Positions 1 to 37,939 of a stretch of DNA of 37,939 bases are shown here, piece after piece. The stretch comes from Gemmatimonadota bacterium (GTDB lineage: Bacteria; Latescibacterota; UBA2968; UBA8231): assembly GCA_018673255.1 (NCBI GenBank), contig JABHDC010000120.1:1-37939 (forward strand), written 5' to 3'. Position 1 is the first letter of the stretch, and the number at the start of each line of letters is the position of its first letter. The position numbers and the translations under genes were made by a program. The notes beneath the pieces are model-generated. The model searched no databases and was not told the DNA's origin. It was given only the letters and a program-made list of their open reading frames with translations.

Positions 1-180
1 CGATCCTGGATGCAGGATCTGCTGAGCCCGCAGGCCGTGGCCGCGCGCGGATTGTTCGAGCCGCAGGCGGTTGAGCGTATGGTCGGGCGGCACGTGCGTG
101 GAGAGCAGGACTTCAGTCAGCAACTCTGGGCGCTGCTGATGTTGGAAGGCTGGTTCTGTCAGCAAAAGGGGAGTCTGTGA
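1..180 (+). CDS. Asparagine synthetase (glutamine-hydrolysing), C-terminal end, partial
   Basis: Frame 1 is open from the window edge and encodes 59 residues ending in TGA at 178-180. The fragment reads like the extreme C-terminus of an AsnB-type enzyme. It shares its plan with the end of the complete AsnB in this window: both have a 'LLSP/VLSP..VA.RGLF.P.AV' stretch followed by a conserved 'LW.LL.LE.WF' or 'VW.LL.LE.WF' stretch close to the stop. The catalytic domains lie upstream of the window, so activity cannot be judged. It is the first of three AsnB-type genes within 8 kb, which suggests repeated use of amidotransferase chemistry in this surface-polymer locus. The family call is fairly secure because of the parallel with the complete copy; the specific substrate is unknown. 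Confidence 0.8.
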   Translation, partial: RSWMQDLLSPQAVAARGLFEPQAVERMVGRHVRGEQDFSQQLWALLMLEGWFCQQKGSL

Positions 181-193
181 TGGCAGGCAGTCG

Positions 194-367
194 ATGAAGA
201 CGAAGGCGCGGGTGAAGGAGAATGCGGCGACCGCTTCATCCTGGCTCCAACCACGCAGGTGGATCGAACTGGTGTTGCTCGCATGGGCCATCGCTGTGGG
301 CGTCTACTACTACGATGAGTTGGGGTTCATTGATCTGGCCGGTGAACTGGTGAGCAGGCTCGGATGA
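194..367 (+). CDS. Small single-pass membrane protein, unknown function (57 aa)
   Basis: ATG at 194 opens a 57-codon frame ending in TGA at 365-367. It starts 13 nt after the AsnB stop, and its stop overlaps the ATG (364) of the next gene as ATGA, which supports real translation. The product has a basic, Lys/Arg-containing N-terminus of about 22 residues, one hydrophobic segment at about 23-40 (Trp-Ile-Glu-Leu-Val-Leu-Leu onwards, ending in three Tyr), and a short polar tail. A positive-inside topology would leave the tail outside the cytoplasm. I do not recognise a family. Small one-TM proteins next to polysaccharide genes can be accessory subunits of membrane glycosyltransferases, but that is inference from position only. 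Confidence 0.6.
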   Translation: MKTKARVKENAATASSWLQPRRWIELVLLAWAIAVGVYYYDELGFIDLAGELVSRLG

Positions 368-2235
368 TCGACCTGCTATCGATTGGCCTCCTCCTGCTGG
401 GAGCGGTTGGTGTCGGGCGAGAGCTGTTGCGCTGGTGGCGCCTGCCCTTGTCGAATCCGTTTGAGCGAGCGGCCTTTGCCGCCGGATTGGGATATGGTGT
501 CCTGATTCTTGTGACGCTCTTCCTGGGGCTGGTTGGTCTGCTGCGTCCTGGCATTGTGATGGGTGTGACCGGTCTCTGGATCGTGTTTGGTTGCTACCGC
601 CTGGGAGTCGGCGGCGTGTCACGGCATGCGACGGCCATGGCGCGGACGCTCAGGGATCCGTGGCATGCCTTGTTGGTGTGTCTGATCCTGGGCTCGCTGT
701 TGTTCCTGGCCTTGAAAGCGGCCGCCCCGCCTCATGGGGCGACCGATCCACTGGCATACCAACTCGCGTTGCCCAAGATCTTTCTGCAGAAGGGATATCT
801 CAGCTTCGAGGCGACCATCACCGGTGCCCTGTATCCCGACAACATGAACATGCTGTACGTCGTCGGGCTGGCCCTGCGCAACGGGGCTCTGGCGCAGCTG
901 ATTCATTGGAGCACGGCCCTGCTGTGTGTGGTGGGTCTCATCGGATTGTGTGAGCGGTATCTCAGCCGGGACGCGGGTCTGTTGGCGGGGATCATCTTCC
1001 TCTCCATGCCATTGGTCACGGTCTTTGCGCCCCTGGGATATATCGATGTGGGGCTCTGTTTCTTTCAGTTCCTCGCCCTCTGGGCACTGGCGAACTGGGT
1101 GCAGGAACCGGGGCGCCGATCCCTTCTGCTGGCGGCGGTGCTGACTGGCCTGGCCATCGGCACCAAACATCAGGGGCTGGCAACGATTGCGGTTGCTGTG
1201 CCCGTCGTCCTCGTTGCCAGCTGGCGCCAGGGCGGCCGGAACCATGCCCTGCGTTCGGTGGCCCTGTTTGGCGCCGTGGCGTTGAGTCTGGCGTTGCCCT
1301 GGTACGTGAGAGCCTGGGCCATGGCCGGTAATCCGCTCTGGCCGTTGGCGAATGGTCTTTTCGGGGGCACGCCATTTGGCGCCGCCCCTGTCATCCTGAG
1401 CGGGTACGGCGGCCTGGCGTCGGGATCCCTTGGCGGATTGATCCCGAGCTTGGCATGGTGGTCGAGCCACCTCGAGTCGATGTCGCCATGGTCCTGGGCC
1501 TTCATGAAAGGTGGCCCTCAAAAGGCGACAGGCATCTACTTCATTGCCCTGTTGCCAGTGGCCTTGCTGGGATGGCGACACCGCCATCTTCGTGTGATCC
1601 TGCTGTTTTGCCTGGTGTACTATGGTATTCTGGTGCGTGCGCTCCACATGAATCCGCGATATGGTATGGTTCTGTTCGTCTTTGCCTCGGCTGCGGCCGG
1701 ATGGGGGGCGCACTATCTGGCAGGACGCATCTGGAGACCCGCAGCACTGCTCTTCCGGGTTGTCTTTGTCTTGTCCGTGTGTCTGAATGTGGCGTGGCAG
1801 TACCACCTGTTCACGCCTGTAAGGGACGTCGTCTTCGGGCGTGAGACGTGGGGCCAATTTCTGCGGGACAAGGAATACAACTACGGCGTCTACGACTACG
1901 CGAACACGAATCTACCCGCAGGCAGCAAGGTGCTGCTGCAGGGGATGGTTCGTGGATTCTATCTTGATGCTCCGTATCTGTGGGATCATCCCCACCAGGC
2001 GGTCCTGAATTACGGTGATCACCCGACACAAGAGGGGCTGCTTGAGGCCCTGAAGAAGCTGGGTGTTACCCACGTGGCTCGTGTGATTCGCGTCTCGCCA
2101 TCACGTCACGCGATGGGATATCCGCAGTACTTTCTCGATCCATTCCACGAGTCATTCCGCCAGCAGTTCCTGAAGCTTGTCTATCGAGATCAAGCATGTG
2201 TGCTGTTCGAGATCGATTACGGCGTCCAGGGCTAG
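364..2235 (+). CDS. Polytopic GT-C-type membrane glycosyltransferase (ArnT/PMT-like)
   Basis: A 623-residue, very hydrophobic protein with about 11-13 predicted membrane spans and a soluble C-terminal part from about residue 490. After the first spans, an extracytoplasmic loop carries Thr-Asp-Pro-Leu-Ala-Tyr (Asp128) followed by a 'LALPK' stretch. This matches the loop in bacterial glycosyltransferase-39-like proteins where the catalytic Asp lies. The C-terminal region ('YDYANTNLP.GSKVLL' and 'LKKLGVTHV') also resembles that group. Family members transfer a sugar from a polyprenyl-phosphate donor on the outer face of the inner membrane. Donor and acceptor are not deducible. The ATG overlaps the stop of the small membrane protein (ATGA), so the two are probably coupled. 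It is distinct from the downstream TPR-bearing paralogues: it has no TPRs and no Asp-Asp motif. Confidence 0.75.
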   Translation: MIDLLSIGLLLLGAVGVGRELLRWWRLPLSNPFERAAFAAGLGYGVLILVTLFLGLVGLLRPGIVMGVTGLWIVFGCYRLGVGGVSRHATAMARTLRDPWHALLVCLILGSLLFLALKAAAPPHGATDPLAYQLALPKIFLQKGYLSFEATITGALYPDNMNMLYVVGLALRNGALAQLIHWSTALLCVVGLIGLCERYLSRDAGLLAGIIFLSMPLVTVFAPLGYIDVGLCFFQFLALWALANWVQEPGRRSLLLAAVLTGLAIGTKHQGLATIAVAVPVVLVASWRQGGRNHALRSVALFGAVALSLALPWYVRAWAMAGNPLWPLANGLFGGTPFGAAPVILSGYGGLASGSLGGLIPSLAWWSSHLESMSPWSWAFMKGGPQKATGIYFIALLPVALLGWRHRHLRVILLFCLVYYGILVRALHMNPRYGMVLFVFASAAAGWGAHYLAGRIWRPAALLFRVVFVLSVCLNVAWQYHLFTPVRDVVFGRETWGQFLRDKEYNYGVYDYANTNLPAGSKVLLQGMVRGFYLDAPYLWDHPHQAVLNYGDHPTQEGLLEALKKLGVTHVARVIRVSPSRHAMGYPQYFLDPFHESFRQQFLKLVYRDQACVLFEIDYGVQG

Positions 2236-2303
2236 ACGATGGCATCTACCTATCTGAATGCGCATGACCTGGCATGGACTCGTAGGCACAGCAATGGGCG
2301 ATT

Positions 2304-4211
2304 ATGTGCGGCATAGCAGGCATTGTCCACCTCGAGCGGGATCAGCCGTCATCCTCCTCTGAGCTTTCGGCCATGGGACGAGCCCTGCGCCATCGGGGGC
2401 CGGATGATACGGGCCAACGGGTGGATTCCGGCGGGGGGCTGCTGAATACGCGTCTCAGCATCATCGACATGGCGACGGGCCATCAACCCATTTCCAATGA
2501 GTCGGCGAAGACACACGTGGTCTGCAACGGTGAGATCTACAATCATCGTGATCTGCGCCGCGAATTGAAGCAGGCCGGGCATCAATTCTCCACGCACAGC
2601 GATACGGAGGTGCTCGTCCATCTGTACGAAGAACATGGCGATGGCATGCTTGAGCATCTCAACGGGATGTTTGCCTTTGCGATCCACGATCAGGTGGCCC
2701 ATCGATGGCTGCTGGCGCGCGATCGGCTCGGCATCAAGCCACTCTTTTATGCGCAACACGAGGGACGACTGCTGTTTGGTTCCGAGATCAAGGCGATCCT
2801 GGCGGCTGACGTCATTCCCATCGAGGTCGATGAAGAAGCGCTCGAACTGTATCTGAGCCTGCGTTATGTGCCCTCGCCCTGGACCATGTTCAAGGGAATC
2901 CGTCGACTGCCACCAGGCCACGCGCTCAGTATCGATGCACGGGAAGGCCAGGTCCGGGAGTGGGCCTGGTGGGAACCGTGGCGTTGTCCAAGATCCGGTG
3001 GGTCAGTCGACGCGGATACTGCCGCTGATGAGGTCAGGGAATTACTCAGTGATTCGGTGCGGATGCGCCTCATGAGTGATGTCCCTTTCGGTGCCTTCCT
3101 GAGTGGGGGACTCGACTCCAGTGGAGTGGTTGCGCTCATGGCGCAGCACATGGACGAGCCCGTGCAGACCTTCTCTATCGGTTTCAGCGAAGAGGCGCGT
3201 GTCGATGAACGGGCCCATGCCCGCGCCGTGTCCGAGCACTGCGGCACAATGCACCGAGAGGTCGACTGCACGGCCGAGCGCGTTGAATTGTTGCCGCAAC
3301 TACTGCACCATTTTGATGAACCCTTCGCCGACCCGATCATCGTCCCAACTCATCAGGTTTCGGCTCTGGCTCGTGAGCACGTGAAGGTGGTGCTCACCGG
3401 AGAGGGGGCCGACGAATTGTTCGGTGGCTACACCCGATATGTGCGAGATCGAAGCATTGCGCGCCTGGGGATGGCACCCGGCTTCCTGCGCTCCTTTCTG
3501 GCTGCCGCCGCTCACCAGATCGCACCCGGACACTCGGTGAGTCGCGCCCTGAGCATGTCTCTGCAGTCTGCGCCTGAGCGTGCGCTGTCCTGGGTGACGG
3601 CCTTCGAAGCAGACGAATACGCAGCACTGCGACCCGGTGCGTCTCTGAGTGCAGCGCGTCGACTGTATGAGCAGATGGCATCTGAGGCACCTGTCGGGAA
3701 CGACCTGGAGACGCTCATGTTCTGCGAGCAGCGATCACGGCTGCCCGAGTGCATGCTGACCCGGACCGATCGCATGTCGATGGCTGTATCGTTGGAAGGA
3801 CGCACGCCTTTCCTTGACCACCGACTTGTAGAGTATGTGATGTGGCTGCCCCATCGTCTCAAGGTCGATGGTGGCGAAGAGAAGGTGGTGTTAAAGAAAG
3901 CGCTGGCGCCCCTGTTGCCGGCATCTACGACACAACGCAAGAAACAAGGATTGGCCGTGCCCTTTGCGCAGTGGACGCGGCATGGTGTGGAGCAATCCAT
4001 TCGGCGCGTACTGTCGCCCGAACATGTGGCTTCACGCGGTCTGTTCCAACCCGGTGCCGTGGCAGGCCTTCTCGACCACTGGGGTGCTCACGCGAGTCGT
4101 CAGTCTCAGCAGGTCTGGAGCCTGTTGTGTCTGGAGTTGTGGTTCCGCCAATACATCGACGGCTCCGGTCAGCAACTGGCTCCCGGAACACCCTTGTCTG
4201 AGGTCGTGTGA
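2304..4211 (+). CDS. asnB: Asparagine synthetase (glutamine-hydrolysing)
   Basis: A complete 635-residue class-II glutamine amidotransferase plus synthetase. After Met removal, Cys2 (start Met-Cys-Gly-Ile-Ala-Gly) is the N-terminal nucleophile of the glutaminase domain (about 1-200). The ATP-pyrophosphatase loop Ser-Gly-Gly-Leu-Asp-Ser-Ser is at 267-273, and the downstream GEGADELFGGY motif is intact. The family adenylates a carboxylate (Asp in housekeeping AsnB) and amidates it with ammonia from glutamine. Copies in polysaccharide clusters can amidate sugar acids or other carboxylates, so making asparagine is only one possibility. A 68-nt gap precedes it, the largest in the first 32 kb; I see no convincing promoter there. 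The next gene starts on the last base of its stop codon. Confidence 0.9.
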   Translation: MCGIAGIVHLERDQPSSSSELSAMGRALRHRGPDDTGQRVDSGGGLLNTRLSIIDMATGHQPISNESAKTHVVCNGEIYNHRDLRRELKQAGHQFSTHSDTEVLVHLYEEHGDGMLEHLNGMFAFAIHDQVAHRWLLARDRLGIKPLFYAQHEGRLLFGSEIKAILAADVIPIEVDEEALELYLSLRYVPSPWTMFKGIRRLPPGHALSIDAREGQVREWAWWEPWRCPRSGGSVDADTAADEVRELLSDSVRMRLMSDVPFGAFLSGGLDSSGVVALMAQHMDEPVQTFSIGFSEEARVDERAHARAVSEHCGTMHREVDCTAERVELLPQLLHHFDEPFADPIIVPTHQVSALAREHVKVVLTGEGADELFGGYTRYVRDRSIARLGMAPGFLRSFLAAAAHQIAPGHSVSRALSMSLQSAPERALSWVTAFEADEYAALRPGASLSAARRLYEQMASEAPVGNDLETLMFCEQRSRLPECMLTRTDRMSMAVSLEGRTPFLDHRLVEYVMWLPHRLKVDGGEEKVVLKKALAPLLPASTTQRKKQGLAVPFAQWTRHGVEQSIRRVLSPEHVASRGLFQPGAVAGLLDHWGAHASRQSQQVWSLLCLELWFRQYIDGSGQQLAPGTPLSEVV

Positions 4212-5140
4212 TGAAGGAGCCGAGAGCCGCTTCCGGTCTGCGCCTGCGAATCATGCGCAACGGTGGACGGGTTGCCCAACTGGCCAGTCACCTGATGTCG
4301 GGTTCGTTCACCCGGCGGCTGGAACGTGTCTTTGGTGAGCAGTCATGGAATGGCCATCGATCCTGCCTGCTACTCTCCTTTGATGTGGACTTTCCCGAAG
4401 ATGTCGACGCCCTACCCGGAATCGCCGCGCAACTGGAGGCTGCCAGTATCCGCGCGAGCTTTGCCGTCGTCGGTCGCTGGGTCGAGGACTACCCTCAAGA
4501 GCATCGAGCCGTGCTGGCTGCTGGGCATGAACTGGTCAACCACTCCTATTCGCATCCCGAGTTGATCAATGTTCCCGGTCGTTTCGTCTCCCGCCGTGAG
4601 GATCTGAACGATCGGCGCTGGGAGACGTTGAGTCTGGAAGAGAGAGCCCACGAGATCCGACGTGGTCAGACTGCGGTCAAGGATACGCTGGGTGTAGAGA
4701 TGAAAGGATTTCGCGCACCCCATTTCGGCAATGTCGATCCTCAGCCGCTGTATCCGATTCTCGCAGAGATGGGTCTGCAGTATTCGACATCGATGCTGGC
4801 GCCACGCGGGCGTCGGCTTGGGTTTCCAGTGATGGAAGGCCCTGTGGTGGAGATCCCCGTCTCGACGTGCCCCGCACATCCGCTCAGTTCACTGGACACC
4901 TGGCATGCCTTGTATGCCCATGGGGGTTGGCACCGCGACGACTTCGGAGCCATTCTGGCGAAGCGGCTGAAAATCGCCGCTCACAGTGGTGGCATCACGA
5001 ATATCTACCTGGACCCGAAGGATGTGGCTCGAATCGATCTTGGGCCAGTCTTCTCGGCGATCGGTGAGCTCGGTGACGACTGCTGGGTGACGACATACAG
5101 TGATTTCGCGGCCTGGTTTCGAACGGAGTGTGGTACGTGA
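4211..5140 (+). CDS. Polysaccharide deacetylase (NodB homology domain)
   Basis: A 309-residue protein from ATG 4211, which overlaps the AsnB TGA by one base; a GTG at 4208 would add one residue. The NodB-type metal site is visible. Motif 1 is Phe-Asp-Val-Asp-Phe (Asp58, Asp60), motif 2 is His-Ser-Tyr-Ser-His-Pro (His111, His115), and motif 3 is Arg-Ala-Pro-His-Phe-Gly (from Arg168). Motif 1 is not the classic TFDDG, but variants of this kind occur in polysaccharide-cluster deacetylases. The expected reaction is metal-dependent removal of N- or O-acetyl groups from a glycan. No signal peptide is evident, though the first 40 residues are basic and unlike the catalytic core. The context supports modification of the polymer made by this locus. 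Confidence 0.85.
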   Translation: MKEPRAASGLRLRIMRNGGRVAQLASHLMSGSFTRRLERVFGEQSWNGHRSCLLLSFDVDFPEDVDALPGIAAQLEAASIRASFAVVGRWVEDYPQEHRAVLAAGHELVNHSYSHPELINVPGRFVSRREDLNDRRWETLSLEERAHEIRRGQTAVKDTLGVEMKGFRAPHFGNVDPQPLYPILAEMGLQYSTSMLAPRGRRLGFPVMEGPVVEIPVSTCPAHPLSSLDTWHALYAHGGWHRDDFGAILAKRLKIAAHSGGITNIYLDPKDVARIDLGPVFSAIGELGDDCWVTTYSDFAAWFRTECGT

Positions 5141-5961
5141 AGGTCTATCTCGTCACCGACCTGGAGGGGGTCAGCGGCGTCTCCGGTTTCGACCTGCGCG
5201 ACTCGGTCCACCCCCAGGATGTCGAAATGCGACGGCAATGGTCTGGGCTGTGGATGGCGGAAGTGAATGCCGCGATCGAGGGCGCTGTGGCGGCCGGCGC
5301 CGAGGATATCCTTGTTGTGGACAACCATGGACCGGGCGACACCCTGCCCGCACAATCCCTGGCCGCACCGGCCCGCATTCTTCATGGAGGCCAGCGTCGC
5401 ACCTGGCTTGAGGATCTCGATGACAGCTTCGCTGCAGTTCTCATCATCGGTCAGCACGCGATGGCCGGCGCCCCGGGGGGGCATCTTCGACACACGTACA
5501 GTCGACGGCGACTCGAGTGGGTCGGTCTGCACGGTCGTGAGATCGGCGAAATTGGTCTGATCGTCCACATTGCGGCCGAGAGTGGTGTGCCCGTCGTCTT
5601 CCTGAGTGGCGATCTGGCGGCAACGACAGAGATCCAGGCCTGTGTGCCGGGTGTTGTGACGGCAGCGGTCAAAGAGGGCCGGACGAAGCACTGTTGTGTC
5701 AGTACCGCACCGCTGGTCAGTCAGGCGATGATCCGCGCCGGCGTCGAGGATGCATTGCGCCAGCGCGATCAGATCACGCCCCAGAGACTGGAGCCGCCGA
5801 TTGAATTGCGACTCCGCTACCATTCTCGCTCTGGCTGGCGGGCGGGGGCACGGTGGCTGCGCGGTGGCAAGGGACTAGGCTGGCGTGGAGGGCGAGAGTT
5901 GCGCGTACGAGGTGAGAGCGTGCGCATCGCCTGGGATCGTGCCATCGGGCTGAGCAGGTAG
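5137..5961 (+). CDS. M55-family D-aminopeptidase (DppA-like)
   Basis: GTG at 5137 overlaps the previous stop as GTGA and places the family's opening motif at the exact N-terminus (Lys-Val-Tyr-Leu-Val-Thr-Asp8-Leu-Glu10-Gly), so I prefer it to the GTG at 5128. The protein is 274 aa, the usual length for M55. Expected zinc ligands line up: Asp8, Glu10, His64 (Asp-Asn-His-Gly), His107 (Gly-Gln-His-Ala-Met) and Glu138 (Gly-Glu-Ile-Gly). Characterised DppA is a cytoplasmic decameric D-aminopeptidase that acts on D-Ala peptides. Here, beside AsnB and CapA genes, it may act on a D-amino-acid-containing polymer or precursor, or recycle peptidoglycan peptides; the sequence cannot separate these. No signal peptide is visible. 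Confidence 0.88.
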   Translation: MKVYLVTDLEGVSGVSGFDLRDSVHPQDVEMRRQWSGLWMAEVNAAIEGAVAAGAEDILVVDNHGPGDTLPAQSLAAPARILHGGQRRTWLEDLDDSFAAVLIIGQHAMAGAPGGHLRHTYSRRRLEWVGLHGREIGEIGLIVHIAAESGVPVVFLSGDLAATTEIQACVPGVVTAAVKEGRTKHCCVSTAPLVSQAMIRAGVEDALRQRDQITPQRLEPPIELRLRYHSRSGWRAGARWLRGGKGLGWRGGRELRVRGESVRIAWDRAIGLSR

Positions 5962-5970
5962 GATCAAAGC

Positions 5971-7854
5971 ATGCCCGCCCTGTGTGGATACATTCGTCGA
6001 CGACCCGACGCCCTGTCTGCCGGTGAAGCACTGGACCGGATGGCGGCAGGGGATGTGGCAGGGGGCTGGCAGACGGAAGGCTCCTACGTGTCAGAAGACG
6101 GGTCCATCGCCGTCCAGTCCTGGCAATTCGGCACCACCTCACCCATCTCAACGTCATCGACTGGCGGGCGCAACTCCTCAGGCCACGCCGATTCTGCTCG
6201 TCACCCGACGGCGCGGCTGGCCCTGGATGGCTACGTCCTGAATCGGTCCGCCATGGCCCAGGCGGCCGAGGTCGATGCGGCGCACCTGACCGACGCCGAT
6301 CTGTTGTGCGCGCTGTGGGATCGTCACGGCGCTGCAGCTATGGCGGATGTGGAAGGTGACTTCAACTTCCTTCACGTGGAGGGGGCCACGGTGCATCTCG
6401 TGAGTTCGAGACTCGGGGCGCGGCACCTCTACTGGTATGCCAGTGACGATTTCGTGGCTTTTGCCACACGTATGAGCTCGATTTCCTGCCTGCCCGGTTT
6501 CAGGGCCCAGCCCGATCGGCTGGCAATGATGGAGATGTTCAACTTCGGCTATGTCGGAGGCGGACGATCCCTTCTGACAGGCATCAGCCTCCTGCCCGGC
6601 GCCAGTTGTATCTCCATCACGCAGGACACGATACAACAGGAGCGCTATTGGCATCTGGAGTATGCCAACGACGACGAGACGATTCCTTTTGACGATCTGG
6701 TGGCGGAGGCAATCGATGCCTACCACGAGAGTGTTGAGGATCACTTGCGGCGTTTCCCGGATGCGACGATCCCGCTCAGCGGGGGGCTTGATTCACGAAC
6801 CCTGTTGGCCTTCGCCGCTCGAGAGCGTCGCCAGATCCCCGTCCACCATTGCAGCTGGTACGAGGGTGAAGCCAATATCGCACGAGAGTTGGCCGACCTG
6901 TGTGGTGCCCGGTGGCACGAATATGATCCACTGCATTTCGACTACGCTACCATGCTGCGCGACGGTGGCCGGATCGCCGAAGGGAATATCCACAGCCACC
7001 AGTACTGGTTCCTGCCGATGATTCAGCGTCTCGCCGAAGAGACGCCGGTGGATGTCGTGATGGACGGCTATCTGATGGATGTGCTGTTTGGTGACACATT
7101 TCTCGTGTTGCCACCCAAGGCCGGTGTGGGGCTGGCCCAGACGCGTCAGATCATCAATGGCCTGTGGCGTCGCACGCGCCCCGACCTGGTGCAGAAAGTG
7201 TTTTCCCCCGCCTTCTATGATGAATACGATGCGGCGAATCGCACGAGTATCGATGAGCAGTTGCAGACAATCGATGAACCAGTCCTCAGCAATCGCATCC
7301 AGGCATTTTCATTCCAGAATCGCAGCAATCGGTATTCTGTGGCCCTGCCGAATGTTCAACGGCAGTATGCCGACTATGCGTATCCTGGAACGAGTCGTCG
7401 ATTGATCGATCTCTATCGGCGGATCCCACCCTCCTATAAGGCCGGTGCCCGCTTTGCTCGAACCATTCTTTCACGGGCGGAACCAGCGGTGGCAGCCGTA
7501 AATTGGGCGAAGACAGGAAGACCCGTGACCCAGGACAAGAGCCGGCTGGATCACCTGCTCGAGCGACTCCCCCTGCGGCAGGCGGGGGCGATGCTGCTCC
7601 TGCGTGCGACGGCGGGACATCTGGACCTGAGCCATCGTGGGGATCTCAATCGCCACTTCCGACGACATGTCGGCTTCCGTGATGCATTCATGGATATCGC
7701 CCAGGATGAGCGCACTTTCAGCCGCGGCATGATCGATCGTGCTGGGTTGGACCGATTGACAGGTATGATCGATCGGGGATGGCCGGTCTTGTTTCTGCTG
7801 CAGGCATTGGTGACGGTGGAGATGTTCCACCGTCGTTTCGTGGATGAGGCGTAG
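5971..7854 (+). CDS. Asparagine-synthetase-like protein with altered glutaminase N-terminus
   Basis: A 627-residue AsnB paralogue. The pyrophosphatase loop Ser-Gly-Gly-Leu-Asp-Ser-Arg is at 270-276, and an 'MDGYLMDVLFGD' stretch replaces the usual GEGADELFGGY, so the synthetase half is recognisable but divergent. The N-terminus begins Met-Pro-Ala-Leu-Cys-Gly-Tyr. The Cys that should be the N-terminal nucleophile is at position 5, and no alternative start puts Cys second. Unless a short leader is removed, glutamine hydrolysis by the usual mechanism is unlikely, which suggests use of free ammonia, another amine, or partnership with the neighbouring intact AsnB. Comparable divergent homologues act in natural-product amide or beta-lactam formation and in surface-glycan clusters. 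It starts 9 nt after the M55 gene and its end overlaps the CapA-type gene. Confidence 0.8.
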   Translation: MPALCGYIRRRPDALSAGEALDRMAAGDVAGGWQTEGSYVSEDGSIAVQSWQFGTTSPISTSSTGGRNSSGHADSARHPTARLALDGYVLNRSAMAQAAEVDAAHLTDADLLCALWDRHGAAAMADVEGDFNFLHVEGATVHLVSSRLGARHLYWYASDDFVAFATRMSSISCLPGFRAQPDRLAMMEMFNFGYVGGGRSLLTGISLLPGASCISITQDTIQQERYWHLEYANDDETIPFDDLVAEAIDAYHESVEDHLRRFPDATIPLSGGLDSRTLLAFAARERRQIPVHHCSWYEGEANIARELADLCGARWHEYDPLHFDYATMLRDGGRIAEGNIHSHQYWFLPMIQRLAEETPVDVVMDGYLMDVLFGDTFLVLPPKAGVGLAQTRQIINGLWRRTRPDLVQKVFSPAFYDEYDAANRTSIDEQLQTIDEPVLSNRIQAFSFQNRSNRYSVALPNVQRQYADYAYPGTSRRLIDLYRRIPPSYKAGARFARTILSRAEPAVAAVNWAKTGRPVTQDKSRLDHLLERLPLRQAGAMLLLRATAGHLDLSHRGDLNRHFRRHVGFRDAFMDIAQDERTFSRGMIDRAGLDRLTGMIDRGWPVLFLLQALVTVEMFHRRFVDEA

Positions 7855-8989
7855 GGACAAAGTGGAAGACGGCATTCAACTGGCACTGGTCGGAGATACA
7901 GCCCTGGGTGGAAGCCTGGGTGGTATCCCGGTGCCCGCCCTGGCCGAGCGGAGTGCGTCGGTGGTTGAACTGCTGCAGGAAGCGGATCTGCGTTTTCTCA
8001 GTCTGGATTGCGCCATTGGCCGGCACGGCGATCCGGTCTATCCGGATGAATACGTCATCGATTGCGAACAGGAAACACTCGCCTTGCTCAAGCAGTGGGG
8101 CATCGATGTGGTGAGCCTGGCCAACAACCATAGCACCGATCGCGGCCTGGAGTCGCTGCTGGCCGGACGCGGGCAATTGCTCGACACGGGGATTGCAGTG
8201 GTCGGTGCCGGTTCCACCGCCGCCGAAGCCTCATCGGCGGCGATCGTCGAGTGTCAGGGTTTGAAGATCGGCTGGCTCGCCTTTGCCTCGACTCATCCCT
8301 GGGTTGGGGCCTATGCGGCCACTGATGACCATGCGGGAATTGCCGAATTGGACGAGGCTCGGGTGCTGACGGCTGTGGAGTCGACACGATCTCAGGTGGA
8401 TGCGCTGATCGTCTCGGTGCATTGGGGCAAGGAGTATATCTGCGTGCCTCCACCGTCCAGTGTCCGATTTGCCCGGAAACTGATCGACGCCGGCGTGCGG
8501 GTTGTTGTGGGCCATCATCCCCATATCATCCAACCCGTGGAGAGTTACGGGCAGGGCGTCATTTGCTATAGCCTCGGCAATTTCCTCTTCCCCGATTACC
8601 CGGGGCAGGGACTCCACTTTGGTGGCACTGCCAGTGAATCACTACTCGTGAGAGTTCACGTGGATAAGCAGCGGGCAGTCCTGCGTGACACGATCGCCAT
8701 TGGCTGCGATGCGGATGGGAGACTGAGGAGCCTGCCATCACAGCGACAGGAACAGATCATGACGGCCCAGGCACATATGCGTCCGGAATTGGGCACGCAC
8801 AGAGGAGACAGGGCCTGGCAACGGGCAGTGCGCCAGCACGAGGTTGCACGGATGCAGCGTGTGTTGCGGAAAGAGGTGTTGGACGCCGGATTTCGCGATG
8901 GCACAGTCAGACTGCTGCGTCTTGGCCGGAAGAACCTGTGGTCCCTCACGCGATCTCTTCGTGAAATTCTGGGGGGAGGCCAGCGCTGA
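7844..8989 (+). CDS. CapA-family protein (poly-gamma-glutamate biosynthesis type metallophosphatase fold)
   Basis: A 381-residue protein with the PGA_cap set of motifs: Gly-Asp18-Thr near the N-terminus, a 'LANNHSTDRG' block with Asn95 and His96, 'VHWGKEY', 'GHHPHIIQPVE' (His224, His225, His227) and 'YSLGNF'. CapA and PgsA proteins support synthesis or export of poly-gamma-glutamate and related polymers and resemble calcineurin-like metallophosphoesterases. Typical CapA is membrane-anchored; no N-terminal anchor is visible here, so this may be a soluble relative. The ATG at 7844 overlaps the previous gene by 11 nt. A GTG at 7862, just before the conserved core, is an alternative start behind a weak purine-rich site. 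No obvious CapB ligase lies in the window, so actual poly-glutamate synthesis is not supported. Confidence 0.82.
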   Translation: MRRRDKVEDGIQLALVGDTALGGSLGGIPVPALAERSASVVELLQEADLRFLSLDCAIGRHGDPVYPDEYVIDCEQETLALLKQWGIDVVSLANNHSTDRGLESLLAGRGQLLDTGIAVVGAGSTAAEASSAAIVECQGLKIGWLAFASTHPWVGAYAATDDHAGIAELDEARVLTAVESTRSQVDALIVSVHWGKEYICVPPPSSVRFARKLIDAGVRVVVGHHPHIIQPVESYGQGVICYSLGNFLFPDYPGQGLHFGGTASESLLVRVHVDKQRAVLRDTIAIGCDADGRLRSLPSQRQEQIMTAQAHMRPELGTHRGDRAWQRAVRQHEVARMQRVLRKEVLDAGFRDGTVRLLRLGRKNLWSLTRSLREILGGGQR

Positions 8990-8990
8990 C

Positions 8991-9986
8991 ATGACGAAAG
9001 ACTCTACCAACCAACCCCTGGCGCAGGACGAGGCAGAGCGCGAACGCCGGACACGTGAGATGTACTCGCAATTGCGTTATCCGTCCCTGGATCCGTCGCA
9101 CAAGGCCAGCTACGAACGCCATCGGATGCTGGTCTACAGTCTGCTCGGAATTGATCCAACGACCTTCTTCCGCGGCAAGACGATTCTGGATGGTGGTTGT
9201 GGGACGGGGGAGGAGACGTTGTTTCTCGCCAGTCTCGGCCCTGAACGAGTGATCGGTATCGATACGAGCGACGGTTCCCTCGATTCGGCTCGTCGTCGCG
9301 CCAGCGAAGCGGGAATCCAGAACGTGGAATTCCGCCATGCGTCGGTGCTCGACGACAGTGTCTTTGCCGATGGCTCCTTCGACTACGTGTCGAGCCTGGG
9401 TTGTATCCATCACACACCCCGCATGCGCCAGGCCTTCGACAATCTGTGTCGTATGGTTCGCCCCGATGGACATCTATGCACCTTCCTCTACAACAACTAC
9501 GGGCACTATCTCTACAACCTGGAATGCGACTGGCTCGATCGTGTCGCCGGTGACGATATCGATCGGCGCATGCGTCTGGCCCGTCGCTATCTCGACTGGC
9601 GCCGAGGGACCAGTTTCCGGCGTGAGGGAATTCCATCATCATGGGATGCCCGCCTCTACGACAAATACGCGGTCCTCTACCGCGACTCGTTGAGTCTGAA
9701 GCAGTTGCTCACCTGGTATGACGAGCAGGGCATGGAGCAGGTCGGCTCCTACCCGATGCGACTGGGAGATATGGTTGCCGCCTACCGGGCCCACTCACCG
9801 GACACGATCCACGGTTTGCGGGGTTGGGTGGCCAAAGGGTTGGCTCCCTTTGCCTCCCGACCCGCCGGCCCCAGGCAGTGGACGTGGCGGCGGCGGACCT
9901 GGATGCAGGGGTTGCTGTTCATGTTGGGGCTCTACGATTACGGTGGTGCCTTCCGCGTATTGGCGCAGAAGCGTGTCGAGGAGTGA
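8991..9986 (+). CDS. Class I SAM-dependent methyltransferase
   Basis: A 331-residue protein from ATG 8991, two bases after the CapA-type stop. A longer open frame back to 8844 exists but lies inside the CapA-type gene and has no family resemblance. Motif I of the Rossmann methyltransferase fold is Asp67-Gly-Gly-Cys-Gly-Thr-Gly-Glu. Motif II acidic residues follow in 'VIGIDTSDGSL', and 'FDYVSSLGCIHHTP' marks the strand-4 region of ubiquinone/sugar-type methyltransferases. The C-terminal third (about 200-331) is an extra, Arg/Trp-rich segment. The substrate is unknown; methylation of a glycan, lipid carrier or amino-sugar unit fits the locus. Its stop is followed at once by the first TPR-bearing membrane glycosyltransferase. 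Confidence 0.82.
   Translation: MTKDSTNQPLAQDEAERERRTREMYSQLRYPSLDPSHKASYERHRMLVYSLLGIDPTTFFRGKTILDGGCGTGEETLFLASLGPERVIGIDTSDGSLDSARRRASEAGIQNVEFRHASVLDDSVFADGSFDYVSSLGCIHHTPRMRQAFDNLCRMVRPDGHLCTFLYNNYGHYLYNLECDWLDRVAGDDIDRRMRLARRYLDWRRGTSFRREGIPSSWDARLYDKYAVLYRDSLSLKQLLTWYDEQGMEQVGSYPMRLGDMVAAYRAHSPDTIHGLRGWVAKGLAPFASRPAGPRQWTWRRRTWMQGLLFMLGLYDYGGAFRVLAQKRVEE
9978..9983 (+). promoter_or_regulatory. Ribosome binding site deciding the start of the first TMTC-like gene
   Basis: GAGGAG sits inside the last codons of the methyltransferase, 10 nt before GTG 9994. It favours that start over GTG 9973 and over the long upstream extension, whose translation is only the out-of-frame reading of the methyltransferase gene. 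Confidence 0.45.
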
Positions 9987-9993
9987 AGGGAGG

Positions 9994-11727
9994 GTGGGAC
10001 GGAACCCATCTTCCGCTGACGCGCTCCTCCTGGTTCTGCTATGCCTGTTGGCTCATGGCCGCAGCATGGGAGGCGTGTTCCACTACGATGATCTGCACTC
10101 GATCGTCGACAATGAGCACATCCGTTCACTCGCACTGATTCCGGCGTTGTTCACAGATCCGACGACATTCTCCGGACTCTCCTTCGGGGCCATGTTCCGG
10201 CCTCTCGTGATGCTCTCCTATGCCCTGACCTATGCAGTTTTCGCGCTGGAACCGGGGATCTACCTGGCGACGAATTTCATCCTGCACGTGGGTGTGGTGC
10301 TGGTCTGCCTGGCCATCCTGCGCCATTTCATTGCAGACCGATTTCTGTTGTTGGGGGCGGCGGCACTGATCGGGGTTCACCCGGTGAATGTGGAAACGGT
10401 GGCCTATGTCAGCACTCGCTCAGAGTCGATGTGCGCTCTGTTCATGCTGCTGGGTCTGTGGTTGTTCTGGAAGGAGACTGGGCCACGCTGGTGGTATTGG
10501 TTGGCCGTGTTCTGTTATGCCTGTGCACTGATGAGCAAGTCCGTAGGGATCACACTGCTTCCCATGCTGGCGATTCACCAGATCTGGTTTGCCACAGGGT
10601 CACTGAAGTGCCGGGGGCTGAGGCTGCTTCCTTTCTTCGCGGTGACGATTGCCTACCTCACGATCGTTTCGGATCTGCTGAGGACATCTCTGGTCCAGGC
10701 ACCGGTGCGTGAAATGGGAGCGCAACTTCTGACGCAGAGCAAGGCCTTGATCTACTATCTGCATCTACTCTCGGTGCCATGGGGTCTGTCCGTTGAGCAT
10801 CAGTTCGAAATCGGTCGCAGTGGCGATGTCGTTGTCTGGCTGAGTGTCCTGTTCCTTCTCAGTTCGCTCCTGCTCATCATCGGCGCCGGGCTTGGTCAGC
10901 GATCGCGCTGGTGGCTGTTGTGGGGTCTGGTCGTGCTGGCACCGACACTGATCGTGCCACTTAACGTGCTGGTGAACGAGCATCGCCTCTACATGGTGTC
11001 CATTGGCTTTGCGGCGTTGCTTGGGACACTGATCGTTTCCGCATCGTTGCAGATCCAGCGTGTCAGCATGGTGGCGATCGGTCTTCTGGTCGTGCTGTCC
11101 TTCCAGCGGTCGGCAGTCTGGGCGGATACGCACATCCTGTGGCAGGATGCAGTGACCAAGGGCCCGATGATGCCGCGTGGGCACCTGTTTGTCGGCGACA
11201 GTGAGGCAGCCAGCGGGCGCTACGGCCAGGCGCTGGGCCACTACGAACAAGCCCTGCAGGTGAATCCGCCACTGCTGAGTGATGCTGATCGCCTGATCAT
11301 CCACAACAACCGGGGCGCCGCACTGCTCGCCCTTGGAGCCCTCGGCGAAGCCCGTCAGGCCTATCTGCAGGTTGTGGGTATCGACTCCACGTATCAGCCT
11401 GCACGGGATGCCCTGGCGGGGCTGGCGGCCTTTGATGCCGAAGGGGATGAGGAGAAGGCGCTCGTTGACCGCCGGAGGGGACTGAGTGCGATGGTTGCCG
11501 GCGATATCGGGGCGGCCACACACTATCTGCGCCAATCTCTGACTGTGATCAGCCATGGCGGCACCTGGCTGGTGTTGGGCAGTTGCCATGAGCGTCTGGG
11601 GCAGACGGAAGAAGCCGTCGACATCTACCGAATGCTGAGCCTGGGCTCCTCACAGGCGGCGATCACGGCCACCGAGCGCTTGGCCCGCCTGGGAGCGTCC
11701 GATGGTATCCAGAGTGCAGGACGGTGA
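9994..11727 (+). CDS. TMTC-like GT-C membrane glycosyltransferase with TPRs, copy 1 of 11
   Basis: 577 residues from GTG 9994. The first span covers about 8-22, and the first outer loop carries Tyr31-Asp32-Asp33-Leu-His. A Phe-Arg-Pro motif replaces the more common Tyr-Arg-Pro. The His129-Pro130 block reads 'ETVAYVSTRSES', the most divergent version of the Val-Asn-Tyr-Ile-Ser motif among the copies. Further spans run to the hinge near residue 370, followed by about four TPR-like units, the fewest in the array; the third is stretched by a charged insertion. The hinge reads 'DAVTKGPMMPR', nearly the same as copy 8 and related to copy 9, suggesting one subfamily. Likely role: transfer of a sugar from a polyprenyl-linked donor outside the inner membrane, with periplasmic TPRs binding the acceptor. 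This rests on the TMTC analogy. Confidence 0.8.
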   Translation: MGRNPSSADALLLVLLCLLAHGRSMGGVFHYDDLHSIVDNEHIRSLALIPALFTDPTTFSGLSFGAMFRPLVMLSYALTYAVFALEPGIYLATNFILHVGVVLVCLAILRHFIADRFLLLGAAALIGVHPVNVETVAYVSTRSESMCALFMLLGLWLFWKETGPRWWYWLAVFCYACALMSKSVGITLLPMLAIHQIWFATGSLKCRGLRLLPFFAVTIAYLTIVSDLLRTSLVQAPVREMGAQLLTQSKALIYYLHLLSVPWGLSVEHQFEIGRSGDVVVWLSVLFLLSSLLLIIGAGLGQRSRWWLLWGLVVLAPTLIVPLNVLVNEHRLYMVSIGFAALLGTLIVSASLQIQRVSMVAIGLLVVLSFQRSAVWADTHILWQDAVTKGPMMPRGHLFVGDSEAASGRYGQALGHYEQALQVNPPLLSDADRLIIHNNRGAALLALGALGEARQAYLQVVGIDSTYQPARDALAGLAAFDAEGDEEKALVDRRRGLSAMVAGDIGAATHYLRQSLTVISHGGTWLVLGSCHERLGQTEEAVDIYRMLSLGSSQAAITATERLARLGASDGIQSAGR

Positions 11728-13523
11728 GCATGTGGACGAAGATCGGACTGGGCGCCGGCCTGCTTGTGCTGGCGATCATCACCTTCGGCAACAGCCTGGG
11801 TGGGCCCTTCCAATACGACGATCTGCATTCGGTGCAATACAACCCGCACATCCGTTCGCTGAGCTGGATCCCGACCTACTTCGTCGATCCGTCCACCTTC
11901 TCCAGCCAGGCGCGCGGGTTCATGTATCGCCCGTTGTTGCTCACCACATACGCCATCGATTATGCCCTTTCGGGGCAGAGTGTCGCCGCCTTCCGCCTCG
12001 CGAATGTCATCGTCCATGTGGCGGCCTCGGCCGCCTTTGGCGCCCTGGCCTTCGTCCTCCTCCGCTGTGCGAAGGGGGCGATGATCGCTTCATGTCTGTT
12101 CCTGCTGCACCCGGCCCACAGTGAGGTCGTCAATTACATCAGCGCCCGCTCCGATTCTCTGGTGGCGGTCTTGTATCTGCTGGCCTGTACTGCGGTTCTC
12201 TGTCGGCGTCACACGTCCATGGTCGTGGCCTACACGGCGGGTCTGCTGGTGAAGTCGGTCGCTATCACGCTGCCGGCGATGTTGCCGATGCTGCGTGGTT
12301 GGGAGCCGGGCCGACGGGATTCGGATCTGCGGGGCAAGGCCCGTACTCGGTGGGGAATCGCCCTCGTCGGTGCGGTCAGTGTCCTTTATTTCCTGATTCT
12401 GTGGCGCTCTCGATTCCTGAGTCATTCAGCTGACATGTTCCCTCGTGCCATGTCGCTGGAAATCTGGACGCAGTTGAAGGCGCTCGTCTACTACGTCTTC
12501 CTGTTGGCGTCGCCGATCCGTCTCAGTGTTGATCATGCATTTCAGGTGGGAGTCGTCACGGACACAACCGTTCTGCTCTGTCTGGCAGTGATCTTGTCCT
12601 GTGTCGTGCTCAGCCTGCGTCACCGCCTCAGTCTGCCGGGTTTTTCTGCGATCTGGTTTGGTGTCTGCATGTTGCCGTATTCTGTACTTCCCCTGAATGT
12701 GCTGGTTGCAGAGCGACGCATGTATCTGGCCAGTGCGGGCGCGTTGTTGCTTGCCACATGGGCCTGGCAGCAACTTGCGGCCAGGCGTGGCCGGGGGATG
12801 AGTTGGATCGGGATCGCTCTGCTGGTCTGTTGCCTGGCCCTGACCGTGCAGAGGAATCAGGTCTGGTCCAGTTCTCTGGCACTGTGGTCGGATGCGTCGA
12901 TGAAGAACCCGGTTTCCGCCAGATCGAGGGTGAATCTGGCACTGGCCTATCGCGAGCAGGGCGATCTCGGCAATGCACGGATCCAACTCGACGAAGGGCT
13001 GCGTCTGGATCCGGGCTTTGCGGAAGGGTGGGTGGTCGCCGGCGATCTGGCCAGAGATGCCGGTCAGCAGGACGAAGCGCGGCTTGCCTATGAACGTGCG
13101 GCGCAGATTCAGCCGACAATGGAAGGTGTCTTCCATAACCTCGGCAATCTCTCCTATGGGCAGGGACAGTTCACCGAAGCGATCACACACTACGAAGAAG
13201 CTCTGCGTATCAACGCACGCTTTGCAGAGGCGCGCAACAATCTGGGCCAGGCGCTGGAGGCGGTGGGGGATGACGAATCGGCGCTGGCTCAATATGAGCA
13301 AGCCGTACAAGACTCCATCTTCTGGATTCACACCGATGACTCGGTAGGAGGTGCGTGGTACAATCTGGCCTGCCTCGCCGATCGATTGAATCTCGAAAGC
13401 AAGGCGGCCTCAGCCTTCCAGGAAACGGTCAATCACCTGTCGGGCGACGTTCGATACGCCCCCTATGTGGATCATGCGGGGCAGCGGCTGGCACAATTGC
13501 GGCAAGGGGGAAGTGGATCGTGA
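11724..13523 (+). CDS. TMTC-like GT-C membrane glycosyltransferase with TPRs, copy 2 of 11
   Basis: 599 residues; GTG 11724 overlaps the previous stop as GTGA (an ATG follows at 11730). The first span at about 8-25 leads into Phe-Gln-Tyr-Asp32-Asp33-Leu-His. Met-Tyr-Arg-Pro follows, then His129-Pro with 'SEVVNYISARSDSL', where Ser-Asp replaces the usual Ser-Glu. The distal membrane motif is 'LNVLVAERRMYLASAG'. The hinge is at about 373-385. Five TPRs span about 395-595; the third and fourth are near-consensus ('NLGNLSYGQGQFTEAITHYEEAL'-like, split here by the 20-residue limit) and the fourth has an extended C-terminal loop. The stop overlaps the start of the only non-paralogous gene in the array. 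Spans and motifs agree with a GT-C fold; sugar and acceptor are unknown. Confidence 0.82.
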   Translation: MSMWTKIGLGAGLLVLAIITFGNSLGGPFQYDDLHSVQYNPHIRSLSWIPTYFVDPSTFSSQARGFMYRPLLLTTYAIDYALSGQSVAAFRLANVIVHVAASAAFGALAFVLLRCAKGAMIASCLFLLHPAHSEVVNYISARSDSLVAVLYLLACTAVLCRRHTSMVVAYTAGLLVKSVAITLPAMLPMLRGWEPGRRDSDLRGKARTRWGIALVGAVSVLYFLILWRSRFLSHSADMFPRAMSLEIWTQLKALVYYVFLLASPIRLSVDHAFQVGVVTDTTVLLCLAVILSCVVLSLRHRLSLPGFSAIWFGVCMLPYSVLPLNVLVAERRMYLASAGALLLATWAWQQLAARRGRGMSWIGIALLVCCLALTVQRNQVWSSSLALWSDASMKNPVSARSRVNLALAYREQGDLGNARIQLDEGLRLDPGFAEGWVVAGDLARDAGQQDEARLAYERAAQIQPTMEGVFHNLGNLSYGQGQFTEAITHYEEALRINARFAEARNNLGQALEAVGDDESALAQYEQAVQDSIFWIHTDDSVGGAWYNLACLADRLNLESKAASAFQETVNHLSGDVRYAPYVDHAGQRLAQLRQGGSGS

Positions 13524-14692
13524 AGGTCTGTTTCATCTCCTGTCAGTATCCGCCCTTGTCACGCACGTATCGGCGTTACCAGTTCGCCCACCTGTTGCGG
13601 GAGGGAGGCTGTGATGTCACCGTCGTGGCCCATGGCAATATGTCCACGGCATTGGGCACCTTCGTCGATGATCCTGGCACACTGCCGGCCGATGGGCCAA
13701 GTGTCGTTCGTCCCAGAGCCATTCCCTGGTATCTGACGGGTGAACTGTTGTCGCGCGCCGGCATGATCTGTTGTCCTTACGTCAACTGGATCCGTCCCGC
13801 CGTGCGGGCAGCCAGTCGTCTGGTGGGGCCCGATGACGTGGTCTGCGGAATCTATCCACCCGTGACCAATGCCATCGTTGCCCTGCGTGTGGCTGAGAAG
13901 ACCGGCGCCAGATTGGTGCTGGATTTCCGTGACGAGTATTTGGGCCTGGCACACGGTGTCAGGCGTCGCCTGGCCCGACGCTGGCAGCAGCGACTGCTCT
14001 ACCGGGCCGACCTGGTATCGGTGGCAACGGCCGCGATCGGTGAGAGTTTTGTCGCAGCCGGCCTGGATCCGAGTCGTGTTCACCTGACGGAGAATGGCTA
14101 CTGGGAAGCGCCGGACGTGATTCCTGCCTACGAGGCCGGGGAGAAGACCCGGATCGCGTACATCGGCGCCATCTCGGCGGCCCAGGGTCTCGGCGTGTTG
14201 GTACAGGCGATGGACCGACTGCGGCGGGATGATCCCGATTGCGCCCAACGGATCGAGGTCGAGATCTACGGCCCCGATACACCCCATCGCCGGGCGATCC
14301 TCTCAGGGACACTGCCACCTGGTGTGAGTTACCAGGGCTACCTCCCGGCTCAGGATGTCAGTGATGTACTGCTGAAGTCCGATGTGGCTTTCCTGTCTCT
14401 GTCCTCTGACCGATACGCCTATGCTGTACCCGGAAAACTCTACGACTACGTGGCTCACGCTCGGCCCGTGCTGGCCAGCCTGCCCGCTGGATCGGCGCAG
14501 CGGGTGATCGATGCCGATGGCCTGGGATGGGTGGCAGCTTGTGGCGACGTGGCAGGGCTGGCGCGTCTGCTGGCCCGGGTAGGGGAACCGGCCGAGCGGC
14601 ACCGTGTTCAGCAACAGGTGCTGGCAGCCCGTGAACGCCATGCGGCGCGGCCACATTTTCTGGCGCTGTCACGACGGATACAGTCCCTGTGA
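13520..14692 (+). CDS. GT4-like (GT-B fold) cytoplasmic glycosyltransferase
   Basis: 390 residues from GTG 13520, which overlaps the previous stop as GTGA. A longer open frame back to 13355 is embedded in copy 2 and is not credible. The start 'KVCFISCQYPPLSRTYRR' is the usual first strand and loop of GT-B enzymes. 'LDFRDEYLG' (Asp135) closes the N-terminal Rossmann domain, 'RIAYIGAISAAQGL' opens the C-terminal domain, and Pro304-Gly-Lys-Leu-Tyr-Asp-Tyr-Val-Ala is the nucleotide-sugar-binding region found in GT4 proteins. It has no membrane span and should use a nucleotide-sugar donor on the cytoplasmic side. Its place between copies 2 and 3 suggests it makes or extends the lipid-linked donor or acceptor used by the membrane enzymes. 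That is inferred from position only. Confidence 0.82.
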   Translation: MKVCFISCQYPPLSRTYRRYQFAHLLREGGCDVTVVAHGNMSTALGTFVDDPGTLPADGPSVVRPRAIPWYLTGELLSRAGMICCPYVNWIRPAVRAASRLVGPDDVVCGIYPPVTNAIVALRVAEKTGARLVLDFRDEYLGLAHGVRRRLARRWQQRLLYRADLVSVATAAIGESFVAAGLDPSRVHLTENGYWEAPDVIPAYEAGEKTRIAYIGAISAAQGLGVLVQAMDRLRRDDPDCAQRIEVEIYGPDTPHRRAILSGTLPPGVSYQGYLPAQDVSDVLLKSDVAFLSLSSDRYAYAVPGKLYDYVAHARPVLASLPAGSAQRVIDADGLGWVAACGDVAGLARLLARVGEPAERHRVQQQVLAARERHAARPHFLALSRRIQSL

Positions 14693-16551
14693 CCGGCCTC
14701 TGGCGTACTGTGCCGGTCTGGCCCGTTCTCTTGGTGGCGGTCGTCTTCTCCATGACGATCGACCATCCATTTCACTTCGATGACGAGCATTCGATCACGC
14801 AGAATCCACATGTGCAGTTACCCGTCGACTGGGACCGGATCCTGACCGATCCGGCCGTGTTCTCTCGGAATCCGGGTAGTGGCATGTATCGTCCTGTCGT
14901 CATGGTCAGCTATGTGGCCAATGCAGCGCTCGGCGCTTTCGATCCGAGTGGATGGCACGTGGTGAATCTCCTCGTGCACGTTCTCTGTACGGCCCTGGTC
15001 GGGAGCCTGGCGGGGCGACTCACCGGCGATCGTCTGGCGCAATACACGGCGGCCCTGCTGTTTGGCCTGCATCCGCTGGTGGCGGAACCGGTCAACTACA
15101 TCAGCAGTCGCTCGGAGTCGATGGCCCTGCTGTTCTGTCTGGCCAGCATGCTGAGCTATCTGCACGCCCGCGGCAGGGTCGCGCTGTATGCGTTGTCGAC
15201 GACCCTGTTCACACTGGGGTTGGGATGCAAGGTCACGGCGATTCTGGCATTGCCCGTGCTTATCCTGTGGGAAGCGTCTGGATCGCGCCTGGTGACGAAC
15301 TGGCGCCGGTGGGCACCCCTGGGCCTTGTGGCGGCTTCTTACGTCGTGTTCGTGCGCCAGCTGTGGCAGGAGGCGATGCTTACGAGCCCCGTGCGTGAAC
15401 CGGTGCTTCACGTGCTGACACAACTGAAGGCGCTCTCCTACTACCTCAAGCTGGTCCTGATGCCCGTGGGATTCACGGTCGAACACGCCTTTGTTGCGAC
15501 CACATATTTTCTGGATCCGGTCGTGCTGGCCTCAGCCGGGCTGATGGCGACGATGCTGTGGCTGACCCTGCAGGCGGCGAATCGACGATGGATCTACCTC
15601 GGGCTCTGGCCTGTGCTGAGCCTGTTGCCAACGATCGTGGTTCCCCTCAACGTGCTGGTCAGCGAACACCGTCTGTATCCGGCCCTGGCCGGCATCGCCC
15701 TTCTGGCCGGCATGGGCGTGCGTCACCTCATGCCCAGCACGAGGCGCATCAGTATGCTGGCGATCGTCCTGCTCGCTGCGCTGAGTATCGGCCGCAATGG
15801 CGTGTGGGCGACGGAACAGTCCTTGTGGGAAGAGGCCGCAGTGCGTGGTCACAGTCTTCGCGCTCAGGTTCGGCTCGGTGTGTACCATCGCCAGTCGGGG
15901 GATCTGGATCGGGCCGAACACCATCTGCGCCTGGCACTGGCCCGGGACGCCGACCATGCGCCGGCGTTGAACAATCTGGGCAATGTCATGCGGCAGCGCG
16001 GACGGGTCGATGAAGCAGAGGATCTCTACGAAACGGCTCTCAATCTGTTGCCGGCCTATCCGGACGCCCTGATCAACCTCGGTTCGTTGCGGGCCCAGCG
16101 AGGGGAATTCGATGAAGCGCTCGATCTCTATGAACGGGCCACGCAGATTGCACCAGATCACTATCAGGGCTGGAACAATCTGGGGACACTGTTCCTGAAC
16201 CAGGAGCGGGGTGTCGAGGCGGAGACGGCACTGCGCCAAGGTCTGCGACGCCGGCCCGATTCTGCCCGGATGCTCTACAATCTGAGTGGGGCGCTGGAGT
16301 TGCAGAATCGGTCGAAAGAGGCCATGCAGGCACTGCGGGAAGCCGTCAGCCACGATGCCGACTATGCGCCTGCCTGGCTCAACCTTGGGAACCTGCTGCA
16401 TCGACTCGGTCGAGGCAGCGAAGCGCTCACCTCCTATGAGCGATTCCTCGAAACCTATCGAGGAGATCGGGTCATTGTCGAACAGGTCCGGTCACAGATG
16501 GATGTCCTGCGACGAGCGGCAGACGCCCAGGATCGGCCGGCAGCTGGATGA
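14689..16551 (+). CDS. TMTC-like GT-C membrane glycosyltransferase with TPRs, copy 3 of 11
   Basis: 620 residues; GTG 14689 overlaps the stop of the GT4-like gene (GTGA). Motifs: Phe-His-Phe-Asp31-Asp32-Glu-His, Met-Tyr-Arg-Pro, His128-Pro129 with 'EPVNYISSRSES' (133-144), 'TQLKALSYYLKL' near 244, and 'NVLVSEHRLY' ending at Tyr330. The post-block lysine motif is 'GCKVTAI', with Cys in place of Ser before the Lys, unique in the array. The hinge is near 375-385. Six clean 34-residue TPRs fill about 388-600 with few insertions, each with the Asn-Leu-Gly and Ala/Glu-Ala-x-x-x-Tyr pattern. The most regular TPR block of the array makes it a good reference for modelling the fold. Confidence 0.84.
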   Translation: MTGLWRTVPVWPVLLVAVVFSMTIDHPFHFDDEHSITQNPHVQLPVDWDRILTDPAVFSRNPGSGMYRPVVMVSYVANAALGAFDPSGWHVVNLLVHVLCTALVGSLAGRLTGDRLAQYTAALLFGLHPLVAEPVNYISSRSESMALLFCLASMLSYLHARGRVALYALSTTLFTLGLGCKVTAILALPVLILWEASGSRLVTNWRRWAPLGLVAASYVVFVRQLWQEAMLTSPVREPVLHVLTQLKALSYYLKLVLMPVGFTVEHAFVATTYFLDPVVLASAGLMATMLWLTLQAANRRWIYLGLWPVLSLLPTIVVPLNVLVSEHRLYPALAGIALLAGMGVRHLMPSTRRISMLAIVLLAALSIGRNGVWATEQSLWEEAAVRGHSLRAQVRLGVYHRQSGDLDRAEHHLRLALARDADHAPALNNLGNVMRQRGRVDEAEDLYETALNLLPAYPDALINLGSLRAQRGEFDEALDLYERATQIAPDHYQGWNNLGTLFLNQERGVEAETALRQGLRRRPDSARMLYNLSGALELQNRSKEAMQALREAVSHDADYAPAWLNLGNLLHRLGRGSEALTSYERFLETYRGDRVIVEQVRSQMDVLRRAADAQDRPAAG

Positions 16552-18407
16552 ATCTTCTGTCTACCGATCCTAGCCGCCGGATCTCTCCAGTGGCCACCAG
16601 ACTGGCCCTCGGACTGGCTGTTGTTCTGGCCGTGATCTATGGCTCGAGTCTGGACTTTCCATTTCAGTTCGATGATGGCCACAGCATCGTTGAGAATCCA
16701 CACATCCGGTCGTTCGCGAACGTGCCTTCCTTCTTTGTCGACCCCGCCATGTTCTCTGTGGATCCGTCCTTGATGATGTATCGGCCGGTGGTGCTGACCA
16801 GTTACGCCCTCAACTATCTGATCTCGCAGCTGCATCCCTGGAGTTACCACCTGCTCAATCTGCTGACGCATCTGAGCGTCGTGCTCGGTGTCGGTCTGTT
16901 GGCACGGCAGCTCACCAGATCTGCAGAGGGGGGGTGGCTGGCTGCGTGGCTGTTTGCCGTCCACCCCATTCACAGTGAGGCCGTCTACTACATCAGCAGC
17001 CGTTCGGAGAGTCTTGCCTGTCTTGCGGTGCTGGTCGCATTTCTACTGCACCTGCGCTCTGAACGATGGGCGCCGATCGGATCGGTCCTGCTGCTGGCCC
17101 TGGGGCTGGCGAGCAAGTCCGTGGCGATCGCCCTGCTGCCACTGGTGCTGCTGCATGACACGCTGGTCGAGCCCGGCGCCTGGCGTCAGCGATGGCAGCG
17201 ACATGCCGCACTGTGGGTCGTGGCCCTCCTCTATGTGATGCAGACGAGATCCATCATCGCCCGGGCGACGATAGGCGACCCGGTGCGCAGCTACACAGAA
17301 CAGTGGTGGACGCAGGTGAAGGCCATGTCCTACTACCTTCATTTGCTTGTCATTCCCCGCGGATTGAGCGTTGATCATCAGTTTCTCATTTCCGACAGCC
17401 TGCTGGATCCTTACGCAGCCGCCGCACTGGCTGTCTGTGGAAGCCTGCTCCTGGTTCTGCTTCGTCTCGGGCGTCGCCGCCTGTCATTGTTTCTCGCCCT
17501 GTGGTTTCTGGTTGCGCTGGCGCCGGCCTCACTGGTTCCACTCAATGTCATCGTCAACGAACATCGACTCTATCTGGCCGGTGTCGGTGTCGCGATCGGA
17601 CTGGCAGCATTGGTGCTGCCCAACGACCGTGCCCGCCGGGGACTGGCGTGGACACTGCCTTTGCTGGCTCTGCTGACGTCACAGAGAGGTGAAGTCTGGG
17701 CCTCTCACGAGGCATTGTGGCAGGATGCGGTCCGTAAGGCGCCGGGCATGGCACGTCCCCACATCATGCTGGGGCAGGTCTATCAGCTGCAAGGCGACGA
17801 CGCGCGCACGATCAAGTGGCTGGATGCAGCTCTGGTTCGCGATTCGACCTATGCACCGGCGTATGTGTCTCTGAGCGATGCCCATGCCCGTCTTGGCGAC
17901 ATGGAGGCAGCCGCGCGCATGGCCCGACGCGGCGCGCACGTCCTGCCGGATTCGGTGGGCATGTGGTCGCACCTGGCGCAGATCGAGCGGACCGTGGCCA
18001 TGGCTTCCTCATCCGGATCCGCGCGATCGGCAGCCTTTGAGGCCAGCGCCCTCGCCTACGAGCATGCTCTCAGGCTGTCGCCAGATGATGCGGATTTGCA
18101 CGATAATCTGGGCAATACGTACCAGGAGCTTGGACGACCGGGACAGGCGCTGCCTCACCATCAACGCGCCGTGTTTCTGCGCCCGACCCGTGCTGTCTCT
18201 CGCCTGAACCACGGCAACGTGTTGTTCATGATGGGGGATCTGAAGGGGGCCGCGGCGGAATATCGCACCGCGATCCGACTCGCCCCGAATGATGCGGCCG
18301 CCTGGGCCAGTCTCAGTCTCGTGCTGCAACGTCTCGAGCATGTTGAGGATGCCGCCAGTGCATGGAAACGGGCTCAGGCGCTGGGTTGGGGTGCTGGAGG
18401 AAGATGA
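16548..18407 (+). CDS. TMTC-like GT-C membrane glycosyltransferase with TPRs, copy 4 of 11
   Basis: 619 residues; ATG 16548 overlaps the previous stop as ATGA. The cytoplasmic N-terminus is about ten residues longer than in most copies, so the Asp-Asp pair is at 42-43 (Phe-Gln-Phe-Asp-Asp-Gly-His). Met-Tyr-Arg-Pro follows. The block at His139-Pro reads 'HSEAVYYISSRSESL', with Tyr in place of the usual Asn; 'HPIHSEAV' is very close to the eukaryotic TMTC 'HPIHTEAV'. 'PRGLSVDHQF' is shared almost exactly with copy 7. The hinge is at about 379-392 and about six TPRs follow to the end, the third carrying a Ser/Ala-rich insertion of roughly 12 residues. No stop-codon gap separates it from copy 5. 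Confidence 0.84.
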   Translation: MNLLSTDPSRRISPVATRLALGLAVVLAVIYGSSLDFPFQFDDGHSIVENPHIRSFANVPSFFVDPAMFSVDPSLMMYRPVVLTSYALNYLISQLHPWSYHLLNLLTHLSVVLGVGLLARQLTRSAEGGWLAAWLFAVHPIHSEAVYYISSRSESLACLAVLVAFLLHLRSERWAPIGSVLLLALGLASKSVAIALLPLVLLHDTLVEPGAWRQRWQRHAALWVVALLYVMQTRSIIARATIGDPVRSYTEQWWTQVKAMSYYLHLLVIPRGLSVDHQFLISDSLLDPYAAAALAVCGSLLLVLLRLGRRRLSLFLALWFLVALAPASLVPLNVIVNEHRLYLAGVGVAIGLAALVLPNDRARRGLAWTLPLLALLTSQRGEVWASHEALWQDAVRKAPGMARPHIMLGQVYQLQGDDARTIKWLDAALVRDSTYAPAYVSLSDAHARLGDMEAAARMARRGAHVLPDSVGMWSHLAQIERTVAMASSSGSARSAAFEASALAYEHALRLSPDDADLHDNLGNTYQELGRPGQALPHHQRAVFLRPTRAVSRLNHGNVLFMMGDLKGAAAEYRTAIRLAPNDAAAWASLSLVLQRLEHVEDAASAWKRAQALGWGAGGR

Positions 18408-20554
18408 TGGCAGCCATCAACCCTCCTGATTCCTGGCATCACCGTACCGGGTGGCAGTTACTGATCCTCCTCGTCCTGGTGGGAGGTGTGTACCTCAATA
18501 GCCTGGACGGGGCCTTTCACTATGACGACGAACACAGCATCGTACGGAACACGTCGTTGGCGGATCTGTCCCAGATTCCCAGGTACTTCGTCGACATGTC
18601 GGCATTCTCTGGTGATGCGGGCAAGGGCATGTACCGGCCCACCCTGTTGGTGAGTTATGCCGTCAACCATGCCCTCCACGGATATGATGTCGTCGGCTAC
18701 CACCTGGTGAACGTTCTCTTGCACGCGATCTGCGTCGTTCTCGTCTGGCGTCTGGGCAGACTGTTGAGCCCGGCGCAGGCGAGCCAGGCCTGGATGGCGG
18801 CAGCTCTCTTCGCCGTGCACCCGGTAGCGGCTGAGCCGGTCAACTACATCAGCAGCCGCTCAGAGACGCTGATGGCGAGCTTCTTCCTACTCACGCTCCT
18901 GCTGCATCTTCGCAGGTCACGTGGCGCCATCTATCGGTGGGGTGCCTGCCTCAGCTTCGGCCTGGCCCTGTTGAGCAAGGAGACCGGCATTGTTCTGATC
19001 CCCATACTGCTGTTGCTGGATCTGTGGTTCGGGCCTGCGAATCGACGGACAGTCGACGATCGGAATCTGGCAAAGCGCGTTCGTGCCGACCGATCCGTCC
19101 AGGTCATCTGCTCACAGCACGGGATCTACTGGGTGATTGCTGTGGCCTATCTGGGCATGCTGGTGTGGACGGGGTTTCTTGGTGGGTCGGTTGGTGAACC
19201 GGTCAGTGCGCCGCTTCGCAGTGCTCTGGCTCAGATGCTGACCCAACTGAAGGCGCCCGTGTATTATCTGCAACTGCTCGTTCTGCCGAGCGTCCTGAAT
19301 GTGGACCACGCCTTTCAGGTAACCGAACACGTGACGACGACTGTCGTGCTTGCGACGGCTCTTCTCATGTCCCTCATCGCTCTACTGATCCGAAGCGCCC
19401 ATCGATGGGGGCACGTGGCATTGAGCGCGCTGATCAGCCTCCTGGTCTTGTTGCCGACATCGGTTATTCCCCTGAACATCCTCGTGAACGAGCGACGGAT
19501 CTACCTGGTGCTGGCAGCGATCTGCCTCTCGATCCCCCGGTTGATCGATCTGCGGGTGAGACCGGCCACCATCGCGGCACTGGCGCTGCTGGCATCGTTG
19601 ACGGTGCAACGCAACGAGGTCTGGGCTTCGCCGCTTTCCCTCTGGGAGGATGCGATGGACCGGGGGAGCCAATCCTACACAGCCTTCGTCAATCTGGGTA
19701 AAGCTCGCCAGGGTATCGGCGATGGGTCCGGTGCAGCGAGCGCCTATCGCCAGGCGCTCACGATCGAAGATGGCCACGGGGATGTGTACAACAATCTCGC
19801 CGTGCTGATGCACGAAGACGGCAGGCTGGCGGATGCCATCACCTACTACCAGATGGCGCTGGAGCGGTCGCCGCAGTTGGAAGAGATCCACCACAATCTT
19901 GCTGTCGCCTATCAGGAGACGGGAGATCTGTCCGCAGCATCTAGTGCCTTCCGGCGGGCTCTCGAACTGGAGCCGCACAATGGCAGCCTGTGGAGCAACT
20001 TCGGACAATTTCAGTTGGAGGTATCCGATCTTGCTGGTGCCGAGTCTGCCTATCTTGAAGCGGTGCGCCTGCTGGGGGAGCGGGCTGAACCACTCAATGG
20101 ATTGGGGAATACTCTCAGCGCCCTGCGACGCCCGATAGAGGCAGTGACAGCCTATGAGCGTGCCCTGGCCGTCGCCGCCGATCCAGCACAGCGGGCGGTG
20201 ATCCTGACCAATCTCGGTGAGAGTCTCATGCAGGCGCAGCGACCGGAGCAGGCCCGTCAGGCCTTGCTGGCCTCACTGGCGATTGCGCCCAGTGCCGCCG
20301 CGCACGATTACCTGGCGCGTCTGTCGATGGCCGACTCAGACACGACTCAGGCCTGGCAATCCTGGCAGGCATCGATCACGCTGGATCCGGATCGCCGTGT
20401 TCCCCTGACTGGCCTGGGTGAGATCTCGGCAACAAGGGGAGATCCCGATGCGGCTCGTGCCTGGTTCGAGAGGGCCGTAGCCGCAGGGGCGGGGCGTCGA
20501 GCTCAAGAGGGCCTGCGACGACTCAAGACATCTGGGCAGCGGGGTGAGGGATGA
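18407..20554 (+). CDS. TMTC-like GT-C membrane glycosyltransferase with TPRs, copy 5 of 11
   Basis: 715 residues from ATG 18407. A GGAGG at 18396-18400 lies 6 nt upstream of it, which favours it slightly over ATG 18404; either overlaps the previous stop, and the open frame upstream to 18362 is shadow. The Asp-Asp pair is at 40-41 (Phe-His-Tyr-Asp-Asp-Glu-His), with Met-Tyr-Arg-Pro and His138-Pro 'AAEPVNYISSRSETL' after it. A charged insertion of about 25 residues follows the 'DLWFGP' span, which would form an enlarged cytoplasmic loop seen elsewhere only in copy 11. The hinge is near 400. About eight TPRs run to the C-terminus, the last ones less regular. The motif set is complete, so I expect an active enzyme. 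Confidence 0.84.
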   Translation: MAAINPPDSWHHRTGWQLLILLVLVGGVYLNSLDGAFHYDDEHSIVRNTSLADLSQIPRYFVDMSAFSGDAGKGMYRPTLLVSYAVNHALHGYDVVGYHLVNVLLHAICVVLVWRLGRLLSPAQASQAWMAAALFAVHPVAAEPVNYISSRSETLMASFFLLTLLLHLRRSRGAIYRWGACLSFGLALLSKETGIVLIPILLLLDLWFGPANRRTVDDRNLAKRVRADRSVQVICSQHGIYWVIAVAYLGMLVWTGFLGGSVGEPVSAPLRSALAQMLTQLKAPVYYLQLLVLPSVLNVDHAFQVTEHVTTTVVLATALLMSLIALLIRSAHRWGHVALSALISLLVLLPTSVIPLNILVNERRIYLVLAAICLSIPRLIDLRVRPATIAALALLASLTVQRNEVWASPLSLWEDAMDRGSQSYTAFVNLGKARQGIGDGSGAASAYRQALTIEDGHGDVYNNLAVLMHEDGRLADAITYYQMALERSPQLEEIHHNLAVAYQETGDLSAASSAFRRALELEPHNGSLWSNFGQFQLEVSDLAGAESAYLEAVRLLGERAEPLNGLGNTLSALRRPIEAVTAYERALAVAADPAQRAVILTNLGESLMQAQRPEQARQALLASLAIAPSAAAHDYLARLSMADSDTTQAWQSWQASITLDPDRRVPLTGLGEISATRGDPDAARAWFERAVAAGAGRRAQEGLRRLKTSGQRGEG

Positions 20555-22470
20555 GCCGCACACGTGTTGCAGCTGGTCTGGTGTTGGCTGTCCTCATCGT
20601 GTATTCGAATGCGATGGGTGGTGCCTTTCACTATGACGACTTCCACTCCCTCGTCAACAACACTTCGGTGCGCGATACGAGTCTGATTCCTTCCTTCTTC
20701 ACTGACGCCAGCCACTTCTCCGCCGATTCGGACAAGTCGATGTATCGGCCGCTGGTCCTGTTGAGTTATTCGCTGAACTATGCTCTGCACGGAGCGGGGA
20801 TCCTGGGATACCAGGTGCTGAACCTGTTGCTGCACCTGGGATGCGTTCTGCTGGTCTGGCAGGTGGTCCTGCGTGTCGAGGCGGGGAAGGGACGATCGCA
20901 CGTGGCAGCGTGGGCGGCTCTGTTGTTTGCGATCCACCCCATTGCCAGTGAGCCGGTGAACTACGTCAGTTCGCGATCCGAGACGCTGGCCGCCTTCTTC
21001 CTGCTGCTGGCGTTCTGGCTGGCGCTGCGCTCACCTCGACAGATGCCCGGATCCGTTCTCGCTTTCTGCGCCGGACTGCTGAGCAAGGCGACCACAGCGA
21101 CTCTGCCATTCCTGCTGCTGACGTGGCCTGCTGCAAAGCTGACGGACTCGGAATCTGGTTCTGGTTCGGGATTGGCATCCTGGACTCATTCTTGGCGCAC
21201 ACGAGTGATGCGTCTACTGCCCTATGCCGGCGCCCTGGTCGCCTACATACTCGTTCTGGGCTTCGGCGGCTTGTTGCCGACGTCACGCGCCGAACCGGTA
21301 CGCGACGTGCTGACGCAACTGGCCACGCAGTGGAAGGCGGTATCCTACTACCTGCAGTTGTTGTTGATGCCCGTACACCAAAGTGTCGACCCAGCCTTCG
21401 GCGAGGGAACCTGGTCACAGATCGCCGTCTGGATGGCAGCAGCTATGGCCCTGTCACTGTTGGGGCTGATCCTCGTGCACAGCCGGGGTCGTCGTCGTTG
21501 GTGGCTTCTGTGGCCTGTGTGGCTGGCGTTGCCGGCCAGTGCCGTGCCGCTGAATGTTCTGGTGAATGAGCATCGTATCTACCTGGCCAGTGCCGGCCTG
21601 TTTGTTTCCCTTGCCGTCCTGCTGCACCGACAGAGGCGATGGCAGCGTCCTGCTGTCGCCGGTCTTGTGATCCTGGCCACACTCACCGTGCAGCGGAACC
21701 AGGTCTGGGCGACGGAGATGAGTCTCTGGGCCGATGCGGTGCAGCAGGCCCCGCACAATTCTCGAGCACGTGTGCACCTGGGAACCGCCTTGCGTGAGGC
21801 AGGGGCCATGGGGCAGGCACGCGCGCAATTTGCAGCGGCCGTGCGGATCGCCCCGCATCTGTTGCCGGCGCACACGAATCTCGCCAATCTCCTGTACGAG
21901 GAGGCCAACGCTACCGCCTCCGTGCCACTGCTTCAACAAGCATCTGCCCAATATGAAAAGATCCTGCAGATCGAGGCGAATCATCGCGAGGCGCTGACGG
22001 GTCTTGGCAACACCTATCTCGCCCTGGGGGAGACCCTCGCGGCACAGCAGAGCTATGGGCAGGCCATCTCCTCACATCCCGACTATCCGGATGCCTACGA
22101 CAATCTCGCAATGCTTCGATTCAGCCTGGGTGACTACCGAGGGGCAGATCAGCTGCTCGCCGAAGTGGCCCGCCTCGAACCGGATAACGTGGATGCCCTG
22201 CGACGCCAGGGGGACGCTCGAGCCTTGAGTGGCGATTTCCCGGGGGCAGTGACCGTGTATCGCCAGGCCTGCGGGTCACCCGCGGCGGATGTGGTGCCCT
22301 GCTACAATCTGGGCGAGACACTCTTTCACCTGGCCCAGTCAACTTCTGCGCCGCAGTCGGCGGCACATGCACGTGAGGCGATGAAGGTCTTCGAAGATCT
22401 GCACCGACGTTTCGGTACCTACCGAGGTTCGAATGAGCGCCTCAACCAGCTGCGAGGGTTGACGAATTGA
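20551..22470 (+). CDS. TMTC-like GT-C membrane glycosyltransferase with TPRs, copy 6 of 11
   Basis: 639 residues; ATG 20551 overlaps the previous stop as ATGA. The short N-terminus puts Asp-Asp at 29-30 (Phe-His-Tyr-Asp-Asp-Phe-His), followed by Met-Tyr-Arg-Pro and His129-Pro 'ASEPVNYVSSRSETL'. The lysine motif is 'LSKATTAT'. The region before the Tyr-Tyr-Leu motif contains an extra 'TQLATQWKAVSYYL' arrangement, four residues longer than in sisters. The motif normally 'LSVDH.F' reads 'QSVDPAF', with Pro in place of His, as also in copies 8 and 9 ('PEPPF', 'VEPQF'). The hinge is at about 381 and about six TPRs follow, the second and sixth interrupted by Ala/Ser-rich loops. Confidence 0.84.
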   Translation: MSRTRVAAGLVLAVLIVYSNAMGGAFHYDDFHSLVNNTSVRDTSLIPSFFTDASHFSADSDKSMYRPLVLLSYSLNYALHGAGILGYQVLNLLLHLGCVLLVWQVVLRVEAGKGRSHVAAWAALLFAIHPIASEPVNYVSSRSETLAAFFLLLAFWLALRSPRQMPGSVLAFCAGLLSKATTATLPFLLLTWPAAKLTDSESGSGSGLASWTHSWRTRVMRLLPYAGALVAYILVLGFGGLLPTSRAEPVRDVLTQLATQWKAVSYYLQLLLMPVHQSVDPAFGEGTWSQIAVWMAAAMALSLLGLILVHSRGRRRWWLLWPVWLALPASAVPLNVLVNEHRIYLASAGLFVSLAVLLHRQRRWQRPAVAGLVILATLTVQRNQVWATEMSLWADAVQQAPHNSRARVHLGTALREAGAMGQARAQFAAAVRIAPHLLPAHTNLANLLYEEANATASVPLLQQASAQYEKILQIEANHREALTGLGNTYLALGETLAAQQSYGQAISSHPDYPDAYDNLAMLRFSLGDYRGADQLLAEVARLEPDNVDALRRQGDARALSGDFPGAVTVYRQACGSPAADVVPCYNLGETLFHLAQSTSAPQSAAHAREAMKVFEDLHRRFGTYRGSNERLNQLRGLTN

Positions 22471-24527
22471 TGGCCGGCCTGCAATTGCATCGTCCCGGTA
22501 CGGCACTGGGGCTCATCCTCGTGGTCGTGTGCCTTGCGTATGCCAACAGCTTCGGGAATGGCTGGCACTATGACGATGCCCACACGATCACCGAGAATCC
22601 GCACATCCGCTCGCTGGCAGACCCGCTTGGTTTCTTTACCGAACGAACCTGGTTCGCTCGTGATGCGGACAAGGCGATGTTCCGACCACTTGTTCTGTTG
22701 AGTCTTGCCCTCAATTATTCGATATCAGAGCTGGACACGGTTTCCTATCACGTGGTCAACCTGCTCATCCACATTGGCGCCACCATGCTGCTGTGGGTGT
22801 TGCTGCGGCAGATGGGGCGCGGGCCATCACTGGCACTGCTCGGAGCCATGCTCTTCGGATTACACCCATTGTGCACGGAGCCGGTGAACTATATCAGTTC
22901 ACGGTCGGAGAGTCTGGCCTCGCTGTTTGTGATGGCTTGCCTGGTCTGCCATCTGCGTGAAGGGCCACGGGAATTCGGCTGGTGGCGCGCCGCATCGGCG
23001 ACCTGCTTTGCCGGGGCCATGTTGAGCAAGGAGACGGGTATCACCGCTCTCGGCCTGATCGTCCTGTACGATTTGAGTCGTGGACCTCTCCAGTGGCGTT
23101 ACCTGCTGCCCCGACTGCGTCCCACCCATGGTCTCTACCTGGCGCTGGCCCTGGGCTATCTGCTGATGCAATCGGGTCATGTGAACGAGGCCGTCATCGA
23201 CAAACCTGTGCGTGACGGGTTGACCCAGTTCATGACGCAGGTGAAGGCGCTCGGTCACTATGCCCGCCTGCTGCTGGTGCCACGGGGCCTGAGTGTGCAG
23301 CACCAGTTCTTCGAAGGCGGCCCGTGGCTTGTCGTCGGCGCCAGCCTCCTGATGATAACCTCTCTGATCTTTGTCCTGCGCCGGGCTTCCTCCGATATCG
23401 TGTTCGGATTGGCATGGTGTGTGACGGTCCTCTCGCCCACGCTGGTCGTGCCCCTTTTCGTCCTGGTCAACGACCATCGGTTGTATCTGCCCATTGCCGG
23501 ACTCGTCATCGCTCTGACCGGGTTGTGGATGGACATTCGGCCGCTCAAGTGGCCCCCACGCGTGGTGACGGGGGTGAGTGTGGCGGGGTTGTTGTTGCTG
23601 GGGGTGCTGACGCAGAATCGAAACCCCGTGTGGGCCGACGAATACACACTGTGGTCTGACGCGGCGGCGAAATCTCCGCAACCTCTGGTCCCGGTGGCCT
23701 ACGTGCACCTGGGCAACTATGCCAAGGAACACGGTGCGCTGCCCGAGGCAATCAAGTATTACCGCCGCGCGTTGCAGATTGCGCCGGAACACATCGCGGC
23801 GCGCAACAACCTCGGACTCGTTCTGCAGGAGGCGGGTAGAGTGCCAGAGGCTGCCAGCACATTCGCCGCTCTGACACGCGAGCACCCGGAGATCGCCGAA
23901 GGCTGGTACAATCTTGGCAATGCTCTGCAGTTGACAGGGGTCGCACAGATCCGCACCGAGGATGGGGAATCGGCACAGGGCAGTTTTCTCGCGGCGCAAC
24001 ATGCCTACCAGCAGGTGGCGGATACGAGTACCCATCACCACCTGGCACTGAACAATCTCGGCACGACCTTCCAGCGACTGGGCAGACTCGACAGTGCCGC
24101 CGTGTACTACCGCAGGGCCATCGACAAGAGCTCAGATACGGAAGATGCACTGAGGAATCTGCGGGCTCTTGCGACGGGGCTGGAAGAGATCGGGCCCCGC
24201 ATGCTGGATGAGCGCCAATATGTGGAACTTGCCCTCCTCTGTGATCAGCTCAGCCCGATGCGGGACGCCCCCCCCGAGGCGCTCTTTTTCGCCGCAGTGA
24301 GTCGATTCTACCTGCTCAAGTACGAAGAGAGCCTGGGGCCGAATCGAGAACTGATCCAGCGGTATCCGGGATTCCTGCTCGGCTATCTGCAACTGGGCAA
24401 CGCCCTGGAGACGTTGGGACGGGTTGAGGAAGCACACACGGTCTACCGGCAGATGCTCAGTCATCAGTCGACAGGCTCCATGGCCGAGGAGGCACGTCGC
24501 CGACTCGGAATCGGCGTGAACCGATGA
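22470..24527 (+). CDS. TMTC-like GT-C membrane glycosyltransferase with TPRs, copy 7 of 11
   Basis: 685 residues from ATG 22470, which overlaps the previous TGA by one base; a TTG at 22467 would add one residue. The loop motif is Trp-His-Tyr-Asp35-Asp36-Ala-His-Thr, with Trp and Thr where sisters have Phe and Ser. Met-Phe-Arg-Pro and His132-Pro 'CTEPVNYISSRSESL' follow. The Tyr-Tyr-Leu motif reads 'ALGHYARLLLVPRGLSV', losing the double Tyr, and the distal motif is 'PLFVLVNDHRLYLPIAG', with Phe replacing Asn. The hinge is near 382. About seven TPR-like units follow, the fifth degenerate (about 560-610, 'LEEIGPRMLDERQY' region), so the C-terminal superhelix probably has a break. Confidence 0.84.
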   Translation: MAGLQLHRPGTALGLILVVVCLAYANSFGNGWHYDDAHTITENPHIRSLADPLGFFTERTWFARDADKAMFRPLVLLSLALNYSISELDTVSYHVVNLLIHIGATMLLWVLLRQMGRGPSLALLGAMLFGLHPLCTEPVNYISSRSESLASLFVMACLVCHLREGPREFGWWRAASATCFAGAMLSKETGITALGLIVLYDLSRGPLQWRYLLPRLRPTHGLYLALALGYLLMQSGHVNEAVIDKPVRDGLTQFMTQVKALGHYARLLLVPRGLSVQHQFFEGGPWLVVGASLLMITSLIFVLRRASSDIVFGLAWCVTVLSPTLVVPLFVLVNDHRLYLPIAGLVIALTGLWMDIRPLKWPPRVVTGVSVAGLLLLGVLTQNRNPVWADEYTLWSDAAAKSPQPLVPVAYVHLGNYAKEHGALPEAIKYYRRALQIAPEHIAARNNLGLVLQEAGRVPEAASTFAALTREHPEIAEGWYNLGNALQLTGVAQIRTEDGESAQGSFLAAQHAYQQVADTSTHHHLALNNLGTTFQRLGRLDSAAVYYRRAIDKSSDTEDALRNLRALATGLEEIGPRMLDERQYVELALLCDQLSPMRDAPPEALFFAAVSRFYLLKYEESLGPNRELIQRYPGFLLGYLQLGNALETLGRVEEAHTVYRQMLSHQSTGSMAEEARRRLGIGVNR

Positions 24528-26380
24528 GAACTTTCATGGCGCGTTATGGGTGGGCCGCAGTGGCCTTCGTGGTCCTGCTCGTACACGCGCCGAGCCTGGA
24601 GGGTGTCTTCCACTACGACGACGATCACAGTATCGTCCGCAATACGTCGATCCGAGAACTGAGCCGGATTCCCTCCTATTTCGTCGACCCTGACCTGTTC
24701 TCTGCAGATCCGGGCCGTGGCATGTTTCGCCCGGTGTTGTTGACAAGTTATGCCATCAATCGGGCCCTTCTCGGTGCCACTGCCGGCGGATTTCTCGTCG
24801 TGAATCTGCTGATACATGCCGCCAATGCGGCCCTCGTGGCACTGATTGCTCGCCATTGGCTCACCATGACCTCGGGTGTGGCAGCAGGGCTGCTCTTCGG
24901 TCTGCATCCATTGAGCACCGAGCCGGTCAACTACGCGAGTGCGCGTTCGGATTCGCTCGTGGCCTTCTTTGTTCTGCTGACGATTCAACTCGCGTTGCAT
25001 CGTGGGCACGGGCTGCATTTCAGAGCCCGTTCGACTGCGGCCGCCGCCCTGGCGCTGCTGACCAAGTCGACGGCCATCGTCACGGCGCCACTGCTGATGG
25101 TGGTGGATTGGCTGGAGAAGGGTGCCGGCTCATGGACGAGTCTGGTGCGTCGGCACCGGCTCGTGATTGGTTTGAGTGGTCTCTATCTGTTGCTGATCTG
25201 GATGAATGGGTTCCTGCCGCGTTCGCTTGAACGGGAGGCCATCCCCCTGGTGCAGCGCCTGATGACACAGGTCAAAGCTCTCATCCATTACCTGCAGACC
25301 CTGGTGATGCCCGTCGCCCTGAGCCCAGAGCCACCCTTTCTGCTTTCGACCTCTGCTTCCCTCGTCGTTCTGTGCGCCCTGGCCTTGCTTGCCTCCCTCG
25401 TTGTAGTCGTCATCGCCCTGAATCGTCAGCGATTCCGTGGGCCCATGGCGTTTGCCTTGTGGATGATCTGCTGTCTGGCGCCGGCAGGATTGGCGCCGTT
25501 GAATGTTCTGGTCAACGACCGACGACTCTATCTACCCATGGCCGGCGTGGCCATCGCCGTAGCTGCCTTCGGGCCGCTGCTTCGACGAGGTCGATGGACT
25601 CATGGCATGGTCGTGGGATCGCTGGTCCTGCTGGTCCTGCTGGCTCTGCTCAGCCTCCAGCGGTCGCAGATCTGGGCGGATGACCTGCAACTGTGGCAGG
25701 ACGCGGTCACGACGGGTCCCATGATGCCACGGGCGCAGTTGTATCTTGGTGATGCTCACCTGCGCGCACTTGAGACTGGAGATACCGCCCACCGGGCGTC
25801 GGCACGCCGCGCGTATGAACAGGTGCTGGCGCTTAAGCCACGGCAGCAGATGCTGAGCATGCAGGCTGGCAATGGTCTGGCATGGCTCGACCTGTCCGAG
25901 GGCAGGCTGTCAGAGGCTCTTCTGCGGCTCGAAGCGATTGTGGCAGACTCGCCTGGCTACTGTGATGCCTGGGTGAATCTGGGCAGCGCCCACTATCAGG
26001 CAGGATTGCAGGGTCAGTCGGGAGCCCTGGAGAAAGCCCTGCATGCCTACGATCGTGCGCTGGGTCTGCGCCCCGGCCGCTGGGAGGCACATCTCAATCG
26101 AGGGGCTGTGCTACAGGTGACGGGCAGGCTCGATGAGGCGGAAGAGGCCTACCGTCATGCAATCAGGCTGATGCCGACACAGTCAGGGGCGGCGATGAAT
26201 CTTGGGGGATTGTTCATGCTGCGTGCTCGCCTGGCCACCGATCTCAACCAGCGCATCCGGCACTGGCAGCAGGCACGAGGCGCCTATCAGCAGGCCGCGC
26301 TCCTCGGCAATCCGGTTGCAGTCCGGGCCATACAGGCCACCCAGGATTCGATGGCGTCGAATCGGGGGGGTGCCCGGTGA
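24524..26380 (+). CDS. TMTC-like GT-C membrane glycosyltransferase with TPRs, copy 8 of 11
   Basis: 618 residues; ATG 24524 overlaps the previous stop as ATGA. Motifs: Phe-His-Tyr-Asp32-Asp33-Asp-His, Met-Phe-Arg-Pro, and His128-Pro 'STEPVNYASARSDSL', where Ala and Asp replace Ile and Glu. The extracytoplasmic 'LSPEPPF' replaces 'LSVDHxF'. The distal motif is 'NVLVNDRRLYLPMAG'. The hinge 'DAVTTGPMMPRAQLYLGDA' near 390-408 is shared with copies 1 and 9, grouping them. About five TPRs follow, three of them lengthened by 6-12 residue insertions between the helices, including 'ATDLNQRIRHWQQARGA' near the end, which resembles an insertion at the same place in copy 9. These insertions could shape a distinct acceptor groove. 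Confidence 0.84.
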   Translation: MRTFMARYGWAAVAFVVLLVHAPSLEGVFHYDDDHSIVRNTSIRELSRIPSYFVDPDLFSADPGRGMFRPVLLTSYAINRALLGATAGGFLVVNLLIHAANAALVALIARHWLTMTSGVAAGLLFGLHPLSTEPVNYASARSDSLVAFFVLLTIQLALHRGHGLHFRARSTAAAALALLTKSTAIVTAPLLMVVDWLEKGAGSWTSLVRRHRLVIGLSGLYLLLIWMNGFLPRSLEREAIPLVQRLMTQVKALIHYLQTLVMPVALSPEPPFLLSTSASLVVLCALALLASLVVVVIALNRQRFRGPMAFALWMICCLAPAGLAPLNVLVNDRRLYLPMAGVAIAVAAFGPLLRRGRWTHGMVVGSLVLLVLLALLSLQRSQIWADDLQLWQDAVTTGPMMPRAQLYLGDAHLRALETGDTAHRASARRAYEQVLALKPRQQMLSMQAGNGLAWLDLSEGRLSEALLRLEAIVADSPGYCDAWVNLGSAHYQAGLQGQSGALEKALHAYDRALGLRPGRWEAHLNRGAVLQVTGRLDEAEEAYRHAIRLMPTQSGAAMNLGGLFMLRARLATDLNQRIRHWQQARGAYQQAALLGNPVAVRAIQATQDSMASNRGGAR

Positions 26381-28344
26381 CGGTGCTGAAGAGATTGCTC
26401 CGGCTGCCACCCTGGGCCCTGATCGGGGTCGTTGCTGCCGCTGTCTGGTGGGGGAGTCTGGACAATAACTTCCACTACGATGACGAACATTCCATCCTCC
26501 TCAATATCCATCTGCGGATCGCCCCCGGTGCGGCAGACCTGGTCGGGGCTGTGGGCGGCTACTTCTCTGATCCGGCGACGTTCTCCCGGGATCACAACAA
26601 GGGTATGTATCGCCCGCTGCTGGTGACCAGCTTCGCCCTGAATCACGCCTTCAATCTTGCGGCGGATCTGGATGGATACGATGTACGCAGCTATCACATC
26701 ATCAATGTGATCATTCACACGATCAATGCCGTGCTGCTGTGGTGGATGATGAGTCTGCTCTGGCCCCGTTGGCGTGGCTCGGGCCCAGGATTGGTAGCCG
26801 GGTTGATCTTCCTGGTGTGGCCGCTGGCGAGTGAACCGGTCAACTACATCAGCAGCCGCAGTGAGAGTCTTGCATCCCTCTTCTACCTGCTGTCATTGTG
26901 TCTGTTTCTCCTGAGCCAACAGCGTGGGGGAGCGCGCTGGCGCTGGGGCTGTTGGGCTGCCATGGCAGCCGGTCTGATGACCAAGTCCACGGTGATTACG
27001 CTGCCTGCTGCGCTGTTGCTGATAGATCTGACCCTCATCAGCCAGTTCAATCTGCGACGGCTTGCAGCCAGGCTCTGGCGATGGCATGTGCCGGGCATAT
27101 TCGTCGCGGCTGGTTATCTGTGTCTCATCGTCCTGAATGGTTTCCTCGGCCGATCTCTCGGTGCCCCTGTGCGCGAAGCTTGGCCACAGGCTCTGACGCA
27201 GCTGAAGGGACTCGGCTACTATCTGCAATTGCTGTCCATGCCGACGCATCTGAGTGTGGAGCCCCAGTTCAGCGAGCAGACCACACTGAGCCCGACGACC
27301 GTGGTCGGGTTCCTCCTGGCTGCGTCTCTCGGAGCCGGTCTCGTGTGGCTCTGGCATCGACGGCACGGTCGTGCCCTGGCATTGGTCGGGATCGCGATCC
27401 TGCACATGCTGCCGACAATGGTGATGCCCCTCAATGTCTTCGTGAATGAGCGTCGAGCCTATTTGCCCCTGGCACTGGCTTGTGTCGGTGTCGTATCACT
27501 GGCTTGCCACTTCTCCCGGCGATTGCCATGGCATGTGTTTGTGCCGATTGCATTGCTTGTGGCGGCGGCAATGTCGTTCGAGCGCAATCGGGTCTGGGCC
27601 GACGGCGATTCGCTGTGGGCCGATGCGGTGATGCGGGCACCCCAGATGCCGCGCCCACATCTGTATCTGGGCAACGCCTACAAGGACAGGGCGCTGCGGA
27701 CACGCGATGAGAGCCAGCGCAATGCCCTGTGGGCGCAGGCGGCGGCTCAATACGAGCGGACACTTACCATGCAGAGCGATGTTGATCTGCAAGTGCGCGC
27801 ACTCAACAATCTCGGTGGCGTGCACTTCGAACGCGGAGATATACACGCGGCCGAACGGGCCTTCCGTCGGGCTGTGAAGACGGGGCCGAACTACGCCGAT
27901 GGTCTCATCAACCTCGGCAATGCCCTGCTGAAGAGGGGGACGCTGACCGGTGACAGTAATCTACGTGGGCGGCTTTTCCAGGAGAGTGTCGACTACTACC
28001 GGCGAGGCCTGACGTCTGAGCCGAACAACTACTTCGGTCACGGCAACCTTGGGGTTGCTATGCAGGAATTGGGACGATGGGATGAGGCGGAGTCTTCCTT
28101 TCGTCAGGCCCTGTATCTGTTTCCCCGGCACGATGGCTCCCTGACGAATCTGTCGGCCCTGTTGCTGACTCGCGCTGAACGAACCGAAGATGCCGGGAAG
28201 CGTGTGCAGTTGTTGAAGGAGGCGGAGCACCTTGTACGGCAGTCGTTGGCGATCAACCCCGCTCAGGTGCGGGCACCCGAAGTCCTGAGACGAGTCTCGG
28301 CCGGCTTGGGTGCGGCGAGCCAGGCCTCAGGTCAGGCTCACTGA
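26377..28344 (+). CDS. TMTC-like GT-C membrane glycosyltransferase with TPRs, copy 9 of 11
   Basis: 655 residues; GTG 26377 overlaps the previous stop as GTGA. Phe-His-Tyr-Asp35-Asp36-Glu-His is followed by a first outer loop about 12 residues longer than in the sisters. Met-Tyr-Arg-Pro is intact. The otherwise invariant His of the His-Pro block is Trp148 ('VWPLASEPVNYISS'), the only such replacement in the array, while the rest of the block is canonical. The distal motif is 'NVFVNERRAYLPLA'. The hinge near 403 continues into 'APQMPRPHLYLGNA', placing it with copies 1 and 8. About five TPRs follow with long inter-helix insertions ('RTRDESQRNALWAQ', 'TGDSNLRGRLFQ', 'RTEDAGKRVQL'). Confidence 0.84.
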   Translation: MTVLKRLLRLPPWALIGVVAAAVWWGSLDNNFHYDDEHSILLNIHLRIAPGAADLVGAVGGYFSDPATFSRDHNKGMYRPLLVTSFALNHAFNLAADLDGYDVRSYHIINVIIHTINAVLLWWMMSLLWPRWRGSGPGLVAGLIFLVWPLASEPVNYISSRSESLASLFYLLSLCLFLLSQQRGGARWRWGCWAAMAAGLMTKSTVITLPAALLLIDLTLISQFNLRRLAARLWRWHVPGIFVAAGYLCLIVLNGFLGRSLGAPVREAWPQALTQLKGLGYYLQLLSMPTHLSVEPQFSEQTTLSPTTVVGFLLAASLGAGLVWLWHRRHGRALALVGIAILHMLPTMVMPLNVFVNERRAYLPLALACVGVVSLACHFSRRLPWHVFVPIALLVAAAMSFERNRVWADGDSLWADAVMRAPQMPRPHLYLGNAYKDRALRTRDESQRNALWAQAAAQYERTLTMQSDVDLQVRALNNLGGVHFERGDIHAAERAFRRAVKTGPNYADGLINLGNALLKRGTLTGDSNLRGRLFQESVDYYRRGLTSEPNNYFGHGNLGVAMQELGRWDEAESSFRQALYLFPRHDGSLTNLSALLLTRAERTEDAGKRVQLLKEAEHLVRQSLAINPAQVRAPEVLRRVSAGLGAASQASGQAH

Positions 28345-30551
28345 TGCGAGTACATCGGGGACTCTGGGAGGGGCTGGGAATCGTCCTCCTCGTGCTGTTG
28401 GTCTATGGCGGCAGCCTCGATAACAGCTTCCACTTCGACGACGACCACTCCATCGTCAAGAATCAGAACCTGCAGTCGCTGATCTCGATTCCACGCTCCT
28501 TCGTGGATGCAGGCACCTTCTCTGGAGACCCGCAGTATGGCCTGATGTATCGGCCCATGCTGGTCTCATCGCTGGTCGTCAACTATGCCATCAGCGGGTT
28601 GGCACCCTGGAGTTATCATCTCTTCAATGTCCTGTTGCACGCTGCCGTCTGCCTGTCCGTATTGGCATGGCTTCGACGCTGGCAGCCGGCCCTGGCTCGC
28701 AGTGCCGGCGTGGTGGTGGCTCTTCTGGCCGTGCACCCGATCAACAGCCAGATCGTCAACTACATCAGCGCGCGGGCGGGGATCGGGGCCGCCCTTGGCG
28801 TGATTGGGGCGTGTCTTGCAGCTGAGGCCTGCCGCAATTCGACTCGATTTGGTGGCACCCTGGCCCTCCATGTGGGGGCGTTGCTGTCGAAGTCGACGGC
28901 GATCGTGCTGGTGCCGCTGTTGGCCCTGCGTGCTGCGGGTGCAGGCTCGCCCCGAAAATGGCGGGCGCCGCTGAGCGCCGCCTTCATCTCCAGCGCCCTC
29001 TATCTGGTGGCAGCGACGGCGACGAAGTTCCTGGGTCCCTCGTTGTCCCAGCTGGTGCGGCCCCTCGATGTGCAGATCATGACCCAGTCGAAGGCCATCG
29101 TCTACTATCTCTGGCTCCTGGCGATTCCGGCGAATCTGAGCGTCATCCATGATTTTCACATCGCCTGGGAGCCGACAATCACCGTCCTGGCTGCTGCCTG
29201 CCTGCTCGGGTCGGTGACGGCTCTGGCCCTCATCGCCTGGATACGGCATCAGTACGCAGCCGCCTATGGTGTGCTCTGGTTTCTTGGGGGACTCGGTGTC
29301 ACATTCCTGATGCCCCTTCACGTCATCATCAGCGAACACCGTCTCTATCTGTCCGGCGCGGGCGCGGCGCTGTTCGGACTGTGTATCGTCGGAGCTCGTC
29401 CGCCGCGAGGCCATCGGGTCATCTGGACTGTGGCCATCGTTCTGTTGGGGGCGATGACGATGAACAGGACGGCTGTCTGGCAGAGCGAATCGAGCCTCTG
29501 GTCTGCAGCCCTTCGGCAGGCGCCCACCAGTTCTCGTGTGCGCGCAAATGTCGGTCGATCCCACTTTCTGGCGGGGGATCTGGCGGCGGCAGGCGAGGTC
29601 TGGCATGCGGCGCTGGCCCTGGATCCGCAGAACACGGTGATCCTGCTGAGTCTGGGATCACTGGAGGAGGATCGGGGGAATCTCGATCTGGCTCAGGCCT
29701 TCTATCGTCGAGCCCTGACCAGTGATCCGGAGAGTGGACCGGCGAATCGCCAACTGGGAATGTCGCTGGCTCGACACGGAGAAACGCCACAGGCTCTGCC
29801 ACTGCTTGAGAAGGCTGTCGCCCTGGACCCAAATGCGGCGGCCCTGACCGGCCTGGCTGTCGTGCGGCGCCGCCTTGGTGACCTGCAGGGCGCGCGGCTC
29901 AGTCTTGAAGCTGCGCTGTTGATCGACCCTGAACATGTAGATGCTCTGGTGAACCTCGGCGGACTTCACCAGGAAGAAGCCATGCGGGATCGGTCGGTGC
30001 CCTCTACCGGTCTCGACGCGGCCCGTAAGATCTATGAACGTGTCCTGCGGATGGATCCGGCTCATCAGGAGGCACTGCTCAATCTTGGTGAGTTACTCGG
30101 ATACCTGGGAGAAGATGCGGCCGCCGTCGAAACGTATCGGCAGCTCACGACGGCCCACCCCGGCCTGGTCACCGCCCACACCGGTCTGTCAGATGCACTG
30201 GCCAGGGCAGGGGATCTGCCTGCAGCGACCCGCGCCATGGAGGTGGCACTGGGGCTGGACTCGACCGACGCCAGCGTATGGGCAGAGCTGGGGGGGCTGC
30301 AGGCTCGCACTCAACAGTTCGCGCGTGCAGCAAAGGCTCTTGAACGAGCGCGCCAATTGGGGGACGCGAGGCCCCAGATCCTGTATAACCTTGCCGAGAT
30401 TCTGGTCGTGCTGGGGCAGGCAGAATGGGGGCAGGGGAACCTTGATCTTGCCCGCCATCATTGGACGTCGGCCCTGAGTCACTACCGGCAACTCCCCGAA
30501 TATCGTCGCAGCGGCGAGCGAGTTACTGAATTGGAACGACGTCTGCGATGA
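28344..30551 (+). CDS. TMTC-like GT-C membrane glycosyltransferase with TPRs, copy 10 of 11
   Basis: 735 residues; ATG 28344 is on the last base of the previous TGA. Phe-His-Phe-Asp32-Asp33-Asp-His and Met-Tyr-Arg-Pro are intact. The block at His131-Pro reads 'INSQIVNYISARAGIG': Gln replaces the Glu kept by copies 1-9, and Ala-Gly replaces Ser-Glu. The distal motif is 'PLHVIISEHRLYLSGAG', resembling copy 11. These shared changes mark copies 10 and 11 as a sister pair. The hinge is near 375, and about nine TPRs fill the remaining 340 residues, with a final long unit rich in Gln and His. If the Glu contributes to catalysis or lipid binding, this copy may have different chemistry or reduced activity. 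Confidence 0.83.
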   Translation: MRVHRGLWEGLGIVLLVLLVYGGSLDNSFHFDDDHSIVKNQNLQSLISIPRSFVDAGTFSGDPQYGLMYRPMLVSSLVVNYAISGLAPWSYHLFNVLLHAAVCLSVLAWLRRWQPALARSAGVVVALLAVHPINSQIVNYISARAGIGAALGVIGACLAAEACRNSTRFGGTLALHVGALLSKSTAIVLVPLLALRAAGAGSPRKWRAPLSAAFISSALYLVAATATKFLGPSLSQLVRPLDVQIMTQSKAIVYYLWLLAIPANLSVIHDFHIAWEPTITVLAAACLLGSVTALALIAWIRHQYAAAYGVLWFLGGLGVTFLMPLHVIISEHRLYLSGAGAALFGLCIVGARPPRGHRVIWTVAIVLLGAMTMNRTAVWQSESSLWSAALRQAPTSSRVRANVGRSHFLAGDLAAAGEVWHAALALDPQNTVILLSLGSLEEDRGNLDLAQAFYRRALTSDPESGPANRQLGMSLARHGETPQALPLLEKAVALDPNAAALTGLAVVRRRLGDLQGARLSLEAALLIDPEHVDALVNLGGLHQEEAMRDRSVPSTGLDAARKIYERVLRMDPAHQEALLNLGELLGYLGEDAAAVETYRQLTTAHPGLVTAHTGLSDALARAGDLPAATRAMEVALGLDSTDASVWAELGGLQARTQQFARAAKALERARQLGDARPQILYNLAEILVVLGQAEWGQGNLDLARHHWTSALSHYRQLPEYRRSGERVTELERRLR

Positions 30552-32857
30552 GGCTCGCCGGCTCCAGACGAAGCGCAAGGGCGTGGTGGCTCGTCCTGAT
30601 CGCAGCGATCGTGCCATTTCTCAATACGCTGGGAAATGGATTTCACGATGATGATCAACATGCGATTCTGCAGAACCACCACCTGAGAGCCCTGACGAAC
30701 ATCCCCTCTTTCTTCCTGGATTCCTCCACATTCTCCGGTGAACCCGGCAAGGGCATGTACCGCCCCGTCTTCCAGACCACGTTGGCCCTCAATTACGCTG
30801 TCGGAGGGGATGACCCTCGGGGATATCACCTGGTCAGCATCGCATTTCATGCGCTGACCTGCCTGGGGTTGTTGCTGACGGCGTCACGCTTCGTTCCATT
30901 CCCACTGGCCCTGGCTGCGACGCTGTTGTTCGCCGTGCACCCGATCCATACACAGGCGATCAACTACATCAGCAGTCGATCCGAACTGATGGCCACCTGT
31001 GGCGTGATCTGGGCGCTCTGGTGCGTCTTGCGTGGCAGGATATGGGGCGGGGCCGCCCTGTTCGCGCTGGCGCTGCTGAGCAAGTCCGTCGCGATCCATT
31101 TCCTGCCGATTCTGTTACTGGCCATGTGGATCCTGGCCGATCGGACACGACTTGCCCGTGTGCCGTCAGACGCAGCGGGTGTCAGCCCGGCGGCGTCTGG
31201 CCCGAAGCAGGCCGATCCCACACCGGCCGATCTCGTCACCCTTGATGGCCGTATTCGGTGGCATCGTGTCCTGCCCTTTGCCGCCGTTGCAGCAGCCTAT
31301 GGGCTCATCATCAGTCTTGAGGGATTTCTGCCGCGCTCTCTGGCACAGGATGTGAGGCCCCTGACGAGCCAGATCGCCACGCAGGCGCAGGTGGTCGTCC
31401 TCTACCTGCAGGCGCTGTGCATGCCCGTTCGCTTGAGCATCGAACACGGGCTGCTGCCGACGACGGCGGCCAACCTGCATTCATGGATCTGCCTGCTCTT
31501 CATCTGCAGTCTGGGTGGCCTCGGGGGACTCGGCCTGCGACGGTCCGCATGGAAGGTCTCGGGGTTCGGCCTCGGCTGGTTCTTTGTTGGACTGGGCGTG
31601 ACGAGCCTCGTGCCGCTGACAGTGATCGCCAGTGAGCAGCGGCTGTATCTGTCGACGGCTGGACTCCTCATCGCCCTGGTCGCCCTGATCGGGGGAGATG
31701 CGGGCCATCGGCGGCTGCGACCTATCGCGGGTTCTGTTCTGGTTGCGACCCTCTTGGTGATGGGGACCCTGTCTGTTGAGCGTAATTCATTGTGGGAGAA
31801 TGAATTAACCCTATGGTCTGATGCTGCAGAGAAAGCGCCCCATTCGCCCAGAGCCCAGGGCAATCTGGCCCTTGCCCTCCATGAGGCAGGGGATCTGGAG
31901 GCAGCGGGACGCACCTACAAACAGGCGATTGGCCTCGACAGGGGCCACCCCCGGATCCGCACGAACTACGGCACCTGGCTCGAGGAGTCGGGGCAGTGGC
32001 AGGAGGCGGAACAGCAGTATCTGACAGCGGCTCGCCATCACTGGTCCGGTGCCCGTGTCCAGTTGGGACGCCTCTATCTGGCACAGGGGCGCCTGCAGAT
32101 GGCCAGAGATCAGCTGGATCTGGCCCTGCAGGTGAATCCGACTGATGTCGAAGCGCACCACCACCTGGGTCGGTGGCACCAGGCCAACGGTGATCCTGTG
32201 GCGGCGCTGGGGGCCTATCGTGAGGCACTGCGTATCGATCCAGCCTATGCGCCGGCAGCGAACAATCTGGGTCTGCTGCTGGTGGATGCGGGGGATGTGG
32301 CAGCCGGACGGCAATCGCTGGCCCGCGCTGCTGAGAGAGATCCGGATGGGGAGGCGATCGTCAATCTCGCGTATGTGGATCTGCGCACCGAGGGGCAGAC
32401 GGCGGTTCAGGCATACGAGCAATTGTGGGCACGTTACCCCGAGCGACCGACGGTGGCCCTGGCCCTGATCCGCGCCCTGGCACGCGAGGGCGCGTGGTCG
32501 AGTGCAGTCCAGGTCATCGATGCGGCCAGGGACACTCATCCGCTGGAACTGGATTTCGTGATCGCTGCTGGTGATGCGTACCGCGCGACGGGCAACTGGC
32601 AGGAGGCGATCGAGGTTTACACCCTGGCGCTGAAGGGACGCTCTGCAGATGTGTCCCTGCGCAATCGTCTGGCGGCCTCTCTGGCGGCTGCCGGGCATCC
32701 AGAGGCGGCGATAGTACAGACCCGGAGGGTCCTGGCACAGGACGCCGAAAATGCCGTGGCCCGCAGGAATTTGAAGCGGCTTCTGTCCGCCCTGCCGGAC
32801 CTGCTGCCCGGCATGTCTCCCAGCCTGGATTTAGACACGGTAGATGGCCGTAAGTGA
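30548..32857 (+). CDS. TMTC-like GT-C membrane glycosyltransferase with TPRs, copy 11 of 11
   Basis: 769 residues, the longest copy; ATG 30548 overlaps the previous stop as ATGA. The loop motif reads Phe-His-Asp34-Asp35-Asp36-Gln-His-Ala, with an extra Asp in place of the Tyr/Phe seen in the other ten. Met-Tyr-Arg-Pro and His131-Pro 'IHTQAINYISSRSELM' follow; 'HPIHTQA' is one residue from the eukaryotic TMTC sequence. A Pro/Ala-rich insertion of about 30 residues ('VSPAASGPKQADPTPADL') lies in a loop after the lysine motif. 'PLTVIASEQRLYLSTAG' replaces the usual distal motif. The hinge is at about 412, then nine TPRs. The stop at 32855-32857 ends the array, and a separate promoter follows within 5 nt. 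Confidence 0.83.
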   Translation: MRLAGSRRSARAWWLVLIAAIVPFLNTLGNGFHDDDQHAILQNHHLRALTNIPSFFLDSSTFSGEPGKGMYRPVFQTTLALNYAVGGDDPRGYHLVSIAFHALTCLGLLLTASRFVPFPLALAATLLFAVHPIHTQAINYISSRSELMATCGVIWALWCVLRGRIWGGAALFALALLSKSVAIHFLPILLLAMWILADRTRLARVPSDAAGVSPAASGPKQADPTPADLVTLDGRIRWHRVLPFAAVAAAYGLIISLEGFLPRSLAQDVRPLTSQIATQAQVVVLYLQALCMPVRLSIEHGLLPTTAANLHSWICLLFICSLGGLGGLGLRRSAWKVSGFGLGWFFVGLGVTSLVPLTVIASEQRLYLSTAGLLIALVALIGGDAGHRRLRPIAGSVLVATLLVMGTLSVERNSLWENELTLWSDAAEKAPHSPRAQGNLALALHEAGDLEAAGRTYKQAIGLDRGHPRIRTNYGTWLEESGQWQEAEQQYLTAARHHWSGARVQLGRLYLAQGRLQMARDQLDLALQVNPTDVEAHHHLGRWHQANGDPVAALGAYREALRIDPAYAPAANNLGLLLVDAGDVAAGRQSLARAAERDPDGEAIVNLAYVDLRTEGQTAVQAYEQLWARYPERPTVALALIRALAREGAWSSAVQVIDAARDTHPLELDFVIAAGDAYRATGNWQEAIEVYTLALKGRSADVSLRNRLAASLAAAGHPEAAIVQTRRVLAQDAENAVARRNLKRLLSALPDLLPGMSPSLDLDTVDGRK

Positions 32858-32861
32858 CAGT

Positions 32862-32891
32862 TTGACAAGAAGATGGGCCACGGAGTACTTT
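32862..32891 (+). promoter_or_regulatory. Putative sigma-70-type promoter for the lepA operon
   Basis: TTGACA at 32862-32867 is a perfect -35 box, followed after 18 nt by TACTTT at 32886-32891 as a weak -10 (3 of 6 matches). Transcription would begin near 32898 and leave an untranslated leader of about 44 nt before the LepA ATG at 32942. This lies in the only sizeable gap (84 nt) between the array and the housekeeping genes and would make the upstream LepA start at 32873 impossible. No terminator hairpin is visible for the array, so read-through is also possible. Confidence 0.45.
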
Positions 32892-32941
32892 TTCCTGCTT
32901 CGTCCGCCTGCCGCATCACGTCTGCCCACGAACCGAGCCTG

Positions 32942-34741
32942 ATGGACCAGAACCGGATCCGCAACTTCTGCATCATCGCCCACATCGATCACGGGAAGTC
33001 GACATTGGCTGATCGGATGCTGGAGATGACGCAGACGCTGACGTCAAAGCAGATGCAGGCGCAGGTCCTGGATTCGATGGACTTGGAACGAGAACGCGGC
33101 ATCACGATCAAGGCGCACGCTGTGCGCATGCACTTCGCCGCCGCCGATGGACTGGATTACCAGTTCAATCTCATCGACACGCCCGGACACGTCGATTTCA
33201 CCTACGAGGTGTCCCGTTCGCTGGCCGCATGTGAGGGAGCCATCCTCGTCGTGGATGCTGCCCAGGGCGTCGAAGCACAGACGGTGAGCAATCTGTTGCT
33301 CGCCCTCGGCAACGATCTCCACATCATTCCCTGCATCAACAAGATCGACATGCCTGGCGCTGAGGTGGAGCGGGTCGAGCACCAACTGCTGGATCTCATT
33401 GGCTGTGATCCCGATGAGATCCTCAAGATCAGCGCCAAAGAGGGCATCGGTGTCGAAGAAACGATGCAGGCCGTCGTCGATCACATCCCGGCACCCTCCG
33501 GTGGGAAGGATGATCCGCTGCGTTGCCTGATCTTTGACTCTCTCTACGATCAGTATCGTGGTGTCATCTGCTTCATTCGCGTCGTGGATGGCCAGGTATC
33601 CAAGGGAGACCGGATCAAGCTGGCCTCTACAGGCATCGAATACGAGATCGAAGAGCTTGGCCTCTTCCGTTTGACGCGCGTCCCCGCACAGCAACTGCAG
33701 GTGGGCGAGGTGGGCTATATCATCGCCAACATCAAGGACTTGGCCGAGGCGCGCGTTGGTGACACCGTGGTGCGCGCCGGTAAGAACGAGGTCGAGTCGC
33801 TACCAGGATACCAGCCACTCAAGCCGATGGTCTTCAGTGGATTGTATCCGGTCGACTCCAATGCCCACGCCGAGTTGAGAGACGCTCTGGAGAAACTCAA
33901 ACTCAACGATGCGGCCTTCTCGTACGAACCGGAGACCTCTGATGCCCTGGGGTTCGGATTCCGCTGTGGTTTCCTCGGTCTGCTGCACATGGAGATCGTG
34001 CAGGAGCGTCTCGACCGCGAATACGAGATGGACATCATTGCCACGCTGCCGAATGTCCGCTATGAGGTGGAGACAACAGACGGGGAAGTGTCACAGGTCG
34101 AGAATCCGTCCCATCTACCGCCGGTGGGGCAGATCAAGCAGATCCGTGAGCCGATCCTCGATGCCCAGGTGTTGGTGCCCACCACCTACATCGGCAATGT
34201 CATGTCGGTCTGCAATGACCGTCGGGGTGTATATCAGAACACGGAGTATCTCGATCCGGAGCGGGCGATCCTCCACTACGAACTCCCCCTCGGCGAGGTC
34301 GTCGTCGACTTCTACGATCGCATCAAGTCCGTCTCACGCGGGTATGCTTCCTTCGACTACGAGCACAAAGAGATGCGCTCCGGTCCCTTGGTCAGGCTCG
34401 ACATCCTGATCAATGGCGATCCCCTCGACGCGCTGGCCGTCATCATCCATCGCGACAAGGCCTTCGACTGGGGTCGGCGGTTGTGTGCCAAGCTCAAGGA
34501 ATTGATTCCGCGACAGATGTTCGAAGTGGCGATCCAGGCGGCGATCGGCAACAAGGTGATCTCCCGCGAGACGGTGAAACCCTTCCGCAAGAATGTGACG
34601 GCCAAGTGTTATGGCGGCGATGTGAGTCGCAAGCGCAAGTTGCTGGAGAAGCAGAAGGAAGGAAAGAAGCGGATGAAGCAGGTCGGCAGCGTCGAGATAC
34701 CACAGGAGGCTTTCCTGGCTGCCCTGCAGATGGAGGAATAG
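32942..34741 (+). CDS. lepA: Elongation factor 4 (LepA), ribosome back-translocase GTPase
   Basis: 599 residues from ATG 32942, the standard LepA length. The open frame extends 23 codons upstream, but those residues lack family character and overlap the predicted promoter. GTPase motifs: G1 Ala13-His-Ile-Asp-His-Gly-Lys-Ser-Thr21, G2 in '[14 protein letters not shown]', G3 Asp-Thr-Pro-Gly-His, G4 Asn-Lys-Ile-Asp. The C-terminal EF4-specific region is present, including '[17 protein letters not shown]' and a Lys-rich end. LepA binds the ribosome and affects elongation and initiation under stress; its activity is cytoplasmic with membrane association. The lepA-lepB pairing is a common bacterial arrangement. 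A 13-nt gap separates it from lepB. Confidence 0.97.
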
Positions 34742-34754
34742 GACCGCCTAGCAG

Positions 34755-35372
34755 ATGGCGAAGGGGAAGGCAAAGGCACCGGCCAAGCGACGTGCTCGTC
34801 CAACGGCACGCAAACCGGCCGCGGCGGTCCAGCGGCGGCGCCGTTTGGCGATTCTGGGTGGTGTGACTCTCTTCGTGATCGCAGTGCGACTCTTCGTCCT
34901 CGAAGGGTATCGTATCTCCGCCTCGTCCATGGAAGATTCACTGCTGGAGGGGGACGTCGTCCTCGTCGAGCGCCTCAGCTTTGGCAGCGACTGGTTCCCG
35001 GATCTGTCATCACCCGCCCCGGGTGATGTTGTCGTATTCAGGCGCCCCGAAGATGGTGGTGTCATGATCAAGCGCTGCGTTGCCATCGCCGGTCAGCGCG
35101 TGCAGATCAAGAACAAGATCCTCTACGTCGATTCTGAGCGGGCGTTGGATCCGCCACGGTCCAAATATCTGGATGCCGCGATCCAGCCTGCCGAGGATGG
35201 ATCTCGAGATCACTTCGGCCCCGCTGTCGTGCCACCGGGGCATATCTTCGTTCTGGGAGACAATCGGGATGCCAGCCAGGACAGCCGTTTCTTCGGCCCT
35301 GTTGCCGAGCCGCTGTTGATCGGGCGAGCGATTGCGGTCCTGTGGCCTCGCATCCTCCATGGAGTCGACTGA
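34755..35372 (+). CDS. lepB: Signal peptidase I
   Basis: 205 residues. A basic, Ala/Pro-rich cytoplasmic tail of about 30 residues (many Lys and Arg) precedes a single membrane anchor at about 31-49. Box B 'ISASSMEDSLLEGD' supplies the nucleophile Ser58, and 'MIKRCVAIAG' supplies the general-base Lys106. Box E, 'GDNRDASQDSRFFGPV', is intact. The enzyme removes signal peptides from exported proteins on the outer face of the inner membrane. The usual Pro before the catalytic Ser-Met is absent (Ala-Ser-Ser-Met), which is tolerated in the family. It is co-directional with lepA and the hemW-like gene and almost certainly co-transcribed. Confidence 0.95.
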   Translation: MAKGKAKAPAKRRARPTARKPAAAVQRRRRLAILGGVTLFVIAVRLFVLEGYRISASSMEDSLLEGDVVLVERLSFGSDWFPDLSSPAPGDVVVFRRPEDGGVMIKRCVAIAGQRVQIKNKILYVDSERALDPPRSKYLDAAIQPAEDGSRDHFGPAVVPPGHIFVLGDNRDASQDSRFFGPVAEPLLIGRAIAVLWPRILHGVD

Positions 35373-35376
35373 AGCG

Positions 35377-36540
35377 ATGCGGAATCGTTACGGACTCTAC
35401 GTGCACATCCCATTCTGCCCGCAGCGCTGTCCGTATTGCGCCTTTGCCGTGGCTACGGGACAGATGGACCAGGTCGACCGGTATGTGGCCTGTGTCTGCC
35501 GGGAGTTGGCAAAGGCCTCCGTGATGACATCCTGGGCGGACCGCGGGCCCCTCGACACCGTCTTCTTCGGCGGTGGTACACCGAGTCGAATTCCGCCGGC
35601 CGCTATTGGCCGAATTCTGGAAGCGGCCGATCGCCATCTCGGCCTGACATCGACAGCGGAGATCACCCTCGAAGCGAATCCCACGACGGCTGAGTCGGCG
35701 CGCTTTGACGAACTGCGACGTCTAGGGGTCAATCGCCTCAGTATCGGTGTTCAGTCACTGCAGGATGAGACGTTGAGGCTTCTGGGGCGCATGCACACGG
35801 CCCAGGAGGCCCGTCAGGCATTTCAGCTGGCTCGAGACACCGATTTCGACAGCATCAACACGGATCTCATCTTCAGTGTCCCCGGTGAATCGGCGGGCAG
35901 TCTGGACGCGACGCTGGAGGCCATGGTTGAGCTGTCACCCGATCACATCTCGGCCTATGCCCTGTCTGTGGAAGAAGGCACGCCCTTCCACAGTCGCCGG
36001 ATGCGCGGTCAGTTACCTGAAGTGGATGAGGACGACGATGCAGCCGCTTTCGGTCAGATCCGTCAGGGTCTGCAAGCGGCTGGCTACGAGCACTACGAGA
36101 TTTCCAATTATGGCCGGCCCGGTCATCGGTGCCAACACAACTGGGACTGCTGGACGGGCGGCGAATACCTTGGTGTCGGCCTGTCGGCTCACAGCTATGT
36201 CCACGGTCTGAGGTGGTGGAATACGTCCGAGTTGGCAACCTATTGCGATCGCATGGAGTCGGACACGCCCGCCTGTGTCGGGCAGGAGCCGATCGGTCCT
36301 CAGAAGGCACTGGAAGAACGCGTCTGGCTCGGATTGCGGACCTGTGATGGTGTCGAACTGGAACCAGAACACGTCCGAGGTGTCAGCCACTCAGTGCCTT
36401 TGCAGGGGCTGATTCAGTCTGGGCGCCTGGAATTGCGTGGCCATAATCTCAGGCTGATCGATGAGGGTTTCGCTCTGGCCGATGCCGTGACGGCCAGTGT
36501 CCTCGAGCAAGTAACCAGCGGTGAGGCGGTGGTGGGATGA
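35377..36540 (+). CDS. hemW: HemW-like radical SAM protein (coproporphyrinogen-III-oxidase family)
   Basis: 387 residues from ATG 35377, four bases after lepB; ATG 35359 and a further upstream start would add residues overlapping lepB. The radical SAM cluster motif is Cys14-x3-Cys18-x2-Cys21 in 'HIPFCPQRCPYCAF'. 'FFGGGTPS' and 'SIGVQSLQDETLRLLGR' are the typical HemN/HemW glycine and barrel motifs. The C-terminal 'HNWDCWTGGEYLGVGLSAHS' is characteristic of HemW and distinguishes it from the true anaerobic oxidase HemN, which has a longer N-terminus with an extra substrate region. HemW is proposed to be a heme chaperone that delivers heme to respiratory proteins. Its stop overlaps thrB as ATGA. 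Confidence 0.9.
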   Translation: MRNRYGLYVHIPFCPQRCPYCAFAVATGQMDQVDRYVACVCRELAKASVMTSWADRGPLDTVFFGGGTPSRIPPAAIGRILEAADRHLGLTSTAEITLEANPTTAESARFDELRRLGVNRLSIGVQSLQDETLRLLGRMHTAQEARQAFQLARDTDFDSINTDLIFSVPGESAGSLDATLEAMVELSPDHISAYALSVEEGTPFHSRRMRGQLPEVDEDDDAAAFGQIRQGLQAAGYEHYEISNYGRPGHRCQHNWDCWTGGEYLGVGLSAHSYVHGLRWWNTSELATYCDRMESDTPACVGQEPIGPQKALEERVWLGLRTCDGVELEPEHVRGVSHSVPLQGLIQSGRLELRGHNLRLIDEGFALADAVTASVLEQVTSGEAVVG

Positions 36541-37493
36541 GGTCGGGTCACGTACACGTGAAGGTACCTGCCTCGGCAGCCAACCTGGGACCAGGATTCG
36601 ACTGCCTGGGACTGGCCCTGTCTCTCTATCTGGAGTTGACGGTCGAGCCGTTGGATGGACAGGGCCCCCACGAACTTGTGCTCGAAGGCGAGGGGGCCGG
36701 TACGTTGCCGCGTGACGAGAGCAATCTGCTGCTGAAGACCCTTCTTGAGGCCTGCACGGAACACGGCTTCGTACCGCCCCGGTTGCGGGTCAAGGTGGTC
36801 AATGCGATTCCTCTCCGTCGTGGATTGGGAAGCAGTGCCGCCGCCTTCGTGGCCGGACGGGCGGCGGGGCACGCCCTGGGTGGCGCACCGCTGGATCGGG
36901 ACGGCCTGTTGGAAGAGGGACTCCAGTACGAGGGGCATGCCGACAATGTCGCGCCGAGCCTGATGGGTGGATTCACCGTCGTCTATCGCTATGGGGATGA
37001 CATTGCCTGGGAACGACTCGAGCCGCCTCCAGGCGTGGTTGCCGTCGTGGCTGTTCCTGCCTTTGAGTTATCGACGAAACGTTCGCGTGCCGCGCTGCCG
37101 GACATGGTGAGTCGTGAAGATGCCGTCCATGCCCTGTCGCATACGGCCCTGGCTGTGGCGGCTGTAGCCACCGGCCACCCCGAATTGCTTGGTCGCGCGA
37201 TGGAGGATCGTCTCCATGAACCCTACCGGGCGCCCCTGGTGCCCGGCTTTGAGGCGGTGCGCCATGCCGCCACGGCGGCCGGGGCGCTGGGTGCGTCGTT
37301 GAGTGGGGCGGGGCCATCGGTCGTCGCCCTGAGTCTCCGTTCGGCTACCTCTGACGTGGCCGCAGCCATGACGCAGGCCTGGAAAGACGTTGGCGTGGAC
37401 AGTCGAGCACTGATACTGGATATCGAGCCGAAGGGATTGCTCGTGGAACCGCAGGATGGGATCGCACAATCGATGGACAGGGAATCAGCATGA
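36537..37493 (+). CDS. thrB: Homoserine kinase
   Basis: 318 residues, GHMP-kinase superfamily. The N-terminal 'VPASAANLGPGFDCLGLAL' is the homoserine-kinase signature, and the ATP-binding loop Pro92-Leu-Arg-Arg-Gly-Leu-Gly-Ser-Ser-Ala-Ala-Ala is intact. 'GHADNVAPSLMGG' and the late 'GASLSGAGPSV' motif match the family. It phosphorylates L-homoserine with ATP in threonine synthesis. Neither thrC nor thrA is adjacent; instead it lies between a hemW-like gene and a polysaccharide-export gene, both joined by 4-nt overlaps. That is an unusual placement, so its promoter is probably the lepA one. Confidence 0.94.
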   Translation: MRSGHVHVKVPASAANLGPGFDCLGLALSLYLELTVEPLDGQGPHELVLEGEGAGTLPRDESNLLLKTLLEACTEHGFVPPRLRVKVVNAIPLRRGLGSSAAAFVAGRAAGHALGGAPLDRDGLLEEGLQYEGHADNVAPSLMGGFTVVYRYGDDIAWERLEPPPGVVAVVAVPAFELSTKRSRAALPDMVSREDAVHALSHTALAVAAVATGHPELLGRAMEDRLHEPYRAPLVPGFEAVRHAATAAGALGASLSGAGPSVVALSLRSATSDVAAAMTQAWKDVGVDSRALILDIEPKGLLVEPQDGIAQSMDRESA

Positions 37494-37939
37494 GGATACG
37501 CAGGATCGCTCTGGTCGCCGTCTGCATGTGGGCATCCATGCTCCCGGCTCAGGAAACCGGGGGGCGCAGCTCGGCGCGGGTGGATGGCAGGGCTGCCAGC
37601 GAATCGCAAGCCACGGAGGAGGATCTCGAAGCTGGTGGCGACAAGGCGGTCGGCAGCGGGGTACTGCTGATCGGGATGGAAGCCTATCGCGAGGTATTGC
37701 GCAGTGGGCAGTATCTTGTCGGTCCCGGCGACAGATTCCTGATCCAGGTGTCCGGACTTGACGCGCCTGTCGAGGCAACCGTGCTGGCTGAAGGGGGCCT
37801 GTTTATCCCAGGGGCGGGCAGAGCCCAGGTCGGCGGGTTGAGCCTGCGCCAGGCTCGAGCTGTCGTCGACGACGTCTACCAGCGATACGTTCAAGTCGGC
37901 TCGGTTGCTATCGAACTGAGTGCGCCTCGACGCCTCCCC
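37490..37939 (+). CDS. Polysaccharide export protein (Wza/Poly_export type), N-terminal part, truncated by window end
   Basis: ATG 37490 overlaps the thrB stop as ATGA and the frame stays open to the last base, giving 150 residues. The first 20 or so residues (basic start, Ile-Ala-Leu-Val-Ala-Val core, 'MLPAQE' end) form a likely signal peptide; no lipobox Cys is visible at the cleavage region. A low-complexity acidic linker follows to about residue 60. From about 75, 'YLVGPGDRFLIQVSG' starts the Poly_export domain, with 'EGGLFIPGAGRAQVGGLSLRQA' (split in two for length) typical of Wza-like proteins. Family members form the periplasm-spanning outer-membrane channel for exopolysaccharide. This implies a diderm host and more envelope genes downstream. 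Confidence 0.88.
   Translation, partial: MRIRRIALVAVCMWASMLPAQETGGRSSARVDGRAASESQATEEDLEAGGDKAVGSGVLLIGMEAYREVLRSGQYLVGPGDRFLIQVSGLDAPVEATVLAEGGLFIPGAGRAQVGGLSLRQARAVVDDVYQRYVQVGSVAIELSAPRRLP

Follow-up and report, generated by a model that had tools for sequence, protein, structure and literature searches.

What do eleven related genes, kept in a single block by a bacterium of a little-studied group, encode, and are the copies spares or enzymes with jobs of their own? The block lies on contig JABHDC010000120.1, and the window (i.e. the whole stretch of DNA analysed) is 37,939 nt long. No array of TMTC-like genes was found among the matches listed in the open-access literature (subscription papers and preprints lay outside the search), and prokaryotic TMTC-like proteins are on record, yet uncharacterised as far as literature searches show. 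Diverged copies kept in order are a natural experiment with up to eleven related enzymes per genome; the donor or the acceptor presumably varies among them, and the rules by which GT-C and TPR parts set specificity could thus be read from the set. The array would also bear on the origin of O-mannosylation by animal TMTCs and offer tools for extramembrane sugar transfer.

The gene block and its flanks

We found the eleven related copies to be real and all on the + strand. The preliminary description had called them a tandem run; eleven copies there are, but a GT4-type gene (13520-14692) splits the run into 2 + 9. With this gene counted, copies 1 to 11 are joined by 11 junctions, of which 10 are 4-nt overlaps and one is a 1-nt overlap. 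Because the junctions overlap, we infer that the block is probably one operon. The genes of the window are:

364-2235, +, membrane GT-like protein of the upstream flank (PMT_2 match; no TPR found)
2304-4211, +, AsnB-like amidotransferase (TIGR01536 over cut-off; TIGR03108 below cut-off)
4208-5140, +, polysaccharide deacetylase (Pfam)
5128-5961, +, peptidase M55 family (Pfam)
5971-7854, +, second, divergent asparagine-synthase-like protein (Pfam/profile match)
7844-8989, +, CapA-like protein (PGA_cap; Pfam)
8991-9986, +, class I methyltransferase (Pfam)
9994-11727, +, array copy 1, GT-C + TPR, 577 aa; position group 1
11724-13523, +, array copy 2, 599 aa; position group 2
13520-14692, +, GT4-type glycosyltransferase between copies 2 and 3 (Pfam; synteny)
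14689-16551, +, array copy 3, 620 aa; counterparts only in G001 and G002
16548-18407, +, array copy 4, 619 aa; modelled, GT-C fold, pLDDT 95.5; position group 4
18404-20554, +, array copy 5, 716 aa; counterparts in G001, G002, G003
20551-22470, +, array copy 6, 639 aa; counterparts in G002, G003, X022b/G069
22467-24527, +, array copy 7, 686 aa; position group 7
24524-26380, +, array copy 8, 618 aa; counterparts only in G001 and G002
26377-28344, +, array copy 9, 655 aa; position group 9 (rank 8 in nine-copy arrays)
28344-30551, +, array copy 10, 735 aa; divergent; model pLDDT 94.1
30548-32857, +, array copy 11, 769 aa; last before lepA; position group 11 (rank 9 in nine-copy arrays)
32942-34741, +, first gene 3' of the array, taken to be lepA; start 32942 likely (synteny, alignment)

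Fold, motifs and relation to TMTC proteins

Structure prediction, proposed in the preliminary description as a check, found a GT-C fold in the computed model of copy 4 (pLDDT 95.5), as matched by VIA-align; the absence of this fold, named there as a refuting outcome, was thus not observed. The best structural match was ArnT (GT83), with 11% identity in the match. The Asp pair, expected at a GT-C active site, lies in the first external loop, and the register in which the structures match would put it near ArnT D55/E56, a placement made from the matched ranges and PMC7801869 rather than by residue-level superposition. We counted 11 membrane helices in the copy-4 model, followed by TPRs, and hydropathy alone gave 9-11 membrane segments per copy; since the helix count is odd, the TPRs would lie on the periplasmic side. 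ArnT, in contrast, has 13 membrane helices, another periplasmic domain and no TPRs. The array also differs from GT39 PMT and bacterial PMT enzymes in having a TPR arm and no MIR domain that we could see; PMT_2 (PF13231) or PMT (PF02366) was over the cut-off in one of the 11 copies (copy 5, with PMT_2 at 33.7 vs 26.1 bits). The 50 rows listed by Foldseek for the copy-4 model were TPR or other helical-repeat proteins, with no GT-C among them, and the 50 listed by VIA-align for the copy-10 model were TPR/solenoid proteins, some spanning the membrane part. A PDB sequence search with A1 gave chance matches only (best E 0.3, coronavirus nsp7).

Cut at 373-424 aa, the N-terminal stretches of the copies can be aligned over their whole length, with 24 columns invariant in all 11 copies, and their pairwise identity of 29-45% (median 36%, 55 pairs) is far above chance; Pfam found TPRs in 11/11 copies. 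The common ordered motif set described at the outset was confirmed, but its motifs are more variable than claimed. Tyr-Arg-Pro is replaced by Phe-Arg-Pro in copies 1, 7 and 8, His-Pro by Trp-Pro in copy 9, and Arg-Ser-Glu by Arg-Ser-Asp in copies 2 and 8 and by Arg-Ala-Gly in copy 10; only copies 1 and 4 have Asn-Glu-His-Arg-Leu-Tyr exactly, while the core that the copies share is [E/D]-[H/R/Q]-R-x-Y. All 11 copies have the Asp pair, His45, Arg152, Lys190, Arg340 and Tyr342, and the Asp pair of external loop 1 is present in 137/137 rows of the array family with that column filled. Copy 10 has Q, G and I where copy 4 has the predicted-site residues E144, E154 and D276; copy 10 alone may be a pseudoenzyme.

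The domain order is that of TMTC proteins, as had been proposed (a GT-C membrane domain, then TPRs), and we found full-length GT-C homology to bacterial PF08409 proteins. Membership of TMTC/GT105 was not upheld: the array proteins have no significant PF08409 match, form a separate clade and keep M2, M4 and M7 only in part. Among the families listed (25 of 26 in one table), PF08409 (DUF1736) had no match at E <= 0.01 in the 11 whole proteins, and in the N-domains it reached E 0.053 in 1/11, below any cut-off. Bacterial PF08409 TMTC-like proteins have a TPR tail like that of the array subfamily, which lacks the domain match; the two form separate clades with full support (100/99) in a tree that took in no eukaryotic sequence, and of 11 genomes searched 6 also carry PF08409 proteins at loci apart from the array. 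With a PF08409-positive bacterial query, the 120 of 605 matches listed bore bacterial names or none. Full-length prokaryotic TMTC homologues are already mentioned in PMC7801869. Such proteins had been said to be labelled only as TPR proteins; many matches are so named, but a few JGI records read 'protein O-mannosyl-transferase'. Mannose as the transferred sugar was unsupported.

Eukaryotic TMTCs were compared through published motifs (M1-M7, Table 4 of PMC7801869). M1, DD in loop 1, is present in 11/11 copies. For M2 (SHKSYRP), (Y/F)RP is found in 11/11 and the preceding S-H-K-S is absent; for M3 (R-x-D), R is in 11/11 and an acid at +2 in 10/11 (E in 8, D in 2, G in copy 10). M4 (K-E) has K in 11/11, with E next only in copies 5 and 7. 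M5 (D-W) has the acid in 9/11 (Q in copy 7, I in copy 10), followed by H or P and never W. M6 (P-x-x-P) has one invariant Pro with another five residues earlier in 9/11, so its spacing differs, and M7 (E-R-x-x-Y) has the acid and Tyr in 11/11, H (6), R (4) or Q (1) in second place and an invariant R one later. TMTC1-4 (GT105) and the array have in common 11 membrane helices followed by TPRs, the loop 1 Asp pair with (Y/F)RP, R-x-acid in loop 2, the loop 3 Lys, the loop 4 acid and acid-basic-R-x-Y before TM10; human TMTC3 '...AVHPIHT' (PMC7801869) resembles AVHPIHS of copy 4. The array differs in a loop 4 about 30 residues shorter (our own count), in lacking KE in 9/11 copies and the Lys/His before YRP, and in setting 6-11 different enzymes in one bacterial block.

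Array positions in related genomes

A survey of related genomes, also suggested in the preliminary description, showed that relatives have similar arrays in the corresponding chromosomal position and that the order of many of the genes is shared. lepA directly follows the array in 11/11 other genomes whose contig continues. The GT4 gene keeps its place between copies 2 and 3 in 5 other genomes, and in 5 more this place holds a homologue of the window's AsnB-like gene (2304-4211). Unsplit arrays reaching lepA have 11, 10 plus a remnant, 9, 9, 9 and 6 copies; the G013 contig has one copy.

In the computed tree, each of copies 1, 2, 4, 7, 9 and 11 groups with the genes that have its rank in distant genomes, and each of these position groups has a single origin in 100% of 200 bootstrap trees. 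Copies 3, 5, 6 and 8 have counterparts in near relatives only, and copy 10 has none in any relative's array, G002 having only a 163 aa remnant at its place; no supported counterpart of these five was found in distant arrays. The five-copy array of G020 forms a clade of its own and looks lineage-specific. Between the window and the distant arrays each pair gave only 3-5 best matches, and some of these disagree with the tree groups, as when copy 4 pairs with rank 1 of G004 and copy 3 with rank 6 of G005; 3 comparisons among unsplit arrays were discordant, all involving the window. The divergence is ancient and position-specific: TPR regions diverge between array positions and are conserved within a position, and residues next to the predicted active site vary from one position to another but frequently stay fixed within a position, a constancy that is partly plain relatedness at sites picked by eye. 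The array is an old, ordered set, which is a new point. Since relatives keep the block's place and much of its gene order, each enzyme seems to have its own fixed job.

Proposed role of the array

The claim of a multi-enzyme set of glycosyltransferases was supported. The products are very probably GT-C-type sugar transferases, and their roles are probably not interchangeable. We propose, with a probability of roughly 0.5, an ordered extracytoplasmic GT-C set in which each enzyme serves one sugar or linkage of a surface glycan. Each gene would encode an extracytoplasmic glycosyltransferase with 11 membrane helices, whose first external loop would supply the catalytic Asp pair; a polyprenyl-phosphate sugar would be held by the His/Arg-Arg before TM10, the Lys of loop 3 and the acid of loop 4, and the periplasmic TPR solenoid would hold the acceptor, which we guess to be the growing glycan. 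The copies would not be spares: at each position the catalytic domain and the TPR arm are conserved in a form of their own, and each copy would transfer one particular sugar or form one particular linkage, with building blocks coming from the neighbouring glycan genes.

This would resemble the ALG and PIG series, in which diverged GT-C enzymes serve one glycan, one per sugar (PMC6801728); unlike the array, those are scattered eukaryotic genes without TPR arms. Whether each enzyme makes one step on a glycan is an even bet. We prefer this to one enzyme per acceptor protein because glycan genes neighbour the array, which favours it; these flanking genes vary from genome to genome, so their adjacency may be chance. 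A stricter form, a periplasmic assembly line of 6-11 GT-C enzymes in fixed order beside lepA, each making one linkage of a single glycan while the TPR arms hold the growing chain or dock the enzymes together, is doubtful.

Alternatively, each enzyme could place a single sugar on its own class of exported proteins or domains, chosen by the TPR arm. TMTC1-4 and TMEM260 serve different domain classes. The TMTC-like domain order and TPR arms that diverge between positions and stay alike within them suit this idea, and recruitment of the acceptor domain by TPRs has been proposed for TMTC1-4 (PMC11292533). The usual partners of TPRs are proteins, a point in favour of protein acceptors and against the glycan-step reading. 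However, the window has no acceptor gene, and the nameable genes in the flanks examined are for glycan synthesis, not surface proteins. Cadherin domains, the canonical TMTC acceptors and the acceptor tested, were rejected: they exceed the Pfam cut-off in 0/16 genomes with the array subfamily vs 20/48 others of the same phylum, a negative association in genomes that may be incomplete. We consider protein acceptors rather unlikely.

ArnT decorates with aminoarabinose, and the array could likewise modify lipid A, capsule or a wall polymer at several positions. ArnT being the best structural match agrees with such decoration, as does an aminotransferase in L005, whose best NCBIfam score was for the ArnB model, although below cut-off (383.5 vs 631 bits). 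Yet ArnT has no TPR arm and is also the best solved match for eukaryotic TMTCs (PMC7801869), so the match says little about the array's substrate, and envelope decoration is improbable.

Less probable still is that the GT-C domain is dead and the copies serve as scaffolds without catalysis or as TPR transport proteins, an idea that the three replaced site residues of copy 10 and the G002 remnant would fit and that the Asp pair and the other residues common to 11/11 copies contradict.

Recent tandem amplification (for gene dosage or phase/antigenic variation) can produce one-family repeats, and the G020 array looks lineage-specific, but this origin and an assembly artefact are rejected as highly improbable: comparison within 11 genomes (BLASTP) pointed to neither recent copies nor gene conversion, identity being 28-56% (median 40), the position groups span genomes, and similar arrays occur in MAGs from many separate projects.

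Composition and family of the array

The window (61.6% G+C) is laid out as follows, with its GT-C plus TPR genes numbered copies 1-11 in chromosomal order.

364-9986: upstream flank, with a PMT_2-type membrane protein, two AsnB-like proteins, a polysaccharide deacetylase, an M55 peptidase, a CapA-like protein and a methyltransferase
9994-32857, + strand: eleven genes belonging to a single family
Between copies 2 and 3: a GT4 gene
Downstream flank: lepA, signal peptidase, hemW, GHMP kinase

For the downstream genes, we take the names lepA, hemW and thrB from alignment. Junctions in the array overlap by 4 nt (10 of 11) or 1 nt (1 of 11), and the N-terminal parts of the copies share 24 invariant columns at pairwise identities of 29-45%. 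The preliminary description had claimed eleven tandem paralogues; the eleven same-strand genes of one family are present, but the GT4 gene interrupts their run. At 5971-8989, the CapA-like gene adjoins a divergent asparagine-synthase-like gene, and lasso-peptide models match both weakly, far under the cut-off.

Pfam found TPRs in every copy and PMT_2 above the cut-off in copy 5 only, and gave no match of weight to PF08409, the TMTC domain family, in the eleven copies. Comparing the alignment of the array subfamily with one of forty PF08409-positive bacterial proteins (out of 120 matches listed), we found E 1.3e-59 over 380 columns, with the DD, YRP and R-x-E motifs of the two in coincident register. 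In a tree of 71 domains, built without any eukaryotic TMTC, a branch with 100/99 support splits 35 PF08409 proteins from the array family. Because of this homology and this two-sided branch, we regard the array family as a sister subfamily among predicted bacterial TMTC-like enzymes, and as lying outside TMTC proper. Hence, the TMTC-like identity proposed earlier holds as homology to PF08409-positive bacterial proteins and gives way where closer identity is concerned, as the family lies on a separate side of the tree and lacks a PF08409 match of weight.

Of 11 genomes searched, six carry PF08409-positive proteins above the cut-off at loci outside the arrays; none was found in G001 and G002, the nearest relatives. 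Loci L070-L077 and L079 hold such TMTC-like genes, separate from the arrays of the same genomes.

Distribution, order and age

A contig scan of 84,980 species gave 383 related stretches, of which the best 80 (69 loci) were retained. The same lay-out recurs in MAGs whose titles read Gemmatimonadetes, Latescibacterota or Handelsmanbacteria. Since genomes G001-G015 all fall inside the phylum search around G001, these titles are mixed names for one GTDB phylum. Within it, 17 of 64 genomes match at E <= 1e-60, G024 barely.

Copy number in unsplit arrays reaching lepA
Window: 11
G002: 10, plus a 163 aa remnant
G004, G005, G011: 9 each
G012: 6

The contigs of G010 and G014 carry two copies each. In G013 (L041 3-3562), a single array gene has an AsnB-like fragment on one side and lepA on the other; this may be a reduced array. 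Five tandem TMTC-like genes at 1890-12091 of L064 (CP070770, Deltaproteobacteria bin23; 16 matches in the genome) form their own clade in a tree of 160 domains, apparently an independent expansion. A second locus near aspS and phoH (L029 9.6-14.7 kb; L034 9.3-16.2 kb) has two TMTC-like copies and a third, which in L034 is on the opposite strand.

We found lepA after the last copy in 11/11 genomes whose contig runs on (G002, G004, G005, G007-G014), a count that leaves out G001, G003 and G006, where the contig stops before reaching past the array; the last open frame ends 23-769 nt before the lepA match. The gene between copies 2 and 3 is GT4 in the window, G001, G002, G003, G012 and G069, and AsnB-like in G004, G005, G007, G009 and G011.

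The array is old and ordered. In the quick tree of 160 domains, which excludes fragments of <230 positions and one duplicate row, window copies 1, 2, 4, 7, 9 and 11 each cluster with genes from close as well as distant genomes (SH-aLRT 97-100). In a more careful analysis of 63 selected domains, all 200 bootstrap trees gave each of these six position groups a single origin (UFBoot was 98-100, except for group 9 with 94), and the groups jointly required 5 changes, the minimum, versus 25.8 in shuffles; as the groups were defined from the larger tree, this confirms support and is not an independent discovery. The six groups occupy ranks 1, 2, 4, 7, 8 and 9 in G004 and G005. Counterparts of copies 3, 5, 6 and 8 are limited to G001, G002, G003 or G069.

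Copy 10 (28344-30551), the most changed of the eleven at the predicted site, is without a counterpart in other genomes in the 160-domain tree and falls within group 11 in the 63-domain tree. At the matching place, G002 (L010 15788-16276) has just a weakly matching frame of 163 aa. The copy 10 position may be decaying.

By reciprocal best hits, 662/669 order comparisons were concordant over 55 array pairs, and 241/244 over 28 pairs of unsplit contigs. Against this order, the window gave 3-5 such hits with each of eight distant arrays, and some best hits cross tree groups (copy 4/G004 rank 1, copy 3/G005 rank 6, copy 7/G011 rank 3). The distant orthology rests on the tree, not on best hits.

PMC7801869 states that many uncharacterised prokaryotes have full-length TMTC homologues; therefore, the protein kind is already known. 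What appears to be new is the array itself, ordered, linked to lepA and conserved position by position, of which no description was found in the open-access literature searched.

Conservation by position and predicted function

Same-position pairs between the window and G001/G002 (n=18) share 54-67% identity over the GT part; their TPR parts, almost the same in length, share 47-62%. For 10/11 copies, the first match of the TPR part is the same-position TPR. Copies inside one genome share 28-56%. Among 57 sites picked by eye, several adjoining the predicted donor/acceptor site vary across positions and are constant inside a position (copy 4 numbering):

Site 144: Q in 11/11 last-position genes, E elsewhere
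Site 154: D in 11/11 position 2 genes; mixed at position 9 (E in 9/14)
Site 276: D in 9/9 position 4 genes; mixed at position 7 (H in 6/11)
Site 339: R in 11/11 position 2 and 14/14 position 9 genes; H in 10/10 position 1 and 11/11 position 7 genes

This constancy is partly explained by shared descent. The copies probably have non-redundant roles.

What could be named in the flanks is of glycan type. L005 has GT4 and a sulfotransferase domain fused to a DegT aminotransferase (top-scoring aminotransferase models ArnB and PseC, neither reaching cut-off); L004 has WbuX, GT4, a methyltransferase, a FemAB/GNAT protein and one further TMTC-like gene; L014 has a phosphodiesterase and an unnamed protein of 769-770 aa in common with L019. 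This protein (L014 7638-9944; L019 1-2325), hydrophobic and 65% identical between the two, lies immediately upstream of array copy 1 and has no Pfam match.

Cadherin domains above cut-off occur in 0/16 genomes with the subfamily (G001-G015, G069) versus 20/48 others of the phylum, a comparison limited by genome incompleteness and shared descent; G009 has one match below cut-off. Because of this distribution and the glycan-type flanks, we prefer, at about even odds, that each enzyme would perform one step on a surface glycan. Both observations speak against one enzyme per acceptor protein, which we consider less likely. The 20 cadherin-positive genomes (within G028-G068) include frames thousands of residues long.
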